A stretch of 64,000 bases of DNA from Caldifarciminota bacterium (GTDB lineage: Bacteria; Hydrothermota; Tepidihabitantia; Tepidihabitantales; Tepidihabitantaceae): contig JAOABP010000003.1 in NCBI GenBank assembly GCA_026418295.1, forward strand, positions 62,001-126,000, written 5' to 3'. The first letter of the stretch is position 1. The number at the start of each line of letters is the position of its first letter. Below the pieces are notes generated by a model, which saw only the letters and a program-made list of their open reading frames with translations, was not told the DNA's origin and ran no database searches. Positions 1 through 64,000 of this stretch are shown here, one piece after another. Position numbers and translations under genes: made by a program.

Positions 1-1
1 T

Positions 2-1000
2 TCAATCACTCGTCGGTACCGGACCGGCACGCTCCGCTGGAGCGAGAACACTGCCTATTCATTCGGCATCGGCAGGATGAAGGCACGCGAGCCGCTCTTT
101 TTTGACCGCAGTTTCTATAAACGGCTGATATCAGTTCCCACCGCACAGGATTTCCTCCGAGAACTTTCCGAAACCCGTTATGCCGAATTCATCGACCGGG
201 ACGGGTTGAACAACCCGGCTCAGATCTTTTCCCGGGCAGAGGAGACCGCTCTGCATTTCACCCTCGAATATGTCCCGGAGGAGTGGCTGCGGACAGTTCT
301 GGTCCTGCCGTCAGCGGTCATGCGGATGAAGGTGAGCCTGAAACGACAGCTGGGGGGAGACGAAACACACATTACCCCACCGGACTCATTTGTGCGGCTG
401 GCGCTGCCGCGGTGGGTAGAAAGCTGGCTTGCGACCCACGGCCGCACCGCACTGGAGCAGGCAGAACGTAAGGGGAATCCGGGATTTGTTGACCTCTATC
501 TTGACCAGCAAGAGATTGAACTGGCACTGAACTGCTGCCGGAACCGGGATTTTGCCTGGCATTATTACCGGCTGGCTGCGGATCTGCTGAATCTGAAGAT
601 ACTGCTGCGGTTGCGGTTGATGCCGGAGGTGCCGGAAAAACCCTCCTCGCTGCTGGTGCAGGGAGGCGGTCTGCCATTGGCAGAACTGACGGCACTGGTC
701 GGCGCGGGAGATGAGGTATGGAGTCAGCGGTTCCGGGGAACAGTTTTTGAGGAACTGGTCCAGCGGGGGCTGGAGGTAAAGATAAACCGAGGGTGGTTTG
801 CCGTCGTGGAGCAAAGAGCCCGGCGTCTTCTGGTGGAATTTGCAAATCGAGCGCGCTATGTGGCACTCGGGTATGAACCGGTATTTCGTTTCTACCGGCT
901 GTGGGAGAATGAAATTACGAATCTCCGGCTGATTTACGGTGCGAAGGTAACAGGATTACCCGCCACCGTGACTGAGGAGCTGGTTGTTCATGCCGAGTGA
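2..1000 (+). CDS. atpC: V/A-type ATPase subunit C (5' truncated by window edge)
   Basis: Subunit C (the d/AC39-type funnel) couples the central rotor of a V/A-type ATPase to the membrane ring. The frame is open from base 2 with no start codon before an internal ATG at 77. The residues before that ATG, containing AYSFGIGRMKARE, look like the conserved N-terminal helix of the family, so the real start lies left of the window and 77 is not the start. 332 residues are visible, close to full length for the family. It is followed directly by subunits F, A and B in the usual V/A-ATPase order, which supports the assignment more than the weakly conserved sequence does. It overlaps subunit F by 11 nt. 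Confidence 0.85.
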   Translation, partial: SITRRYRTGTLRWSENTAYSFGIGRMKAREPLFFDRSFYKRLISVPTAQDFLRELSETRYAEFIDRDGLNNPAQIFSRAEETALHFTLEYVPEEWLRTVLVLPSAVMRMKVSLKRQLGGDETHITPPDSFVRLALPRWVESWLATHGRTALEQAERKGNPGFVDLYLDQQEIELALNCCRNRDFAWHYYRLAADLLNLKILLRLRLMPEVPEKPSSLLVQGGGLPLAELTALVGAGDEVWSQRFRGTVFEELVQRGLEVKINRGWFAVVEQRARRLLVEFANRARYVALGYEPVFRFYRLWENEITNLRLIYGAKVTGLPATVTEELVVHAE

Positions 1001-1361
1001 GATTTCCCGGATCGCCGTCGTGGGCCCGGAGGATGTGGTGATGGGAATGGGAGCGGCGGGTGTGGATGTTTTTGCGGTGCAGGAGGGGGATGCGCGCAGC
1101 AGAGTGGAAGAGCTGGTCCGGGCCGGTTACCAGGTGATTTTCTACACCGATAACCTGGCAGGCGCACTGAAGGATGTGGTTAAAAGGTTTTCGCAGGATG
1201 CCCTGCCGTGCATAGTGGCACTGCCGTTCTCCGGATTGAAGGATGAATTCGATCCCCTGGTCAGAGCAGTTGCCCGGGCGGTGGGCGCCAACCTGCTCGG
1301 TCCGGACAAAGGACGGACCGGCGGCGCCGGGGAGGACATTCCGAAGGAGGAAAAGGTATGA
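990..1361 (+). CDS. atpF: V/A-type ATPase subunit F
   Basis: Small central-stalk subunit of 123 aa that binds the rotor and modulates the catalytic A3B3 head. The N-terminal Rossmann-like part (RIAVVGPEDVVMGMGAAGVDV) matches the family's typical opening. The start is taken as ATG 990 because GAGGAG lies at 974-979, ten bases upstream; an in-frame TTG at 984 is less likely. It overlaps the end of subunit C by 11 nt and its stop overlaps the start of subunit A (ATGA at 1358-1361), implying translational coupling. The lysine/glutamate-rich C-terminal tail after about residue 105 looks disordered. Confidence 0.9.
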   Translation: MPSEISRIAVVGPEDVVMGMGAAGVDVFAVQEGDARSRVEELVRAGYQVIFYTDNLAGALKDVVKRFSQDALPCIVALPFSGLKDEFDPLVRAVARAVGANLLGPDKGRTGGAGEDIPKEEKV

Positions 1362-3157
1362 GTGAAAACCAGGAAATCAAGGAAAAGCGGACGCAGTCGG
1401 AAGTCGGGATGATCGTCAAGGTATCAGGACCGCTGGTGGTCGCAAAGGGCATGGCGGGCTCGAAGATGTTTGACATGGTGCGGGTTTCGGAGCAGAGACT
1501 GCTGGGAGAAATAATCGGGCTCGCCGGTGATGAAGCGGCGATTCAGGTTTATGAAGAGACTGCGGGTATCGGACCGGGAGAACCGGTTTTCCCGAGCCAT
1601 GAACCGCTCTCAGTGGAACTGGGTCCGGGGCTGATCGAAAGTATTTATGACGGCGTGCAGCGCCCGCTGGATGTCGTGCGGAGCGTTGCCGGTGATTTTA
1701 TCAGCCGGGGTGTGGAAGTCCCGGGTCTGAACCGGGACCGAAAATGGTATTTCAAGCCGATCGTCAAAGCGGGGGATGAGGTTGAGCCGGGAGATGTGAT
1801 CGGCGAAGTTGAGGAAACCACGCTGATCAGGCATCGCATCATGGTGCCGCCGGGTGTGGGCGGAGAACTGGTGGAGATCCGGGAAGGGGAGTGGACAATT
1901 AACGATACAATTGCGGTCCTGCGGACACGGGACCGGACAGTGAATCTGACTATGATGCAGCGCTGGCCGGTACGGGTCCCCAGACCGGTAAAGGAACGGC
2001 TGGCACCGAATATGCCGCTTCTGACCGGTCAGCGGGTAATTGACAGTTTCTTTCCGGTGGCAAAGGGCGGTACTGCATGTGTACCAGGACCGTTCGGTTC
2101 CGGTAAGACCGTGATTCAGCATCAGCTGGCGAAGTGGGCGGATGCGGAGGTGGTCATTTTTGTCGGCTGCGGCGAGCGGGGGAATGAGATGACTGATGTT
2201 CTCCTCGAGTTCCCCAAACTTGAAGACCCGAGAAGCGGGGAACCGCTTATGAAGCGGACGGTCCTGATCGCCAACACCTCCAATATGCCGGTAGCGGCGC
2301 GGGAGGCTTCGGTTTACACTGCGGTCACGATTGGCGAGTATTTCCGGGATATGGGCTATGCGGTAGCGCTGCAGGCAGATTCAACCTCCCGCTGGGCAGA
2401 GGCGATGCGCGAAATCTCAGGCCGGCTGGAGGAGATGCCGGGGGAAGAGGGTTATCCGGCATATCTGGCAGGAAGGATTGCGGAATTTTATGAACGGGCA
2501 GGCCGGGTCCGGTGTCTCGGAAGATATCAGGGCAGGGAGCAGGAGGGAAGTCTGACCGTTATCGGCTCGGTCTCGCCGCCGGGTGGCGATCTTAATGACC
2601 CGGTTGTCCAGGCAACGCTGCGGGTAGTGAAGGTCTTCTGGTCGCTCGAGGACAAGCTGGCGTTTGCCCGCCATTTTCCCGCAATCTCCTGGCTCCGCTC
2701 CTATTCGCTGTATGCGGAATCGCTTGCTCCGGTAATGGACCGGCTGGCGGGTGCTGGTTATGGGGCGAACTGCCGGGAGGCACTCGCAATATTGCAGCGG
2801 GAGGCGGAACTGGAGGAGGTGGTGCGGCTGGTGGGCAAGGATACGCTGGGCGGAAACGAACGGCTGATTCTTGAGGTCGCCCGGTCAATCCGGGAAGATT
2901 TTCTCCATCAGAATGCGTTTGATCCGGTAGACAGTTTCAGTTCCCTGAAAAAACAGGCGCTGATCCTGGAAATGATTCTCCGGTTTTATCACGGTGCCCG
3001 GCAGGCGCTGGAACGGGGCGATGACATTAACCGGATTGAAAAACTGCCGGTCCGGGAAAAGATCGCCCGGATGAAATTCCTGGAAGAATCGGAGCTGGAG
3101 AACCGCTTTAAGGAAATTGAAGCGGAGCTCGAAGCGGAGCTGAAGGGGGCGGCATGA
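1358..3157 (+). CDS. atpA: V/A-type ATPase catalytic subunit A
   Basis: Catalytic subunit of the V/A-ATPase, 599 aa, of normal family length. The Walker A motif GPFGSGKT lies near residues 243-250. The A-type 'bulge' insertion precedes it, and the downstream [11 protein letters not shown] and [22 protein letters not shown]-type segments are typical of the nucleotide-binding domain. It starts at ATG 1358 with GGAGG about 10 nt upstream and overlaps subunit F and subunit B by 4 nt each (ATGA junctions). The visible sequence does not settle whether the enzyme makes ATP or pumps ions; the ion-binding K ring is outside the window. Confidence 0.98.
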
Positions 3158-4524
3158 TTAAAGAGTACCGAAGTGTGAGTTCGGTCTCCGGACCTCTGCT
3201 CGTTGTTGAAGGGGTAAGCGGGGTAAAGTATGCCGAGCTGGTGGAAATCAGACTGCCATCAGGGGAAAGACGCCGCGGCCAGGTTCTGGAGGTGAACCGC
3301 GACCGGGCGCTGGTGCAGGTATTTGAAGGAACAAGAGGAATTGATGTGCCGAAAGCCGGCGTGCGGTTTCTGGGCAGGGGTATTGAACTGGCGGTTTCCG
3401 AGGAAATGCTGGGACGGGTTTTTGACGGCCTGGGTGCGCCGCGCGATGGTGGACCACCAATCATCCCGAAACAGCGGCTTGATATCAACGGCGCTCCCAT
3501 TAACCCCTGTGCCCGCGAGTACCCGAATGAGTTTATTCAAACCGGCATCTCGGCGATCGACGGACTGAATACCCTCGTGCGCGGTCAGAAACTGCCGATT
3601 TTCTCCGGCACCGGTCTGCCCCATAACCGGCTGGCAGCCCAGATCGCCCGTCAGGCAAAGGTGCTGGGAAAAGAGGAAAGGTTTGCGGTTGTGTTTGCCG
3701 CCATGGGCATCACCTTTGAGGAGGCGCAGTTCTTCATTGACGACTTTACCCGCTCCGGTGCGTTGTCCAGAACAGTGCTGTTTCTGAATCTCGCCGATGA
3801 ACCGGCAATCGAACGGATTGCCACACCCCGGACCGCTCTCACCTGCGCCGAATATCTGGCATTTGAGCTGGGGATGCATGTTCTCGTGATTCTCACCGAT
3901 ATGACCAATTACTGTGAGGCGCTGCGGGAAATTTCTGCCGCCCGGAAGGAGGTGCCGGGCCGGCGGGGGTATCCGGGTTATCTTTACACTGATCTGGCAT
4001 CGATTTATGAGCGCTGCGGCCGGATCAAGGACCGGACCGGCTCAATTACGATGATCCCGATTCTCACCATGCCCGAGGATGACAAGACCCATCCGATCCC
4101 CGATTTAACCGGTTATATCACTGAGGGACAGATCATCCTTTCCCGGGCAATGCACCTGAAGAACATTGCGCCCCCGATCGACGTCCTGCCTTCCCTCTCC
4201 CGGCTGAAGGATAAGGGAATCGGTGCCGGCAAGACACGTGAGGATCATGCGGATCTGTTTAATCAGCTTTACGCCTGCTATGCCCGGGGCAAGGAGGCGG
4301 AAGAACTGCAGGTAATTCTGGGCGAAGCGGCGCTGACCGAGCTGGACCGGTTGTATATCGATTTTGCCCGGACTTTTGAACGGCGCTATATCGCCCAGGG
4401 GGAGTACGAAAACCGCTCAATTGAGACGACACTGAATCTTGGCTGGGAGCTTCTGTCGGTGTTCCCGAAGTCAGAACTCAAGCGGGTCCGGCCGGCACTG
4501 CTGGAAAAGTACTACCCGAAGTAG
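3154..4524 (+). CDS. atpB: V/A-type ATPase non-catalytic subunit B
   Basis: Regulatory partner of subunit A in the A3B3 hexamer, 456 aa. As expected for B subunits, the P-loop position carries a degenerate [16 protein letters not shown] segment (around residue 150) without a GxxxxGKT motif, so it should bind but not hydrolyse nucleotide. The C-terminal helical domain is complete. It starts at an ATGA overlap with subunit A. No subunit D gene follows, although D commonly comes directly after B; the next gene is a PAS protein with its own promoter, so B appears to end this operon. No clear terminator is visible in 4525-4558. Confidence 0.98.
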
Positions 4525-4558
4525 CCGGCACCCTGTCTGTGTCTCCGACTAATTTTTA

Positions 4559-4597
4559 TTGACAACCCCGCTGGGCATCATACTATTTGGACGGGAG
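4559..4597 (+). promoter_or_regulatory. Promoter and ribosome-binding site of the PAS protein
   Basis: TTGACA at 4559-4564, 16-bp spacer, TACTAT at 4581-4586. Predicted transcription start is near 4593, giving a leader of about 14 nt that contains GGGAG (4593-4597), nine bases before ATG 4607. The TTG of the -35 box is in frame with the gene but is promoter sequence, not the start codon. Confidence 0.7.
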
Positions 4598-4606
4598 TCT
4601 TGGTTG

Positions 4607-6814
4607 ATGCCTGAACGGAAGAAAAAAAGATCCCGGGGACTGGTCTTCAAAAACATCAGCATCCAGCCCGGCGATATTATCATCACTCTGGATCTGGCGG
4701 GCCGGATTGTTGAGGTGAACGAGGAGACACACCAGACACTGGGGCTGAGCAGGGAGGAACTGCTGGGCATGCCCTGGAGCGGTCTGTTTCCGGATTCGGG
4801 TCTGAATATAAGAACGGTACTTGCAGGCCGGGATTTTGCTAATGGCTTTGAATTCATCCGGAAGGACGGCAGACGAATGAGCCTCTATTTCTTTGCCACT
4901 GTCGGGCTGGATGAATCAGGCACCCCCGCCGGGATCGTCTGTATCGGCCGGGATGTGACACCTTTCTGGCAGCCTACTGAGAAGGCACTGCAGGCGGAAA
5001 GAAAGTATCAGACGGTATTACGGCTCTCAACCGATGCCATCATTGTGGTTTCAACCCGGGGAGAAATCCTCGAAGCAAACAATGCCGCAGGCCAGCTTAC
5101 CGGTCTCCCTGTTGAACGGTTGCTCAACCAGCTCGTAGATCAGTTTGTCCTCCCTGAGGAACGGCGTTCACTCGCCCTTTTCGGACGCAGGTTGCTGAGA
5201 AAGGGCAGAGGGGAAACGGCAATCAGAATTCATGATCAGCAAGGACAGGAAAAAATTTTGAGTGTCAGGGCTGAAGTACTGCCGGACTCAACCGAGCAGA
5301 AAATTTATGCCCTGTGCCGGGACATTACCGCTGAACATCAGTTGCGCGCCGAAATCAGCCGGAGTGAATCTCTGGTGGCTCAGTTGTTTGATGCTGAATC
5401 CGCTGCCATTTTTCTGGAAAAGATGGACGGAACGGTTGTCAGGGTTAACCGGTCCGCCACGAGACTCCTCAGTTTGCCGGCATCGGAAATCACCGGGCGC
5501 CGCCTGCGGGACATCGTCCCGCAAGATGTAGCAGCAGTACTGCCCCAGATGCGTGCCGCCATTCTTGAGAAAAGAGCGTTTCAGGCGGAAATTGCCACCC
5601 GGCGCCGCGACGGCCGGCCGCTCTGGCTGCTTTTGAGCAACGCCCTGGTGGAACTTGAGGAGGAAACTCTGATCCTTACGATCGCTCGTGATATCACCGA
5701 AGAAAAGCAGGCGATGCTGGAACTGCGGGAGAACGAAGCCCGGCTCCGGCTGCTGCTCAACCAGATCCCGGCGCTGATCTGGACCACCGACACCCGGCTC
5801 ATCTGCACCTCGGCAATCGGCTCCGGCATTCGCGGCCTGCCCGCTCGACCCGGCACACTGGTCGGGGAAAAAATCACCACCCTGCTGAACATCAAACCGG
5901 AAGTTGAACTCCAGCTCCAGCGGGCACTGGCGGGCGAATCGGTGCAGTTTGAATTTATCCAGGGTGAACACTTTTATCGCGCCCGGGTGGAACCACTGCG
6001 CGGGCTGGACGGCGAACTGCTGGGCACTGTTGGTCTGGCACATGATGTTACCGATTACCGGACAATTGAACACCGGCTCAAGGAAAGCCTGAATAACTAT
6101 CAGACCCTGATTGACATCGCTCCGATAACAATTGCAGTTCATCAGCAGGGCAGAATTGTCATGATCAACCGCACCGGTGCCAGAATGCTCGGCTATGACG
6201 ACCCGGCAGAACTGGTCGGGAAGAGCGTGATGGAGTTTGTCCATCCGGATGACTGGCCGGCAGCAGTCAACCGGATCCGCACCGCCCTCGAAAAAGGGAC
6301 GAGCAACCCGCCAATTAGGGAAAGGCTCAGACGCCGGGATGGCAGTTACATTTTAGCTGAGGTTCGGAACGCACCCCTCAGCTGGCAGGGTCAACCGGCA
6401 GTCATGGTGGTCGCTCAGGACTTAAGCGAACGGGAAAAACTCAGCCGTCAGGTCCAGGAGGTGCTCTCGCACACCCGGGCAATCCTGGAATATTCACCCC
6501 ATGGCATCGCTGCCGAGCACGAGGGCAGAATTGTTTACGCCAATCCGAAATTTGCCGAGCTGTTCGGCTATGAGCTCAATGAAGTGATCGGCAAACCGGT
6601 AGTGGAGCTGGTCGCCGAACCGGAGCGGGAACGGATTTCAGGGTATCTCCAGGCGCGGAAAGAGGGCAAACCGGCACCCAATGAGTATCAGTTTGACGGG
6701 CTGATGCGGAATGGCACGATTCGCCGCCTCCAGATCAAGGTCTCCACCTATCGCATCAATGAACAGCTGATTGTCCTTGGCTTTGTCTTCCCTGCTGACA
6801 AAAGACCCGTATAA
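4607..6814 (+). CDS. Multi-PAS sensor protein without a visible output domain
   Basis: Cytoplasmic-looking protein of 735 aa made almost entirely of six PAS domains of about 110-120 residues each, beginning near residues 20, 140, 260, 380, 500 and 625. Each shows the PAS pattern of an aliphatic GxIxxxN strand (for example GRIVEVNEETHQTLG, GRIVMINRTGARMLGY, GRIVYANPKFAELFGY) and most end in a DIT/DVT/DLS linker. There is no signal peptide or membrane segment. No histidine kinase, GGDEF, HTH or phosphatase domain follows the last PAS before the stop. It may pass its signal by protein-protein contact or modulate a separate kinase. Start ATG 4607 is chosen from the promoter and GGGAG box. What the PAS domains bind cannot be read from the sequence. 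Confidence 0.85.
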   Translation: MPERKKKRSRGLVFKNISIQPGDIIITLDLAGRIVEVNEETHQTLGLSREELLGMPWSGLFPDSGLNIRTVLAGRDFANGFEFIRKDGRRMSLYFFATVGLDESGTPAGIVCIGRDVTPFWQPTEKALQAERKYQTVLRLSTDAIIVVSTRGEILEANNAAGQLTGLPVERLLNQLVDQFVLPEERRSLALFGRRLLRKGRGETAIRIHDQQGQEKILSVRAEVLPDSTEQKIYALCRDITAEHQLRAEISRSESLVAQLFDAESAAIFLEKMDGTVVRVNRSATRLLSLPASEITGRRLRDIVPQDVAAVLPQMRAAILEKRAFQAEIATRRRDGRPLWLLLSNALVELEEETLILTIARDITEEKQAMLELRENEARLRLLLNQIPALIWTTDTRLICTSAIGSGIRGLPARPGTLVGEKITTLLNIKPEVELQLQRALAGESVQFEFIQGEHFYRARVEPLRGLDGELLGTVGLAHDVTDYRTIEHRLKESLNNYQTLIDIAPITIAVHQQGRIVMINRTGARMLGYDDPAELVGKSVMEFVHPDDWPAAVNRIRTALEKGTSNPPIRERLRRRDGSYILAEVRNAPLSWQGQPAVMVVAQDLSEREKLSRQVQEVLSHTRAILEYSPHGIAAEHEGRIVYANPKFAELFGYELNEVIGKPVVELVAEPERERISGYLQARKEGKPAPNEYQFDGLMRNGTIRRLQIKVSTYRINEQLIVLGFVFPADKRPV

Positions 6815-7053
6815 CCGCTGAAACCCAGCCGCATTTTAGCCAAACCATCCGCAATCAGAAACCGATACCCTGCCGGGAACTGCCGCCCCGGTTGCCGGCT
6901 ACTCAAACCGGCACCACTTCATAACTGTCGGCTTAGCTTTAACTTGCCAAAAAAGGCTATTGTGAGCCGGCTTAAAAATGTGAAATCTGCCACTCCGCAT
7001 GACTCTAATTTATTGGGGAAATCAGAACTTTGCCGGCTCAAACAGCTCTCCTC
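6815..7053. other. Intergenic region with dispersed 8-bp inverted repeat
   Basis: No gene, tRNA or intrinsic terminator is visible in these 239 bases. An 8-bp inverted repeat, GAGCCGGC at 6964-6971 and GCCGGCTC at 7032-7039, flanks an AT-rich stretch. It could be an operator or chance, since GCCGG words are common in this genome. Confidence 0.3.
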
Positions 7054-7081
7054 TTGACTTTTGACTGTAACAGGCTATTTA
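7054..7081 (+). promoter_or_regulatory. Promoter of exported-protein pair, start-codon proximal
   Basis: TTGACT 7054-7059, 16-bp spacer, TATTTA 7076-7081, then six bases to GTG 7088. The -35 box is strong and the -10 weak, but the geometry is the same as at other head genes in the window, implying a leaderless mRNA. A second TTGACT (7061-7066) overlaps. Confidence 0.5.
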
Positions 7082-7087
7082 TTTACT

Positions 7088-7666
7088 GTGAGCCGGTACC
7101 TGCTGGTTTTCCTGGTGCTTTTAACCTCCCTTGCCGGTATCTGCGACCGGCTGCCCGAGCGTCAATGGGAACGGGGTGCATTTGAGCCGATCGGCGGCAA
7201 ACCCTACGAACTGCCTGCCGGACTCGAGCTCCGGTATATTACCGGTGCTGATTCGGAAATCCCGAGCTCACTTCTGCCCCTTGAGCTTTCGGTTCTTAAT
7301 AACACCACCCGGCGCATCCCGGTCCTCATGCCGGCAGGTCTGGTCTTTTCGCCCAACAGCCCGGAGTATCAGTATATGATGCTTTTACAGCAGTTTTCCT
7401 TCTCGGTGCCGCCGGATCAGGAAACAACCGTTCTTTTACCGACCTATTGTGCGAACGAAAACCTGGACGAACCGGATGATGAGTCCTTTTACGAAATTGC
7501 GATTCAGGTCTGGGAGCGGGAGCTGAATGAACTTTTTGAACTCCTGAAAGACAAGCACCTTGATTACGAAGAGGCGGTAGAGCTGGCACAGGAGGCTTTG
7601 TTTGAAATCACCGATGGCGAAGGGCTTACGGACTCAACCCGGCTTAAACTTCAGAACCTCCCCTGA
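7088..7666 (+). CDS. Exported protein of unknown function, paralogue of next gene
   Basis: 192 aa. Starting at GTG 7088, the protein opens with a convincing signal peptide (SRYLLVFLVLLTSLAGICD). The mature part begins with a beta-rich segment and ends in a helical, acidic region (ELNELFELLKDKHLDYEEAVELAQEA). I do not recognise the family. It is related to the next gene: both have an LPxGLxF segment, a hydrophobic strand pair ending in a Cys-containing VLLPTYC / VLGVFCC strand, and a C-terminal (I/V)TDxxGL...LP motif. The upstream TTG at 7061 is promoter sequence. The two genes are 7 nt apart and form one unit. Confidence 0.75.
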   Translation: MSRYLLVFLVLLTSLAGICDRLPERQWERGAFEPIGGKPYELPAGLELRYITGADSEIPSSLLPLELSVLNNTTRRIPVLMPAGLVFSPNSPEYQYMMLLQQFSFSVPPDQETTVLLPTYCANENLDEPDDESFYEIAIQVWERELNELFELLKDKHLDYEEAVELAQEALFEITDGEGLTDSTRLKLQNLP

Positions 7667-7673
7667 AGAAAGT

Positions 7674-8246
7674 ATGTCCGCAACCACCGCTCCATCCCGC
7701 CGGCTGATTCTGGTTTTCATCCTGCTGCTTACTGCCTGCGACGAACTCCTGATACCGACCGACTTTGAACCCACCGGCAGCCCCTTCAGCCTCAACCCCG
7801 GAATTACACTCATCGCCATCGCTGGTGACCGGCAGCATTTCAGTCCGAATGGACTCTATTCGCTGGCACTGGTTGCCCGGGCGAACAACTCTGCCTATGC
7901 GTCTGACACTCTGCCCGGCGGTCTGCTCTTTACCTCAAGCAAAAACTCCACTCAGCACATGATTATCCTTAAGGACCATCCGGTCACCTTCAGCACCAAT
8001 AACACCACGGTCGTGCTCGGCGTCTTCTGCTGTAACCGGCGCCGGCTCATTCCGGCAGAAACCGATACCTTCATGCTCGGACCCCTCACCGACAACCCGG
8101 GACTGCGGCAGCTGGCAGAACTGGTGCGGCACAAACGCATCAGCGAAAACCTGGGTATGGTTCAGCGGGCGGTCTGGATGGTTACCGACTCCACCGGATT
8201 GAATCAGGCGTATATTGACTCAATCAGCGCCCTGCCGGACGAATAA
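7674..8246 (+). CDS. Putative lipoprotein of unknown function, paralogue of previous gene
   Basis: 190 aa. Start ATG 7674 gives a short basic N-terminus, a hydrophobic stretch (LILVFILLLTAC) and a lipobox Cys near residue 22, so this copy is probably membrane-anchored while its neighbour is released. The earlier in-frame start at 7602 would bury the signal peptide and overlap the previous gene, so I rejected it. The body aligns along its length with the previous product (LPGGLLF, VVLGVFCC, VTDSTGL), indicating an old tandem duplication. The upstream GAAGAAAG is a weak ribosome site and coupling to the first gene is likely. It ends 2 nt from the convergent guaA. Function unknown. Confidence 0.75.
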   Translation: MSATTAPSRRLILVFILLLTACDELLIPTDFEPTGSPFSLNPGITLIAIAGDRQHFSPNGLYSLALVARANNSAYASDTLPGGLLFTSSKNSTQHMIILKDHPVTFSTNNTTVVLGVFCCNRRRLIPAETDTFMLGPLTDNPGLRQLAELVRHKRISENLGMVQRAVWMVTDSTGLNQAYIDSISALPDE

Positions 8247-8248
8247 CA

Positions 8249-9775
8249 TCACTCCCATTCAATTGTTGCCGGCGGTTTGGATGAAATATCATAGACCACC
8301 CGGTTAACACCACGGACCTCATTAGTGATCCGGCGGGCGACACGGGCAAGGAGTTCCTCAGGCAACCGTGCCCAGTCTGCGGTCATGGCATCACTGGAAA
8401 CCACCGCCCGCAATGCCACCACATGCTCATAGGTCCGGCGGTCACCCATCACTCCAACTGAACGCACCGGCAAAAGCACTGCCAGCGCCTGCCAGACCTG
8501 ATGATACCAGCCCGACCTCTTCAGCTCACTGATAAATATATGATCCGCCTGCCGTAACATCTCCAGCCGCTCTGGAGTCACAGCGCCGACGATCCTCACC
8601 GCCAGACCGGGCCCGGGAAAGGGATGCCGGTTGAGAATAGAACCCGGAATCTTCAGCGCCCGTCCCAGCTTCCGCACCTCATCCTTGAACAGCTCCTTGA
8701 GCGGTTCAATCAGCTCAAACCTGAGGTCCTTGGGCAGTCCGCCGACATTATGATGAGTCTTGATCGTAGCTGAAGGACCACCGGTGGCAGACCGGGATTC
8801 AATCAGGTCCGGGTACAGCGTCCCCTGAGCAAGAAACCGGATTCCGCCTGCCTGTTCTGCCACCGCCTCGAAAACCCGTATAAACTCCCGGCCAATAATC
8901 CGGCGCTTTTGTTCCGGATCAACTACACCCTCCAGACTGCTCAGAAACCGATTGCGGGCATCTACCGTTCTCACGGGCAGAAGCTGTTTAAGCAGGCCGG
9001 GTACTGCCTCCTCCTCTCCCTGACGCAGCAGTCCATTGTCGACAAACACCGCAATCAGCCGGCGGCCGAGCACCCGGTAGAGCAGAACCGCCATTACCGT
9101 TGAATCCACGCCGCCCGAAACCGCACACAACACCCGCTCCCGTCCTACCTGTTCCCGGATCGACACACTCTGTTCCTGAATAAAATTCTTCATCGTCCAG
9201 TTGCGACGGCACCCGCAGATTTTAAAAAGGAAATTTGCTAGGATATCTTTCCCCAGCGGTGTATGCTCAACTTCGGGATGAAACTGCACCCCGTAAATCT
9301 GCCGGCTTTCATCCGCCATCGCTGCCACTGCGCCCGAACTGGTATCACCCAGCGCTGTGAAACCATCGGGCAGCCGGCGCACCGAGTCCCCATGGCTCAT
9401 CCAGACCGGAAAACTGCCAGGCAGACCTTCAAACAGTGGCGACCGCCGGTTCCGGACAAACCGGCTGTGCCCGTATTCCCGCAGCTCGGACCCGATCCTC
9501 CCACCGAGCATCTGGGCAATCAACTGCATACCATAGCAGATACCCAGAACGGGAACTCCCAGGCGGAAGACTCCAGGATCCGGCTTAGGTGCCTCTTGGT
9601 CTCGCACGCTTGCCGGGCCGCCGGAAAGAATGATCCCGCACGCTCCTCTTGCTAAAATTTCAGCGGGTGCGATATTGAATGGCACGATCTCAGCATAGAC
9701 CTCAAGCTCCCTCACCCGCCGACAGATCAGCTGTGTGTACTGGGAACCAAAATCGAGAATTAAAATCCGGTCCAA
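8249..9775 (-). CDS. guaA: GMP synthase (glutamine-hydrolysing)
   Basis: Converts XMP to GMP using glutamine and ATP, the last step of guanine nucleotide synthesis. 508 aa, full length. The class I glutaminase domain has nucleophile Cys80 in GICYGMQ and His166/Glu168 in FHPEVE. The ATP-pyrophosphatase domain has the P-loop SGGVDST (220-226), followed by the C-terminal dimerisation domain. The start is a TTG at 9775, directly after the stop of the upstream gene (TAA-TTG), so translation is probably coupled. It is the last gene of the plsC-holA-leuS-orf-guaA run. Confidence 0.97.
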
Positions 9776-10195
9776 TTACTTCACCGTTCCTGCTGCGGGC
9801 AGAGTATCCGACAGCAGCAGTTCACACACTCCGCTGGCACTGCCGTAAAGCATGATACACTTCCGGTAGAGATCGTTAGCAGTCGTCTTCGTCCGCGCCT
9901 GACGCCACTGCTCCACTGCCAGCCTCAGCTCCCGGATTTTATCCTCAAGCACCGCCAGCTCCCGCTGTCGTATCACCCGCTCATTGATGGGCGCAGTGGC
10001 GATCCGGCTGCGCACCCCTTTTGCCCGCCGTTCCAGTTCTTCAATCCGGCCAAGATAAGCCTGGATCGAATCGGTACCCGCCTCAAAATCGGGCAGGACA
10101 TCCACCTGCCGGCGCCGAGCCTGCGCAAAATTAAAAATCAGATATCCAAGCAGGACCCCGCCCAGCAGCACCAGAACCAGAAAAAAACCTTTCAT
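9776..10195 (-). CDS. Small membrane-anchored coiled-coil protein
   Basis: 139 aa, family not recognised. One N-terminal membrane segment (FFLVLVLLGGVLLGYLIFNFA) is followed by a charged helical region from about residue 45 to 105 with heptad-like spacing (YLGRIEELERRAKGVRS, LEDKIRELRLAVEQW), so it is likely a coiled coil facing one side of the membrane. Two cysteines lie near the C-terminus. Start ATG 10195 has AGGAGG five bases upstream; the in-frame GTG at 10201 is part of that box. It sits between leuS (21-nt gap) and guaA (no gap). Confidence 0.7.
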   Translation of the reverse strand: MKGFFLVLVLLGGVLLGYLIFNFAQARRRQVDVLPDFEAGTDSIQAYLGRIEELERRAKGVRSRIATAPINERVIRQRELAVLEDKIRELRLAVEQWRQARTKTTANDLYRKCIMLYGSASGVCELLLSDTLPAAGTVK

Positions 10196-10216
10196 AACCA
10201 CCTCCTCTTGTCGGAC

Positions 10217-12712
10217 CTATGCCGACTGTTTCCTTACCACGATATTCACCAGCCGGTCCGGGACATAAATAAACCTGTCCACCTCCTGTCCCTGGATTTG
10301 ACTCATAACTGCCGGGCTGGCAAAAACAGCATCCCGAACCTCAGCCCCGGAACTCCCCCGCTTCACCATAACCCTTGCCCGCAGCTTACCATTAACCTGC
10401 ACCGGAATTTCTATCATATCAAATACCAGAAACCGCTCATCAAATACCGGCATCCGCTCGTTGAAAATCGAGCCCCGCTCCGGGTAGAACTGATGCCACA
10501 GCTCCTCAGCAAGGTGTGGGGCAAAAGGTGCCAGCAGGTAGATAAACCGCTTAAGGGCAAAACCGAAAACCGGTGATTTGCGGTTGGGAAAACTGATCAG
10601 CCGGTTGAGAAACTCCATCAGCGCACTGATTGCGGTGTTAAATTGAAACCCCTCCGCATCCTTGAGCACCTTCTGATGGGTCTGATTCAGATAAATATAC
10701 AGCTCCCGCTCCGCATCAGAAAAACCAGCTGGGTCCACCGCCCCGGGAATTGCAGCCGGATCAACCGCCTTTGACTCCAGACACTCCTCGTACAACCGCC
10801 ACACCCGGGCAAGAAACCGCTTTACCCCGGTCACCAGCTCATTCGTCCACTCCATCGGCTTCTCCGGCGGCGCCGCAAAAAGCACCGCCAGCCGGGCACA
10901 GTCCGCACCGTGCTCCTCAACAAACGGCCCGACCCACACCCCATGCTTCTTGGAGGAAGACATCGTTTTACCATCAAGCGAAACCATCCCCTGCGTCCTC
11001 AGTACCCGGCACGGTTCCCGTACCGAAACCATCCCCATATCCGCCAGCACCCGGGTAAAAAACCGGAAGAAGATCAGATGACCGCACGCATGCTCAATCC
11101 CGCCAATATACTCATCGATCGGCAGCCACCTGTCCGCATTCTCCCGGGCAAACGGCAGCCGGTCATTATGGGGATCGGTATAGCGCAGGTGGTACCAGGA
11201 GGAGTCAACAAAGGTGTCCATTGTATCCGGATCCCGCTTTGCCGGACCCTTGCATTTCGGGCAGGTGGTATTGATAAACTCCTCCACCCCGGCAAGCACC
11301 GACTTCCCCTTGGGTTTGTAATCCTTCACCTCCGGTGGCAGAAGTACCGGCAGCTGTTCATCCGGCACCGGCACAATCCCGCACCGTTCGCAGTGAATCA
11401 TCGGAATCGGTGTTCCCCAGTAACGCTGTCGGGAAATCAGCCAGTCTTTGAGCCGGTACTGCACCTTCCGCCTTCCCAGCCCCTGCCGCTCCAGATACTC
11501 AATCACCCGCTCAATTCCCTCCTCAGACCACAGTCCGTCAAACTGCCCGGAATTCACCATAACACCCGGTTCGGTATAGGCGGCACTCATGTTCGCCGGA
11601 TCCAGGCTTCCTCCCCGCGGCTGAATCACCACCTTAATCGGCAACCCGTACTTACGCGCAAACTCAAAATCCCGCTGATCATGTGCCGGCACCGCCATCA
11701 CCATCCCGGTACCGTAGCCTGCCAGCACAAAATCGGCAATGTATACCGGCACCTTTTCCCGGGTCAGCGGGTTAATGGCAAACCTGCCGGTAAAAACCCC
11801 CGTTTTCTGCCGGTCCGCGGCGATGCGCACAAACTCCGGCTCCAGAAGCACCCGCTCACAGAACTCCCGCACCGCTCCTTCCTGTGCTGTCCCCTTCGCA
11901 ATTGTCTCCGCCAGCGGTGCGTCCGGGGCCAGCGCCAGAAAAGTCACGCCGTAAAGCGTATCCGGCCTGGTGGTAAATACCGGAATCTTCGTGCCATCTT
12001 CCAGTTCGAAATCCACCTCCACCCCTTCGGAGCGCCCAATCCAGTTCCGCTGCATCGTCCGGACACTCTCCGGCCAGCCGGTCAGCTCGTCAATGCCCTT
12101 CAGCAGCTCCTCGGCATACTGGGTAATCCGGAAAAACCACTGGGTCAGTTTCTTCTTCTCAATCGGCGTCGCACAGCTTGAACGGTAACACCGCCCCTCA
12201 ACCACCTGCTCATTTGCCAGAACGGTCTGACACCGCGGACACCAGTTGACATACGCCTCTTTCCGGTATGCCAGTCCCCGCTCATAAAACCGGATAAACA
12301 GCCACTGATTCCAGCGGTAATACTCGGGCAGACAGGTTGTCACCTCCCGGTCCCAGTCATAGCCGATCCCCAGAAGCTTCAGATTCCGTTTGCACAGATT
12401 AATCGAATCAAAGGTCCACACCCATGGCGGAATGTTATGCTCAATTGCCGCATTCTCTGCCGGCAGTCCGAACGCATCCCAGCCGAACGGGTGCAGAACA
12501 TCATAACCCTGCATCTTGCGCAGCCGGCAGATACAGTCGCCGATCGTATAATTCCGCGCATGACCCATATGCATATCGCCGGAGGGATAAAGAAACATCA
12601 CCAGCACATAATACTTGTTCTTTGGATCGGAACTGGTCTTAAAAACGCCTTTCTCCTCCCAGAACAACTGCCAGCGCTTTTCAATCTTGCGTGCCGGATA
12701 ATCACCAGCCAT
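10217..12712 (-). CDS. leuS: Leucyl-tRNA synthetase
   Basis: Charges tRNA-Leu with leucine. 831 aa, typical bacterial LeuRS. It has the HIGH-type motif HMGH (in PSGDMHMGHARNY), a CP1 editing domain with the FTTRPDTLYG motif, two zinc-type Cys pairs (WCPRC, CERC...CPKC) and the KMSKS-type motif TMSSSK before the anticodon-binding domain. The start is ATG 12712, eight bases after AGGAGGTG (12721-12728); an upstream in-frame start at 12736 would put the ribosome site inside the gene. It is an internal gene of the plsC operon. Confidence 0.97.
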   Translation of the reverse strand: MAGDYPARKIEKRWQLFWEEKGVFKTSSDPKNKYYVLVMFLYPSGDMHMGHARNYTIGDCICRLRKMQGYDVLHPFGWDAFGLPAENAAIEHNIPPWVWTFDSINLCKRNLKLLGIGYDWDREVTTCLPEYYRWNQWLFIRFYERGLAYRKEAYVNWCPRCQTVLANEQVVEGRCYRSSCATPIEKKKLTQWFFRITQYAEELLKGIDELTGWPESVRTMQRNWIGRSEGVEVDFELEDGTKIPVFTTRPDTLYGVTFLALAPDAPLAETIAKGTAQEGAVREFCERVLLEPEFVRIAADRQKTGVFTGRFAINPLTREKVPVYIADFVLAGYGTGMVMAVPAHDQRDFEFARKYGLPIKVVIQPRGGSLDPANMSAAYTEPGVMVNSGQFDGLWSEEGIERVIEYLERQGLGRRKVQYRLKDWLISRQRYWGTPIPMIHCERCGIVPVPDEQLPVLLPPEVKDYKPKGKSVLAGVEEFINTTCPKCKGPAKRDPDTMDTFVDSSWYHLRYTDPHNDRLPFARENADRWLPIDEYIGGIEHACGHLIFFRFFTRVLADMGMVSVREPCRVLRTQGMVSLDGKTMSSSKKHGVWVGPFVEEHGADCARLAVLFAAPPEKPMEWTNELVTGVKRFLARVWRLYEECLESKAVDPAAIPGAVDPAGFSDAERELYIYLNQTHQKVLKDAEGFQFNTAISALMEFLNRLISFPNRKSPVFGFALKRFIYLLAPFAPHLAEELWHQFYPERGSIFNERMPVFDERFLVFDMIEIPVQVNGKLRARVMVKRGSSGAEVRDAVFASPAVMSQIQGQEVDRFIYVPDRLVNIVVRKQSA

Positions 12713-12754
12713 AACCTTTTCACCTCCTGAAAACAAAATTTATTTCCATCCTGT

Positions 12755-13789
12755 TCACCGTGATCCTCTGATTGCCCGGGTCTGCCTTATCCGGGCCCCG
12801 CAGCATCTCACCGTCCACAGATCCAGCATGGCAAAAACCTCCCGGTTCCCGAGCAGCAGACCGAGATCAACCCGGAAAAGCTCCTCCAGTGCCCGGTCAA
12901 TCTCCTCCAGCTGCCACTTGTGCGGCGCATTCCGGGAGCACCGCCAGAGGCGCACCGGCGCCATTTCTCCCCGCTTCACCGCCAGCAGATCAAGCAGTGC
13001 CGGCGCCAGCCAGCCGATGATCTTCTTCGGCTCCTCACCCAGCGCCTCCAGCCGGCGCAGGGTGCTCAGCGCCTCGGCGGGCCGCCGATCCAGACACTGC
13101 CAGACATAATCCCGCAATTCAAACACCCGGGTGGAACTGGCATACTGGCGGACACAGTCAACTGTAACCTTTACCCGGCTCCCCGATTCTCCTGCAGGAT
13201 TAAGGGCGGTTTTCAGCTTCTCAATCTCACCCTTCAGCATCACCGGGTCCTCACCCGCAATCTCAATCAGCATCATGCTCGCCTCCCGCTCCAGCTCCAG
13301 CCCCAGCCCTTTTGCCCAGCACTCAACCTGAGTCAGAAGCGAATCGGCATGTGCCCCTTCCGCGGCAATCACCCACTGCGTCAGCCCGGCTTCACTGAAC
13401 ATCCGGCGCAGCTCTCGGATTTTACTCTGCTCACCACTGCCGACTACGACCACCGTTACGAAATCCGGCACCGCCTTTAACCCCGCACAGAACTCCTCAA
13501 GCAATCTGTTCCCTAACAGCTCCAGATGCCGGATCACCACCAGCCGGCGCCGGGCGGCAAGCGGTGGCTGATTCAGCCGCTGCAGAAACATCGGCAGCGA
13601 CATTCCTTCGGACCGGCCCAGCTCACCGGCATTCACGCTGTCATAATCAAAAGCCTCCAGCCCGGGAGCCAGCAGCCTCTTTTTAAGCTCCGCAACTACC
13701 TCATCACTTACTGTCAGATCCGCCCCCAGAAAAATATAAACCGGCCGCACCCGGCCCTGTCTGATTTCGTCTAAAACTCCTGCCGGCAT
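12755..13789 (-). CDS. holA: DNA polymerase III subunit delta
   Basis: Clamp-loader subunit that opens the beta clamp. 344 aa from ATG 13789, normal family length. The N-terminal part has the delta features PVYIFLGAD and the RRLVVIRHLE strand; the C-terminal half carries the helical collar (ELRDYVWQCLDRRPAEALSTL). The long ORF extending to 13876 overlaps plsC and was rejected as a start. GGTGG lies just upstream. It lies 16 nt after plsC and 42 nt before leuS. Sequence identity in this family is low, so the call rests on pattern and length. Confidence 0.9.
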   Translation of the reverse strand: MPAGVLDEIRQGRVRPVYIFLGADLTVSDEVVAELKKRLLAPGLEAFDYDSVNAGELGRSEGMSLPMFLQRLNQPPLAARRRLVVIRHLELLGNRLLEEFCAGLKAVPDFVTVVVVGSGEQSKIRELRRMFSEAGLTQWVIAAEGAHADSLLTQVECWAKGLGLELEREASMMLIEIAGEDPVMLKGEIEKLKTALNPAGESGSRVKVTVDCVRQYASSTRVFELRDYVWQCLDRRPAEALSTLRRLEALGEEPKKIIGWLAPALLDLLAVKRGEMAPVRLWRCSRNAPHKWQLEEIDRALEELFRVDLGLLLGNREVFAMLDLWTVRCCGARIRQTRAIRGSR

Positions 13790-13805
13790 AACCACCAATT
13801 TTAAT

Positions 13806-14534
13806 TCAATTTCGGCGGTGGTCAACCTCCTGCCACTGGCGGTTATACTTTTTCTCCAGCTCCCGGAACTGCTCAAGCATCAGTCGATTGATGCGTTCAA
13901 TTTCTCGCTTCAGCTCGACATAGCTCACTGTCCCCTGACACCGGGGGAATATCGGCTCGCCGACCGCCAGAATGATATTCCGGTTCAGCAGATTCCCCAC
14001 TACCGAAAAGAACCCCTCCCAGGCCTCATTCAGCCACGGTTTGGAATGGGGAACCGGACCTTTCTTCAGACCGCTTACATAAACGGGCAGAACCGGAACA
14101 CCGGCACGCACCGCCAGCCAGGCGGTGCCGTTATAAACCTTCTCAATTCGTCCCTGCCGATTCAGCTCCCCTTCCGGATAGATGCCGATTGTCTTCCCCT
14201 GTTTCAGCAACTGGATACTCCGGCGCAGGCTTGCCACATTATCCTTAACGCCATCCTTATTCACAGGCATGGTGTCACACAGATTCCGCATCCAGAATCC
14301 GACAAAACGTGACCGGAACCACCTTGCCCAGGCAAGAAAGAAAATCCTCGTCTTCAGCCCGATCTGAATCACAATTGAATCGGCACCGGTCAGATGATTT
14401 GCCGCCACGATCAGCCCGCTGCGCATCGGCAAAGCAATCTTGTCCCGGCCGAAGACCTGTACCCGGATCAGAAGCCCGTAAATTTTCAGTAACAGGTCCT
14501 TAACTTTGTACCACAGCCAGCGGCTCAACTCCAT
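13806..14534 (-). CDS. plsC: 1-acyl-sn-glycerol-3-phosphate acyltransferase family protein
   Basis: Membrane-associated acyltransferase that makes phosphatidic acid or a related lipid. 242 aa. The catalytic HX4D motif is His47-Leu-Thr-Gly-Ala-Asp52 (in AANHLTGADS). The second motif reads YPEGELN rather than the usual FPEGTRS, so the substrate range may differ from E. coli PlsC. A hydrophobic N-terminal helix suggests peripheral or monotopic membrane binding. It heads its transcription unit behind a strong promoter (14549-14577). Confidence 0.88.
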   Translation of the reverse strand: MELSRWLWYKVKDLLLKIYGLLIRVQVFGRDKIALPMRSGLIVAANHLTGADSIVIQIGLKTRIFFLAWARWFRSRFVGFWMRNLCDTMPVNKDGVKDNVASLRRSIQLLKQGKTIGIYPEGELNRQGRIEKVYNGTAWLAVRAGVPVLPVYVSGLKKGPVPHSKPWLNEAWEGFFSVVGNLLNRNIILAVGEPIFPRCQGTVSYVELKREIERINRLMLEQFRELEKKYNRQWQEVDHRRN

Positions 14535-14548
14535 AACTGCCCGGAGAG

Positions 14549-14577
14549 ATTTTAGAAAAAATTTCCGGATCTGTCAA
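14549..14577 (-). promoter_or_regulatory. Promoter of plsC-holA-leuS-orf-guaA
   Basis: Read on the minus strand: TTGACA 14577-14572, 17-bp spacer, TAAAAT 14554-14549, then 14 bases to ATG 14534. Predicted start is near 14542, so the leader is about 8 nt. Near-consensus hexamers. Confidence 0.75.
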
Positions 14578-14580
14578 TGA

Positions 14581-15819
14581 CTACTCATACCGCAGCGCCT
14601 GAATCGGATCCAGCCTTGCGGCCCGCGAAGCCGGATAGATACCGAAAAAGATTCCCACCACGGCGGAAAACCCGAACCCGAGCACAATCGTCCATACCGG
14701 CGCGGCGGCACGCAGATGCACGGTCAGCTCCACGACCTTCGCAATTCCCAGCCCGAGCGCAATGCCAATCGCACCGCCGGTCAGGGCGAGCAGTACCGAC
14801 TCAAAAAGGAACTGATAAAGAATATCACCGGTTGTTGCGCCCAGCGCCTTGCGCAGTCCGATCTCCCGGGTCCGCTCGGCCACCGCCACCAGCATGATAT
14901 TCATTATGCCGATACCGCCCACCAGCAGGGAAATTGCCGCCACCGCAATCATCACGATAAATGCCACCCGCGTGATATTCCGGTAGATTGTGCGCAGCGT
15001 CTCCTGAGTGTTAATTCCGAAATCATCGGGCTGGTCATATTTCAAACCGTGACGCCGGCGCATCAGCTCCCGTACCTGATCAATCACCCGCTCCAGTGCC
15101 ACTCCCGGCTTCGGCACAATCATGATACTCAGCGCATGAGCAAACTCCCCCCATCCGGGCTGGGCGCGAAAACTCTTTTCAAAAGTAGCTAAAGGTACGA
15201 AGATTACATTGTCCTGTGTCTGCCCCAGAAAACTGCCCTTCCGGGTCAGCGTGCCAATTACCGTAAATTTCTTCCCCTCAATCAGCAGTTCCTTACCGAT
15301 CGGCTCCTCATCTGGAAAGAGATTATCAACCACATAACCGCCGATTACACACACCGCCCGCTTCCGCATGCTGTCATCAGCACTGATAAACCGCCCCGAC
15401 TCGATTCCGTAATTGGCAACCTCGGCGTAAACCGGAGTCACCCCTGACAGCTCCAGATTGGTCGCCTTCCGGTTCCGGTAATTCAGCCGGGAGATCATCC
15501 GGCTCCGCAGCGGTGCCACCACCGCCACGCCGGACAGCCGGCCGATTGCCACCGCATCCTCAAGGGTCAAATCGGGCCGGCGGGAAACCTCATCCCAGTC
15601 AATCTGCCCCACACCCCAGGACACCTTCTGCAGATAGATGACATTTGACCCCAGCGAGGAGATCTGCCGCTCCACCTCATAGTTCATCCCCTGAATCAGC
15701 GAAACAATCGCAATCACCGTCATTACGCCGATAATAATTCCCAGGGTGGTCAGAAAGGACCGCAGCCGGTTCGCCTGAAATGTCCCCAGTGCCAGCTTGA
15801 CAATCTCCCAGAACCGCAT
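14581..15819 (-). CDS. macB: MacB-type ABC transporter permease
   Basis: Permease of a MacAB-TolC-like tripartite exporter, 412 aa from ATG 15819. It has an N-terminal membrane helix ([20 protein letters not shown]), a large periplasmic MacB core domain, and three C-terminal helices ending in the FtsX-like region with a conserved [15 protein letters not shown] segment. The start is set by GGTGAGGTG upstream and by the end of the ATPase gene (15827); the longer ORF to 15915 overlaps it. In E. coli MacB the ATPase and permease are fused; here they are separate. The substrate is unknown (peptide, lipoprotein or small molecule). Confidence 0.93.
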
Positions 15820-15826
15820 CAACACC

Positions 15827-16513
15827 TCACCCTGAACGCCGGGACTCATCGGCAACAATCTCGCCATCCCGCAGCCGGACAATCCGCCGGCAGTGCTCCG
15901 CAATCCCCGGATCATGGGTCACAATGACCACAGTCTTCCCCTCCTCTGCCAGCCGGTCAAAAAGCCTCATGATCTCCGCACCGGTCCGGGAATCCAGATT
16001 ACCCGTCGGCTCATCAGCAAGGATTACCTCGGGCTCATTTGCCAGCGCACGGGCGATTGCCACCCGCTGCATCTCGCCGCCGGAAAGCTCATTTGGCTTG
16101 TGGCGCAACCGGTCACCCAGACCGACCAGTTCCAGCAGTTCGGTTGCGCGGTTAATCCGTGCCCGGCGTCCCACTCCGGCATAAAGCATCGGCAGTTCCA
16201 CATTGGCGAGTGCGGAGAGCCTGGGCAGGAGATTAAAACTCTGAAACACAAACCCGAATGCCCGGTTCCTCAGCCGTGCCAGCTCCCGGTCATTAAACCG
16301 GGCGGTATCCGTGCCGTCAAAGAAATAGCTTCCCGCATCCGGGGTATCCAGACACCCCAGGATATGCATCAGGGTTGATTTCCCTGAACCGGATGGTCCC
16401 ATCAGCGCCACATACTCACCCCGGCTGATCTCCAGACTGATTCCGTTCAGCGCCCGCACCACCGTTTTCCCCAGAGAATAGGACTTGAAAATGTCCTTCA
16501 GCCGGATGAGCAC
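15827..16513 (-). CDS. MacB/LolD-type ABC transporter ATPase
   Basis: ATP-binding subunit, 228 aa, of the same exporter. Walker [10 protein letters not shown] (39-47), Q-loop in [13 protein letters not shown], signature LSGGEMQR, Walker [14 protein letters not shown] and the switch His in VTHD are all intact. GTG start at 16513 with GGGGGAGG just upstream. It lies 7 nt before the permease and 24 nt after the adaptor gene. Family 3.A.1.122/125 (MacB/LolD) is inferred from the sequence style and partners. Confidence 0.95.
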
Positions 16514-16537
16514 CAGCCTCCCCCAACCTCCGAGTTG

Positions 16538-17647
16538 TCACTGCTCATTCTTATCCGCAACCGGCTCCGGTTTGACCCGGGCGCCGTCCTCAAGCCGGCT
16601 CAGCACCTTGTAAGGTCCGACGATCACCTCATCACCAGCATTCAAACCCTCAACGACCTCCACCTCGGTATCAGACGCCTGACCCGTCTTCACTGCTGTC
16701 AGCACCGCCTTCCCATTACGCACCACAAACACCGTCTCGCCCTCCCGATTCCCAATCCGGCGCCTGCCGACCGCCTGCACCGGCACCACCAGGACCGAAT
16801 CGCGCTGGGCGGTCGTAATCTCCGCATGCACGGTCATTCCCGGCTTCAGCTGGGGCACCGCACTGTCCAGCGTAACCTCCACTTCGAAATTAACTGCATT
16901 TCCTTCGGTACCGAGCAGACTGACGACGGGCATATATCCAACCCTGGTCACCACACCGGTAAAACTGGTGTCTGGCAGCGCATCTACCCGGACCTGCGCC
17001 GCCTGGCCCGGCTCAATCCGCACCACATCGGTCTCATCCACCTTGACCAGCGCCTGCATCCGGGAGAGGTCCGCCAGTACCAGAAGAACGGTTCCCGGTG
17101 CATTCATCGTCCCGATTACGACCGTCTCCCCCTCCTTGATATTCAGCTGGACCACCCGGCCGGAAATCGGCGCACAGATTACCGTCTTGTCAAACTGATC
17201 CCGTGCCTGCTGAAACTGGGCCTGGGCAACCTCATATGCGGTTTTGGACGCCTCAAACTCTTCCCGGGCAACCAGCCCCCTGGCATACAGACTCTCCATC
17301 CGCCGGTGACGGGACTGTGCCTGTTCAAACTGGGCACGGGCAATCTCCAGCTGCGCCTCGATACTCTGCCGGTCCAGCTCCACCAGCGTATCACCGCGAT
17401 GCACCCAGTCCCCCTCCGCCACCCGCAACCGCTTCACCACCCCCATTACCTGAGCCTGCAGATTCACCTGGGCTGCCGCCCGCAGTTCGCCGGTCCCGCT
17501 GACCACCGAAACGATTGTCCCGTATTTTACCTTCTTCACCTCGCAGCTCACACCGCCTTCCTGGCGGGAACGGTTAAGCACGAACAGCACCAGCAGCAGG
17601 GCGAACCCGCCGACTGTGATCAGCACAATTTTCAGACCCTTACTCAT
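16538..17647 (-). CDS. macA: MacA-like periplasmic adaptor (HlyD/RND family)
   Basis: Membrane-fusion protein linking the inner-membrane ABC pair to the TolC-like channel. 369 aa. It has an N-terminal membrane anchor (IVLITVGGFALLLVLFVL), a lipoyl/barrel-sandwich domain split around a helical hairpin (about residues 95-165, QLEIARAQFEQAQSRHRR), then beta-barrel and membrane-proximal domains. Start ATG 17647 with AGGAGGC six bases upstream. It is 15 nt after tolC. The acidic, Glu-rich C-terminal tail is unremarkable. Confidence 0.93.
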   Translation of the reverse strand: MSKGLKIVLITVGGFALLLVLFVLNRSRQEGGVSCEVKKVKYGTIVSVVSGTGELRAAAQVNLQAQVMGVVKRLRVAEGDWVHRGDTLVELDRQSIEAQLEIARAQFEQAQSRHRRMESLYARGLVAREEFEASKTAYEVAQAQFQQARDQFDKTVICAPISGRVVQLNIKEGETVVIGTMNAPGTVLLVLADLSRMQALVKVDETDVVRIEPGQAAQVRVDALPDTSFTGVVTRVGYMPVVSLLGTEGNAVNFEVEVTLDSAVPQLKPGMTVHAEITTAQRDSVLVVPVQAVGRRRIGNREGETVFVVRNGKAVLTAVKTGQASDTEVEVVEGLNAGDEVIVGPYKVLSRLEDGARVKPEPVADKNEQ

Positions 17648-17662
17648 ATTCCGCCTCCTGTC

Positions 17663-18931
17663 TCAATTGCCGACCTGCTCGCCGGTCCGGCTCAAACCCA
17701 TCAGATACCCCAGCTGTGCTGACTGGAGATATACATCACACAATGCTCCCACAGCACCCGCCTCTGCCTGTGCCAGCCCGGCCTCCACCTCCAGCAGATC
17801 ACTCAGTCCGAGCGCACCCAGCTGGAACCGGGAACGGGCAAGCTCGTAAAGCTCACGGTGCAGCCGGAGATTATCCACTGCCTGCCGGTACCGCTGCCGG
17901 GCTTCCTGATAACCGGCAATTGCGCTCTCCGTGGCACTGCGCAGCTCCAGCCGGGCACGGACCAGTGCCGCCCGGCTGCGCCGGGCTGAAATCAGCGCCT
18001 CGCCCGCATTCAGCACAAAGCCGGCAATATCTGCCACCGGCAGCGAAATTGCAATCCCGTCATTTTTCACCGCGCCCTCCTGCCACTGCCGGTAACCTGC
18101 GGGCGGAACTGTATCGACATAACGGAAACTGCGGAACAGACTCACCGCCGGCAGCACCCGCAAGAACGCCGCAACCAGATTCAGCACAGCTATACGATTC
18201 AACTCCCGGCTCATTCTGACTCCGGGATTATTGCGCTCAATCTGCCTTCGTATCTGTTCGGGCTCGATCTCCGGGACTGCGGTATCCAGTTCCTCGGTTG
18301 GCACGATTATCTGTCCGGGCCTGAGCCCGACCGCTGAAGCCAGCGCATTCATTGCCTCAGTATAACCCTTCCGGGCAGTCAGCCGGCTGACTTCGGACTG
18401 CTGATAAAATGCCTGACTGCGCAAAAGCTCAATCCGGGACACCTGCCCCAGCCGGAATTTCTCCTCAACCAGCCGGTAAACCGCCTCAGCCTGAGTACAT
18501 GCCTTCTCCGCAGCTGCCAGCGCGCTCCGGGCGCGGATCAGATTCAGATAACCGCCGGTCACATTCAGAACCAGACCGGCAGACTGCTCCCGTGCCGATT
18601 CCGAATGGTAACCGGCGTTCATGATCCCGCTGATTACTCCGCTGAATACCGTCGGGTCAAAAACCGCCTGACTGAATGCAATCTCACCCTCCCAGACCCG
18701 GCCTGATTCGCTGTGCAACTTCGAGATACTGACCGAACCCTTGGGCACAATTCCGGCTACCCCTCGGCCCGCTGCCAGCACCCCTGCCTTACGCTCCAGT
18801 TTAGCCTCCACTGCCAGCGGACTGTTTCTGAGTGCCAGCGCCAGTGTCCGCTCCAGGTTCAGATACAGCGTCTCCGCCGGCAGAAGCGTCGAAACTGCCA
18901 GCGCGGCCAGAAAACCTGCTGTCAATATCAT
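17663..18931 (-). CDS. TolC-family outer-membrane efflux protein
   Basis: Outer-membrane channel of the tripartite exporter, 422 aa, with an N-terminal signal peptide (ILTAGFLAALAVSTLLPAETLYL). The two halves each carry the long helices typical of OEP domains (SALAAAEKACTQAEAVYRLVEEKFRLGQV and the matching C-terminal repeat YELARSRFQLGALGLSDLLEVEAGLAQAE, shown here only as position markers around residues 150-180 and 360-395). Its place directly upstream of macA and the macB pair supports a dedicated exporter. The presence of TolC implies a diderm envelope. Confidence 0.92.
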   Translation of the reverse strand: MILTAGFLAALAVSTLLPAETLYLNLERTLALALRNSPLAVEAKLERKAGVLAAGRGVAGIVPKGSVSISKLHSESGRVWEGEIAFSQAVFDPTVFSGVISGIMNAGYHSESAREQSAGLVLNVTGGYLNLIRARSALAAAEKACTQAEAVYRLVEEKFRLGQVSRIELLRSQAFYQQSEVSRLTARKGYTEAMNALASAVGLRPGQIIVPTEELDTAVPEIEPEQIRRQIERNNPGVRMSRELNRIAVLNLVAAFLRVLPAVSLFRSFRYVDTVPPAGYRQWQEGAVKNDGIAISLPVADIAGFVLNAGEALISARRSRAALVRARLELRSATESAIAGYQEARQRYRQAVDNLRLHRELYELARSRFQLGALGLSDLLEVEAGLAQAEAGAVGALCDVYLQSAQLGYLMGLSRTGEQVGN

Positions 18932-18937
18932 TGGAGC

Positions 18938-19696
18938 CTATTCCGGCAGCGCCAGCCCGCCGGAAATGGTGGCAAGGAGCGCCAGAATCACAATGTAAAC
19001 CAGCCAGATGCCGAAAACCGCAAACCAGGACCGCCGTCCCGGCAGGTTGAAAACAACCTTCATTCCCAGCCCGATCAGCACCAGCTCCCACACAGTAAAG
19101 ATATCAACCGCGGACAAAAGTGCCCGGACAAACACCGGACCCGCGGGCAGAAAAAGGCTCAAACTGGTATTGACTGCCAGCCTGCCGGTAGCAAACATCA
19201 AAAGCCCGTGCACCAGTGCGCCCGCAATCCGCACCAGCGCCGCATTGGCAGTCACCGCCAGCATCCGGCCAAAACTGGTGGTTCCGCCCAGCAGCGGCAT
19301 AACCAGATTCAGGAGTGCGGTAAAAATCAACAGCTGAATCAGCGACCACACCACCGCGGGCAGACTGCGCACCAGAAACCGCAGAAACAGCGCCAGCCAG
19401 GAGGAACGCTCATACGCCTCCACCTCCTGCCGTGATGTCTCCTCGATCCGCTCCAGTGCCGGACCCCGCTGATCCGAAGGCATCCTTCCCTTTTCCACCT
19501 GTTCATCAATATACCTCTTCACCCGCTCCATCCGGGATTCAATTGAATCGGTCAGCACCCGCCGCGGCAGGAGGGAAGTGCTCAGTGTGCCGATCAGTAA
19601 CGGCACCAGCAGAGCGAGCACCAGCGGCAGAGACCATTCGGGTTTAGCGGTGAGCTCCCGGAACCTTACTGCCGGTGCCCAGAAAAGCTTCAGCAT
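18938..19696 (-). CDS. Yip1-family membrane protein
   Basis: 252 aa integral membrane protein with about five or six hydrophobic helices and a charged, helical loop between the first two (ERVKRYIDEQVEKGRMPSDQ). This layout, with LFWAPAVRFRELTAKPEW at the N-terminus, is that of the bacterial YIP1 family, whose function is poorly known. Start ATG 19696 has GGGGAGGT five bases upstream. It lies between the PQQ protein and tolC in one operon, so a role with the exporter is possible but unproven. Confidence 0.8.
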   Translation of the reverse strand: MLKLFWAPAVRFRELTAKPEWSLPLVLALLVPLLIGTLSTSLLPRRVLTDSIESRMERVKRYIDEQVEKGRMPSDQRGPALERIEETSRQEVEAYERSSWLALFLRFLVRSLPAVVWSLIQLLIFTALLNLVMPLLGGTTSFGRMLAVTANAALVRIAGALVHGLLMFATGRLAVNTSLSLFLPAGPVFVRALLSAVDIFTVWELVLIGLGMKVVFNLPGRRSWFAVFGIWLVYIVILALLATISGGLALPE

Positions 19697-19699
19697 CTA

Positions 19700-21079
19700 T
19701 TACCTCCCCTTCCGGACTGTGACCCTGCCCCGGTGCCGGGCATCACCCCGATACTGAGGCCAGGTTGAGTTCGCCGGTGGTGCATCGCCGTAAAATGCGT
19801 AAAGCCCGCCATCCCACGAGCCGACATAAACCGTTCCATCCTGTCCGATTGCCGGTGAAGAGCTGTAGTAGAGCTCCTTATCACCGCCGGCAACCTCGGC
19901 GGTAAAGAATATCCTGCCCTCCCGGGTAAATGCGTAAAGCACCCCGTCATCGGAAAGCAGATAAACTGTCCCCTGCGCGCTGACCGCCGGTGTCGCACAG
20001 ATACCATCACCGGTCTCATACACCACCCGGATCGTTTTTCCCGGCTCCTTCACACACAGATAGTATCCATCGGTGCCGAGATACATCCTGCCTTCAGAGT
20101 CAAACACCACCTCGGTCCGGATCTCATCCTCATCCGGCACCGGTGCCCGCCACGACATCCTGCCATCCCTTCCCAGACAGTAGACATAACCGTCGAAACT
20201 CCCGCAATACACCAGCCCCTGCCCGTCCACCACCGGTCCGGCAAAGAAATAGGCATTATCCGGTGTGCCGAACGCCCAGCGCCGCTTTCCCTTCGGAGTA
20301 AAGCAGTAAATCGAATCGGCGCTCACATAGATATTGCCATCCGGTCCGATCGTCGGCGCCCCTGCCGCCTCATCACCGAGTTGCACCTGCCAGCGGATTC
20401 TGCCCTTCGGGTCCACACTCACCAGCCTGCCCTTGTCCGTGGTCAGGTAGAGGTTCCGGTCCTGTCCGACTGCGGGCGGAGCCCACAGCTCATCACCCAG
20501 CGGCACCGACCATTTAAGTCTGCCCAGTGTATCCAGGCAGTAGAGGCAGGAGTCCAGCGCCGGCACATAAACCAGCCCCTGCTCCACCGTTGCACCTGCA
20601 TAAACCGGCTGCCGGGCCTGAAAGGTCCAGCGCAGCTCGCCTGCGGAGTTGAAGGAATAAACTGTGCCTGACTCATCTCCGATATAAACATTACCGTTCT
20701 CATCCAGTGCCGGTGCACCGACCACCGGCTCCAGCGTCGGTGCAAACCACTTCAGAAGTGAGGGCACCACCTCCACCGGTATCTGCCGGCTCCAGTCTGA
20801 AGCGATCCCCAGGCGGTCGCGGAGCATCACCCGCACGCGGTAAATACCGGGCTGGCGATAGCGGTGATAACGGTAAACCTCGGTGCGCGAATTCACCGGT
20901 TCGGTCCAGTCCAGGGTCTCACCATCGCCCCAGTCAATCCGGTACTGGACCGGCAGGCTGACATCCTCCGGCGGCAGAACCGCCAGTTCCAGCTCCTGTG
21001 TTGTGTCCACCCGCATCGGGCACACCAGCGAATCTGGTGGCAGAACGGTCAAAATTAAAATCAGGCTCAAACTGCTCAT
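19700..21079 (-). CDS. Exported PKD/PQQ-like beta-propeller protein
   Basis: 459 aa. A short signal peptide (LSLILILTVLPPDSLV) is followed by a PKD-like Ig domain (IDWGDGETLDW, GIYRVRVMLRD) and then seven or so PQQ-type blades with the recurrent pattern 'DxxGNVYIGDxxGxVYSF' and 'AxGAPTIGxDGNIYV'. It ends with WPQYRGDARHRGR, a motif also seen at the end of the PQQ lipoprotein at 38220-40352. Such proteins are outer-surface or periplasmic scaffolds; no catalytic residues are recognisable. It heads the exporter operon from a promoter six bases upstream of its ATG. Confidence 0.85.
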   Translation of the reverse strand: MSSLSLILILTVLPPDSLVCPMRVDTTQELELAVLPPEDVSLPVQYRIDWGDGETLDWTEPVNSRTEVYRYHRYRQPGIYRVRVMLRDRLGIASDWSRQIPVEVVPSLLKWFAPTLEPVVGAPALDENGNVYIGDESGTVYSFNSAGELRWTFQARQPVYAGATVEQGLVYVPALDSCLYCLDTLGRLKWSVPLGDELWAPPAVGQDRNLYLTTDKGRLVSVDPKGRIRWQVQLGDEAAGAPTIGPDGNIYVSADSIYCFTPKGKRRWAFGTPDNAYFFAGPVVDGQGLVYCGSFDGYVYCLGRDGRMSWRAPVPDEDEIRTEVVFDSEGRMYLGTDGYYLCVKEPGKTIRVVYETGDGICATPAVSAQGTVYLLSDDGVLYAFTREGRIFFTAEVAGGDKELYYSSSPAIGQDGTVYVGSWDGGLYAFYGDAPPANSTWPQYRGDARHRGRVTVRKGR

Positions 21080-21085
21080 ATCACA

Positions 21086-21113
21086 ATCTTAAGTCTGCAG
21101 GGCTGATTGTCAA
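21086..21113 (-). promoter_or_regulatory. Leaderless promoter of the PQQ-exporter operon
   Basis: Minus strand: TTGACA 21113-21108, 16-bp spacer, TAAGAT 21091-21086, six bases, ATG 21079. The predicted transcription start coincides with the A of the start codon. There is no Shine-Dalgarno. Confidence 0.8.
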
Positions 21114-21134
21114 CAACATGGGACCGCTGCCCGA

Positions 21135-22043
21135 TCAACGCTCCCGCTCCAGGACCTGTCTGATTTTAACAATATCGGCAGCAATCTGTGTCCGCAGTGC
21201 TGACACATCAGGAAATTTCTGTTCCGGCCGGATGCGCTCAGACAGTCGCACAGTCACGGCTGTCCCGGCAGCCACCTCGCCCTGAAAATCCAAAAGATGC
21301 ACCTCCACGACCCTGCGCGTCCCCCCGAATGTCGGCTTGAACCCGATGTTCACCGCCCCCAGGAAATTTCTGCCCCCGAACTCGGCATAGCCGGCATAGA
21401 CACCCTCTGCGGGCAGCAGCTTGTCCGCACTCACCGGCTCAACATTAACCGTTGGGAAACCCAGTTTTCTGCCGGTGCCGGTCCCGTGCACCACCCGGCC
21501 CAGAATTCCGTAGCGCCTGCCCAGCAGTTCGTTGGCAAGCCGGATATGGCCCAGCACCAGATGCTCCCGGATTCTGGTGGAGCGGACCGGAGCACCCAGA
21601 TGGACCACCTCGGGAATGATCTTCAGCGGAATTGAATACTGAGCCAGAATTTGTTCCAGCAGTCGGACATCGCCCCGGGCATTCTGGCCAAACCGGTGGT
21701 CAGCACCGATCACCACACCGACCGGTTTCAGTGGTTTGACAATCTCCTCCAGCACAAACTCCTCAGGTGCAAGGTTACGCAACCGCTGGTTAAAACCGAT
21801 CACATGCACATAATCAACCCCAAGTTCTGCCAGCACCAGCTTTTTCTCCTCGAGCGGGGTCAGCAGATAGGGAAACTCCGGATGCAGCAGCTGTGCCGGA
21901 TGGGGCTCAAAGGTCACCAGCCCGGAAAGGGCATTCCGGCTCTGCGCCTCCTCCTGCACCGCCCGGATGATCGCCTGATGGCCGAGATGGACACCGTCAA
22001 ACCCGCCGATGGTCAGAATCAGCCGTCCCCTGCTATCCGGCAT
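21135..22043 (-). CDS. ribF: Bifunctional riboflavin kinase/FAD synthetase
   Basis: Makes FMN from riboflavin and then FAD. 302 aa from ATG 22043, usual length. The N-terminal adenylyltransferase domain has GGFDGVHLGHQ (HxGH-like) and the RxSSTRIR-like segment APVRSTRIREHL. The C-terminal flavokinase domain has TGRKLGFPTVNV and a GAVNIGFKPTFGG strand. The start lies 11 nt inside truB; the longer ORF to 22070 would overlap more. It is the last gene of rbfA-truB-ribF. No FMN riboswitch is visible upstream, and the operon's very short leader leaves no room for one. Confidence 0.95.
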   Translation of the reverse strand: MPDSRGRLILTIGGFDGVHLGHQAIIRAVQEEAQSRNALSGLVTFEPHPAQLLHPEFPYLLTPLEEKKLVLAELGVDYVHVIGFNQRLRNLAPEEFVLEEIVKPLKPVGVVIGADHRFGQNARGDVRLLEQILAQYSIPLKIIPEVVHLGAPVRSTRIREHLVLGHIRLANELLGRRYGILGRVVHGTGTGRKLGFPTVNVEPVSADKLLPAEGVYAGYAEFGGRNFLGAVNIGFKPTFGGTRRVVEVHLLDFQGEVAAGTAVTVRLSERIRPEQKFPDVSALRTQIAADIVKIRQVLERER

Positions 22044-22914
22044 AGATAATCCGCTCCGGCACGAGAACACCGCACCTCAGGCGCACCAGCGCGAGAAAAT
22101 CCCGTTCCCGGTTGACCGCCACCAGCAGCCCGGCATCAGCCGGTATTGCCTCATTCCAGACCGGCCGTTTTCCCTCTGCCAGCTCAATTGCGGTATCCCG
22201 GCTCACCTCTAATTTGGGCAGATGACTGAGCGCCTGCTCAACCGGCACAAGCAGACGGGCGAGCTCAGCACCACCTGCCAGCACCTGTTCCAGATTCAGC
22301 CCGTCCTTCAGCATGAAATTGCCGACCCTGGTCCGCACGAGCCGGGAAAGGGTTGCTGCCGACCCCAGCGCCCGGCCGATATCCCGTGCCAGCGCCCGGA
22401 CATAGGTTCCGGAAGAAACCCGGACTGAAAGCCGGGCAACCGGCGGCTCCCAGCCCGCAAGCCGGATATCATACACCTGCACCCGGCGTGCCCCTTTTTC
22501 CACCGGCATACCTGCCCGCGCCCGGCGGTAAAGCGGAACCCCCTCCTGCTTCAGCGCGGAATAGCGGGGTGGCACCTGCCAGATTTCTCCCAGAAAGTTG
22601 CCATTCAGAAACTGACTCAGCTCCGCAGCACTGATATCGGGCACCACTGCCTGCCGTAGCACTCTGCCGGTGATATCATCCGTGTCGGTCTCAATCCCGA
22701 AGGTAATCTCCGCCTCATACTCCTTGTCCAGCGCCATCAGCAAACGGCTGATCTTCGTTGCCTCATTCACCAGCACCAGCAGCACTCCGGATGCCATCGG
22801 ATCCAGGGTCCCGGCATGACCGATCCGCTTCGGCTCAAGAACCGGCTTCAACCGCCTGATCACATCATATGAGGAGATTCCGGCCGGCTTATTGATGTTC
22901 AGCACCCCGCGCAC
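22033..22914 (-). CDS. truB: tRNA pseudouridine-55 synthase
   Basis: Forms pseudouridine 55 in the T-loop of tRNAs. 293 aa. Catalytic Asp38 lies in HAGTLDPMASG; the KEYEAEITFG, PPRYSAL and SGTYVRALARDIG motifs are intact, and a PUA-like C-terminal domain follows. It starts with GTG at 22914, 20 nt after rbfA, and overlaps ribF by 11 nt. The rbfA-truB-ribF order is common in bacteria. Confidence 0.97.
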   Translation of the reverse strand: MRGVLNINKPAGISSYDVIRRLKPVLEPKRIGHAGTLDPMASGVLLVLVNEATKISRLLMALDKEYEAEITFGIETDTDDITGRVLRQAVVPDISAAELSQFLNGNFLGEIWQVPPRYSALKQEGVPLYRRARAGMPVEKGARRVQVYDIRLAGWEPPVARLSVRVSSGTYVRALARDIGRALGSAATLSRLVRTRVGNFMLKDGLNLEQVLAGGAELARLLVPVEQALSHLPKLEVSRDTAIELAEGKRPVWNEAIPADAGLLVAVNRERDFLALVRLRCGVLVPERIIYAG

Positions 22915-22934
22915 GCCAATTCTATCCTGACCGG

Positions 22935-23300
22935 CTATTTATTTTCCTCACCTTCCGGCTCCAGCCCCTCCATCTCATCCAGCAGCCGGTTGATCCGCTG
23001 CTCCTGCGCCAGCACCTCATCCAGCGCAAAATGCAGTTCGGGCAGAAACTTCATCTTCAGACGCCGGCTCAGCTGATAACGGATAAAACCCCGGGCATGC
23101 TCCAGGTGCGCAAGCGAGCGCTGCCGCTGCGCATCATCACCCATCACCGAAAAATAGACCGTGGCATTCCGCAGATCCCTTGACAGTGAACATCTGGTGA
23201 CAGTGACAAACCCCACACCCGGGTCCGAGATCTGCTTCAGGATAATCTCCGCAACAATATCCCGGATCGCATCCGCCACCCTGCGCTCCCGATACCGCAT
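22935..23300 (-). CDS. rbfA: Ribosome-binding factor A
   Basis: 30S maturation factor with a KH-like fold, 121 aa. The family pattern RRVADAIRDIVAEIIL, the DPGVGFVTVTRCSLSRDLRNATVYFSV strand region (about residues 25-52) and the LPELHFALDE segment are present. It heads the rbfA-truB-ribF unit with ATG exactly six bases after its -10 box and no ribosome-binding site, so the mRNA should be leaderless. Its -35 box lies at the extreme 3' end of the upstream carbonic-anhydrase-like gene. Confidence 0.95.
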   Translation of the reverse strand: MRYRERRVADAIRDIVAEIILKQISDPGVGFVTVTRCSLSRDLRNATVYFSVMGDDAQRQRSLAHLEHARGFIRYQLSRRLKMKFLPELHFALDEVLAQEQRINRLLDEMEGLEPEGEENK

Positions 23301-23306
23301 AATTTT

Positions 23307-23334
23307 ATGCTAAACCTTCCGGCACAAAGGTCAA
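23307..23334 (-). promoter_or_regulatory. Leaderless promoter of rbfA-truB-ribF
   Basis: Minus strand: TTGACC 23334-23329, 16-bp spacer, TAGCAT 23312-23307, six bases, ATG 23300. The -35 overlaps the stop codon region of the upstream gene (ends 23331). Confidence 0.7.
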
Positions 23335-23708
23335 CCTTCAACCTGCCACTGCTCATTCACCCACAGTCCGATCACCCTTACCCCCAGACCCCAGGACTCC
23401 ACCCGCCTGATCGCCCGCTCCAGCTGACGGCGCTGGGTCTTCTCATCAACCGGATTGCCCGCACAGTCATGGTGGGCGATGATGGCAACCACACTCGAGC
23501 CGTGCCGTTCAACCGAGATCTTCACCCGGCGCCGGATCGAACCCAGAAGCACCCGGTTTCTGCCCTCGGCAAGAATTTTCACCGGACCGGCCTCAGTGAT
23601 ATTATCCACATAATCGGCACCGGTATCCGCCTTCAGCCAGGCGATCACCGGCAACTGCACCCTGCCATCCATACAGTTAATTGCGGTCACAAACTGTGAT
23701 CCTGCCAC
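23331..23708 (-). CDS. Putative carbonic-anhydrase-like protein (Pro_CA_2 type)
   Basis: 125 aa. Contains FVTAINCMDGRVQLPV near the N-terminus and IIAHHDCAGNPVDE around residues 75-88. The Cys, Asp/Arg, His and Cys positions resemble the zinc ligands and dyad of beta-carbonic anhydrases, shortened to a core. I believe this is the family described as 'putative carbonic anhydrase' (Pro_CA_2); activity is inferred only. Start GTG 23708 has GGAGG five bases upstream. It has its own promoter and is probably monocistronic. Confidence 0.65.
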   Translation of the reverse strand: MAGSQFVTAINCMDGRVQLPVIAWLKADTGADYVDNITEAGPVKILAEGRNRVLLGSIRRRVKISVERHGSSVVAIIAHHDCAGNPVDEKTQRRQLERAIRRVESWGLGVRVIGLWVNEQWQVEG

Positions 23709-23736
23709 ACGCTCCTCCTTTAAAGGCTGTAAAAAC

Positions 23737-23763
23737 AGTATACCGGTAACTCTGCAATGTCAA
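23737..23763 (-). promoter_or_regulatory. Promoter of the carbonic-anhydrase-like gene
   Basis: Minus strand: TTGACA 23763-23758, TATACT 23742-23737 with a short 15-bp spacer (or TACTGT with 17). The leader is about 20 nt and contains AAAGGAGGA. A small CTGT-N4-ACAG inverted repeat follows the -10. Confidence 0.5.
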
Positions 23764-23861
23764 AAACGGACACAGATTCAACCACACCCGAACCGGCACC
23801 AGACCCGAAAAGCCCGCAACCTTTCACCCGCACCAGCAGTAAGGGGAACTGCCCCCCAGAC

Positions 23862-23886
23862 AAAACAAAAAGGGGTCCAATTCCCC
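23862..23886 (-). terminator. Possible intrinsic terminator after aspS
   Basis: On the minus strand, GGGG-N7-CCCC (23886-23872) is followed by TTTTTGTTTTG (to about 23861), about 80 nt after the aspS stop. The stem is only four G-C pairs, so confidence is moderate. The rest of 23764-23968 shows nothing else. Confidence 0.45.
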
Positions 23887-23968
23887 AACACATTGAAATT
23901 TTGTATCTTATAAAAACGGACCACACCCGGCATGGGTGCACTTGTTTAAGTTATTAAAATAAAATGCC

Positions 23969-25273
23969 TTACGGTGTCAGGCGGAAGCGGTCGCGCGGGA
24001 AAAGGCTTGCCTCCCGGACATTGGCAAGTCCCAGAAACTGCTGGGTCAGCCTTTCTGCACCGATCGCCAGTCCGCCGTGCGGTGGCACCGCATATTTGAA
24101 GATCTCAAGATAAAACTCAAAGCTTTCCGGGTTCAGCCCGAACCGCCGGATGTTCTCCACCAGCAGGTTGTAATCGTGAATCCGCTGGGAGCCGGTGGTC
24201 ACCTCCAGACCCCGGAACAGCAGGTCAAAGCCGAAGGTATACTCCGGATCATCCGGATCCCAGAGGGTATAGAAAGGCCGGGTCCGGCGCGGATAATGGG
24301 TAATAAATATGAACTCCGAATTGTGGACCTTCTGGGCATAGTCACACAGCTGCCGTTCCGCCTCCGGGTCGAGGTCATGCATTTTGCTCACATCCCGGTT
24401 GTAATCCCGCCTTAGAACCTCAAGCGCATCCCGGAAATGGAGATAGGGGATGGAGCTGATCTCGGGCAGCCGGGCTTCAAGCAGCTTCAGCTCCTCCGCA
24501 CAGTTTTCTCCCAGATTTTTTACCAGCTCCTTGAGCAACCGCTCCTCAAGCCGGGTCACATCCAGAAATGAGTCAATGAACCCCATCTCGTAATCGAGCG
24601 ACAGATACTCATTAATATGCCTTGAGGTGGCATGGTCCTCTGCCCGGTAGACAAAACCGACCTCAAAAACCCGCTCATAACCCGCACCGACCAGCATCTG
24701 CTTGTAAAACTGCGGACTCTGGGCAAGATAGGCCTTCTGCTCAAAATACTGGATCGGAAACAGTGCGGTCCCGCCCTCAGTGCCGGCGGCGATGATCTTG
24801 GAGGTGTGCACCTCCAGAAACCCCTCCCGGCGCAGAAACTCCTGAAAGGTCCGCACGATCTCCGCCTGAACCCGGAAGACCGCGCCGATCTCGGGGTTGC
24901 GCAGGGCAAACGCCCGGTGGTCCAGAATCATATCCAGCTTCAGGTTCAGCTTCTTCTTTGACCGGCTGACCTCAAACGGCAGGGGTGCCACCGGTGCGAC
25001 CAGCACCCGGATTGACTCCAGCTCCAGCTCACAACCCTGACGCGCCTGCGGCTCGGGCTTCACCCGGCCCACCAGCTCAACAATTGACTCCCGCTCAATC
25101 CGGTCCAGGCCGAACCGCTCCGGTTCACCGGTCACCGCCTGGGTTACACCGCTGCGGTCGCGCAAAAGCACAAAGGAGATTTTGCCCAGCTGGCGGATGT
25201 GATGCACCCAGCCCAGAAGCCGGACCCGCTCGCCGATATGCTGGGGCAGATCCCGTGCCAGTGTCCGTTCCAT
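23969..25273 (-). CDS. aspS: Aspartyl-tRNA synthetase, archaeal type (likely non-discriminating)
   Basis: 434 aa from ATG 25273, the short archaeal/eukaryal-type AspRS without the bacterial GAD insertion. The OB-fold anticodon domain (about 1-105) contains GWVHHIRQLG. The class II core has motif 2 FRAEDHATSRHINEY-like residues (VYRAEDHATSRH) and motif 3 GLAIGAERL. The His after GWV is the residue I recall in non-discriminating archaeal-type enzymes (Trp in discriminating ones), which would mean it also charges tRNA-Asn and needs GatCAB; this is inference. Its promoter is back-to-back with that of the 1002-aa protein. Confidence 0.92.
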   Translation of the reverse strand: MERTLARDLPQHIGERVRLLGWVHHIRQLGKISFVLLRDRSGVTQAVTGEPERFGLDRIERESIVELVGRVKPEPQARQGCELELESIRVLVAPVAPLPFEVSRSKKKLNLKLDMILDHRAFALRNPEIGAVFRVQAEIVRTFQEFLRREGFLEVHTSKIIAAGTEGGTALFPIQYFEQKAYLAQSPQFYKQMLVGAGYERVFEVGFVYRAEDHATSRHINEYLSLDYEMGFIDSFLDVTRLEERLLKELVKNLGENCAEELKLLEARLPEISSIPYLHFRDALEVLRRDYNRDVSKMHDLDPEAERQLCDYAQKVHNSEFIFITHYPRRTRPFYTLWDPDDPEYTFGFDLLFRGLEVTTGSQRIHDYNLLVENIRRFGLNPESFEFYLEIFKYAVPPHGGLAIGAERLTQQFLGLANVREASLFPRDRFRLTP

Positions 25274-25280
25274 ACCCTTC

Positions 25281-25308
25281 AATTTACCGATACCGGCGCC
25301 GGAGTCAA
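25281..25308 (-). promoter_or_regulatory. Leaderless-type promoter of aspS
   Basis: Minus strand: TTGACT 25308-25303, 16-bp spacer, TAAATT 25286-25281, seven bases to ATG 25273. Predicted start is one base before the ATG. Confidence 0.65.
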
Positions 25309-25330
25309 GAAACAGAGCGGGTATCAGTGT

Positions 25331-25358
25331 TTGACCCGGACCGGATTCCGCCTATCAT
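25331..25358 (+). promoter_or_regulatory. Leaderless promoter of the 1002-aa exported protein
   Basis: TTGACC 25331-25336, 16-bp spacer, TATCAT 25353-25358, six bases, ATG 25365. No ribosome-binding site. Divergent from the aspS promoter, with 22 bp between the two -35 boxes. Confidence 0.8.
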
Positions 25359-25364
25359 ACAGCG

Positions 25365-28300
25365 ATGTGCCGGCTTCTCTCACTGGGAATAGTTGCCATC
25401 TGCTCCCTGAACAGCGGATTACCTGTTCAGCCCGGCCCGGATGAACTGATCAAGGGGATGACGCTGCTCCGGACCTCTGCCCGGTATTCCTACGACTCCC
25501 CTGCTGCCGAAACTGCCCTGGTGCGGATGAGGTTCAGCACCGGAATCAACTGGGTGGTGATTCAGCCGGTCTGGTGGATGAATGACACCGGCAGAAGCGG
25601 AATCTTACCGCTGCCGGACAGCTCACCGTCTGACCGCGAAATCAGCCATATCATCCGCCTTGCCCGCAGCCTCGGCATCAGGGTCTTTCTCAAGCCGGAG
25701 CTGCGCTGCCGGTCCGGGGTCAGCCCGCTTTTTCACAACCCGCACGATACCCTCTGGTTTTCCGCCTATCGCCGGTTCATTCTCCATTATGCGGAAATCG
25801 GACTCAGAACCGGCTGTGAACTTTTCGCCATCGGCACCGGACTGGACCGGACCACAGACGAAACCTGGGAAAGGGCTGAATGGCACCGGACAATCGCCCA
25901 GGTCCGGAAAGTTTTCAGAAAAACCGCCCGCCCTCCAGCCCTGACCTATGCTGCGGACTGGCGCACCTGGCGCCAGATTCCGTTCTGGCAGTCTCTTGAT
26001 TATATCGGCATCAACGCCTTCTTCCCCCTGACTGCCGAGGAGCCGCCCTTTCCGCCGCCTGAATTTCCGCCGGGTTCGGTTGACGGGCTCGCCTGGTTCT
26101 GGAAGCACAAATATCTTCCCGAGATTGAAAACTTCCTCAGCGGTCTTGACCAGCCCCGTCCGGTGCTGTTTACCGAAATCGGCTACCGGAGTATTGACCG
26201 CTGTTACCGGCAACCGGAAAATGATACCCTGAGCGGAAACTATGACCCGGTTGCCCAGCGCAACTCCTATATCGCCGCCTACCATGCGCTGGCGGGCAGA
26301 CCCTGGTTTGCCGGCTGGTGCTTTTATGCCTGGCAGACCGACACCGGTGATGGTGGTGCGGGCAACACCGGCTATACCCCGCACCGCAAAAAGGCGCAGG
26401 AGGTAATGAGAAAATTCAACGCCTGCCTTGCCACCCACCGGGGGTTCTGTTTTCCCACCACCTATGATTCAACCTATTTTTACTCCCGGACCTTTCCGGC
26501 GCTGGACTCACTGGCGGAGATCGGTGCCAACTGGGTGGCAGTAAACTCCCGCTGGCTGATGCGGGACACCGGACCGGGCTGGAGCTATCTGAAACCGCTC
26601 TCTGGTGAATCACCTGCCGACAGTTCAGTCAGGCTGGTCATTGATTACGCCCATGCCCGCGGTCTGAATGTGGCGCTCAGCTGTTATCTTGCCTGCTCCA
26701 CCCGGACATGGTGCGGTCGGCATAACCCCCGGGCTGATACCGCCTGGTTCCGGGCAGAATCGGTTTATGCCACCCATTGTGCAAGACTGGCAGAGGAAAA
26801 GGGGGTGGAGATGCTTACCATCGGTCTGGAAATCAATCAGACCCTGGACTCGCCCGAAGAGGCACAGCTCTGGCGCACGAAGGTCATCCCGGCGGTGCGC
26901 GCCTGCTATTCCGGACCGCTCGCCTACGGTGCCTCCTGGAGTCCGGTGGATGATTATTTCTGGGACGGGATTGACATCTGTGGCATCCATCCCTACTTTC
27001 CGCTTGTGGAGACAACAGCCTACCCGGGCCGGTATCCGGCTGATACCGCAATCACCCAGCAGCCGGACCTGGAGCAGATCTGGCGGATGAGCCCGCGCTC
27101 CTGGGAGCGGTTGCGGCTCGTGCATTTAAACGAGCTTTATCAGCGGATTCACCGGCCGATCCTGTTCACCGAGATCGGCTACCGCAGTCTGGACAGTGCC
27201 GCTCTGGGCACTCCGGACACCTCCCATGCCTGGTGTTTTGCCCGCCACCGGCTTACCACCAGAAGGCTGAATGCGGTCTGCTTTCCGGTTGACACGATGA
27301 ACGGTTATATCGCCGGTGATTCAGGTATCATTCTCAAAACAACCGACAGCGGCAGAAACTGGAGCTTATGCCCCTCCGGCACAAACAGGACAGTTTATGC
27401 GCTCAGCTTTCCGGCACGGGATACCGGTTATGCAGTGGGCGATTCGGGGGTAATCCTGAAGACAAATGACGGCTTTGCCCGGATTCAACCGCTCCGGACC
27501 GGCACAAACACAACCTTCTATTCGGTCTGTTTTCCGGCTGATACCCGCACCGGCTATGCCGTCGGAGACAACGGCACAATCCTGAAAACCACCGATGGCG
27601 GTATAAGCTGGGAAAGAAAATTCTGCCTTTTATCCTCAGGCGAAACCCTCCAGCTGCAGCTGCGCGCAATCGATTTTGCCGGCAGACAGACCGGTTATAT
27701 TGCAGGCGAACAGGGGACGATTCTCAAGACCACTGACGGTGGCAACTCCTGGCGCCGGCTGAACAGTCCGGTAACGGTCCGGCTCAATGGCATAGACTTT
27801 CTGACTCCGGATACCGGCTTCATCGTCGGCGATCAGAGCACCCTGATTTGGACCACCGATGGTGGTGCCCGCTGGCAGGTTGAGCGGTTCCGGACCGGCT
27901 CCTGGGATCTGCTCTCGGTTTCGGTTCCGGAATATGACTCCGCCCGGTTTGCCTGCGGGACCGGCGGGCTGATTCTCCGTGCCGGCTCTGCCTGGCAGTT
28001 TAACGGCAGTGTCCAGTACTCCAATGTTTATCTGCCCCTGCGCTCAATTCAGGTCCGGCTGGTGAACCGGCAGGGATATTATGACCTCGTCGGCTTTGCG
28101 GCTGGCGACTCGGGCACGATCCTTAAAACCTCAACCGGCGGCAGGATGCGGGTGGACTTCAATGAGCAGGCAAACTGCTATGAGGCTGCGTTCCGGGCGT
28201 TCTGGCGCAACCCGGAGAGACCTGAGCCCCTGCCCTGGTTTTACGGCTTCCACTTCTGGAAATGGGAAACCGACCCGGCACCGATGGACATTGAGCATGA

Positions 28301-28373
28301 ACTGGTGATTGACGACTATACCCCGCAGGGTAAAAGGGCGGCGCAGATTGTCCGCCACTGGTTCAGCCGGTAA
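25365..28373 (+). CDS. Exported protein with two GH113-like barrels and a nested Ycf48-type propeller
   Basis: 1002 aa with an N-terminal signal peptide (LLSLGIVAICSLNSG). Residues ~28-350 form a TIM-barrel resembling GH113 (mannanase-type): LTYAADW, PVLFTEIGYRS (candidate nucleophile Glu271). A second copy starts near 365 (AYGASW, PILFTEIGYRS, Glu603). Between that strand and the barrel's last part, residues ~634-925 hold about six Ycf48/BNR-like blades (GYIAGDSGIILKTTDSG style), and 926-1002 then complete the barrel. At the presumed acid/base position the first barrel reads IGTGL (Gly159) while the second reads IGLEI (Glu489), so the first is probably inactive. Substrate unknown. Confidence 0.75.
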   Translation: MCRLLSLGIVAICSLNSGLPVQPGPDELIKGMTLLRTSARYSYDSPAAETALVRMRFSTGINWVVIQPVWWMNDTGRSGILPLPDSSPSDREISHIIRLARSLGIRVFLKPELRCRSGVSPLFHNPHDTLWFSAYRRFILHYAEIGLRTGCELFAIGTGLDRTTDETWERAEWHRTIAQVRKVFRKTARPPALTYAADWRTWRQIPFWQSLDYIGINAFFPLTAEEPPFPPPEFPPGSVDGLAWFWKHKYLPEIENFLSGLDQPRPVLFTEIGYRSIDRCYRQPENDTLSGNYDPVAQRNSYIAAYHALAGRPWFAGWCFYAWQTDTGDGGAGNTGYTPHRKKAQEVMRKFNACLATHRGFCFPTTYDSTYFYSRTFPALDSLAEIGANWVAVNSRWLMRDTGPGWSYLKPLSGESPADSSVRLVIDYAHARGLNVALSCYLACSTRTWCGRHNPRADTAWFRAESVYATHCARLAEEKGVEMLTIGLEINQTLDSPEEAQLWRTKVIPAVRACYSGPLAYGASWSPVDDYFWDGIDICGIHPYFPLVETTAYPGRYPADTAITQQPDLEQIWRMSPRSWERLRLVHLNELYQRIHRPILFTEIGYRSLDSAALGTPDTSHAWCFARHRLTTRRLNAVCFPVDTMNGYIAGDSGIILKTTDSGRNWSLCPSGTNRTVYALSFPARDTGYAVGDSGVILKTNDGFARIQPLRTGTNTTFYSVCFPADTRTGYAVGDNGTILKTTDGGISWERKFCLLSSGETLQLQLRAIDFAGRQTGYIAGEQGTILKTTDGGNSWRRLNSPVTVRLNGIDFLTPDTGFIVGDQSTLIWTTDGGARWQVERFRTGSWDLLSVSVPEYDSARFACGTGGLILRAGSAWQFNGSVQYSNVYLPLRSIQVRLVNRQGYYDLVGFAAGDSGTILKTSTGGRMRVDFNEQANCYEAAFRAFWRNPERPEPLPWFYGFHFWKWETDPAPMDIEHELVIDDYTPQGKRAAQIVRHWFSR

Positions 28374-29018
28374 TCACCCTCCCCGCCGCTCCCGCACCAG
28401 ATAGATCATCGGCAGGGAAACGAGCGTGACCACCCCCTTGAGGATCACATTTGCCCAGAAGATGCTCAGCACAACCGCAAACGGCATCCTGCCGATGAAG
28501 GCAAGGGAGCAGAACAGCGCCGAATCAAGCGGCACGCTGACACTGTTGGAGACCAGCACCCGCAGCCACTGGTGCCGCCGTCCCATCCGGTTGACCCAGA
28601 GCTGATAGACTTCACCGTCAACCAGCTCTGAAGCCACCTCCGCAATGATTGAGGCAATCACAATCCGCCACACCGGTGACAGCACCATCCCGAACTCCAG
28701 CTGAGATCCGACCTGCAGATCCGGCGGCAGCCGGGCAACCAGCCAGAACAGCCCGGCCATCACGAGATTAATCACACCGGCAGCGACAATCACCTGCCGC
28801 GCCACCCTGATCCCGGCGGTCTTGTGCACCAGATCCCGCAGGGTAAAGGTGAAGGGGTAGATGAGCGTGCCGGCATCAATGCTGAAGCCGAGAAGATAGA
28901 CAATCCGCAGGCTGGCGATGTCGGAAAGGATCTGGGCCGCAATATAGGCCGCGGTCACGAGCGCCACACCGGCAAGCGCCCGCTCAGCCCGGAACTGAAT
29001 CTCGGCGGTCTGCGTCAA
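28374..29018 (-). CDS. yhhQ: VUT/YhhQ-family queuosine precursor transporter
   Basis: 214 aa with six hydrophobic helices. The segments YPFTFTLRDLVHK and ASELVDGEVYQLW carry conserved acidic/polar residues in the pattern of the VUT_1/YhhQ family, which imports preQ0/preQ1 for queuosine. The start appears to be TTG 29018, placed exactly six bases after a -10 hexamer; no ATG or Shine-Dalgarno lies nearby. It ends on the base next to the stop of the convergent 1002-aa gene. Confidence 0.85.
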   Translation of the reverse strand: MTQTAEIQFRAERALAGVALVTAAYIAAQILSDIASLRIVYLLGFSIDAGTLIYPFTFTLRDLVHKTAGIRVARQVIVAAGVINLVMAGLFWLVARLPPDLQVGSQLEFGMVLSPVWRIVIASIIAEVASELVDGEVYQLWVNRMGRRHQWLRVLVSNSVSVPLDSALFCSLAFIGRMPFAVVLSIFWANVILKGVVTLVSLPMIYLVRERRGG

Positions 29019-29024
29019 CCGGTT

Positions 29025-29052
29025 AAATTAAATGCCGGACAGCAGATGTCAA
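29025..29052 (-). promoter_or_regulatory. Leaderless promoter of yhhQ (TTG start)
   Basis: Minus strand: TTGACA 29052-29047, 16-bp spacer, TAATTT 29030-29025, six bases, TTG 29018. Divergent to the hslU promoter, with 14 bp between the -35 boxes. Confidence 0.6.
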
Positions 29053-29066
29053 CCTCTTTCAGCCCT

Positions 29067-29094
29067 TTGACATTATCGCCAGCTCCGCTATCCT
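29067..29094 (+). promoter_or_regulatory. Leaderless promoter of hslU
   Basis: TTGACA 29067-29072, 16-bp spacer, TATCCT 29089-29094; four bases to ATG 29099 and seven to ATG 29102. The predicted start, near 29101, favours the second ATG. Confidence 0.65.
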
Positions 29095-29098
29095 GAAT

Positions 29099-30469
29099 AT
29101 GATGAACATCATTTCGCCGGAGGAAGGTCTGAGCGGTGAACTGATTCCGGTGACACCGGAGCGGGCGCTCACCCCGAGCCAGATTGTTGCCGAACTGGAC
29201 CGCTACATCATCGGTCAGGAGAAGGCGAAGAAGGCGGTGGCGATCGCCCTGCGCAACCGCTGGCGCCGGAGCCGGATTCCGGACCGGCTGCGGGATGAGA
29301 TCCTGCCCAACAACATCATCCTGATCGGACCGACCGGTGTCGGCAAGACCGAGATCGCCCGGCGCCTCGCCCGGCTCGCTCAGGCACCGTTTGTCAAGGT
29401 TGAAGCCTCCAAGTTCACCGAGGTCGGCTATGTCGGCCGGGATGTGGACTCGATGATCCGGGACCTGATGGAGATCGGGGTCAATATGGTCAAGGCGGAG
29501 AAGACCCGGCAGGTGCAGGCACGGGCTGAGGCGCTTGCCGAGGAGAAACTGCTGAAACTGCTTCTCGGTGAGGAGGGGTTCCGCTCCGCGGAGGCCCGGC
29601 ACCGGCTCCGGGAAAAACTGCGCGCCGGTGAGCTGGACAGCCAGCTGGTGGAGATCAGAACCACCAGCCAGCAGTTTCCCTTTCCTGATGCCCTTGCCCA
29701 GCTCGGTGGTGAGGAGATCCTGATTCAGTTGCAGGACATCCTCGGCCCGGCGATGCCCAGACAGACCAAACGGCGCAAGCTGACCGTTGCCGAAGCCCGG
29801 CGGGTGCTGACTCAGGAGGAGGCGCAGAAGCTGATTGACATGGAGGAGGTGATCAGCGAGGCCAAGACCCGGGTGGAGCAGACCGGGATTGTGTTCATTG
29901 ATGAGATTGACAAGGTGGTCAGCGCCACCCCATCCCAGAGCGGTCCGGATGTGTCGCGCGAAGGGGTCCAGCGTGACCTTTTGCCGGTGGTGGAGGGGTC
30001 AAGCGTTCTGACCAAATACGGCATGGTCCGGACCGACCACATCCTCTTCATCGCTGCCGGCGCCTTTCACAAGGTCAAGCCCGCGGATATGATTCCGGAA
30101 CTGCAGGGCAGGTTTCCGATCCGGGTGGAACTTTCACCCCTGACCGCCCGGGACTTTGTCCGGATCCTGACCGAACCGGAAAACGCCCTGATCAAGCAGT
30201 ACACCGCCCTGCTGGCAACCGAAGGGGTGAAGCTGACCTTCACCCGCGAGGCGATCCGCAGAATCGCCGAGATCGCCTTTCAGGTGAACTCCGAGACCGA
30301 AAACATCGGTGCCCGGCGCCTGCACACGGTGATGACCACCCTGCTTGAGGACATCCTCTTTGCCCTGCCGGACCGAAAAACCGAAAGGGTGCGCATCACC
30401 GCCGGCTATGTTGAGCGCAAGCTCAAGGACATAGTTGCCAACCGGGACCTGAGCCGGTATATTTTATAA
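29099..30469 (+). CDS. hslU: ATP-dependent protease/unfoldase ATPase HslU
   Basis: AAA+ unfoldase that feeds the HslV peptidase. 456 aa, full length. Walker A GPTGVGKT (77-84), pore-loop GYVGRDV, the HslU I-domain insertion (about 110-240), Walker B VFIDEID and the C-terminal SRYIL tail that docks into HslV are all present. No hslV gene is adjacent, although it commonly lies just upstream; here the upstream gene is divergent yhhQ. Two consecutive ATGs (29099, 29102) are possible starts and the promoter spacing favours 29102. Confidence 0.97.
30435..30463 (+). promoter_or_regulatory. Promoter of argF inside the hslU 3' end
   Basis: TTGCCA 30435-30440, 17-bp spacer, TATATT 30458-30463, eight bases to ATG 30472. 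Each hexamer matches consensus at five of six positions. argF has no Shine-Dalgarno, so this promoter could give it a nearly leaderless message independent of hslU. Confidence 0.5.
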
Positions 30470-30471
30470 TT

Positions 30472-31398
30472 ATGAAAAAAGACCTGACCTCAATTGCCGA
30501 TTTAAGTAAACAGGAGATTCTTGATCTGCTGCACGAAGCGGGTGCACTCAAGGCGGAAATCAGCCGTCAGGGGGTTGTCCCCCTCGCCCGGGGGAAGATG
30601 GGTGTCCTCATCTTTGAAAAGCCCAGCCTGCGTACCCGGGTCACCTTTGAGCGGGCGCTCCATCAGCTCGGGGCAACCAGCACCTATCTCAGCCCGTCGG
30701 ATGTGGGCCTGGGGGTACGGGAGAGCGTCCCGGATGTCGCCCGCAACCTGTCCCGCTGGGTGAACTGCATCATCGCCCGGGTGTTTGAGCATGAGAAGAT
30801 CACCCAGCTCGCTGAAAATGCCACCATTCCGGTGATCAATGCTCTCAGTGATCTCGAACATCCCTGCCAGATCCTGGCGGATCTGCTGACGATTGTTGAC
30901 CACCGCGGCTCACTGGAGGGTGTTACTGTCGCCTGGACCGGGGACGGCAACAATGTCTGCCACTCGCTGATGCTCGCCGCCGCCACGGTCGGCTTCAACC
31001 TCAATGTTGCCACACCCAAGGGATTTGAACCCGCACCTGCCATCACCGAGCAGACAAGAAAACTTTCTGAAAAGAGCGGGGCGAAAATCCGTCTGACCTA
31101 TGACCCGTGTGAAGCGGTTGCAGAGGCTGATTTCATCTACACCGATGTCTGGGCATCAATGGGGCAGGAGAATGAAGCGGAACAGCGGCGCCAGATCTTC
31201 AGGCCCTATCAGGTGAACCGCCAGCTCCTTTCCCGGGCAAAGCCCGAAACCAAGGTCCTGCACTGTCTGCCGGCACACCGGGGCGAGGAGATCACCGACG
31301 AGGTTCTGGACGGACCGCAGTCGGTTGTGCTGGATCAGGCGGAAAACCGGCTCCACATCCAGCGGGCAATTCTCGCCCGGCTGCTGAGAAATGGCTGA
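30472..31398 (+). CDS. argF: Ornithine carbamoyltransferase
   Basis: Makes citrulline from ornithine and carbamoyl phosphate in arginine synthesis. 308 aa, normal length. The carbamoyl phosphate motif reads SLRTRVTFE, with HPCQILADL and the ornithine-binding HCLPAHRGEEI motif intact. It starts 2 nt after the hslU stop and overlaps trxB by 8 nt. No other arginine gene is in the window. Putrescine or other carbamoyltransferases are less likely given the HCLP and DxxxSMG-like (DVWASMGQE) motifs. Confidence 0.94.
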   Translation: MKKDLTSIADLSKQEILDLLHEAGALKAEISRQGVVPLARGKMGVLIFEKPSLRTRVTFERALHQLGATSTYLSPSDVGLGVRESVPDVARNLSRWVNCIIARVFEHEKITQLAENATIPVINALSDLEHPCQILADLLTIVDHRGSLEGVTVAWTGDGNNVCHSLMLAAATVGFNLNVATPKGFEPAPAITEQTRKLSEKSGAKIRLTYDPCEAVAEADFIYTDVWASMGQENEAEQRRQIFRPYQVNRQLLSRAKPETKVLHCLPAHRGEEITDEVLDGPQSVVLDQAENRLHIQRAILARLLRNG

Positions 31399-32311
31399 GC
31401 CGGAAATCCTGATTGTCGGTGCCGGTCCTGCCGGACTGACCGCCGGCATCTATTCTGCCCGCGCCGGCCATACCACCCTCATTCTGGAGAAGGAGCTGGT
31501 CGGCGGCCAGATGAACAAGACCGCCACGGTCGAGAACTATCCCGGCTTTGCCCAGCCGGTTAATACACTCGAACTGGTCCAGAACATGGATGCCCAGGCG
31601 CGCCGGTTCGGCTGTCAGATCGAAACTGGTGAAGCAACCGGTCTGAAACTCAACGGCAATCAGATTGAGCTGGAAACTTCGATCGGTGTTATTCGCACCC
31701 GGACACTCATCATCTGCGCCGGCACCGAACCCCGGAAACTGGGACTGGAGAATGAGACTGAACTCACCGGCAGGGGCATATCCTACTGCGCGATCTGTGA
31801 CGGACCGCTCTACCGGGACCGGGAGGTGGCGGTGGTCGGCGGAGGAGACTCGGCGCTGGAAGAGGCGGACTACCTGACCCGCTTCTGCTCCCGGGTGCAT
31901 CTGATTCACCGCCGGGACCAGTTCCGGGCAGCAAGGATTGTTGAGGAACGGGTCCGCAGTAATCCGAAAATTGTGCTCCACCTTTCCCGGGTGGTGAGCC
32001 GGATTCACGGCACCCGCCAGCTTGAGGGGCTGACCCTGACCGACCTCAAGACCGGCACGAGCATTGAACTGCCGGTTGCCGGGCTGTTCATCTATGTCGG
32101 ACTGATCCCCGGCACCGGCTGGTGTCGGAGTGTGGTTCCGCTCGATGAAGCGGGTTTCATCCTCACCGATGAAAAAATGCAGACCGCTGTTCCGGGCATC
32201 TTTGCTGCCGGTGACATCCGGAAGAAATCCGTCCGGCAGATTGCCACCGCGGTCGGCGACGGTGCCATCGCCGCCCAGTCCGCCCACGAATTTCTGACCC
32301 TGAGCCGGTAA
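31391..32311 (+). CDS. trxB: Thioredoxin reductase
   Basis: FAD/NADPH disulfide reductase, 306 aa. FAD motif GAGPAGLTAGIYSARAG, redox-active Cys133-Ala-Ile-Cys136 in YCAICDGPL, NAD(P) motif GGGDSALEEA and the C-terminal GIFAAGDIR FAD motif are all intact. The short-form length and CxxC within the NADPH domain separate it from other flavoprotein reductases. ATG 31391 lies within the argF end with only a weak GAGAA upstream, so coupling is likely. Confidence 0.95.
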   Translation: MAEPEILIVGAGPAGLTAGIYSARAGHTTLILEKELVGGQMNKTATVENYPGFAQPVNTLELVQNMDAQARRFGCQIETGEATGLKLNGNQIELETSIGVIRTRTLIICAGTEPRKLGLENETELTGRGISYCAICDGPLYRDREVAVVGGGDSALEEADYLTRFCSRVHLIHRRDQFRAARIVEERVRSNPKIVLHLSRVVSRIHGTRQLEGLTLTDLKTGTSIELPVAGLFIYVGLIPGTGWCRSVVPLDEAGFILTDEKMQTAVPGIFAAGDIRKKSVRQIATAVGDGAIAAQSAHEFLTLSR

Positions 32312-32324
32312 CTTCACCTCCCCT

Positions 32325-32352
32325 TTGACTTGCCGTTAGGGTTTCTTATCAT
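32325..32352 (+). promoter_or_regulatory. Leaderless promoter of the NrdG-like gene
   Basis: TTGACT 32325-32330, 16-bp spacer, TATCAT 32347-32352, six bases, ATG 32359. The predicted transcription start equals the first base of the ATG. Confidence 0.8.
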
Positions 32353-32358
32353 TGGGCA

Positions 32359-33069
32359 ATGCGCATCGTCGGGTTTGTTCCAACCTCAATGATTGACTGG
32401 GACGGAAAGATCACGGCGGTTCTGTTTATCGGCGGTTGCAATTTTCACTGTCCGTTCTGTCATAATGGTCCGGTCGCTGATGATGACCCGGCACTGCCCT
32501 CCCTCCCGCCTGAGGAAATCATGATTAACCTCGAAAACCGGCTGGGCTGGCTGGACGGTGTCGTCATTACCGGCGGCGAACCGCTGATGCATCCGGAGAT
32601 CTTTGAACTCTGCGCCACCCTCAAACGGCTGAATCTGAAGATCAAACTGGACACCAACGGCTCCTTTCCCTATCCGCTCAAACGGGCACTGGCGCTCGGA
32701 CTGGTCGATGCGGTAGCCATGGACATCAAGGCACCCCTGCATGAGGAACGCTATGCTGAAGCCGCCGGCAGAAACCTGCCCAGCCTTGCCCACCTCCGGC
32801 GCACGATCCGGCTCCTGATTGAATCGGGAATTGAGTATGAATTCCGGCTCACGCTGGTGCCCGGATTGATCAACCCCGAGGACATCCCGCAGATCGGTAT
32901 CGCCCTGCGTTCGGCAAGAACCGCGGTTCTTCAGCAGTTTGTGCCGGAAAACGCCCGCGCCGCCGGATACCGCCAGAAACAGCCCTATTCTCTCGCTCAG
33001 GCGGAGGAGATGCGCTCCGAGCTGGCAAAATTTGTCAGCGATGTCAGGCTCCGGGGCAGATTTGTCTGA
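32359..33069 (+). CDS. Radical SAM activating enzyme, NrdG-like
   Basis: 236 aa. Cys27, Cys31 and Cys34 in GGCNFHCPFCHN form the CxxxCxxC [4Fe-4S] motif, followed by TGGEP (SAM binding) and the ALGLVDAVAMDIKAP strand. It resembles the anaerobic ribonucleotide reductase activating protein family (TIGR02495 type). No nrdD partner is in the window, so the target glycyl-radical enzyme is unknown. Its last 73 nt overlap the convergent lipB gene. Confidence 0.88.
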   Translation: MRIVGFVPTSMIDWDGKITAVLFIGGCNFHCPFCHNGPVADDDPALPSLPPEEIMINLENRLGWLDGVVITGGEPLMHPEIFELCATLKRLNLKIKLDTNGSFPYPLKRALALGLVDAVAMDIKAPLHEERYAEAAGRNLPSLAHLRRTIRLLIESGIEYEFRLTLVPGLINPEDIPQIGIALRSARTAVLQQFVPENARAAGYRQKQPYSLAQAEEMRSELAKFVSDVRLRGRFV

Positions 33070-33740
33070 AACCGGATCCCGAACACCTCCTCAAATCCGC
33101 TGATTACCGCCTTATCCACCTGATTCCTGCTCACTGCCCGGCCCAGTTCAATTTCCATTGAGGTCATAACCCGGCTGCTCATACCGCAGGGGTTGATCAG
33201 CTGAAATCCGCTCAGGTCTCCTCCCATGTTTAAGGCAAACCCGTGAAAAGTAACCCTCTCCTGAACCGCTATCCCGATGGAGGCAATCTTTTTCTCACCT
33301 GCCCACACACCGACAAACTTCGGTCTGATCTCCGCCTCAATCCCGAACATACCCAGCGCCCGAATCAGCGCCGCCTCCACCAGCTCGACAAACCGGCGCA
33401 CCCCCAGGAGTCCGCTTTCCAGTTTAAAAATCGGATAGCCGAGCAGCTGTCCCGGACCATGATAGGTAATGTCCCCGCCCCGCTCAACCTGATACACCCT
33501 GATTCCCCGGTGCTCAAGTTCGGATTCACTTACGAGCAGGTTGCGCCGGTCCGCCCTCCTGCCAACCGTAATTACCGGCGGATGCTCACAGAGGATCAGA
33601 CTGTCCTCAATCTCATTTTTAACCCGCAGTTCCCAGACCAGCCGCTGCAGCGCCACCCCGGCTTCGTAATCAATTCTTCCCAGCTTAATCAGATAAGCGG
33701 TACGCATCTCCTTCTTCGCATCAGCCCACGCGGACCCCAT
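32997..33740 (-). CDS. lipB: Octanoyltransferase (lipoate biosynthesis)
   Basis: Transfers octanoyl from ACP to lipoyl domains. 247 aa from ATG 33740. The family motifs RGGDITYHGPGQLLGYPI and FHGFALNM are present, and the acyl-accepting Cys sits in LINPCGMSS. A second ATG at 33707 gives an N-terminus that fits the family better but has AAGGAG touching the ATG; which start is used is open. It lies 11 nt after lpdA, an enzyme whose complexes need lipoate. The last 24 residues run through the convergent overlap with the radical SAM gene. Confidence 0.93.
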   Translation of the reverse strand: MGSAWADAKKEMRTAYLIKLGRIDYEAGVALQRLVWELRVKNEIEDSLILCEHPPVITVGRRADRRNLLVSESELEHRGIRVYQVERGGDITYHGPGQLLGYPIFKLESGLLGVRRFVELVEAALIRALGMFGIEAEIRPKFVGVWAGEKKIASIGIAVQERVTFHGFALNMGGDLSGFQLINPCGMSSRVMTSMEIELGRAVSRNQVDKAVISGFEEVFGIRFQTNLPRSLTSLTNFASSERISSA

Positions 33741-33751
33741 CCGGATGGAGC

Positions 33752-35149
33752 TTAACGGTTCAGAATGTGCACCGCCCGGCTGAGGAGTGCCTCGCCTGCC
33801 TCAAACACAAGTTCGCTCATCGTGGGATGGGGGTGAATCACCCGGCCCAGCTCGGCGGCGGTCAGACCCAGTTCCACCGCCACCGTCACCTCGGCAATCA
33901 GCACATCCGCCTGAGGCGCCAGAATACTGGCTCCCAGTATTCTGCCGGTCTTCTCATCAGCAACCATTTTACACATTCCTTCTGCCCGGCCGAGCGTAAG
34001 CGACCTGCCGACCGCACTTGCCGGCACCCGGCTCACCCGCACCTTCAGTCCCTGCCGCTCTGCCTCCGCCGGTGTCAGCCCGACACTGGCAAACTCCGGA
34101 TCAGTATAAACCACCATGGGCACCGCCCGTGCTCGGACCGGCTTCCGGGCTCCTGCCAGAATCTCCGCAAGCAGAATCCCCTCATACATCGCCTTGTGGG
34201 CAAGCAGCGGACCGCCCCGGACATCGCCGATCGCATATATTCCTTCAATACCGGTCTGGAGGTGATTATCGGTCCGGATAAACCCCCGTTCATCCAGCTC
34301 AAGACCCAGCCGTTCCAGTCCGATATCCCCGCTCAGAGGTCTTCTGCCCACCGCCACCAGAATCCGTTCCCCTGCCAGTCCCGCGCCGTTCTCCCAGCAG
34401 ACCCTGGAGACACCACCTTCAGCCTCAGCACAGCTCAATCCCTTGACACCGAGCCGGAACTCAATCCCTTCACGCTCCATCTGCCGCTGGAGCATCACCG
34501 CCAGCTCCCGGTCCGTTCCGGGCAGAATCTGATCACATACCTCCAGCACCGTCACCTTCACTCCGAACCGGCTAAAGATTGTAGCAAACTCCAGTCCGAC
34601 CGCACCGGCACCGACAATTATCATGCTCTTCGGCAGTTCCACGAGACTGAGCGCACTGTTGGAGTCGATGATATTCCGGTGATTAACCTCCAGCCCGGCC
34701 AGGACCGCCGGCTCCGAACCGGTAGCGATGACAATCCGTTCAGCGGTAATTTCCAGCCCGTCCTCGGTGCCGACCTCAACCGTCCTTTCGTCCTTCAGCA
34801 GTGCTGTCCCCCGCACCAGTTCCACACCGTTACTCTTCAAGAGAAATTCAATCCCCCGTGCCAGCCGTTCAACAATCCGGTTCTTCCACGAACCCAGACT
34901 TACGAGGTCGATCCGGGGTGGGTCAAAATTGATACCCATCGTCCGTGCTTCTGCGGCATTACGAATTACACCTGCCGCATGCAGCAGTGCCTTTACCGGA
35001 ATACAGCCCCGATTGAGACACACCCCGCCAACCCGTGACCGCTCAACTACCACGACCTTCTTCCCCTGCTGTGCTAACCGTATTGCCGCCACATAGCCGG
35101 CAGGACCGGCACCGACAATCACTACATCCGCCCGGCGGTGATTCACCAC
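33752..35149 (-). CDS. lpdA: Dihydrolipoyl dehydrogenase
   Basis: E3 flavoenzyme of 2-oxoacid dehydrogenase or glycine cleavage complexes. 465 aa. FAD motif GAGPAGYVAAIR, redox disulfide in GGVCLNRGCIPVKALL, NAD motif GAGAVGLEFA and the active-site HPHPTMSE are intact. The start is GTG 35149 or GTG 35146; the latter overlaps the upstream stop (GTGA) and sits at better distance from AAGGGGA. It lies between an acyl-CoA dehydrogenase and lipB. No E1/E2 genes are in the window. Confidence 0.95.
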   Translation of the reverse strand: MVNHRRADVVIVGAGPAGYVAAIRLAQQGKKVVVVERSRVGGVCLNRGCIPVKALLHAAGVIRNAAEARTMGINFDPPRIDLVSLGSWKNRIVERLARGIEFLLKSNGVELVRGTALLKDERTVEVGTEDGLEITAERIVIATGSEPAVLAGLEVNHRNIIDSNSALSLVELPKSMIIVGAGAVGLEFATIFSRFGVKVTVLEVCDQILPGTDRELAVMLQRQMEREGIEFRLGVKGLSCAEAEGGVSRVCWENGAGLAGERILVAVGRRPLSGDIGLERLGLELDERGFIRTDNHLQTGIEGIYAIGDVRGGPLLAHKAMYEGILLAEILAGARKPVRARAVPMVVYTDPEFASVGLTPAEAERQGLKVRVSRVPASAVGRSLTLGRAEGMCKMVADEKTGRILGASILAPQADVLIAEVTVAVELGLTAAELGRVIHPHPTMSELVFEAGEALLSRAVHILNR

Positions 35150-36294
35150 AGCGTCCCCTTGATCAACTCTGATGCAATTACCAGCCGCTGAATCTGGTTT
35201 GTCCCTTCATAAATCTGGGTAATCTTCGCATCCCGCATCATCTTCTCCACCGGATAATCCTTCATATAACCGTAACCACCCAGAATCTGCACCGCATCGG
35301 TCGTGACCCGCATGGCGGTATCAGAAGCCATCACCTTTGCCATCGCTGCCAGCCCGGAGATATTCTTGACCCCGGCATCCGCCGCCCGGGCCGCCTCGTA
35401 AACCAGCGCCCGTGACGCCTCGATCTGGATTGCCATGTCCGCCAGCATCATCTGCACCGCCTGGAAGGAAACAATCGGCTGGTCAAACTGGATCCTGGTC
35501 TTGGCATACTCCAGTGCCTCATCCAGGGCACCCTGGGCAATTCCCAGCGCCTGTGCTCCGACCCCGGGCCGGGTCCGGTCAAAGGTGCGCATCGTATGGA
35601 TAAACCCCAGCCCTTCCCTGCCCCCGAGCAGATTTTCTGCCGGGATGCGACAGTCCTGGAATACCAGTTCCGCTGTCTTGGAACACCGGATCCCCATCTT
35701 GTCTTCAATTTTCCCGAATGTAAATCCGGGCGTGCCATCCTCAACAATAAAGGCAGAAAGCCCCCGCGCACCCCGGCTGGGGTCGGTCGAGGCAATAACC
35801 GTGTAAATCTTGGCAACACTGCCGTTGGTGATGAACTGCTTGGTCCCGTTCAGCACATAGTAATCCCCCTCCCGCCGGGCACGCGTCTTGACATTGCTCG
35901 CATCCGAACCCGCCTGTGCCTCGGTAATGGCAAACGCCGCCAGTTCGCCGGCAGCCAGCCGGGGGAGATACTTCCTCTTCTGCTCTTCGGTTCCGGCAAG
36001 AATAATCGGGAAAGTCCCCAGTCCGCACGCCGCATAACACAGCGCCACCGCACCATCAATTCTTGACAGCTCCTCCACCACCAGACACATCTCCAGTATC
36101 CCGCCACCGAATCCGCCGTATTCCTCCGGGATATAGATCCCCATCAGTCCCAGCTCTGCCATCTCCCGCATCAGCTGATGGGGAAACTCGCCGGTGCGGT
36201 CCAGTTCCGCCCGAACCGGCTTGATTTTCTCCACCGCAAATTTCCTTGCTAACTCCTTGATTTCCTTCTGGGTCTCAGTGAAAAAATACTCCAT
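35143..36294 (-). CDS. Acyl-CoA dehydrogenase (short-chain type)
   Basis: FAD enzyme oxidising acyl-CoA to enoyl-CoA. 383 aa, normal length. It carries the FAITEAQAGSDASN and YVLNGTKQFITNG flavin-binding motifs, QILGGYGYMKDYPVEKMMRDA near the C-terminus and the catalytic-base Glu in IYEGTNQIQR, as in butyryl-CoA dehydrogenases. ATG 36294 overlaps the phosphatase stop by one base (TGATG) and has AAGGAG eight bases upstream. No electron-transfer flavoprotein genes are nearby. Chain length is inferred only from family resemblance. Confidence 0.94.
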   Translation of the reverse strand: MEYFFTETQKEIKELARKFAVEKIKPVRAELDRTGEFPHQLMREMAELGLMGIYIPEEYGGFGGGILEMCLVVEELSRIDGAVALCYAACGLGTFPIILAGTEEQKRKYLPRLAAGELAAFAITEAQAGSDASNVKTRARREGDYYVLNGTKQFITNGSVAKIYTVIASTDPSRGARGLSAFIVEDGTPGFTFGKIEDKMGIRCSKTAELVFQDCRIPAENLLGGREGLGFIHTMRTFDRTRPGVGAQALGIAQGALDEALEYAKTRIQFDQPIVSFQAVQMMLADMAIQIEASRALVYEAARAADAGVKNISGLAAMAKVMASDTAMRVTTDAVQILGGYGYMKDYPVEKMMRDAKITQIYEGTNQIQRLVIASELIKGTLW

Positions 36295-36782
36295 CAGTTT
36301 ACTCCTTTCTGCAGTTTTTTTCTGATGTCCCGGGCAACCCTCAACACCCCGGCCTTCATCAAAAGTGCAATCTGCCGGTAAAAAATAATATCCTGGCCCA
36401 TCGGATCCGGAATTTCAACCTCCTGATCTGGATATCCGGCCAGAAACTTCACCTTGTGCACCGCTTCCGGTGCCAGCCGGGAAATCCAGTCACTGTGCCG
36501 GCGCTCCATTACCAGAATCAGATCTGCCCATTCTAATAGACCCGGATCTACGGTTTTGGCCCGGTGACCCCCGAGCTCCAACCCCATCTCTGCTGCTACC
36601 TGCTGAGCAGACGGTGATGCCGAGCCCCCCGTGACCGCTGCAGTACCTGCAGACTCAACCCGGACCGGAAAACCGGCAAGCTCATGGCGGAGCATTGCCG
36701 CTGCCAGCGGACTGCGGCAGGAGTTACCCGTACAGACTACCAGAATATTCAAAAATTCCGGCACCGCCTGCTGCTCACACAT
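36294..36782 (-). CDS. Low-molecular-weight protein-tyrosine phosphatase
   Basis: 162 aa. Active-site loop C17-TGNSCRS (CX5RS) near the N-terminus and general acid Asp126 in IPDPMGQD match the LMW-PTP/arsenate-reductase-like fold. It resembles the YwlE/Wzb group, which dephosphorylates protein tyrosine or arginine. It is translated between purD (9-nt gap) and the acyl-CoA dehydrogenase. No tyrosine kinase is in the window. An in-frame TTG near residue 11 is an alternative start. Confidence 0.92.
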   Translation of the reverse strand: MCEQQAVPEFLNILVVCTGNSCRSPLAAAMLRHELAGFPVRVESAGTAAVTGGSASPSAQQVAAEMGLELGGHRAKTVDPGLLEWADLILVMERRHSDWISRLAPEAVHKVKFLAGYPDQEVEIPDPMGQDIIFYRQIALLMKAGVLRVARDIRKKLQKGVN

Positions 36783-36791
36783 TTTTAAATT

Positions 36792-38069
36792 CTATCCCTC
36801 GGAAATATGCCGGAGACCCCGGAACCCGATATCATGCCGGTATTGCATCCCCGGAAAATGAATCCGTCCGACCCCGTAATACGCCCGCTGCCGGGCTTCA
36901 GGCAAGCTCCGCCCGAGACCGGTGACCGCCAGTACCCGGCCACCACTTGTCACGAGCCGGCCGTTCTCCATTCTGGTACCCGCATGAAAGACCAGGAGGT
37001 TTTCTCCATCCTCAACCTCACCCGAGATCGGCAGCCCCTTCTCATAACTGCCCGGGTAACCCTTGCTGGCGAGTACGACGCACAGCGCCCACCGGTCCGC
37101 AGGAGGAATGTCCGCGTCCTGACCACTCAGTCCCCCCTCAGCACACTGCCGGCATACCTCGGCAAAATCACCCTCAAACAGCGGCAGAATCGCCTGCGCC
37201 TCCGGGTCTCCAAGCCGGCAGTTGAACTCCAGAACCTTGGGTCCGTCATCAGTCAGCATCAATCCCGCATATATTGCCCCCCGGTAATCAATACCCTCCT
37301 GAGCAAAACACTTCAGCAGGGGCTCAAACACCCTCTCGACAATCTGCCGGAAAACTTCTTCTGTTACCACCGGAACCGGCGCATAAGCACCCATCCCACC
37401 GGTATTCGGCCCCTCATCATTATCAAGCAGGCGCTTGTGATCTTGAGAAGGGATCATAAACCGCACCCGCTTGCCATCGCACAGTCCGATAATTGAAACC
37501 TCTTCCCCGGTAAGATACTCCTCGATCACAACCGTTCTTCCCGCCGCTCCCAGCCGGTCCTCGCGCATATACCCCGAAAGCACCTGCTGTGCCTGCTCAA
37601 AACTTCGGGCAATCTCTACCCCTTTACCTCCAGCCAGTCCGCTCGCCTTGATCACAACCGGCAGTCTCCTGCCGGTGAGAAACCGGATTGCCCGTTCATA
37701 ATCGTCAAACACCTCAAACTGTGCCGTGGGAATCCGGTAACGGAGCATCAGCCGTTTGGCAAACGATTTATCCCCCTCCAGCTGTGCTGCCGCTGACTTC
37801 GGACCGAAAACTTTCAAACCCTGCTTCTCGAGCTCATCGGCCAGACCGGCGACCAGCGGCGCCTCGGGTCCGACAATCGTCAGATCAATTTTCTGTCGCC
37901 GGGCGAAATTCACAAGCGCCGGGATATTCAACGGTTCAATATCTACACATTCTGCCAGCCGGGCAATTCCCGCGTTTCCCGGTGCGCAATAGACCCGATG
38001 CCCGTACCGGCTCACTGCCCAGACAATCGCATGTTCACGTCCGCCACTGCCAACTACCAGAATTTTCAT
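36792..38069 (-). CDS. purD: Phosphoribosylamine-glycine ligase
   Basis: ATP-grasp enzyme joining glycine to phosphoribosylamine in purine synthesis. 425 aa. N-terminal VVGSGGREHAIVW, the VGPEAPL motif, the ATP-grasp core (ASGLAGGKGVEIA; FNCRLGDPEAQ) and the QDHKRLLDNDEGPNTGGMGAY signature region are all intact. It heads the unit purD-PTP-acd-lpdA-lipB behind a promoter with a leader of about 6 nt. No other pur genes are in the window, so this locus is separate from the main purine operon. Confidence 0.96.
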   Translation of the reverse strand: MKILVVGSGGREHAIVWAVSRYGHRVYCAPGNAGIARLAECVDIEPLNIPALVNFARRQKIDLTIVGPEAPLVAGLADELEKQGLKVFGPKSAAAQLEGDKSFAKRLMLRYRIPTAQFEVFDDYERAIRFLTGRRLPVVIKASGLAGGKGVEIARSFEQAQQVLSGYMREDRLGAAGRTVVIEEYLTGEEVSIIGLCDGKRVRFMIPSQDHKRLLDNDEGPNTGGMGAYAPVPVVTEEVFRQIVERVFEPLLKCFAQEGIDYRGAIYAGLMLTDDGPKVLEFNCRLGDPEAQAILPLFEGDFAEVCRQCAEGGLSGQDADIPPADRWALCVVLASKGYPGSYEKGLPISGEVEDGENLLVFHAGTRMENGRLVTSGGRVLAVTGLGRSLPEARQRAYYGVGRIHFPGMQYRHDIGFRGLRHISEG

Positions 38070-38081
38070 AATATCTTTTTC

Positions 38082-38109
38082 AATTTAACGCTGATACCCC
38101 AAATGTCAA
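38082..38109 (-). promoter_or_regulatory. Promoter of purD unit
   Basis: Minus strand: TTGACA 38109-38104, 16-bp spacer, TAAATT 38087-38082, 12 bases to ATG 38069. Predicted leader is about 6 nt, too short for a riboswitch. Confidence 0.65.
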
Positions 38110-38159
38110 ACCCTTTCATAAATATTATATTAATATACTCTTGAGTATCACCTCATTTA

Positions 38160-38202
38160 GGCCCTTTATAAAAAGGCAGGGGCGTAAGGAATACGCCCCT
38201 GC
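38160..38202 (-). terminator. Intrinsic terminator of the foldase/PQQ operon
   Basis: A perfect 11-bp stem, GCAGGGGCGTA / TACGCCCCTGC with a 5-nt loop, spans 38202-38176 on the minus strand and is followed by CCTTTTTAT. It lies 18 nt after the stop of the PQQ lipoprotein gene (38220). This is the clearest intrinsic terminator in the window. Confidence 0.9.
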
Positions 38203-38219
38203 GGTGATTCACCCTGATT

Positions 38220-40352
38220 TTAGCGTCGCCACTGACTGCCGAACCTGCCGGTATGACGTGCATCGTGCCGGAACATCGGCCAGTCGCTAGGCATCAGCGT
38301 TCCCTGCGGTCTGCCGGCGATGGCATAAATGCCGCCGTTTTCTGTGGTAATGTAAATAATCCCGTAGCGGTCGATCACTGGTGAGGGTAAAATATCAACC
38401 AGCAAACGCCGGGGATGTGGTTTGACACTCCCACCCCGGAGAACGGTCCGGGAGAGCATCGTCTCCCACTGCACCACTCCTGAACCCGCATTAACCGCCA
38501 CCAGTTTCTCGGTTACCGAATCGACCGGTGAGAGAATATACACCAGACCGTCAGCAGTCAGGGCGGGAGAACCGGTAAGTGAAGCATTCGCCTGCACGAG
38601 ACAGCGCCATTCCAAGCCGCCACTTGCATTGACCTTGTAAAGATAACCGTTATTACATCCGAAATAGATATTACCGCTCTGATCGATTACCGGCGAGGAG
38701 AGGATGTCGTTCATCGTATCGCCGACATGGTACCGCCACGAAAATCCGCCGCTGGCGGAAAGTGCAATCAGGTCCCCCTGATCAGTCCCGAAATAGATAT
38801 TACCCTGGTTGTCAACCGCAGGTGAGGAGGTAATACTCGCATCCGCAAAATAGCGCCACGACAGCGCCCCATCGGCAGTCAGACAGTACACATAACCGGA
38901 GTCGTCAAACACTACCACCCGGCCATCAGGCATCACCGCCGGCGAAGAGTACACCTCCTCACTCAACGGATAACTCCAGACGACCGAACATCCCGTGCCA
39001 TTATCCTGGAGTTTGTAAATCTGCTTTCCGATCCCGGCAACATAGATGAAATTTCCGTCCAGCGCTACTGAGGCGTTAACCGGCTCACTGCCCAGCGTCT
39101 CGGGAAAAGTCCATTTCAGATTGCCGCTGGCGCTGAATGCCATCAGCTTCCCATTCTCATTTCCGATATAGACCGTGCCATCGGTGCCCACTGCCGGCGA
39201 TGCACAGAACTCCTCCCAGGTTCCATCACCAGTCTGGATGAAAAGCGTCTCTGCCTGATAGGCGTCAAAGGCAAAAATCCGGGCATCGGTTCCTCCCACT
39301 ATCACCGCTGATCTCATTTCTCTCCCGGTATTGACCGCGCCCAAGGCGGGGGAGGAAACAAATTCATCAATCATCACCTGCCAGAGAACATTCCCCTCAT
39401 TTACCACCTCAAAAATCTTGGGCGCTGAAGTATCGGAATCCAGCCCCAGTGAATCCTGTGCCACCGCACGTACATAATAGGTTCCCGGCTGGCTGAAACG
39501 GATGGAATCCATTCCCCAGTGACCGCTCGGTCCCAGTGGCGTCCAGCCGGAAACCGTGCCGTCGCTGAAGATAAACCGGTAGCGCACCTTGTCACCCTGC
39601 GGGTCCGCGGCGCTGGCATAGAACCGGTAATAGGGACCGTTTGCCACTCCCCGTGCCGGACCCCTGACCACCGGCAGATAGGGGGCGGTGTTCTCCTGCA
39701 TTGCATAAAACTGCTTTGCCGGTGAAGTATCGGACATCAGCCCGTCTTGGTCCCATGCAACACATCTGATATTCTTGACTCCGCGGTAAAAATATCTCAC
39801 CGAATCAACCACCGTATCACCCGAACCAACCAGCGGACTCACCAGTCCGGTCTGCCCCTCATCCCAGAGAAATTTGATCTTCACTGAATCCCCGTCCGGA
39901 TCAACCGCAACCGCCCTGAATACCTGCCACTCACCAACCCAGCCTGAATCCGGTCCCACTGGAGCCCCGACAACCGGAGCCCGGTTTGCCCCGACCCTTA
40001 CTTCCACCTGCAGCGTATCTGACCACTCCGGACTGAAATCACCTTTTTCATCCTTTGCCCGCACCCGCACCGCATAAACCCCTTCACTGCTCCAGCTGTG
40101 GCTGACAAAAACTGTATCACCTGACCGTTTCAATCCCGTGGTGTCGGCGCTGCCGTCTGCCCAGTCCCAGATGTACAATACCCGGTCCTTGTTCGGGTCT
40201 GTTGCCACACTGCGATAAACACCGCTATCACCGGGGCTGAGAACCACCGGACCCGCCGGCTTTGAGGGAATTGATGGCGGCTTGTTCCGGCAGCCAGCGC
40301 CGGCGATAATCATTCCCGCCAGCAAGATAATTACTCCCGGTTTTTTAAACAT
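38220..40352 (-). CDS. PQQ-like beta-propeller lipoprotein with PKD-like modules
   Basis: 710 aa. A signal peptide ends in a lipobox (MIIAGAGC, Cys21). Three PKD/Ig-like modules follow (about 25-330), each with a 'DPxxDxVxYxWDW/LWDEG' pattern and ending in DTSxPKxF. Residues ~330-690 form PQQ-type blades (SSPAVDNQGNIYFGTDQGDLIAL). It ends with WPMFRHDARHTGR. It is a surface or periplasmic scaffold by family. It is the last gene of the operon with three foldases. ATG 40352 is preceded by AAAGGAGGT, showing that internal operon genes use a canonical ribosome site. Confidence 0.87.
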   Translation of the reverse strand: MFKKPGVIILLAGMIIAGAGCRNKPPSIPSKPAGPVVLSPGDSGVYRSVATDPNKDRVLYIWDWADGSADTTGLKRSGDTVFVSHSWSSEGVYAVRVRAKDEKGDFSPEWSDTLQVEVRVGANRAPVVGAPVGPDSGWVGEWQVFRAVAVDPDGDSVKIKFLWDEGQTGLVSPLVGSGDTVVDSVRYFYRGVKNIRCVAWDQDGLMSDTSPAKQFYAMQENTAPYLPVVRGPARGVANGPYYRFYASAADPQGDKVRYRFIFSDGTVSGWTPLGPSGHWGMDSIRFSQPGTYYVRAVAQDSLGLDSDTSAPKIFEVVNEGNVLWQVMIDEFVSSPALGAVNTGREMRSAVIVGGTDARIFAFDAYQAETLFIQTGDGTWEEFCASPAVGTDGTVYIGNENGKLMAFSASGNLKWTFPETLGSEPVNASVALDGNFIYVAGIGKQIYKLQDNGTGCSVVWSYPLSEEVYSSPAVMPDGRVVVFDDSGYVYCLTADGALSWRYFADASITSSPAVDNQGNIYFGTDQGDLIALSASGGFSWRYHVGDTMNDILSSPVIDQSGNIYFGCNNGYLYKVNASGGLEWRCLVQANASLTGSPALTADGLVYILSPVDSVTEKLVAVNAGSGVVQWETMLSRTVLRGGSVKPHPRRLLVDILPSPVIDRYGIIYITTENGGIYAIAGRPQGTLMPSDWPMFRHDARHTGRFGSQWRR

Positions 40353-40382
40353 ATTACCTCCTTTTCTCTCGCTTGCTGATAA

Positions 40383-41675
40383 TTATCCATCTCCTTTAAT
40401 CTCCACAAAAATTTCACGCCGGATGCGCTCAAGGTAACTTCTCAGCCGGCGGCTGAACTCCTGCTGGTAGAGATAGTCGCGGATTTCATCCTGCATCTCT
40501 CCAAGCGTCAGCAGTCGCTCCGGCTGCTTGTCAATTACCCTGATAATGTGAAATCCGTGCTCAGAAAGAACCGGCTCACTGATATCACCGGCATTCAGCT
40601 GCGCCAAAACCCGGTCAAACGGCGGCATCAACCCCTCAAGAAAAAACTCACCCAGATACCCGCCCTCTTTTGATGTTTCCGGATCATCAGAGTAAATCCG
40701 TGCCAGGGAATCAAATGGCACCCCGCTCAATGCATAACCGCGAACTGTATTGGCTCTCCTGCGGGCACGAACCGTGTCCGCCCGGGTTAACGGCACCCTG
40801 AAGAATATCCCCCGAAATCGCACCTGCCCGCCCCGAACCGCCTCCTTCTGTAAAATCCAGTAACCGGCTCTTCCCCGGACTGGAGGAGACAGCTGTCCCT
40901 CTTTTAACTGTGTTAACACCAGCTGAAACTCCGGCGCCAGTTCGCTCAAATTGCGCCACCCCCAGTCTCCACCCCGGTCCCGAGTTACCGCATCTTCGCT
41001 GAAAGAACGGGCAAGTGTTGCAAAGTCACCCCCGCGGGCAAGCAGCTCCAGCACCTCCCAGGCATGCGTGCGCACAGCACCCTCAACCGAATCCGAAGGC
41101 TTGATCATAATCAGAATATGAGCCAGCTTTACCCTGCCGGGAACGCGGGCAATGGAATCCCGGTGCTCGTTGTAAAATCGTTCCACCTCGGTCGGAGAAA
41201 TGTAAATCTGGGTAAGCCCGGCCTTCTCCAGGAGACGCCGGGAAAGCAGATTGCGCCGGACCTCCTCAGTAATCCGCTCCTTCAGCCGGCGCTCGGTCAC
41301 CCCTTCCGCCTCCAGCGCCGCCTGATAATCAGCCTCGCTCTCAAACCGCTCTTTTAGTGCGTTCAACTGCTCGTTAACCGTCTGCAACAGCTCCTCACGA
41401 CTGACCTCAATTGACTCCCGCTGTGCCTGCTGCGAAAGTAAAGCCTCATCAATCAGCCGGTTCAGTGCCTCTGCCCGCACTGCTGAATCAGGTGAAATGG
41501 TATCGCCGGTCATCAGACGGAAGTAAACCGCCAGCTCCTGAACTTCACTCTCCAGGATCGGTCTGTCCCCGACAACCGCAGCGATCCGGTCCGCCGTTCC
41601 CCCTGCTGCCAGCCCGACGAGTACGACAAATATCCAGCCCGCTATTTTATAACTGCTGACGGCTTTTCTCTTCAC
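40383..41675 (-). CDS. SurA-like periplasmic peptidyl-prolyl isomerase
   Basis: 430 aa. It has a GTG start at 41675, an N-terminal membrane/signal helix (IAGWIFVVLVGLAAGG), a SurA N-terminal chaperone region (ADRIAAVVGDRPILESEV) and two parvulin domains, about 175-275 (VKLAHILIMI, GGDWGW) and 285-385 (FRGIFFRV, GGYLGEF, EHGFHIIRV). Likely an outer-membrane protein folding factor. It is third in a run of four genes with 30-32 nt gaps. Confidence 0.9.
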   Translation of the reverse strand: MKRKAVSSYKIAGWIFVVLVGLAAGGTADRIAAVVGDRPILESEVQELAVYFRLMTGDTISPDSAVRAEALNRLIDEALLSQQAQRESIEVSREELLQTVNEQLNALKERFESEADYQAALEAEGVTERRLKERITEEVRRNLLSRRLLEKAGLTQIYISPTEVERFYNEHRDSIARVPGRVKLAHILIMIKPSDSVEGAVRTHAWEVLELLARGGDFATLARSFSEDAVTRDRGGDWGWRNLSELAPEFQLVLTQLKEGQLSPPVRGRAGYWILQKEAVRGGQVRFRGIFFRVPLTRADTVRARRRANTVRGYALSGVPFDSLARIYSDDPETSKEGGYLGEFFLEGLMPPFDRVLAQLNAGDISEPVLSEHGFHIIRVIDKQPERLLTLGEMQDEIRDYLYQQEFSRRLRSYLERIRREIFVEIKGDG

Positions 41676-41707
41676 AGCATCGTCCCGGTGTCTAACAGAT
41701 TTTCCGA

Positions 41708-42547
41708 CTAACGACCGTACTCCTCCGGCTTCAGTACCACCTTCGCCCGCGACCGCAGGCTGGTCAGCAGACTGTCAAGGACCTGCCGCCGCCGCTGTTC
41801 CTTGAGCCCTTCGGAAATATACATCTGGATCATCTCGTTCATGGTGGGATTCTCGTTTAATGTCTTTTTCTCCACCACCTTGACAATCTGATAACCCATC
41901 TGGGTCGTCAGGACGGGCGAAATTTCGCCCGGCTTCAGACTGAAAACCTTTTCCTCGTCGGTCAGACTCCAGCCCAGCGATAACGCTACACCTCTGGTCG
42001 GATAACCGGGAACATTGATCACCGAGGTGTCCATTGATCTTTCCCGTGCCAGCCTTACAAAATCAGCCCCCGCTTTCAGCTCCGCAAGGGTCTGCTCTGC
42101 ATAGCCGGACTCCGGCAGTACCATCAGCTGCATCTTCAACCCGGTTCCGAATTCACTCTTGTGCTGTTGAAAGTATTCCAGTACTTCGCCGGGGGCCGGC
42201 TCGGCACTCTCGGCGATCTGCCCTGCCAGTTCCGATGCCAGATACATCCTCTCCATCCAGGCAAGACCGGAGAGCACCTTCTCATCCTTCAGCATCCCGC
42301 GCCGCACCGCCTCCTGCGCCAGAAGCGAGACGGTGACCATCCGGTCGAGAATTTTCGGCAGGTTCTGCTGGTTAACTTCGGCACGCAACTGTTCCGCCGC
42401 ATAGTCGACCTGGGGCACAGTCAGCCGATCGTTGTTAACCGTTCCCACAACCTTGCCTTTGGGCTGTTCCAGCCCTGCCGGTGCCTGATTACACCCCAGC
42501 GTAAAGATAAAAACCCCTGCCAGCAGGTATTTACCCGAGATCTTCAT
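41708..42547 (-). CDS. Parvulin-type PPIase lipoprotein
   Basis: 279 aa from ATG 42547. Signal peptide with lipobox FIFTLGC, then a SurA/PrsA-like helical region with VGTVNNDRLTVPQVDYAAEQL and a divergent parvulin domain (FVRLARERSMDTS, GWSLTDEEKVFSLKPGEISPVL, GYQIVKVVEKK). PrsA-like anchored foldase by analogy. ATG overlaps the upstream stop by 4 nt (ATGA) and AGGAG lies eight bases upstream. The ORF extension to 42655 would hide the signal peptide and was rejected. Confidence 0.88.
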   Translation of the reverse strand: MKISGKYLLAGVFIFTLGCNQAPAGLEQPKGKVVGTVNNDRLTVPQVDYAAEQLRAEVNQQNLPKILDRMVTVSLLAQEAVRRGMLKDEKVLSGLAWMERMYLASELAGQIAESAEPAPGEVLEYFQQHKSEFGTGLKMQLMVLPESGYAEQTLAELKAGADFVRLARERSMDTSVINVPGYPTRGVALSLGWSLTDEEKVFSLKPGEISPVLTTQMGYQIVKVVEKKTLNENPTMNEMIQMYISEGLKEQRRRQVLDSLLTSLRSRAKVVLKPEEYGR

Positions 42548-43890
42548 TCTTTTTTCTCCTTTTCTGATTTCAGGCGGCGAATCACCGCCTTTATTTTCTT
42601 TTCGTCGACCTTTATCCGGCTTCGGGAGCGCAACTCCTGCCGATACTCCTGCCACCGGCGTTCCTGCCGTTCCAAAAAGAGATTGTTCCGAATCAGTGGC
42701 GCCACCGCATCCAGCTCTCCCGGATACCGGTCCCGGTGGGCTTCATAAAACTGCTGCACCTCTTCATCACTTACGGTAATTCTGCTGGTAATCACCCGGC
42801 TGTAGAGTGATTCATATAGCAGCTTCCGACGCAGCCGGTTCAACTGGTCCGCTACTCTGGGCGCACGATCCAGACCGCGATTTAAGCCATCTTCGAACAT
42901 CAGATCATCCTCAATCGCCCTTTTAATCGCATAGGTCCGCACCGCAGTATCCAGACCGGCGGGAAACTGCCGGGCAATATGGAGCAACCTTCCCACTTTC
43001 ACATACTTGCTCGAATCCCGCACCGCCACCCAGATCTCCTTCTCAGCTTCGGTGATCGAGTCAACCGGCTTGTGAAAAACCCGCAGCCCTGCCGGATTAT
43101 ATATCAACCGCTGCCGTAATCGCTGAACATACTCGTTTGCCGCCTGCCGGCGCCGGGATATCTTGATCTGCTCTGCCAGCTGCTGCTTCGACTCATTAAA
43201 AGGAGGGGGTGGAGGTGCAACCGGCCGACGGTCCAACAGCTGGACAATCTGATAACTCGAATCAAAAAGTACCGGTCTGGTCCACTCCCCGGTTTTTAAC
43301 CCCAGGACCGCACTGCGCAACGGCTCTTCAATGAAATACTCCTGGATATACCCCAGATCGCCGCCGCGTCCTCGACTGGGATGAATTGAGTATTTGACCG
43401 CCAGCGATTCGAAACTGGCGCCGGCATTCAGCGCCTGATAAATCTGTTCTGCGGTATCCGGACTCCGGACCGCAATCACCCGGCAGTGCACCTCATAACT
43501 CAGCAGATCATAAACCCGGCGCAGTTCCTGTTCGGTAACCGGCCTGGCCTTCTCCTCAATATCCGCAAACAGCTCATAAATCACCAGCCCCTTCTTCTCC
43601 AGTTCCAGCGGAAAGGCAACTACCGAATCAAGCCCCAGCCGCTCTGCCTCCTGAACCATCAGCTCGTTATCGATCAACCCCTCCAGCGCCTGATAGACGG
43701 CAGCTGATTCGTTTCCGGGTTCATACGATTTGGGAATTACCGCCATCAGTTGCTCAACGCTGATCGGTACATCATTAACCGATGCAACTGCCGGATTCTT
43801 ACCGCCCCGGCAGACGCAGAACTGAATCACCACTGCCAGTATCATTACACTCCGTATCCCCATGACCATCAGTGATCTAAAACTTTCCAT
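42544..43890 (-). CDS. Exported parvulin-type PPIase/chaperone
   Basis: 448 aa, first gene of the foldase operon. A signal peptide ends around VVIQFCVC (possible lipobox), followed by a SurA-like N-region (VASVNDVPISVEQLM), one parvulin domain at about 130-225 (CRVIAVRSPDTAEQIYQAL, RGRGGDLGYIQEYF, SYQIVQLLDRRP), and then a long helical C-terminal half repeating the chaperone fold (VITVSDEEVQQFYEAH-like segment). Three different foldases in a row suggest heavy demand for folding secreted proteins. The start, ATG 43890, touches GGAGG; internal ATGs at residues 8 and 10 are alternatives. Confidence 0.85.
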   Translation of the reverse strand: MESFRSLMVMGIRSVMILAVVIQFCVCRGGKNPAVASVNDVPISVEQLMAVIPKSYEPGNESAAVYQALEGLIDNELMVQEAERLGLDSVVAFPLELEKKGLVIYELFADIEEKARPVTEQELRRVYDLLSYEVHCRVIAVRSPDTAEQIYQALNAGASFESLAVKYSIHPSRGRGGDLGYIQEYFIEEPLRSAVLGLKTGEWTRPVLFDSSYQIVQLLDRRPVAPPPPPFNESKQQLAEQIKISRRRQAANEYVQRLRQRLIYNPAGLRVFHKPVDSITEAEKEIWVAVRDSSKYVKVGRLLHIARQFPAGLDTAVRTYAIKRAIEDDLMFEDGLNRGLDRAPRVADQLNRLRRKLLYESLYSRVITSRITVSDEEVQQFYEAHRDRYPGELDAVAPLIRNNLFLERQERRWQEYRQELRSRSRIKVDEKKIKAVIRRLKSEKEKKE

Positions 43891-43901
43891 CCTCCCGGAC
43901 C

Positions 43902-43929
43902 TTTAAACCTGCCCTCTCTTTAAATTCAA
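43902..43929 (-). promoter_or_regulatory. Candidate promoter of the foldase operon
   Basis: Minus strand: TTGAAT 43929-43924, 16-bp spacer, TTTAAA 43907-43902, 11 bases to ATG 43890. The hexamers are weaker than elsewhere. A 14-bp palindrome (GAATAA-CA-TTATTC, 43987-44000) lies about 60 bp upstream and could be an operator. Confidence 0.4.
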
Positions 43930-44036
43930 CTACTTTCTCTGGTAGGGCTCTGAACAAACCCGGATAAGGATACATTCCTCGCACTGGAATAACATTATTC
44001 TCCCCGGTTGCAAAGTCAACCCCGCACCCCATCCGG

Positions 44037-46010
44037 TCAATCCAGCACAACAACCTTCAACCGCTCCTCCTGCTGACAAAACACCGCCCGGACATAGTAA
44101 ACGCCGTTCGGAACCGCCAACCATACCGTTTGCATCCGCTCGTATCCATTTCCCTCCCTGCTGAAAAACCAAATGCGCCTGCCCCCACAGTCAAATATCT
44201 CAATAATATCCGGTGCCCCGCCGAAACATTCCAGCCGTATCCCTTTTCGGCTCGGATTGCAAATTATCCCAACCCTCTCCTGATTAACCTTCACTTCTCC
44301 CGCCAACTCCTCAACCCCGACCTGACTCACATAGCAACTGTCAAGAATCCAGTTATCTGGGTCCGGTGTAATTCCAACCGGCTCCCGTAACATCCTGAAT
44401 CTCGCAGTGTAAATCGAATCCTGAATATCCGCCAGCACCCGGATGCTTTCTCCAAGGCAGTTAATCTGTATGGGAAACGGTATTACAAACACCTGCCGGG
44501 AATTGGTATCATTCTGTTGAACCACCCTCACTGCCACATCCCATGAATCTCCGGACCGCTCCTTGCTCCAGAAGAGTCGGAACTTCGGATATCCGCGATC
44601 ATAAACCCACTCTTCAAAAAACTGTCCCAGGTTTCTGCCCGTCTCCTGTTCTACTATCTGCCGGAAATTTTCAGTCGTCGCAGTTCCATAACGGAATGAA
44701 TCGGCGTAGACCCGCAATGCCCGGAAAAGCTCTCCAGGCTGTTCCCACGCGGTGTCTCCACAGACAAACTGCAACATCCTCAATACCCAGGAGCCCTTGC
44801 AGTAAATGATACCGTAATTGTAAATTTCACTCCAGGGTGGATTATAGATCGGGAAGTCCCGGCTTCGATGCTGAGTGAAATACTGCCGGGCCTTGCCGGC
44901 AATGTAATTCTGAAAATAACCTCTGCCATTCAGGTGTCCCATATAAAGACACTCCGCCCAGGAAGCAAACCCTTCATTCAGCCACACATCCGCATATTCC
45001 TGATGGGTCACCATATCACCCCACCACATATGGGAGAGTTCATGACAGATGATCGCCTCGCCCCCGCCTCCGATGTAACTGGCATGAATCATCACCTGCG
45101 TCTGATGTTCCATCCCGCCCCACGGAAACCCGTAATAACCCGGGACGAGCCCGAACCGCTCAAACGGATATTTACCAAACCGGTCTGGTGCGGAAAAGTA
45201 TCGCATCATATCCGGCACGAGCCGATAGCCGGTCCGGGTCGCAGCCGAATCCCTGGGCCACATGAAATAAATAAGCGGCACAGTATCACCATTGAGGGTA
45301 GTAACGACCGTATCCCAGCGGGCAAACCTTGATGCTGAAAATGTCATCAGATAGGTTGCAATCGGATAGGGATGCCGCCACCACCAGACCCTTTTGCCGC
45401 CCGGCACGACCGTTACTGAATCCAGCATTCCGTTTGCACACCCCTGAAATGTATCCGGAAGGATAAGGTTAATCGCACAGCCCCGCTCCGCCTTGTCTGC
45501 TGGCCAGTCCCAGCAGGCAAACCAGTAATGATTATCCCGCGGACAGCCGCAGGTCATCGCATGGGCATGCAGAACCGCAGGCGGCTGGGCAAAGAAAAAT
45601 CCGATCTGGGGAGCGGTCGGCTCCCGGTGAAAAAAGATATCAACAACGGTCGAATCACCGCCGGGCAGGGGTTGTGCAAGACCGATCCGCAGGTACCCCG
45701 GTGGAGTATCAAACTGCACCGCCCTTCCGTTATGAATTACTGAATCACATACCAGCCCGGCAAAATCAAGCGTAAAACTGTCCAGCAGGCTGACATTACT
45801 CTTTATTGCCACCTGCTCGTGACAGCGGTAACCCGCATCGCTCATCCTCAGCTCAATATCCAGCCGGTAATGACGTACATCAAACGAATGAGACGAATCG
45901 GCAGCAGCCGTAACCAGTGCCTGCCGCGGAACCGGATGCCAAAACACCGGTTCCATATCTACAACCGGCTCAAGCAGTGCCGTGGAGATCAAAATTGCTG
46001 AAAACCACAT
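44037..46010 (-). CDS. Secreted M1-family metallopeptidase with T9SS-like C-terminus
   Basis: 657 aa from ATG 46010. Signal peptide (MWFSAILISTALLEP), then an M1 aminopeptidase N-like beta domain and a gluzincin catalytic domain with the zinc motif HELSHMWWGD near residue 322 and NEGFASWAE 18 residues later. The last ~85 residues (NPSRKGIRLECFGG, IEIFDCGGRRIW, VPNGVYYVRA) look like a type IX sorting domain. The usual GAMEN motif reads GGMEHQ. Expected role: cell-surface or secreted peptide degradation. AGGAG lies seven bases before the ATG; the in-frame TTG at 46016 is inside this leader. Confidence 0.9.
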   Translation of the reverse strand: MWFSAILISTALLEPVVDMEPVFWHPVPRQALVTAAADSSHSFDVRHYRLDIELRMSDAGYRCHEQVAIKSNVSLLDSFTLDFAGLVCDSVIHNGRAVQFDTPPGYLRIGLAQPLPGGDSTVVDIFFHREPTAPQIGFFFAQPPAVLHAHAMTCGCPRDNHYWFACWDWPADKAERGCAINLILPDTFQGCANGMLDSVTVVPGGKRVWWWRHPYPIATYLMTFSASRFARWDTVVTTLNGDTVPLIYFMWPRDSAATRTGYRLVPDMMRYFSAPDRFGKYPFERFGLVPGYYGFPWGGMEHQTQVMIHASYIGGGGEAIICHELSHMWWGDMVTHQEYADVWLNEGFASWAECLYMGHLNGRGYFQNYIAGKARQYFTQHRSRDFPIYNPPWSEIYNYGIIYCKGSWVLRMLQFVCGDTAWEQPGELFRALRVYADSFRYGTATTENFRQIVEQETGRNLGQFFEEWVYDRGYPKFRLFWSKERSGDSWDVAVRVVQQNDTNSRQVFVIPFPIQINCLGESIRVLADIQDSIYTARFRMLREPVGITPDPDNWILDSCYVSQVGVEELAGEVKVNQERVGIICNPSRKGIRLECFGGAPDIIEIFDCGGRRIWFFSREGNGYERMQTVWLAVPNGVYYVRAVFCQQEERLKVVVLD

Positions 46011-46031
46011 GCTCAACTCCTAGTTGTTCAA

Positions 46032-46060
46032 ACTATACTCAAATCAGCAACGGATTGCAA
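46032..46060 (-). promoter_or_regulatory. Promoter of the M1 peptidase
   Basis: Minus strand: TTGCAA 46060-46055, 17-bp spacer, TATAGT 46037-46032. The leader is about 16-18 nt and contains AGGAG (46021-46017). This single-gene unit uses a Shine-Dalgarno, unlike most head genes here. Confidence 0.65.
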
Positions 46061-46085
46061 ATCCACCTGCTCTCGTAAACTGAAC

Positions 46086-46116
46086 TTGCCTGCTGCAAAT
46101 GATCAACTAATATAAT
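46086..46116 (+). promoter_or_regulatory. Leaderless-type promoter of the phosphoesterase
   Basis: TTGCCT 46086-46091, 16-bp spacer, TAATAT 46108-46113, six bases, GTG 46120. An overlapping perfect TATAAT (46111-46116) with a 19-bp spacer is an alternative -10; either puts the start at or beside the GTG. Confidence 0.6.
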
Positions 46117-46119
46117 AGG

Positions 46120-47472
46120 GTGAAGACGCTGTCTGCCATCGCCTTACTTGTCTTGATTCAATCTCAAGCCCCTGCCTCATTTCTGAAATCCCCCTACCTT
46201 CAGAATCTCACCGATTCATCGGTCGTCATCTGCTGGGAACAGGTGGAGGCGAGTGCAGGACGCGTTGATTACGGACTCACCCCGAAGCTTGAGTTTACCA
46301 GCTGGGACAGCGGTAGTGTTTGTCTGCACATGGTTTATCTTTCTCAACTTTGTCCTGATACGGTTTACTATTATCGGGTAATCACCCAAACCGACACCTC
46401 GCCGGTCTGCAGATTCCGCACACTCTCGCCCAGCCGGCAGACAATGCGGCTGCTGGTCTATGGCGACTCCCGCACCGACAGCACCGCGCACCAAGCGGTA
46501 ATTAACCGCATGCTCACCCTTAATCCGTTACCCGCGATCCTGCTGAGCACCGGTGATCTGACCGAAAACGGCTCCGACTCCTGTTATCAGCTTTTCTTTA
46601 ATATTACTGCGGACCTTCTCTGCCGGACTTGCCTCTTTCCGGTTTTGGGAAATCACGACATCCGGAACATTGACAACTACTTTCGTTTTTTTGTTCTCCC
46701 CGGCAACGAACGCTACTACTCCTTCCGTTACGGTATCTGTATCTTCATCATGCTTGACAACTATTCGGAGATCCAGCCCGGCAGTGCTCAATATGAGTGG
46801 CTGATGCAGACACTCCAGAGCGCTCAGCATGACCCGAGTATCCGGCATAAATTCATCGTTTTTCACGAACCCCCCTTTACGACCAATCAGGCACATCCGG
46901 GCAACGAACAAATTCAGCGTTACCTCTGCCCGCTGTTTGAGCAGTTTCAGGTAACCGCGACATTTTCCGGTCATATCCACGCCTATGAGCACTCACTGGT
47001 AAATGGCATCCATTATTTTACTGCTGGCGGTGGCGGGGCGCCGCTCCACACTCAATGGTATGAACCGGCACCCTGGACAGTCTACCGGGAGGCGGTATAT
47101 CAGTTCATGGTCGTGGATGTCAATGGTGATACTGTAATTACCTGTGGGGTCAGAGCTGATGGCACCGGATTTGATACCACGCTGATTCCCCGGCGTCAGG
47201 GAATTAATTCCGCTGATATTGCAAATTACCTCCAGCCGGAATTGCAGGTGTCCAGTCCGGGTGCCAGGGGTATCAGAATAAACTTTGTATCAGTCACCCC
47301 GGCAACAATCGCAATTTATGATCTGCTGGGTCGCAAAAAGGCGGAATTTAACTATCGCTCAGCCCCGTCCGGACTGCATACGATTACCTGGCACGCACCT
47401 GCCCCGGGTTGTTATTTCCTGATATTGAAAACGTCCAATCAGACCCGATACCGGCGTCTGACTGTCTTCTGA
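46120..47472 (+). CDS. Secreted purple-acid-phosphatase-like metallophosphoesterase with T9SS-like C-terminus
   Basis: 450 aa. GTG start giving the signal peptide KTLSAIALLVLIQSQAPAS. A fibronectin-III-like domain (about 20-95) precedes a calcineurin-type phosphoesterase domain with the five metal motifs: YGDSRTD, STGDLTENG, LGNHDIRN, VFHEPP and SGHIHAYEH. A C-terminal ~80-residue domain (TPATIAIYDLLGRKKAEF, SGLHTITWHAPAPGCYFL) resembles a T9SS sorting or FlgD-like Ig domain. This is the architecture of secreted purple acid phosphatases; substrate unknown. Confidence 0.9.
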   Translation: MKTLSAIALLVLIQSQAPASFLKSPYLQNLTDSSVVICWEQVEASAGRVDYGLTPKLEFTSWDSGSVCLHMVYLSQLCPDTVYYYRVITQTDTSPVCRFRTLSPSRQTMRLLVYGDSRTDSTAHQAVINRMLTLNPLPAILLSTGDLTENGSDSCYQLFFNITADLLCRTCLFPVLGNHDIRNIDNYFRFFVLPGNERYYSFRYGICIFIMLDNYSEIQPGSAQYEWLMQTLQSAQHDPSIRHKFIVFHEPPFTTNQAHPGNEQIQRYLCPLFEQFQVTATFSGHIHAYEHSLVNGIHYFTAGGGGAPLHTQWYEPAPWTVYREAVYQFMVVDVNGDTVITCGVRADGTGFDTTLIPRRQGINSADIANYLQPELQVSSPGARGIRINFVSVTPATIAIYDLLGRKKAEFNYRSAPSGLHTITWHAPAPGCYFLILKTSNQTRYRRLTVF

Positions 47473-47484
47473 TCCGGCACTCCG

Positions 47485-48474
47485 TTACTCGCCCAGTAGT
47501 CGCTGAGCAATCTGGAGCGCATTGGTCGCCGCCCCCTTGCGCAGATTGTCGGTGCAGATCCAGAGATTTAAATCATATTCGGTTGCACCCTGCCGCACCC
47601 GGCTGACATACACATCATTTTTACCTCTGCACTCCGCCGGTGTCGCCAGTTCACTGTCCGCCTTCAGCACGACACCAGGAGCTTTGTTCAGAATATTCCT
47701 TGCCTCTGCCGGTTCAACCCGGCGATCAAAACGGCAGGTTACCGCCAATGAATGCCCGACCGCAACCGGTACCCGCACACAGGTTGAATTGACTTTCAAT
47801 TCCGGCAGACCCAGAATCTTTCTGCTCTCGAGCACGGTCTTCTTCTCCTCACTGCTCACCCCGTGCTCGTCGATACTGCCGATTACGGGAATGACATTGT
47901 CGGCAATCTGGCTGATAAACGGACTCCCGCCGGTATCCGGCTTCTGCCTCAGGGCAATAAACTCGGTCTCATAGAAAAACTGCTCCAGTGCTGCCCGGCC
48001 CGCTCCGGATACCGACTGGTATGTAGCAAGAAAAACCTCCTTCAATCCGAACTGCTGGTGCAGGGGATACAATGCCACTACCAGTGGGATCGTGGTGCAG
48101 TTCGGGTTCGCAATGATATTCTTATGTCCCTTTAACGCCTCCGGATTCACCTCCGGCACAACCAGCGGCACTTCAGGCGCAAGCCGGAACTCGCTTGATT
48201 TATCAATCACCGGACAGAACCTTGCCACTTCCGGCACGAACTCCCGGGCAAGTTCATTCTCCAGGCAGAAAAAGGCGAGCTCCAGACCTTCAAACCCCTC
48301 AGCCGTAACCTCCCTGACCTCAATCTCCCGGTCGCGGAACCGGATTCTGGTCCCGGCACTCCGCTTTGAGGCAAAAAGGCGCAGATCGGTAATTTCGTAA
48401 TCGGAAGCCTCAAGCAGCCGAAGCAGGGTTTCGCCTACCAGACCGGTAGCACCCGCAATACCGATCTTCTTCAT
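47485..48474 (-). CDS. asd: Aspartate-semialdehyde dehydrogenase
   Basis: Reduces aspartyl phosphate to the semialdehyde for Lys, Thr, Met and cell-wall DAP. 329 aa from ATG 48474. NADP-binding GATGLVGETLL, catalytic Cys126 in NPNCTTIP, and the QSVSGAGRAA and RVPVAVGHS segments (the His is the base) match the family. The ORF extension to 48531 crosses the promoter and was rejected. It converges with the phosphoesterase gene, with a 12-nt gap. No other gene of the pathway is nearby. Confidence 0.96.
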   Translation of the reverse strand: MKKIGIAGATGLVGETLLRLLEASDYEITDLRLFASKRSAGTRIRFRDREIEVREVTAEGFEGLELAFFCLENELAREFVPEVARFCPVIDKSSEFRLAPEVPLVVPEVNPEALKGHKNIIANPNCTTIPLVVALYPLHQQFGLKEVFLATYQSVSGAGRAALEQFFYETEFIALRQKPDTGGSPFISQIADNVIPVIGSIDEHGVSSEEKKTVLESRKILGLPELKVNSTCVRVPVAVGHSLAVTCRFDRRVEPAEARNILNKAPGVVLKADSELATPAECRGKNDVYVSRVRQGATEYDLNLWICTDNLRKGAATNALQIAQRLLGE

Positions 48475-48481
48475 TAATATT

Positions 48482-48510
48482 ACAATAAATTCCCTGCCTC
48501 CTTTTGTCAA
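48482..48510 (-). promoter_or_regulatory. Leaderless-type promoter of asd
   Basis: Minus strand: TTGACA 48510-48505, 17-bp spacer, TATTGT 48487-48482, seven bases to ATG 48474. AAAGGAGG lies inside the spacer, far from the ATG, and is not a ribosome site. Confidence 0.65.
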
Positions 48511-48540
48511 TTCTGAACGCAGTTCCGCCATCCGAGTGTT

Positions 48541-48569
48541 TTGACTTCATCTGTGCCGGAATCTAAAAT
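48541..48569 (+). promoter_or_regulatory. Leaderless promoter of the chromate transporter
   Basis: TTGACT 48541-48546, 17-bp spacer, TAAAAT 48564-48569, five bases, GTG 48575. No Shine-Dalgarno. Divergent from asd. Confidence 0.75.
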
Positions 48570-48574
48570 AACCG

Positions 48575-49714
48575 GTGCGCCCTGCAGTTCCACTGCGCCA
48601 GCTGGCGCTGGTATTCCTCAAAATCGGTACCTTCGGTTTCGGCGGCGGTGCCGGAATGCTGGCGCTGATCCGCCAGGAGGTTGTAGAAAAACGGCGCTGG
48701 CTTGATGACACGGAGCTGGCAACTGCGGTGGCAATGGGGCAGATGCTGCCGGGCCCGTTTGTCTCCAATTATGCTGAATACATCGGCTATCGTCTTGCCG
48801 GAATACCGGGCATGATAGTCAGCACCCTCGGTCTGCTTTTCCCGGGCTTTGTACTCATACTGCTCTTGGGTATTGCCTATTACCGTTATGGCAGCCTGCC
48901 GCTCATTCAGAAAGCCTTCACCGGAATTCAGCCCGTTGTTACCGGTATCCTCGCCTGGGCAACATGGACAATCGGACGCACCAATGTCCGCAGCTGGCGT
49001 TCAGCACTGCTTGCCCTGATCTCGGCGCTCGCCCTGCTCCTCGGCGGCGACATTCTCCTGGTGGTCCTCGGCTGTGGTCTTCTGGCAATTCTCACTACAA
49101 AAAAACCGGCTCGTTCATCCCGGACCCTGCTCCTGCTGCCCCTGCCGTATCTCATCACCGGCAGTCAGACACGCCCGGCGCTGCCCCAACTTTTCCGTCA
49201 GGCAGGTGAACTGGCACTCGTATTCTTCAAGATGGGCACGGTCATCTTCGGGGGCGGCTTTGCTGCCATTCCCTTTCTCCAGCACGAAGTGGTAGAACTG
49301 CGCGGCTGGCTCACTACCCGCGAGTTCATTGATGCGGTGGCACTGGGACAGATGACACCCGGTCCTGTGGCGCTCATGGCAACCTTCATCGGCTACCGCG
49401 TCCTTGGAATTCCGGGCGCCCTGATCGCCACGCTCGGCACATTTCTCCCTTCCGCCCTGATGCTCTTCGGTCTGATTAAAGGTTACGATAAAATCAGAAA
49501 CAATCCGCTGGTCCGCTCATTTCTTGCCGGGGTTCTCCCGGCAGTTGTCGGCATGCTTTTTGCTTCAACTGTTTTTATTGCCCGCAGCTCCTTCACCGGA
49601 TTAATTTCTGTGATAACCGCCCTGCTCACCCTTTTGCTTCTGCTCCGCTTCTCAGTTCTCCAGCCGGTCTGGCTGATTATTGGCGGGGCACTGCTCGGTC
49701 TAATTTCCCCTTGA
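48575..49714 (+). CDS. chrA: Chromate transporter (ChrA, two-domain)
   Basis: 379 aa membrane protein with two homologous CHR domains in one chain. Each begins with the family motif: FLKIGTFGFGGGAGMLALIRQ near residue 14 and FFKMGTVIFGGGFAAIPFLQ near residue 217. Each carries a GQMLPGPF / GQMTPGPV motif. CHR proteins export chromate or related oxyanions. The true substrate may be sulfate-like; the family name does not prove chromate resistance. It starts with GTG directly after its -10 box. Confidence 0.93.
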   Translation: MRPAVPLRQLALVFLKIGTFGFGGGAGMLALIRQEVVEKRRWLDDTELATAVAMGQMLPGPFVSNYAEYIGYRLAGIPGMIVSTLGLLFPGFVLILLLGIAYYRYGSLPLIQKAFTGIQPVVTGILAWATWTIGRTNVRSWRSALLALISALALLLGGDILLVVLGCGLLAILTTKKPARSSRTLLLLPLPYLITGSQTRPALPQLFRQAGELALVFFKMGTVIFGGGFAAIPFLQHEVVELRGWLTTREFIDAVALGQMTPGPVALMATFIGYRVLGIPGALIATLGTFLPSALMLFGLIKGYDKIRNNPLVRSFLAGVLPAVVGMLFASTVFIARSSFTGLISVITALLTLLLLLRFSVLQPVWLIIGGALLGLISP

Positions 49715-49739
49715 TTTATCCCGGATAATAGTCTAAAAT
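49711..49739 (+). promoter_or_regulatory. Leaderless promoter of the C25 peptidase
   Basis: TTGATT 49711-49716 (overlapping the chrA stop codon), 17-bp spacer, TAAAAT 49734-49739, six bases, ATG 49746. The predicted start is the first base of the ATG. Confidence 0.75.
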
Positions 49740-49745
49740 ACATCG

Positions 49746-52700
49746 ATGACCGTATCCCTCTTGTCTGTCTTTTTTTTAACACTCGCCGGCAACACAAATC
49801 TGCGGCTGATCGAATCCGACACCCGCCACCTTGTGCTCGAATTCGAGCCGGAAACCGTGCTCGTCTCATCGGACCGCAGCGGAGTGACAGTGCCGGGTAC
49901 CCTTCCCGTCGTAAAACCCGGCGAGCCCGATGTGCCGGGGTTGAAAATTTTACTCGGCTGTCCTCAAACCGGGGCAATCCGGCTCAGCACCGAGATTGAA
50001 AACCTGCAGGAATTTTCCGATGTAACCGTTCCGCCCGCACCTGCACTCAGCGAAAAACAGGTAGCGCCCTCCGCGGTCTTCACTCAGAACCGGTTCTTTC
50101 CTGAAAACTGGGCAGAAATTGAAACGGTGGAAACCATCCGCAACATCCGCGTCGCCCGGCTCCGCCTCAACCCGCTCCGCTTCAACCCCGTTCAGAAGAA
50201 ACTCCGCACCGCCCGGCTCCGCGTAATCATCAGCTTCACCGACCCGCCAAAAGACAATTATGCGCCGGACCCGCTCGATTCTCTCCTGAGCACAACTCTG
50301 ATCAACGGCTCTCAGGCAATAAACTGGAAACTGCCGTTTGCCCCTGACTCAGTAAACTTTTTTACCCGTTTCAGTCAGTGGTACCGGGTCCGGACCGAAA
50401 CCACCGGCATCTACCGCCTCACCTACACCCAGCTCAGAAATGCCGGCATCGAACCGGCAACCATTGACCCCCGCACCATTCACCTCTTCACACTCGGACC
50501 CCATCCGCTTAACGGTCCCTATCCGGATACCATGATTGAACTCCCGATACTGGTGCCGGGCGAAACCGATGGCAGATTTGACCCGCAGGACTATATCCTC
50601 TTCTATGCTCAGTCGCCGTCATGGTGGAACGACTCGCTGACCCGCTGGCGGGAAAATTACTACACCCGCTATCAGACCTTCTGGCTCACCTGGGGTGGCG
50701 ATACCGGCAGGAGAATGCAGGCGACTGCGGTCGGAGCGGAAGCACCGGTTAATCGTGCCCGCACCCGGCTCCGGCTGGAACAGGACCTGCTCTGTCCGGC
50801 ACGGGGCGGTCTGCTCTGGCTCTGGGAGCGGTATACAACCGCCGGCGAACCGTATCACTGTCAGCTCATCCTCCCCAACCGGGATACAATCAAAAGTCTC
50901 GCTGTCCGCTTTTATGGCAAGAGTGAACAGCCGACCGCATATCCGGCGGTCATCCGCCTTAACGGTGAACTGCTTGATACCGTGGCAATTATTGCCCAGA
51001 GCCGCGGCTGTCCGCCCAACACCTATGTGTTTGAAAGTCTGCCCGGTCCTGCCGCCGCCTCCAGCCGGACCATTGACACCCTGACGGTAGAACTCCTCAG
51101 TGCCGGCGATGTCTATCTTGACTACATTGAAGTCGATTACATCACCCGGCTTGAGCTCAGCGCCCAGAATCCGGAACTCACATTTTACACCACCGCCCCT
51201 GCCCAGCTCAGTATCACCGGCGTCGATCCGGCAACAGTTGTCCTTGACATCACCGACCCCTGGCAACCCCGGCACTTCACCGGCATCACCGGTAATACCG
51301 CTTCCCTGCTCCTCACCGCTCCCTTCAACCGCATCTTTGCGGTCCGCTCCACTGCCTTCCGTTCACCTCAGCTCCGGCGTCGCAACCCCGGTAACCTCCG
51401 TCTTCCGGAAGAAACCGCTGACTATTACATTATTGCGCCGGACGAATTTCTGTCCCCTGCCCGGCTCCTTGCCGATTACCGCAGCGGGAAAATACCCGGC
51501 CTTGCCAACGGCCGGGCACGGGCGGTTGCCCTCACCCAGATTTACGATGACTACGCCTTCGGAATGGAGGAACCGGGGGCAATCAAGGCATTCCTGCGGG
51601 CAAAGCGTCCCGCCTACGGCCTGCTCCTCGGCGATGCCACCTATGACTACAGGGACAATCTCAAACTCAACCCGCCGCCCGGTGTGCCCGCCTATGAGAT
51701 CGGCTTTGACCTTGATTACGAAGTTTACAACGAATATGTCCGGGCGCTCGATGCCTGGTATGCCGACTTTGACGGCGAAGGGTCGGGTCCGGACATGATC
51801 CTCGCCCGTTTCACCGCCCGCACCCCGCAGCAGGTCCGCCAGTTTCTGGAAAAGCTCCGCCGTTATGAAACTCAGCAGCCTGATCTCTGGACCCGGCGCT
51901 GCCTCCTGCTGGCGGATGACGAGTTTCTCGGCGATGTTACCAAACCCGAATCATTCACCCACCTCTACAACTGTGAAAACATCGCCGCCCTCATCGGCGA
52001 ACAGCTGGACATCGAAAAACTTTACCTCACGGAATACAAACTTGAAGGTCCCAATTCCAAACCCCGTGCCGGTGCTGAACTCATCCGCCTGCTGAACCAG
52101 GGGACCCTGCTCTGGTGCTATTTCGGTCATGGTGCCGGCTTCCAGCTGGCACACGAGCGGGTTTTCCATATTGACGATGTCCCCAGGGTCAGCAACGCCA
52201 CCCGTCTGCCGGTCGCCTTCTTCGGCTCCTGCGGAGTCGGCAGATTTGAAGACACCCGCTACGAATCAATTGCTGAGGAACTGGTGCGCAGTGCTGAAGG
52301 CTGTATCGCCACGATGGGTGCATCAAAGGCAACCTATTCCGGCGGTAATGAGAGCTTTGCCCGCATCTTCCTCGCCAAACTGCTGGAAAATCCGGCTCAG
52401 CCCATCGGCGCCGCCTTCTATCCTGCCTGGCTCACCTACAACCTTTATATCCTCTTCGGTGACCCGACCCTGCGCATCCGCCTGCCCGCTGCCACCGGCA
52501 CCATTGCGGTTAATCCGGAAACCCTGAACCCCGGCGCTCCGGTCAGCTGGTCCTCCGCTCCGGCAATGAGCGGATGGTTTGCCCTCCGCGCCACCGAAGC
52601 CTGGCGCCACCGTTTCTACCATTCGACGGTCGGCATCGCCAGCTATGATCTGCCCGCTCAGGAAATCTTCCGGCTGACCGCAAGATTCCGGGATTCAGTT

Positions 52701-53546
52701 ACCGGCACATTTATCGTCCCCCGGCTTGATTTTCCGGACACGGTGGTCGTGGAAAACGGCTGGTACGCCCGGCTGCGCAACACCTGCCGGCTCACCGGTC
52801 TGGTCTGGAACGACACAACCCTCAGGGCGCTGATCTCCGACGACTCCCTCTACCTGAGCCCGGACCCGGTCCAGGTTGCCGATTCCCAGCCACCCGAGGT
52901 CTTACTCTTTGCCGACAATAACCTGCTCCGCCCCGGTGACACGACCCGGGTGCCGCGCCGCTTCCGCCTCAGCGGCAGGCTCACCGATCCGGCAGGGCTC
53001 CTTTTAATTCCGAATCTGGAAAAAAGCCTCAGCCTGTTTGTCAACGACCGCACACGCCGGGTGGAACTTGCCGACCTGTTCCGCTACGACGATCAGCGGG
53101 GCAACTCCGGCACCTTCACCCTGCCGGTTGAACTGGACCAGCCGCTGGACTCGCTTGTCCTGACCGCCACCGACAACTGCCTCAACACCCGCACTGCGGT
53201 CTATTTTCTGAAAACCGATCTCAGGGAAGAGCTCCGGCTCGACTCCTGCCTTGTCTACCCCAATCCGGTAGCGCGCCGGGGATACTTCACCTTCATCCTC
53301 TCCCGGCCCGCGACCGTAACGGTTAAAATCTACACCATCGCCGGCAGACTGGTGCGCATTCTCGGTCCGTTAGAATGCCCCTTCGGTTACAACCAGATTG
53401 AATGGGACGGGCTGGACCGCGATGGCAGTCCGCTTGCCAACGGCATCTATCTCTACAAGATTGACGCCCGGGCTGGTGACCTTTCCGGTGCCACGCTCCA
53501 GATCCGCTCCACCAGCTACCGGGACAAATTCATCGTCCGCAACTAA
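49746..53546 (+). CDS. Gingipain-family (C25) cysteine peptidase, PorU-like, with T9SS-type C-terminus
   Basis: 1266 aa. Signal peptide (TVSLLSVFFLTLAGNTNLR), then an N-terminal propeptide/beta region to about 550. The C25 catalytic domain follows with the dyad His795 in YFGHGAGFQ and Cys829 in FGSCGVGRFED. After it come Ig-like modules and a C-terminal sorting/FlgD-like domain (VYPNPVARRGYFTF, VKIYTIAGRLVR, NGIYLYKIDA). PorU-type members of this family remove sorting domains at the outer membrane in T9SS organisms, so this may be either a secreted protease or the sortase itself; carrying a C-terminal domain of its own does not decide it. It ends in a 4-nt overlap with the convergent gene. 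Confidence 0.88.
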   Translation: MTVSLLSVFFLTLAGNTNLRLIESDTRHLVLEFEPETVLVSSDRSGVTVPGTLPVVKPGEPDVPGLKILLGCPQTGAIRLSTEIENLQEFSDVTVPPAPALSEKQVAPSAVFTQNRFFPENWAEIETVETIRNIRVARLRLNPLRFNPVQKKLRTARLRVIISFTDPPKDNYAPDPLDSLLSTTLINGSQAINWKLPFAPDSVNFFTRFSQWYRVRTETTGIYRLTYTQLRNAGIEPATIDPRTIHLFTLGPHPLNGPYPDTMIELPILVPGETDGRFDPQDYILFYAQSPSWWNDSLTRWRENYYTRYQTFWLTWGGDTGRRMQATAVGAEAPVNRARTRLRLEQDLLCPARGGLLWLWERYTTAGEPYHCQLILPNRDTIKSLAVRFYGKSEQPTAYPAVIRLNGELLDTVAIIAQSRGCPPNTYVFESLPGPAAASSRTIDTLTVELLSAGDVYLDYIEVDYITRLELSAQNPELTFYTTAPAQLSITGVDPATVVLDITDPWQPRHFTGITGNTASLLLTAPFNRIFAVRSTAFRSPQLRRRNPGNLRLPEETADYYIIAPDEFLSPARLLADYRSGKIPGLANGRARAVALTQIYDDYAFGMEEPGAIKAFLRAKRPAYGLLLGDATYDYRDNLKLNPPPGVPAYEIGFDLDYEVYNEYVRALDAWYADFDGEGSGPDMILARFTARTPQQVRQFLEKLRRYETQQPDLWTRRCLLLADDEFLGDVTKPESFTHLYNCENIAALIGEQLDIEKLYLTEYKLEGPNSKPRAGAELIRLLNQGTLLWCYFGHGAGFQLAHERVFHIDDVPRVSNATRLPVAFFGSCGVGRFEDTRYESIAEELVRSAEGCIATMGASKATYSGGNESFARIFLAKLLENPAQPIGAAFYPAWLTYNLYILFGDPTLRIRLPAATGTIAVNPETLNPGAPVSWSSAPAMSGWFALRATEAWRHRFYHSTVGIASYDLPAQEIFRLTARFRDSVTGTFIVPRLDFPDTVVVENGWYARLRNTCRLTGLVWNDTTLRALISDDSLYLSPDPVQVADSQPPEVLLFADNNLLRPGDTTRVPRRFRLSGRLTDPAGLLLIPNLEKSLSLFVNDRTRRVELADLFRYDDQRGNSGTFTLPVELDQPLDSLVLTATDNCLNTRTAVYFLKTDLREELRLDSCLVYPNPVARRGYFTFILSRPATVTVKIYTIAGRLVRILGPLECPFGYNQIEWDGLDRDGSPLANGIYLYKIDARAGDLSGATLQIRSTSYRDKFIVRN

Positions 53547-54796
53547 CCTTCTGCCGGATAATACCTTGCCGCTCTGCCCCTGCCCTTCAGCACCAGCCGC
53601 CCCTTCTTCACCAGTCCGGCAAGCACATAACCCGCCTGATGAGGGGAAACCCGCAGCAGGGTGCGGACAATCTCATTGGTGACAAACCGCTCCTCAGCCC
53701 GACCCGGCAGTTCCTGCAGATAGTTCAGAATTGCGGTCTCCGCATAAGCCAGCTCTGCCCGGTGAAACGGCAGATAACTCAGCGAACGGCGCAGCTGGGC
53801 ATATACCATCTTGGACAGCCGGTAAACCCGGCCCTTCTTCTCCCCGAACTGCTCCAGCAGTCCGCGGTTCACCATTGAATTCAGCACCTCATACGCCTCC
53901 CGCTCGGACCGGCAGATAATCCGGCGCGCCTCCGAGGCATCCACCTCCCGGTTCCGCTTCAGCCAGTTCAGAATCAGCAGGTCCGGCAGTCTCAGCTCCC
54001 TGCCCTCCTGCTGACAGCGGACGACAAACCGGGCAAAGGTCTCATCCAGCCTGCCCTCAGCGCGGTCGGAACGGACGGTCACCCGCACGAAGTCTGCGCC
54101 CGCCTCATAATTGGGCGGTTCCTTCCCGTATGACAAAAGAACCTGAAACATCCGCTTTACCCCCATCCCCGCCCGCTCCACCAGCCCGATCCGCTGGAGC
54201 ACCTGTGCCAAGAGCGGGTTCCGGCTGATCGGCTCATGGCCCACGATATTTTCTGCGGACACATCGGACACAAACCCGCCCGGCGATGAGATCTCCAGCC
54301 GGTCCGGATACAGCCGGACATAGACCGGGCTCAGGATTGAATAATCACGATGGGTAAATGCGTTCAGCAGCGCCTCCCGGCAGACCTCAACCGGATAGTC
54401 GGGAATTTCAAAGTGGAACAGCCCGATCTTCAAGGTGTAAATCCGGTTGTGGGGCTCAATCGCCTGCCACAGTTCATCAATCAGTGCCAGAAGCGGCTTT
54501 CCGGACTCAACCCGGCGCTCGTATTCCACATCATTCTTCATCTGCAGGAAGATCACACCATGGCCCGGCACCAGCCGGCGCAGCTCCTCCTCCCGGCCGC
54601 AGAGCAGCAGCCCGGCAACGGTCAGTTTCCCTTCCGGACCGACCGCTCCGATGCGGGCCAGCAGTTCCTCCGGACTCTGAGCGCACTCCTGCGCCCGGGC
54701 GTTGACAATCCGGCGCAGCCGTTCAACCTCAATCGGGTCCACCGCCTCAATACCGCATTCCAGCACCCTGGCGGTAAAATCCTCTGCTGTCACCAT
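53543..54796 (-). CDS. RecG-like/Schlafen-associated ATP-binding protein lacking the AlbA_2 domain
   Basis: 417 aa. Contains a GHKL-type ATP-binding domain (HATPase_c_4) around residues 125-260: VCREALLNAFTHRDY with the conserved Glu/Asn, and LEISSPGGF. Winged-helix segments follow to the C-terminus (VDASEARRIICRSEREAYEVLNSMV; RTLLRVSPHQAGYVLAGLVKKG). Family members normally start with a ~120-residue AlbA_2 (Schlafen) domain; this one begins just after where it would end. Possible ATP-responsive transcription regulator. ATG 54796 has GGAG six bases upstream and lies 1 nt from the rmlB stop, so it is co-transcribed with sugar genes. Confidence 0.8.
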   Translation of the reverse strand: MVTAEDFTARVLECGIEAVDPIEVERLRRIVNARAQECAQSPEELLARIGAVGPEGKLTVAGLLLCGREEELRRLVPGHGVIFLQMKNDVEYERRVESGKPLLALIDELWQAIEPHNRIYTLKIGLFHFEIPDYPVEVCREALLNAFTHRDYSILSPVYVRLYPDRLEISSPGGFVSDVSAENIVGHEPISRNPLLAQVLQRIGLVERAGMGVKRMFQVLLSYGKEPPNYEAGADFVRVTVRSDRAEGRLDETFARFVVRCQQEGRELRLPDLLILNWLKRNREVDASEARRIICRSEREAYEVLNSMVNRGLLEQFGEKKGRVYRLSKMVYAQLRRSLSYLPFHRAELAYAETAILNYLQELPGRAEERFVTNEIVRTLLRVSPHQAGYVLAGLVKKGRLVLKGRGRAARYYPAEG

Positions 54797-54797
54797 A

Positions 54798-55790
54798 TCA
54801 ACTCCAGAACCCCTTTGATTCCCGCACCAGCTTCAGCTTCAGTGCCTTCCACCAGCTCGTCCGCTCCTGATACCAGCGCACCGTCTGCATCAGCCCGGTC
54901 TCAAAATCAACCTTCGGCTCCCAGCCCAGCTGCCGGATCTTGTTCGTATCCAGCGCATACCGGAAATCATGGCCCGGGCGGTCGGCCACAAACTCAATCT
55001 CGCCCTCACCCTTACCCAGCAGTGCCGCAATCCGGCGCACCACATCAATGTTTCTCCGTTCCGCACCCGCACCCACATTGTAGACCTCGCCCGGCACACC
55101 CCGCAGGAGCACCAGCTCAATCGCCCGCACCGTATCCTCAACATAGATCCAGTCCCGCCAATTCTCCCCCTGACCGTAGACCGGCACCTTCCTGCCCTCA
55201 AGCAGATTGGTTATTGCCAGCGGAATCAGCTTCTCCGGATACTGATATGGTCCGTAATTATTCGAGGGCCGGATGATATTGACCGGCACACCCCAGGTGC
55301 GGAATGCTGCCAGCACCAGCAGGTCCGCTGCCGCCTTGGAGGCGGAATAGGGGGAACGGGGCTGAAGCGGTGAGTCCTCGGTCCAGCGTCCCTCAGCGCC
55401 CAGTGAACCGTAAACCTCATCTGTGGAAATCTGAATAAACCGGCTCAACCGCTTTTCCCGGCAGACATCCACAAGCACCTGCGTGCCGACGACATTGGTC
55501 CGGATAAAAACCGCCGGCTCAACAATTGAGCGGTCAACATGGGTCTCAGCGGCAAAATTAATGACCGCACTGCAGCCCCGGACTGCGGTATGCACCGTCT
55601 GCGGCTCCTCAATCCGGCCGTGAATGAACTTGTAACGGAGTTCACCCGCCACCTCGGCAAGGTTTGCCGGATTGCCCGCATAGGTCAGCGCATCCAGATT
55701 CACCACCTCCCAGTCCGGATGGGCTTTGAGAATATAACGGATAAAATTGGAGCCGATAAATCCGCACCCGCCAGTTACCAGAATCTTCAT
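54798..55790 (-). CDS. rfbB: dTDP-glucose 4,6-dehydratase
   Basis: Second enzyme of the dTDP-deoxysugar pathway. 330 aa. Rossmann motif TGGCGFIGSNF, FAAETHVDRS, STDEVYGSLG with the catalytic Asp-Glu pair, and YSASKAAAD (Tyr/Lys) are typical of RmlB. ATG 55790 has AGGAG six bases upstream and lies 12 nt after the epimerase gene. Acts after the thymidylyltransferase encoded two genes upstream. Confidence 0.95.
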   Translation of the reverse strand: MKILVTGGCGFIGSNFIRYILKAHPDWEVVNLDALTYAGNPANLAEVAGELRYKFIHGRIEEPQTVHTAVRGCSAVINFAAETHVDRSIVEPAVFIRTNVVGTQVLVDVCREKRLSRFIQISTDEVYGSLGAEGRWTEDSPLQPRSPYSASKAAADLLVLAAFRTWGVPVNIIRPSNNYGPYQYPEKLIPLAITNLLEGRKVPVYGQGENWRDWIYVEDTVRAIELVLLRGVPGEVYNVGAGAERRNIDVVRRIAALLGKGEGEIEFVADRPGHDFRYALDTNKIRQLGWEPKVDFETGLMQTVRWYQERTSWWKALKLKLVRESKGFWS

Positions 55791-55802
55791 CCTTTTCTCC
55801 TT

Positions 55803-56294
55803 TCAGATCCGGAACGGACTGTCCGTGCATCCCTCATAACGAACCTCATCCACCTCTTCACCACCACCGGCACCCCGGTAAAGCCGGTCCGGAAAATTCA
55901 GCACCCTGCCCGCAACCCTGCCGACATTTTTGTATCCGTGCACCACTCCGGGCGGTACCAGCAGTATTCCCGGACTGGTTTCCCCCAGCCTCAGCTCAAT
56001 CCGCCTGCCCGCAGTCGCCGAGCCCGCACGGTTGTCCCAGAGCACCACCAGAAAATCGGACGGACCGGCAAAGACGAAAAGGTCGGTCTGAAACCGGTGC
56101 TCATGCGGACCGCGCACCACGCCCGGCAGGGTCTCGGAAACATAACCCATCACCGGCTGATGCATTGGTCCGGAACCGCTGTCAAACCAGTCCTGCCGGA
56201 ACACCTCTGCCAGCCAGCCCCGGCTGTCGGAATGCACCACCAGCCCTGCCAGCCACACCCCTGAAATCTCCAGCTCCTGAAACCGGGGTCTCAC
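55803..56294 (-). CDS. rfbC: dTDP-4-dehydrorhamnose 3,5-epimerase-like cupin
   Basis: 163 aa from GTG 56294, which overlaps the upstream stop (GTGA). Cupin with the family landmarks DSRGWLAEVFRQDWF, VRGPHEHRFQTDLF (His of the catalytic pair) and LLVPPGVVHGYKNV. It is shorter than classical RmlC and the usual RGLHxQ reads RGPHEH, so it may be an RmlC relative with another dTDP-sugar substrate. The ORF extension to 56420 overlaps rmlA and was rejected. No rmlD is present. Confidence 0.8.
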   Translation of the reverse strand: MRPRFQELEISGVWLAGLVVHSDSRGWLAEVFRQDWFDSGSGPMHQPVMGYVSETLPGVVRGPHEHRFQTDLFVFAGPSDFLVVLWDNRAGSATAGRRIELRLGETSPGILLVPPGVVHGYKNVGRVAGRVLNFPDRLYRGAGGGEEVDEVRYEGCTDSPFRI

Positions 56295-57352
56295 AGCTCC
56301 ACCTCGCTTGCATCGGAAAGCAGCAGTTTCAGACTGCCGCCGGACTGACCACCGGCTCGGACCCGCACCTCCCTGCCCAGCAGGCTCTCGCTCATCCTCC
56401 GCACCCCGGAGATCACACACCTTTCCAGAATCACCGAATGCTCAATCTCGGAACCGGAAATCTCACACCCGGCACTGACCGAAACAAAAGGACCGATACG
56501 GGAGTTATCAATCCGGCACCCTGCGCCGATGACCACCGGACCCGAGAGCTCGCAGTTGCTGAGCCGGGCGCCCGCCTCAATCCGCACCGGACCGGTGATC
56601 CGGCAGTTGTCAACCGTACCTGCCACCACCTGCTGTTTGAAGCTTGCCAGCACCTGCCGGTTCGCCGCCAGCAGATCATCCTTCTTGCCGGTATCCAGCC
56701 ACCAGCCGGGAAGCACAATCGGCAGCACCCTTCTGCCCTGCTCAATCAGCCCCTGAATCGCCTCGGTGATCTCCAGCTCCCCGCGTGCGGAAAACTTGAG
56801 CTGTTCAATCACCTGATGAATCACCGGGGAGAAGATATAAACTCCGACCAGCGCCAGACTGGAGGGCGGCTCTGCCGGCTTCTCCACCAGCCGGACCACC
56901 GCTCCGTTCTTCAGCTCTGCCACTCCGAACCGCCGCGGGTCGCTGACCTCCTTGAGCATGATCACCGCATCCGCACCGCCGGACGAAAAAAGTGTCAGCC
57001 CCGGTTCAAGCCCGTCCTGAAGCAGATTGTCGCCCAGATACATCACAAACGGCTCTGTGCCTAAAAAATCCCGGCTCACCTTTACCGCATGTGCCAGCCC
57101 GAGCGGCTCCTCCTGCCGGATATAGGTCACCTGAAAGTTCCAGCGCCGGCCATCACCGACAAACTCCTGAATCTGCGCCCCGGTCTCAGGTGAAACCACA
57201 ATCCCGACCTCCTCCAGCCCGGCAACCATCAGATGTTCAAGCACATAGGAAAGAATCGGCCGGTTTGCCACCGGCACCAGCTGTTTGGGAATCGTCCAGG
57301 TCAGGGGCCGCAGCCTTGTCCCCCTGCCACCGCAAAGTACCAGCGCCCGCAT
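56291..57352 (-). CDS. rfbA: Glucose-1-phosphate thymidylyltransferase (long form)
   Basis: Makes dTDP-glucose from glucose-1-phosphate and dTTP. 353 aa from ATG 57352. Nucleotide-binding LCGGRGTRLRPLTW at the N-terminus, PKQLVPVANRP, and a C-terminal left-handed beta-helix (about 245-340) with hexapeptide-like repeats (CRITGPVRIEAGARLSNCEL). The long form with a beta-helix differs from E. coli RmlA and resembles enzymes of secondary-metabolite and surface-sugar loci. First gene of rmlA-rmlC-rmlB-RecG-like; its start lies seven bases after the -10 box. Confidence 0.93.
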   Translation of the reverse strand: MRALVLCGGRGTRLRPLTWTIPKQLVPVANRPILSYVLEHLMVAGLEEVGIVVSPETGAQIQEFVGDGRRWNFQVTYIRQEEPLGLAHAVKVSRDFLGTEPFVMYLGDNLLQDGLEPGLTLFSSGGADAVIMLKEVSDPRRFGVAELKNGAVVRLVEKPAEPPSSLALVGVYIFSPVIHQVIEQLKFSARGELEITEAIQGLIEQGRRVLPIVLPGWWLDTGKKDDLLAANRQVLASFKQQVVAGTVDNCRITGPVRIEAGARLSNCELSGPVVIGAGCRIDNSRIGPFVSVSAGCEISGSEIEHSVILERCVISGVRRMSESLLGREVRVRAGGQSGGSLKLLLSDASEVEL

Positions 57353-57359
57353 TCCTATA

Positions 57360-57388
57360 ATTATCCACCCGCTGTCAATGACTGTCAA
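57360..57388 (-). promoter_or_regulatory. Leaderless-type promoter of the rml operon
   Basis: Minus strand: TTGACA 57388-57383, 17-bp spacer, GATAAT 57365-57360, seven bases to ATG 57352. A second TTGACA lies inside the spacer. Confidence 0.7.
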
Positions 57389-57423
57389 GCAAAACTCCCG
57401 AAACAGCCTCAATCTACACCTGC

Positions 57424-57452
57424 TTGACATTCCCAAGTCAAAATACTATAAT
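57424..57452 (+). promoter_or_regulatory. Perfect-consensus leaderless promoter
   Basis: TTGACA 57424-57429, 17-bp spacer, TATAAT 57447-57452, five bases, ATG 57458. Both hexamers and the spacer equal the sigma70 consensus. The predicted start (57459 plus or minus 1) falls on the ATG, and no Shine-Dalgarno exists. Confidence 0.9.
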
Positions 57453-57457
57453 TAGTT

Positions 57458-57679
57458 ATGCCGATCAGAGAATTTATCTGCTGCTCCTGTGGTCATCAGT
57501 TTGAGGAGCTGATTCTGAGCGCGCACGATGAAAAGAACCTCGTCTGTCCCAGCTGCGGCAGTTGCGAACTCAACCGCTGTTTTTCGGTGTTCGGTGTCTC
57601 CGGAGCAGAGAAAAAGGTTAAAACCACCGGCTCGAGCTGCAGCCGCTGCTCCAGTCACAACTGCAGCTCCTGCGGTTAA
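57458..57679 (+). CDS. FmdB-like zinc-ribbon protein
   Basis: 73 aa. N-terminal PIREFICCSCGHQFEELI and LVCPSCGS form a CxxC...CxxC zinc ribbon of the FmdB type. The tail is unusually rich in Ser/Cys (SSCSRCSSHNCSSCG), adding more possible metal ligands. Function unknown; such proteins are thought to be small regulators. It sits under a perfect promoter directly ahead of the HU gene (11-nt gap) and a tiny ribosomal-type gene, so it is likely strongly expressed. Confidence 0.85.
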   Translation: MPIREFICCSCGHQFEELILSAHDEKNLVCPSCGSCELNRCFSVFGVSGAEKKVKTTGSSCSRCSSHNCSSCG

Positions 57680-57690
57680 GGAGGAAAATT

Positions 57691-57987
57691 ATGACGATTA
57701 AAAAGGCGGATCTGGTTGAAACGATTGCCCGACAGATGGCACCCGCGGTTACCAAGCGGGATGTTGCCCGGATTGTCCAACTGTTCATCGATGAACTCTG
57801 CCGGGCACTCCAGGAGGGCAACCGGGTGGAAATTCGCGGGTTCGGCGTGCTGGCAACCAAAGTGCGTAAACCCAAGCTCGCCCGCAACCCCAAAACCAAG
57901 GCACCGGTACCCGTGCCCCCGCGCCGGGTGCCGGTATTCAAGGCTTCGCGCCTGCTTAAAGCCAGTCTGGGCCAGGTTCAGCAATAA
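57691..57987 (+). CDS. HU/IHF-family nucleoid protein
   Basis: 98 aa DNA-bending protein. N-terminal KKADLVETIARQM helix pair, the RVEIRGFGVLATKVRKPKLARNP region containing the DNA-contacting beta arms, and the VPVFKASRLLK C-terminus are diagnostic. GGAGG lies before ATG 57691. The arm contains PKTKAPVPVPP in place of the usual RNPxTGEx pattern. It shares the operon with the zinc-ribbon and the small basic gene. Confidence 0.96.
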   Translation: MTIKKADLVETIARQMAPAVTKRDVARIVQLFIDELCRALQEGNRVEIRGFGVLATKVRKPKLARNPKTKAPVPVPPRRVPVFKASRLLKASLGQVQQ

Positions 57988-58001
57988 AAGGAGCGGAAAT
58001 A

Positions 58002-58097
58002 ATGCCCTGTGGCAGAAAACGGAAACTGCGCAAGGTCAAACGGCACAAGTTCAAGAAAAGACGCAAGGCACTGCGCCACAAGAAGAAAATCCGGTAA
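58002..58097 (+). CDS. 31-residue basic protein, bS22/mS38 (AURKAIP1/COX24)-like
   Basis: Begins MPCGRKRKLRKVKRHKFKK and ends RHKKKIR; more than half of the 31 residues are Lys or Arg. The pattern (KRKxxKxxxHKxKKRRKxxRHKKK) is that of the AURKAIP1/COX24-domain miniproteins, related to the small-subunit ribosomal proteins mS38 and mycobacterial bS22. Start ATG 58002 has AAGGAG eight bases upstream, 14 nt after the HU stop. It is too short for routine gene calling. Ribosomal location is inferred from the family. Confidence 0.8.
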   Translation: MPCGRKRKLRKVKRHKFKKRRKALRHKKKIR

Positions 58098-58220
58098 TTT
58101 TGGGCGCTAATCTGGGCTGAAACTGTTTTCTGTCCGGCTTGGGACCGGGCTGAAAGCCCTAATTGCAATCGGTTCGGGCATTGACTTGACCAGTCTGCAC
58201 AATAAACTGAAAAGTGCAGG
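58098..58220 (+). promoter_or_regulatory. Intergenic region with promoter of the sugar transferase
   Basis: A small hairpin (GGGCT-GAA-AGCCC, 58147-58159) may weakly end the HU operon. TTGACT 58181-58186, 16-bp spacer and TAAACT 58203-58208 give a predicted start near 58215, six bases before ATG 58221. Confidence 0.5.
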
Positions 58221-59534
58221 ATGAATTCCAACGGGAAAAACGCGCCCGAATCGGCGCAGAACAGTGCGGCCGTTGTTGCCCTGGAACTGCTCTTTCTCCT
58301 GCTCATCATCGCCATCCTGCGCCTAATCTTCTCCCCGAACTCAACCGGCGCCACCACCGTCCTGATGATCTGGCTTCTGCTTACCCTTGCCTCCTATCTG
58401 GTCGGCGAATTTGAGTCTGCCACCCGCATCAACTACGGACTGACCACCCGCACTCAGGCGGCATTCGCCCTCACCTTCGTTACCTACGGCCTCGTCCACC
58501 AGCTCTGGTCCTGGTGCGAAGAACTCACGATCGCCTTCTGGCTCGCCTTCTGGACCTACCTCACCTTCATCGCCCCGCTTGTCGGCATCCTGATCCGCCG
58601 GATGTTTCCCCAGCAGGTCCTCTTTGTCACCGACTTCAATCAGGACAAAAGGCAACTGCTCCGTTGGTGGGGTTTTGACTGTGCGGAAACAATTCCGATT
58701 GACGCCCTTTCCGAATGGCTTCACCAGAACGCGGAACCGGTTGGCAGGGTCAGCCGGCTTCCGCTCATCGTGATTGACACCACCGACCTGCGCACCGAGC
58801 AGCTGGTTTCCACCCTTGCCCCCTGCTACTTCATCGACTTCATCGGGGTCCGCTCCTTCCGGATGTCCGCCTACCTACTCGGACCCCATCCCCGGCTCCT
58901 CGGGCCCTTTGCCCACGAGGGCATCAACCGACGGCTCAAACGCCTGATTGACATCTTCATCTCCGCAACCGCCCTGCTCGTGCTCTCTCCGCTCATGCTC
59001 CTGGTCGCCCTACTGATCAAACTCACCAGCCCCGGTCCGGTCTTCTATCGCCACCGCCGGCTCGGCAGAAATATGCGTCCGTTTGGGGTACTCAAATTCC
59101 GGACTATGTTTGTTGATGCCGACCGCCGGCTCGAGGAGATCCTCAGAACCGACCCGGAAAAGCGGGCGGAGTTTGAAAAGACCTTCAAGCTCAAAAACGA
59201 CCCCCGGGTCACCTCAATCGGCAGATTCCTGCGTCGCACCTCGCTCGATGAACTGCCCCAGCTTCTCAATGTCCTTGCCGGGCAGATGTCGCTCGTCGGA
59301 CCCAGGCCGATCGTGGAAAAGGAGATCCAGTACTATCAGGACTACTCCCTGCTCCTTTTCCGCGTCCCACCGGGCCTGACCGGCCTCTGGCAGGTCTCGG
59401 GCAGAACCGATACCACCTACGACGAACGGGTAAGACTGGACACCCGCTATGTCCGGGAATGGACCATCTGGGGCGATCTGCTCATCATCCTCAGAACCGT
59501 CCCGGCGGTGCTTGCCCGCAAAGGTGCCTACTGA
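58221..59534 (+). CDS. WbaP-like polyprenyl-phosphate sugar-1-phosphate transferase
   Basis: Starts surface-polysaccharide assembly by moving a sugar-1-phosphate onto undecaprenyl phosphate. 437 aa. Four N-terminal membrane helices, a CoA-binding-like middle domain (about 130-235), one more hydrophobic segment (IFISATALLVLSPLMLLVAL), then the bacterial sugar transferase domain with PVFYRHRRLGRNMRPF, LKFRTM, RRTSLDELPQLLNVL and SLVGPRP. Which sugar it uses cannot be told. It may use products of the nearby rml genes. Confidence 0.94.
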   Translation: MNSNGKNAPESAQNSAAVVALELLFLLLIIAILRLIFSPNSTGATTVLMIWLLLTLASYLVGEFESATRINYGLTTRTQAAFALTFVTYGLVHQLWSWCEELTIAFWLAFWTYLTFIAPLVGILIRRMFPQQVLFVTDFNQDKRQLLRWWGFDCAETIPIDALSEWLHQNAEPVGRVSRLPLIVIDTTDLRTEQLVSTLAPCYFIDFIGVRSFRMSAYLLGPHPRLLGPFAHEGINRRLKRLIDIFISATALLVLSPLMLLVALLIKLTSPGPVFYRHRRLGRNMRPFGVLKFRTMFVDADRRLEEILRTDPEKRAEFEKTFKLKNDPRVTSIGRFLRRTSLDELPQLLNVLAGQMSLVGPRPIVEKEIQYYQDYSLLLFRVPPGLTGLWQVSGRTDTTYDERVRLDTRYVREWTIWGDLLIILRTVPAVLARKGAY

Positions 59535-59546
59535 AACTGGTCCGGC

Positions 59547-59575
59547 TTGACTTCTCCTGTCCGCTGGTAAATAAT
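59547..59575 (+). promoter_or_regulatory. Promoter of the double Lrp-like gene
   Basis: TTGACT 59547-59552, 17-bp spacer, AATAAT 59570-59575. Predicted start near 59582, leader about 10 nt, no clear Shine-Dalgarno before ATG 59592. Confidence 0.5.
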
Positions 59576-59591
59576 TATCCCGCAAAACCCT

Positions 59592-60503
59592 ATGATCCTG
59601 GAACCGCCTGACCTGCTTGCCCTGCGCCTTGCTGAAACCCGGCACTACCTGTTTGACCATCCGGACCTCAGAAATGCCGGCTTCACCATCCAAGCCTACC
59701 GTGCTCGGCTTGACCGTCTCGCCAGCGCCGGCATCCTCCGCTCCTTCCACCTGACCTTGGTTGTCCCGCCCCTTGCCGGCGGCAACTGGGCATGGGCTGC
59801 CCTGCTTGGCAGAGCAGAAGCACCTTACGACACCGCCCATCAGCTTACCAGCCGGCTTCCCTTTATTACCGAAATCCTTTTCAACGCCTGCTTCCCGGCA
59901 AACATCGGACCCAACCTTGCCCTGCTCTTCTTCTCCCGGGACCTGGAAAATGAAACCCGCTTCATCCAGAACCTTGCCGGTCTGCGGGAACTTGAGGTGT
60001 TCAAAATCCGGGAATACTCCTATCCGGTTTCCTTGCCCCTGTCGGGCGAGGAAAAGGCCTTCATCCGGTTTCTGATCCGGAACCCGGATGCGGATGCCCA
60101 GACCATCTCTACCCACTTTGGCCAGAACGAAAACTGGGTCCGGGCAAAACTGGACCGGCTCCTCTGGACCGAGGAAAACCACTTCGGCATCTTCCGGATC
60201 CAGCCGGCAATTGACTGGTCAAAAGCGGAAAACTTCGGCCATTTCCACTTCCTTTTGGAAACCGGGCACCGGCCTGAGGAGATTGCCCGGCTAACCGCAG
60301 AAAACGGCTTCCAGCTGGTGATGTCCGGCAGACCGCTCGGAGGCAGATACCTGACCCTGGAGGCGGATGTCTGGGGCATGCCCGAACTGATCAACCGGAT
60401 CGACCTGCTGGAACGGCTTAACGGGGTCCGGGTTGTCGCAATCGTCTACAACCAGGAGGTCCTAATAAACACCACCTGGGTTGAAAAACTCCTCGGCACC
60501 TGA
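59592..60503 (+). CDS. Tandem Lrp/AsnC-like winged-helix protein
   Basis: 303 aa with two similar halves. Each begins with a winged-helix-like segment (TIQAYRARLDRLASAGILRSF near residue 32; AQTISTHFGQNENWVRAKLDR near 175) and continues into an alternating beta/alpha domain like the Lrp ligand domain (FGHFHFLLETGHRPEEIARL). Two Lrp-like units in one chain could form an internal dimer. No signal peptide. Target genes are unknown. It is followed by 297 bases and then the trailer end of the CRISPR array. Confidence 0.65.
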   Translation: MILEPPDLLALRLAETRHYLFDHPDLRNAGFTIQAYRARLDRLASAGILRSFHLTLVVPPLAGGNWAWAALLGRAEAPYDTAHQLTSRLPFITEILFNACFPANIGPNLALLFFSRDLENETRFIQNLAGLRELEVFKIREYSYPVSLPLSGEEKAFIRFLIRNPDADAQTISTHFGQNENWVRAKLDRLLWTEENHFGIFRIQPAIDWSKAENFGHFHFLLETGHRPEEIARLTAENGFQLVMSGRPLGGRYLTLEADVWGMPELINRIDLLERLNGVRVVAIVYNQEVLINTTWVEKLLGT

Positions 60504-60800
60504 GACCCAACCGTAGGGGGGACCGTCCCCCCCAGGATAACGCCACGACGGGTCCTTAGTCGTAACTATCAGCAAAAATTAAACTTAAAAACAGAATTTC
60601 ATCCGGGTGTTACCCCCTAACCATACTCTAACTGGCAGGAAACCCGGGACTGGATCGCGAGGATCCGCAAACCGAAAACTCACCTACAGAAAACCCCGGA
60701 TTACCAACCTCACCGCCAGAACCGCATACCATTTTAACCCTATATTTTTACGACATCCTATTAAAATACCACATAACAGCCAATAAACCGCCTGTCCCCA
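60504..60800. other. Non-coding stretch between regulator gene and CRISPR trailer
   Basis: No gene is visible. A perfect GC hairpin (GGGGGGA-CCG-TCCCCCC, 60516-60532) lies 12 nt after the regulator stop but has no T-run on either strand. A second short inverted repeat is ACGAC/GTCGT at 60545-60563. The sequence becomes AT-rich near the array. Being at the array's 3' end in its transcribed direction, it is the trailer, not the leader. Confidence 0.5.
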
Positions 60801-63323
60801 GTTTCAATCCTTGTTTTATTGGAAGTCCCATCACAACGCCCTTTTCAGCTAAATAAACCAGCAACACTAACAATTGTTTCAATCCTTGTTTTATTGGAAG
60901 TCCCATCACAACCATTTCTTGGTTATTAGATGTTATCAAAATATATTGTTTCAATCCTTGTTTTATTGGAAGTCCCATCACAACTCACATATGAATTATA
61001 CATAATTTTCATTCTTCTGTGTTTCAATCCTTGTTTTATTGGAAGTCCCATCACAACTCTTATCCGAAAACTCATATGAAAATAAAACAGTTGTTTCAAT
61101 CCTTGTTTTATTGGAAGTCCCATCACAACCTGTCGACGGCTTTTAATCCAGACTTGAAGTAGCGCCGTTTCAATCCTTGTTTTATTGGAAGTCCCATCAC
61201 AACCGATTTCAGGCAAGCGAGCGTCAAGTTTCCGTAGAGTTTCAATCCTTGTTTTATTGGAAGTCCCATCACAACGGAGGATTTTTGGAACGAAATACAT
61301 AAAAAACTATTGTTTCAATCCTTGTTTTATTGGAAGTCCCATCACAACTACATACCACCGGTTAACTACCAGCCGATCTCTTTGTTTCAATCCTTGTTTT
61401 ATTGGAAGTCCCATCACAACAAAACCTTGGAAATATCGGTTTAGGACGCAGATTGTCGTTTCAATCCTTGTTTTATTGGAAGTCCCATCACAACAATCGT
61501 CAATACTCTCCTGATGCAAACTATGTTTAGTTTCAATCCTTGTTTTATTGGAAGTCCCATCACAACGAAGCAGATTTTTGGCAATTGCCGCAATCAATGC
61601 CGTTTCAATCCTTGTTTTATTGGAAGTCCCATCACAACCACCGATTTCTTGGACACACGCAGTTATTTTGCCTTTGTTTCAATCCTTGTTTTATTGGAAG
61701 TCCCATCACAACGCATAACTATTATCGATACGCAAGAGATTGAAAAGTTTCAATCCTTGTTTTATTGGAAGTCCCATCACAACCCGCAGGTTGGTGGCAC
61801 TGTGGTTCGGGCGGGGACGAGGTTTCAATCCTTGTTTTATTGGAAGTCCCATCACAACAATCCGGTTGCAAACTTGCGGCCAAAACCTATTTTTCGTTTC
61901 AATCCTTGTTTTATTGGAAGTCCCATCACAACCCCTCCCCCTTTGGAAGAACCTTTGCCCGAAATCGTGTTTCAATCCTTGTTTTATTGGAAGTCCCATC
62001 ACAACCAATCCTTTGTCTCGGATTACAAAAGGATATATCCTAGTTTCAATCCTTGTTTTATTGGAAGTCCCATCACAACTGGGCGTAGGCATTGCCCCGG
62101 TTGTTGTAGGCCTGTTTCAATCCTTGTTTTATTGGAAGTCCCATCACAACCTCCAGGGCCTTGGTGAGATCTGCTATAGCTCGGTCAGTTTCAATCCTTG
62201 TTTTATTGGAAGTCCCATCACAACTTAGAGAGAGTTGGGATAGCAGGCGGCAGTAATATGTTTCAATCCTTGTTTTATTGGAAGTCCCATCACAACAAAA
62301 CTGACGGGAAAATGAAGGGACGAAAATATGGAAGTTTCAATCCTTGTTTTATTGGAAGTCCCATCACAACGTCACCCCTGTTGGCGTAGGCAATCCCCCG
62401 GTTGTAAGTTTCAATCCTTGTTTTATTGGAAGTCCCATCACAACTTTCTCAATTTGATCATTCTTAACTATTCTTGATCTAGTTTCAATCCTTGTTTTAT
62501 TGGAAGTCCCATCACAACCAGTAATAAAAGAAGTAAAAAAAGCAATGGCAGAGTATGTTTCAATCCTTGTTTTATTGGAAGTCCCATCACAACTTTGTTA
62601 CCTTTCTTTTTAGTCTCTCACATATCGAGTTTCAATCCTTGTTTTATTGGAAGTCCCATCACAACTAGAAGATGCTTCTACAAAATTGTCCAAATTTGTG
62701 TTTCAATCCTTGTTTTATTGGAAGTCCCATCACAACCTTTTAAGCAATGCAAAAAAAGTTAATTTTTGCTAGTTTCAATCCTTGTTTTATTGGAAGTCCC
62801 ATCACAACCTCTGTTTTTGTCGGTAGAAACGATTCCAGTTTAAGTTTCAATCCTTGTTTTATTGGAAGTCCCATCACAACTTCCAATCGCGGGCAAAAAG
62901 CACAAGCTGCATTTTTGGTTTCAATCCTTGTTTTATTGGAAGTCCCATCACAACAGCGAGGGAGCTTGCCCAAAAGCTCGGAGTTTCCCGGTTTCAATCC
63001 TTGTTTTATTGGAAGTCCCATCACAACATGCTCGAAGATATCGGAGTATCAAGGTACATTCCTAGTTTCAATCCTTGTTTTATTGGAAGTCCCATCACAA
63101 CCTTCCGGGCAAAGGTTCTTCCAAAGGAGGAGGGTGAAGTTTCAATCCTTGTTTTATTGGAAGTCCCATCACAACACGAAAGAGCTTCCCGTCTTTCAGA
63201 AAATAAAACCGAGTTTCAATCCTTGTTTTATTGGAAGTCCCATCACAACACCGCCTGCATCACGGCGACGACCCAAGAAAACGAAGGTTTCAATCCTTGT
63301 TTTATTGGAAGTCCCATCACAAC
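60801..63323 (-). CRISPR. CRISPR array, 35 identical 37-bp repeats and 34 spacers
   Basis: Repeats start every 71-75 bp from 60801 to 63287; spacers are 34-38 bp. On the plus strand each repeat begins GTTTCAATCC and ends CCCATCACAAC. On the minus strand it ends in GGATTGAAAC, the usual crRNA 5'-handle sequence of type I/III systems, so the array is read on the minus strand with the newest spacers near 63323. That agrees with the AT-rich leader, its promoter and cas4 all lying on that side. All 35 copies read identically, including the trailer-end copy at 60801-60837. Open frames of up to 227 codons across the array are artefacts: the repeat lacks stops in five of six frames. The cas type cannot be set from cas4 alone. 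Confidence 0.99.
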
Positions 63324-63493
63324 TCCACTTTTTTTGTATCTTATTGAGTTTCAAGCTTGTTGTCAAATTTTTCTTTGGCTCTTTTTTCCCTTTTTTTGCC
63401 GCTGAATCGGCTTTTTTTGCCGATTTTTGACAGTTTATGCAGAGTTTTGTGTTCATAAACGATTTTAGATCAAAAGGTTGCCACCACATCCCC
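63324..63493 (-). promoter_or_regulatory. CRISPR leader with promoter
   Basis: 170 bp, AT-rich, between cas4 and the first repeat. Minus strand: TTGACA 63366-63361, 17-bp spacer, TAAGAT 63343-63338; predicted start near 63331, seven bases before the first repeat. The promoter spacer holds ACAAGCTTGAAAC (63360-63348), close to the repeat's own 3' end ACAAGGATTGAAAC. Further upstream, AATCGGC-N7-GCCGATT (63405-63425) forms a perfect 7-bp inverted repeat with a homopolymer loop. A-rich runs (on the minus strand) lie between. Confidence 0.85.
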
Positions 63494-64000
63494 TTATACA
63501 CAAATATTTCTGTAACAGCAGTCCACACATTGGGCAGAATATCTGGTTCCTGAAGGGTATTCACCGGTCTTAATTATCCGAAAAATTTCCTCGATAATTC
63601 GGCTGATATAGTCATAGTCCTGTGGTTTGTAAATAACCTCGCACAGTTTAGCACCAGTGCGCACATAACAGATATATCCTCGCCGCACCGGCTTGCTGTA
63701 GATCTCGCTTATCAGCATACCGTAAAGAACCGACTGATAGCGGTGGGTCTTAAAAATCCATTCCCGGTATTGGGTGTATTTGTAGTCTAGAGGTGCCATA
63801 CTGCCATCCGCAAGGGTAAGCACCTCATCTACCACCCCGCGCACCCGAATCTTGGGAGAAGCCAGATACACATTTAACTCCTTCTTTACGCAACCAATCC
63901 TCTTGCGCAAATATTCAGGATTGCGCTTTTCCCGCTGGTTATGCAGCTGTCGGCCTTTCATCACAATGTAGCGCTGTTCCTCTTTCTGGGGAATCTTTAA
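63494..64000 (-). CDS. cas4: CRISPR-associated exonuclease Cas4 (5' end outside window)
   Basis: RecB-family nuclease that trims prespacers during adaptation. The frame is open to the window edge at 64000; an internal GTG/ATG near 63964 is not the true start, because the frame continues upstream with IPQKEEQRYIVMKGRQLH, typical of Cas4. 168 residues are visible: GVVDEV and APLDYKYT carry the motif II Asp and motif III Lys/Asp, followed by QSVLYGMLI. A C-terminal CVDCCYRNIC supplies three of the four [4Fe-4S] cysteines; the first Cys lies beyond the window. It lies directly upstream of the leader, on the array's strand. Confidence 0.92.
   Translation of the reverse strand, partial: LKIPQKEEQRYIVMKGRQLHNQREKRNPEYLRKRIGCVKKELNVYLASPKIRVRGVVDEVLTLADGSMAPLDYKYTQYREWIFKTHRYQSVLYGMLISEIYSKPVRRGYICYVRTGAKLCEVIYKPQDYDYISRIIEEIFRIIKTGEYPSGTRYSAQCVDCCYRNICV

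What the first reader, a model, noticed from the sequence alone, without database searches (positions are those of the whole stretch)
7054..57460. Head genes of transcription units appear leaderless; operon-internal genes use Shine-Dalgarno
At least twelve genes share one layout: TTGAC-type -35, 16-17 bp, TA-rich -10, then 4-8 bases to the start codon and no ribosome-binding site. Cases (gap after -10): 7088 GTG (6), 21079 (6), 23300 (6), 25273 (7), 25365 (6), 29018 TTG (6), 29099/29102 (4/7), 30472 (8), 32359 (6), 46120 GTG (6), 48474 (7), 48575 GTG (5), 49746 (6), 57352 (7), 57458 (5). plsC, purD and wbaP have leaders of about 6-8 nt. Internal genes (10195, 12712, 17647, 19696, 36294, 40352, 42547, 55790, 57691, 58002) instead carry AGGAG-type boxes. 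This suggests two translation-initiation modes sorted by operon position.
Basis: partly seen in the sequence, partly recalled or inferred. Interest (0 to 1): 0.75.

Follow-up and report, generated by a model that had tools for sequence, protein, structure and literature searches.

The report
Leaderless operon heads in WOR-3 bacterium
In this uncultured bacterium about half of the genes that clearly start a transcript have their promoter pressed right against the start codon, so their messenger RNAs probably begin at the start codon itself, while genes further along a transcript tend to use the usual ribosome-binding signal; the arrangement is known elsewhere but seems unreported for this branch of bacteria.

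Summary
The window lies in a 1.8-Mb genome of candidate phylum WOR-3. In a 704-kb sample (562 classified genes), a start-site model puts a TTGAC/TAnnnT promoter 2-13 nt before the start codon (mode 6) in 59 of 116 divergent first genes, against 7 after shuffling; 44 of 116 use a Shine-Dalgarno (SD) box. Of 232 genes within 15 nt of an upstream partner, 10 are promoter-proximal and 113 SD-led. Starting from promoters gives the same peak. Above aspS the layout persists in 21 of 24 readable genomes of the order. Pattern counts show it in all 30 sampled genomes of the class, weaker and patchy in 70 others of the phylum. Anti-SD, S1, S21 and IF3 are present. Reader errors: 30472 is operon-internal (its "promoter" is hslU's last codons), and first genes are split between two modes. 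Best reading: leaderless or near-leaderless mRNA, as in Deinococcus, Mycobacterium and Sulfolobus; a new lineage for a known mode. No RNA 5' ends were measured.

The parts
7054..7090 (+). -35 7054-7059, -10 (TATTTA, weak) 7076-7081, GTG start 7088, gap 6
   Evidence: same layout in G043
   Evidence: same in G043
14532..14577 (-). plsC-like acyltransferase: -35 14572-14577, -10 14549-14554, ATG 14534, gap 14, predicted leader about 8 nt
   Evidence: upstream letters, read by eye; PF01553; labelled 'none' by the model, whose gap range ends at 13
21077..21113 (-). beta-propeller gene: -35 21108-21113, -10 21086-21091, ATG 21079, gap 6
23298..23334 (-). rbfA: -35 23329-23334, -10 23307-23312, ATG 23300, gap 6
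   Evidence: gap 5 in G043, 6 in G058
25271..25308 (-). aspS (aspartate--tRNA(Asn) ligase): -35 25303-25308, -10 25281-25286, ATG 25273, gap 7
   Evidence: layout in 21 of 24 readable genomes of the order (own genome included)
25331..25367 (+). GH113-domain gene: -35 25331-25336, -10 25353-25358, ATG 25365, gap 6; back-to-back with aspS
29016..29052 (-). Vut_1 transporter: -35 29047-29052, -10 29025-29030, TTG 29018, gap 6
   Evidence: ATG with gap 6 in G022
29067..29104 (+). hslU: -35 29067-29072, -10 29089-29094, ATG 29099 (gap 4) or 29102 (gap 7)
   Evidence: not kept in G015 (gap 31), gap 11 in G022
30386..30474 (+). REJECTED case: 3' end of hslU and start of ornithine carbamoyltransferase 30472; promoter-like letters are hslU codons
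32325..32361 (+). radical SAM gene: -35 32325-32330, -10 32347-32352, ATG 32359, gap 6
   Evidence: gap 6 in G043, G015, G022, G103; no promoter found in G058
38067..38109 (-). purD: -35 38104-38109, -10 38082-38087, ATG 38069, gap 12, predicted leader about 6 nt
   Evidence: gap 10-12 in four relatives, 18 in G022
46086..46122 (+). phosphoesterase: -35 TTGCCT 46086-46091, -10 46108-46113, GTG 46120, gap 6
   Evidence: G043 differs (ATG, gap 12)
48472..48510 (-). semialdehyde dehydrogenase: -35 48505-48510, -10 48482-48487, ATG 48474, gap 7
48541..48577 (+). chromate transporter: -35 48541-48546, -10 48564-48569, GTG 48575, gap 5; back-to-back
49711..49748 (+). C25 peptidase: -35 TTGATT 49711-49716, -10 49734-49739, ATG 49746, gap 6
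57350..57388 (-). nucleotidyltransferase: -35 57383-57388, -10 GATAAT 57360-57365, ATG 57352, gap 7
   Evidence: G043 differs (an in-frame ATG lies 6 nt after its -10, read by eye)
57424..57676 (+). FmdB-type zinc ribbon gene (ATG 57458, gap 5): -35 57424-57429, -10 57447-57452; head upstream of the SD-led HU/IHF-like gene 57691
   Evidence: (by eye)
58181..58223 (+). sugar transferase (wbaP-like): -35 58181-58186, -10 58203-58208, ATG 58221, gap 12
10193..10207 (-). representative internal gene with AGGAGG SD, ATG 10195

Best explanation
These are ordinary sigma-70-type promoters (TTGAC-16/17-TATAAT) placed so that transcription starts at, or a few nucleotides before, the start codon. The mRNAs of about half of the certain first genes are therefore leaderless or near-leaderless, and the ribosome must recognise the 5'-terminal AUG/GUG directly. 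Other first genes have a leader with an SD box; downstream genes use SD boxes or sit so close to the previous gene that translational coupling is likely. Shown: promoter motifs, spacing, absence of SD, conservation, intact anti-SD and S1/S21/IF3. Inferred: the transcription start (taken as about 7 nt after the -10), actual translation of such mRNAs, and the 70S/5'-end recognition route known from other bacteria.
For: Start model (gaps 2-13 and spacers 15-19 allowed): -35 TTGAC (first three positions >=0.96), spacer 16 or 17 in 95%, gap 6 in 31% and 5-12 in 98%; divergent heads L59/S44/N13 versus shuffled L7. Promoter-first peak at 6 nt. Promoter-proximal genes do not hide a downstream SD start more than SD genes do (15 of 135 vs 22 of 226). 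aspS: 21 of 24 readable genomes of the order (own included; relatives 56-97% protein identity) have the promoter at gap 5-8 before the aligned ATG although the letters between the boxes differ widely between genera; a 22nd (G102) has an in-frame GTG at gap 6. Replication: G022 divergent L47 of 78 (shuffled 10), internal 7 of 164 (shuffled 9); G102 21 of 97 (shuffled 2). Class-wide: near/far pattern ratio 1.85-2.98 in 30 of 30 sampled genomes, median 2.27; 70 other genomes of the phylum median 1.45. In this genome GTG starts gather at gap 5-6 (16 of 21 GTG within gaps 5-12; ATG 20 of 61; p 8e-4; the split was chosen after seeing the data). Anti-SD, S1, IF3 and S21.
Against: No mapped 5' ends. 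44 of 116 divergent heads are SD-led, and only 7 of 109 wide-gap same-strand genes have the strict layout. Shuffled sequence still gives 19 L labels of 562. The GTG effect is not significant in four other genomes pooled (GTG:ATG 9:25 vs 7:48, p 0.15). aspS exceptions: G048 and G033; hslU layout not kept in G015. G070 of the same class gives only 10 of 32 (shuffled 3), and G011 of another class 8 of 22 (shuffled 5).
Confidence: 0.86

Rival explanations
1. Start codons are mis-assigned: the promoters are ordinary, and translation really starts further in, after a normal leader with an SD box.
For: Automatic start calls are uncertain; 15 of 135 L genes have an in-frame start with an SD 5-mer within 90 nt.
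Against: The same holds for 22 of 226 SD genes. With unambiguous starts the enrichment remains, 21 of 99 vs 0.66 expected. Where orthologues were found, most align from residue 1 at the promoter-adjacent start. A random in-frame start would not peak sharply at 6 nt.
Confidence: 0.06
2. The AT-rich stretch is not a promoter but an unstructured or S1-binding leader that helps SD-independent initiation on longer mRNAs.
For: A full-length S1 is present; PMC5397173 (abstract and passages) notes that AT-rich or U-rich biases near -10 could be S1 sites and that non-SD genes have weak structure.
Against: A TTGAC box sits at a fixed 16-17 bp distance, as expected of a sigma-70 promoter and not of a leader; boxes and spacing persist while the spacer changes.
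Confidence: 0.03
3. Leaderless mRNAs are real but a by-product of promoter crowding in compact intergenic regions, without selection for, or a special capacity for, 5'-terminal initiation. (Not exclusive of the best explanation, so the odds overlap.)
For: L genes dominate co-directional gaps of 51-80 nt (18 of 31), and 12 of 17 L/L divergent pairs are 76-114 nt apart.
Against: L heads also occur in wide gaps (5 of 17 L/L pairs 199-462 nt; 11 of 63 co-directional gaps >150 nt), and these starts lack SD, so the ribosome must still cope with such mRNAs.
Confidence: 0.15

Closest known systems
Leaderless genes ('-10-motif' or TA-led) of Deinococcus-Thermus (PMC12340547; PMC3160421)
   Same: TA-rich -10 just upstream of the start codon (about 10 bp in PMC3160421) in place of an SD; a large share of genes (about 30-46% in those papers, about 21% here after subtracting shuffles).
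   Different: Different phylum; no RNA data here. Here a strong TTGAC at 16-17 bp accompanies the -10; whether a -35 does so there I did not read.
Leaderless transcriptome of Mycobacterium (PMC3898074; PMC4633059)
   Same: About a quarter of genes with a mapped start; ATG and GTG both used at the 5' end; leaderless and SD classes coexist.
   Different: In M. tuberculosis no conserved -35 was found at mapped promoters (PMC3898074 passage); in this genome the -35 is a dominant signal.
Sulfolobus solfataricus: single and operon-proximal genes leaderless, distal genes SD-led (as described in PMC3160421); PMC5397173 says the same tendency was reported for Bacteroidetes, Cyanobacteria and Deinococcus-Thermus
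   Same: The same sorting by operon position.
   Different: Sulfolobus has archaeal promoters and ribosomes (recalled); here many proximal genes are still SD-led.

Membership tests
Leaderless (TA-led) bacterial genes as in PMC3160421 | -10-like signal about 10 bp upstream of the start codon, enriched over background | tested here: met
Leaderless (TA-led) bacterial genes as in PMC3160421 | no SD box at those starts | tested here: met
   promoter (gap 4-9) and SD 5-mer together in 1 of 550 genes of the four position classes; 52 of 550 have the promoter
Leaderless (TA-led) bacterial genes as in PMC3160421 | RNA 5' end at or within about 5 nt of the start codon | not testable with these tools
   no RNA data held
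Leaderless (TA-led) bacterial genes as in PMC3160421 | translation initiates at that codon | not testable with these tools
   only indirect: orthologue N-termini align there
Operon-position sorting as in Sulfolobus (leaderless first, SD distal) | leaderless genes confined to first position | tested here: met
   10 of 232 genes within 15 nt of an upstream partner labelled L; shuffles give 5 of 239 for the slightly wider class (gap <=25 nt, where 11 of 239 are L); one of the 10, 30472, shown to be spurious
Operon-position sorting as in Sulfolobus (leaderless first, SD distal) | first genes uniformly leaderless | tested here: not met
   44 of 116 divergent heads SD-led
Operon-position sorting as in Sulfolobus (leaderless first, SD distal) | internal genes uniformly SD-led | tested here: not met
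   113 SD, 109 without signal of 232

The most novel reading that the evidence does not exclude
A whole class of candidate phylum WOR-3 uses 5'-terminal AUG/GUG recognition for a large share of its transcription units (about half of the divergent first genes in this genome), with strong -35/-10 promoters held at a fixed distance from the start codon by selection. GUG is accepted mainly when it is itself the first codon of the RNA (gap 5-6), while AUG tolerates a few extra nucleotides, which points to a true 5'-end recognition step. Sister classes of the phylum have partly lost or never gained this, so the phylum could show how leaderless initiation is gained and lost.
Probability: 0.4. Interest if true: 0.6.

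Novelty: new member of a known kind. Interest (0 to 1): 0.42.

Why it matters
Start and operon prediction in such WOR-3 genomes that relies on SD boxes or on gene spacing could be wrong for roughly a fifth of genes: co-directional genes only 51-80 nt apart look more often like separate transcription units than like one operon (18 of 31 promoter-proximal). The phylum has families with a strong and with an absent signal, so it is a usable system for asking how leaderless translation is gained or lost beside an intact SD system, outside the Actinobacteria and Deinococcus-Thermus.

Tried and rejected
Rejected: 30472 as a head gene (hslU coding); a missing or altered translation apparatus in this genome (anti-SD, S1, S21, IF3 all present). 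S1 loss as the reason for variation within the phylum is not supported: 98 of 100 genomes have a match to rpsA at E<=0.001 and the two without are 61% and 80% complete, but some matches are only weak S1-domain ones and 21 of 100 pass the curated cut-off. The GTG concentration at gap 5-6 was tested in four other genomes and did not reach significance. A look at functions of 9 SD-led heads (10 drawn of 37 usable, one dropped because it ran over the end of its locus) and 10 of 48 leaderless divergent heads showed no clear difference beyond one elongation factor G being SD-led; too few to say. Pattern searches in other phyla gave near/far ratios of 0.64-1.42 in seven bacterial genomes and 1.69 in a Deinococcales genome; the archaeal genome (10 vs 2) has counts too small to use. 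E. coli could not be searched as a control. Papers: searches for leaderless + WOR-3 (none), Stahlbacteria + promoter (none), WOR-3 + translation initiation (18 papers, 10 listed) and leaderless with uncultivated/metagenome terms (26 papers, 15 listed) showed no title on leaderless genes in WOR-3. Of the two WOR-3 papers I opened I saw passages only: PMC12542636 has no 'Shine-Dalgarno' or 'promoter' in its main text; in PMC12285271 the one 'translation initiation' is a reference title.
Full report
WHAT AND WHERE. The window is bases 62001-126000 of contig 10 in a 1.797-Mb genome of 16 contigs. Its aspartyl-tRNA synthetase finds 22 loci in named genomes: the best (84%) is an uncultured bacterium without a phylum name, the next five by kind (63-72%) are titled candidate division WOR-3; the upstream letters of four of these (L044, L045, L046, L047) are the same as those of G110, G109, G093 and G064, which the search tool places in the window's own family or order. 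I therefore place the genome in WOR-3. The 16S rRNA gene ends in GGATCACCTCCTTTCT, an intact anti-SD.

GENE CALLS. I called 564 genes in 704 kb (window plus stretches of the same genome, 39% of it) with a codon-context model that knows nothing of upstream signals, and classed them by neighbour: divergent upstream neighbour (certain first gene), same strand with a wide gap, or same strand with a small gap. Fourteen genes at sequence edges are outside the four classes.

CHANCE TEST. Promoters (TTGAC with at most one mismatch, 15-19 bp, TANNNT) ending 4-9 nt before the called start: divergent 24 of 116 (shuffled mean 1.0), same strand >=80 nt 7 of 109 (1.0), 26-79 nt 20 of 86 (0.7), internal 1 of 239 (0.7). 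With unambiguous starts only: 8 of 38, 4 of 34, 9 of 27, and internal 1 of 114. Promoter plus SD 5-mer together: 1 of 550. Working from promoters instead of starts, exact TTGAC-16..19-TANNNT occurs 218 times; 125 lie outside same-strand genes with a candidate start within 60 nt, and the distance peaks at 6 (25), with 82 at 3-12. Of the comparison motifs, CAGTT, GTTCA and a 28-31 bp spacer gave 3, 0 and 7 such sites. ATNNNA gave 42, 27 of them at 4-10 nt, which I read as the same AT-rich boxes in another register, so it is not a clean null. TAnnAT (68) is a subset of the signal. In the 84 kb that hold the window the count is 12 at gap 4-8, against 2 at gap 9-13 and 0-2 in the 5-nt bins from 14 on.

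TWO SIGNALS. A model that picks start, SD or promoter together (gaps 2-13 and spacers 15-19 allowed) learned TTGAC (0.97, 0.96, 0.98, 0.85, 0.83), spacer 16 (63%) or 17 (32%), and gap 6 as the mode (31%; 5 12%, 7 9%, 8 12%, 9 12%, 10 10%, 11 4%, 12 7%). Divergent first genes: L59, S44, none 13 (shuffled 7, 10, 99). Genes within 15 nt of their upstream neighbour: L10, S113, none 109. Overall L135, S226, none 201 of 562; the shuffled run labels 19 L, so about 116, or 21%, are above that background. SD-led divergent heads have a promoter 14-120 nt upstream in 27 of 44 cases; L heads have a strict promoter at 2-13 nt in 40 of 59. So operon position matters (p 3e-16), but first genes are split between two modes.

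14 of 15 cases stand. 30472 is rejected: ornithine carbamoyltransferase starting 2 nt after hslU, whose own C-terminal codons make the promoter-like letters. The model also labelled it L, a reminder that its internal L calls are near noise. 57691 is SD-led because the head of its unit is the FmdB-type gene at 57458. In the window the model labels 8 of 10 divergent heads L; with 57458 put in place of 57691 it is 9 of 10, the exception being 46010.

CONSERVATION. In the relatives where an orthologue was found, rbfA, the radical-SAM gene, purD and Vut_1 mostly keep the promoter-to-start distance within 1-2 nt while the rest of the upstream region changes; exceptions are the radical-SAM gene in G058, purD in G022, hslU in G015 and G022, and 46120 in G043. 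Many window genes had an orthologue only in G043, which is too close to be telling. For aspS, 27 loci were examined and 3 did not reach the N-terminus. Of 24, own genome included, 21 have the promoter at gap 5-8 before the aligned ATG, G102 has an in-frame GTG at gap 6 five codons upstream, G048 has gap 17 and G033 has none. The spacer letters differ widely between genera.

SPREAD. Counting TTGAC-16..19-TANNNT followed by RTG at 4-8 nt and at 19-23 nt in the same 100 genomes of the phylum: in 30 of 30 genomes of the own class the ratio is 1.85-2.98 (median 2.27); in the other 70 it is 0.73-2.14 (median 1.45), with seven at or above 1.8 and families f10, f17, f22, f28, f30 and f31 near 1. Two more genomes of the family under the full model: G022 divergent L47/S19/N12 (shuffled L10), internal L7 of 164 (shuffled 9); G102 divergent L21/S33/N43 (shuffled L2). 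Same class, another family: G070 L10 of 32 (shuffled 3). Other classes: G011 8 of 22 (5), G027 11 of 28 (2), G035 6 of 44 (0). In genomes of other phyla the pattern ratio is 0.64-1.42 in seven bacterial genomes and 1.69 in a Deinococcales genome.

TRUE LEADERLESS VERSUS SHORT LEADER. In the own genome GTG starts are 16 at gap 5-6 and 5 at gap 7-12, ATG starts 20 and 41 (promoter-first, no codon prior; p 8e-4; I chose the split after seeing the counts). This is what is expected if GUG works mainly at the very 5' end, but four other genomes pooled give 9:25 versus 7:48, same direction, p 0.15. In mycobacteria an ATG or GTG at the 5' end is necessary and sufficient (PMC4633059, abstract and passages).

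COMPACTNESS. 12 of 17 divergent pairs in which both genes are promoter-proximal are 76-114 nt apart, room for two -35/-10 sets and little else; S/S pairs have a median of 348 nt (n=10). The number of L/L pairs (17 of 58) is near what independence predicts (15.0), so the two sides do not attract each other. Co-directional gaps of 51-80 nt are mostly promoter-proximal (18 of 31).

MACHINERY. S1 matches nearly the whole rpsA model (13-514 of 516) over its curated cut-off, and IF3 and S21 are present. Nothing suggests a ribosome deprived of SD initiation.

KNOWN OR NEW. Leaderless genes by this criterion are described in many bacteria, most in Deinococcus-Thermus (about 40%) and Actinobacteria (about 20%), and the proximal/distal sorting is described for Sulfolobus (PMC3160421: abstract, one section and passages). 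[quoted passage not shown] A 2025 study of the Deinococcus -10 motif surveyed complete reference genomes and excluded unclearly classified species (PMC12340547, outline, passages, sections 11 and 14). My four searches (two of them saw only part of a longer list) showed nothing on WOR-3. So this is a new lineage for a known mode, with a -35 that mapped M. tuberculosis promoters lack (PMC3898074, passages).

Noticed in passing
window 60001-64000: GC falls from about 0.58 to 0.43 and no gene is called between 60503 and 63494; possibly a foreign segment.
   Followed up: no
L021 17676-19211 and the following 780 nt: By eye the 16S gene is followed by what looks like a protein gene on the other strand rather than a 23S gene; the rRNA genes may be unlinked. 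No search was made.
   Followed up: no
window 23969-25273: aspS is of the archaeal-type non-discriminating kind (TIGR00458). It is found at E<=1e-100 in sampled genomes of families f1-f4 and f34, but in none sampled of f5-f7, f35 or f36 of the same class (25 of 61 genomes in all).
   Followed up: partly
L049 (contig JAGXRL010000156.1): Record titled Candidatus Latescibacterota, but the aspS upstream letters printed are identical to those of L149 (G138), a genome of the window's order: probably a mislabelled WOR-3 genome.
   Followed up: partly
L061-L063, upstream of aspS: Three archaeal aspS loci share a TTAAAAAACCCC stretch roughly 18-32 nt before the ATG, perhaps an archaeal promoter of a leaderless gene.
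   Followed up: no
window 30469-30472: hslU is directly followed, 2 nt later and without SD, by ornithine carbamoyltransferase; the conserved hslU end above this gene suggests the same order in five relatives.
   Followed up: partly
internal genes of the 704-kb sample: 109 of 232 closely spaced internal genes have neither SD nor promoter signal, suggesting much translational coupling without SD.
   Followed up: no
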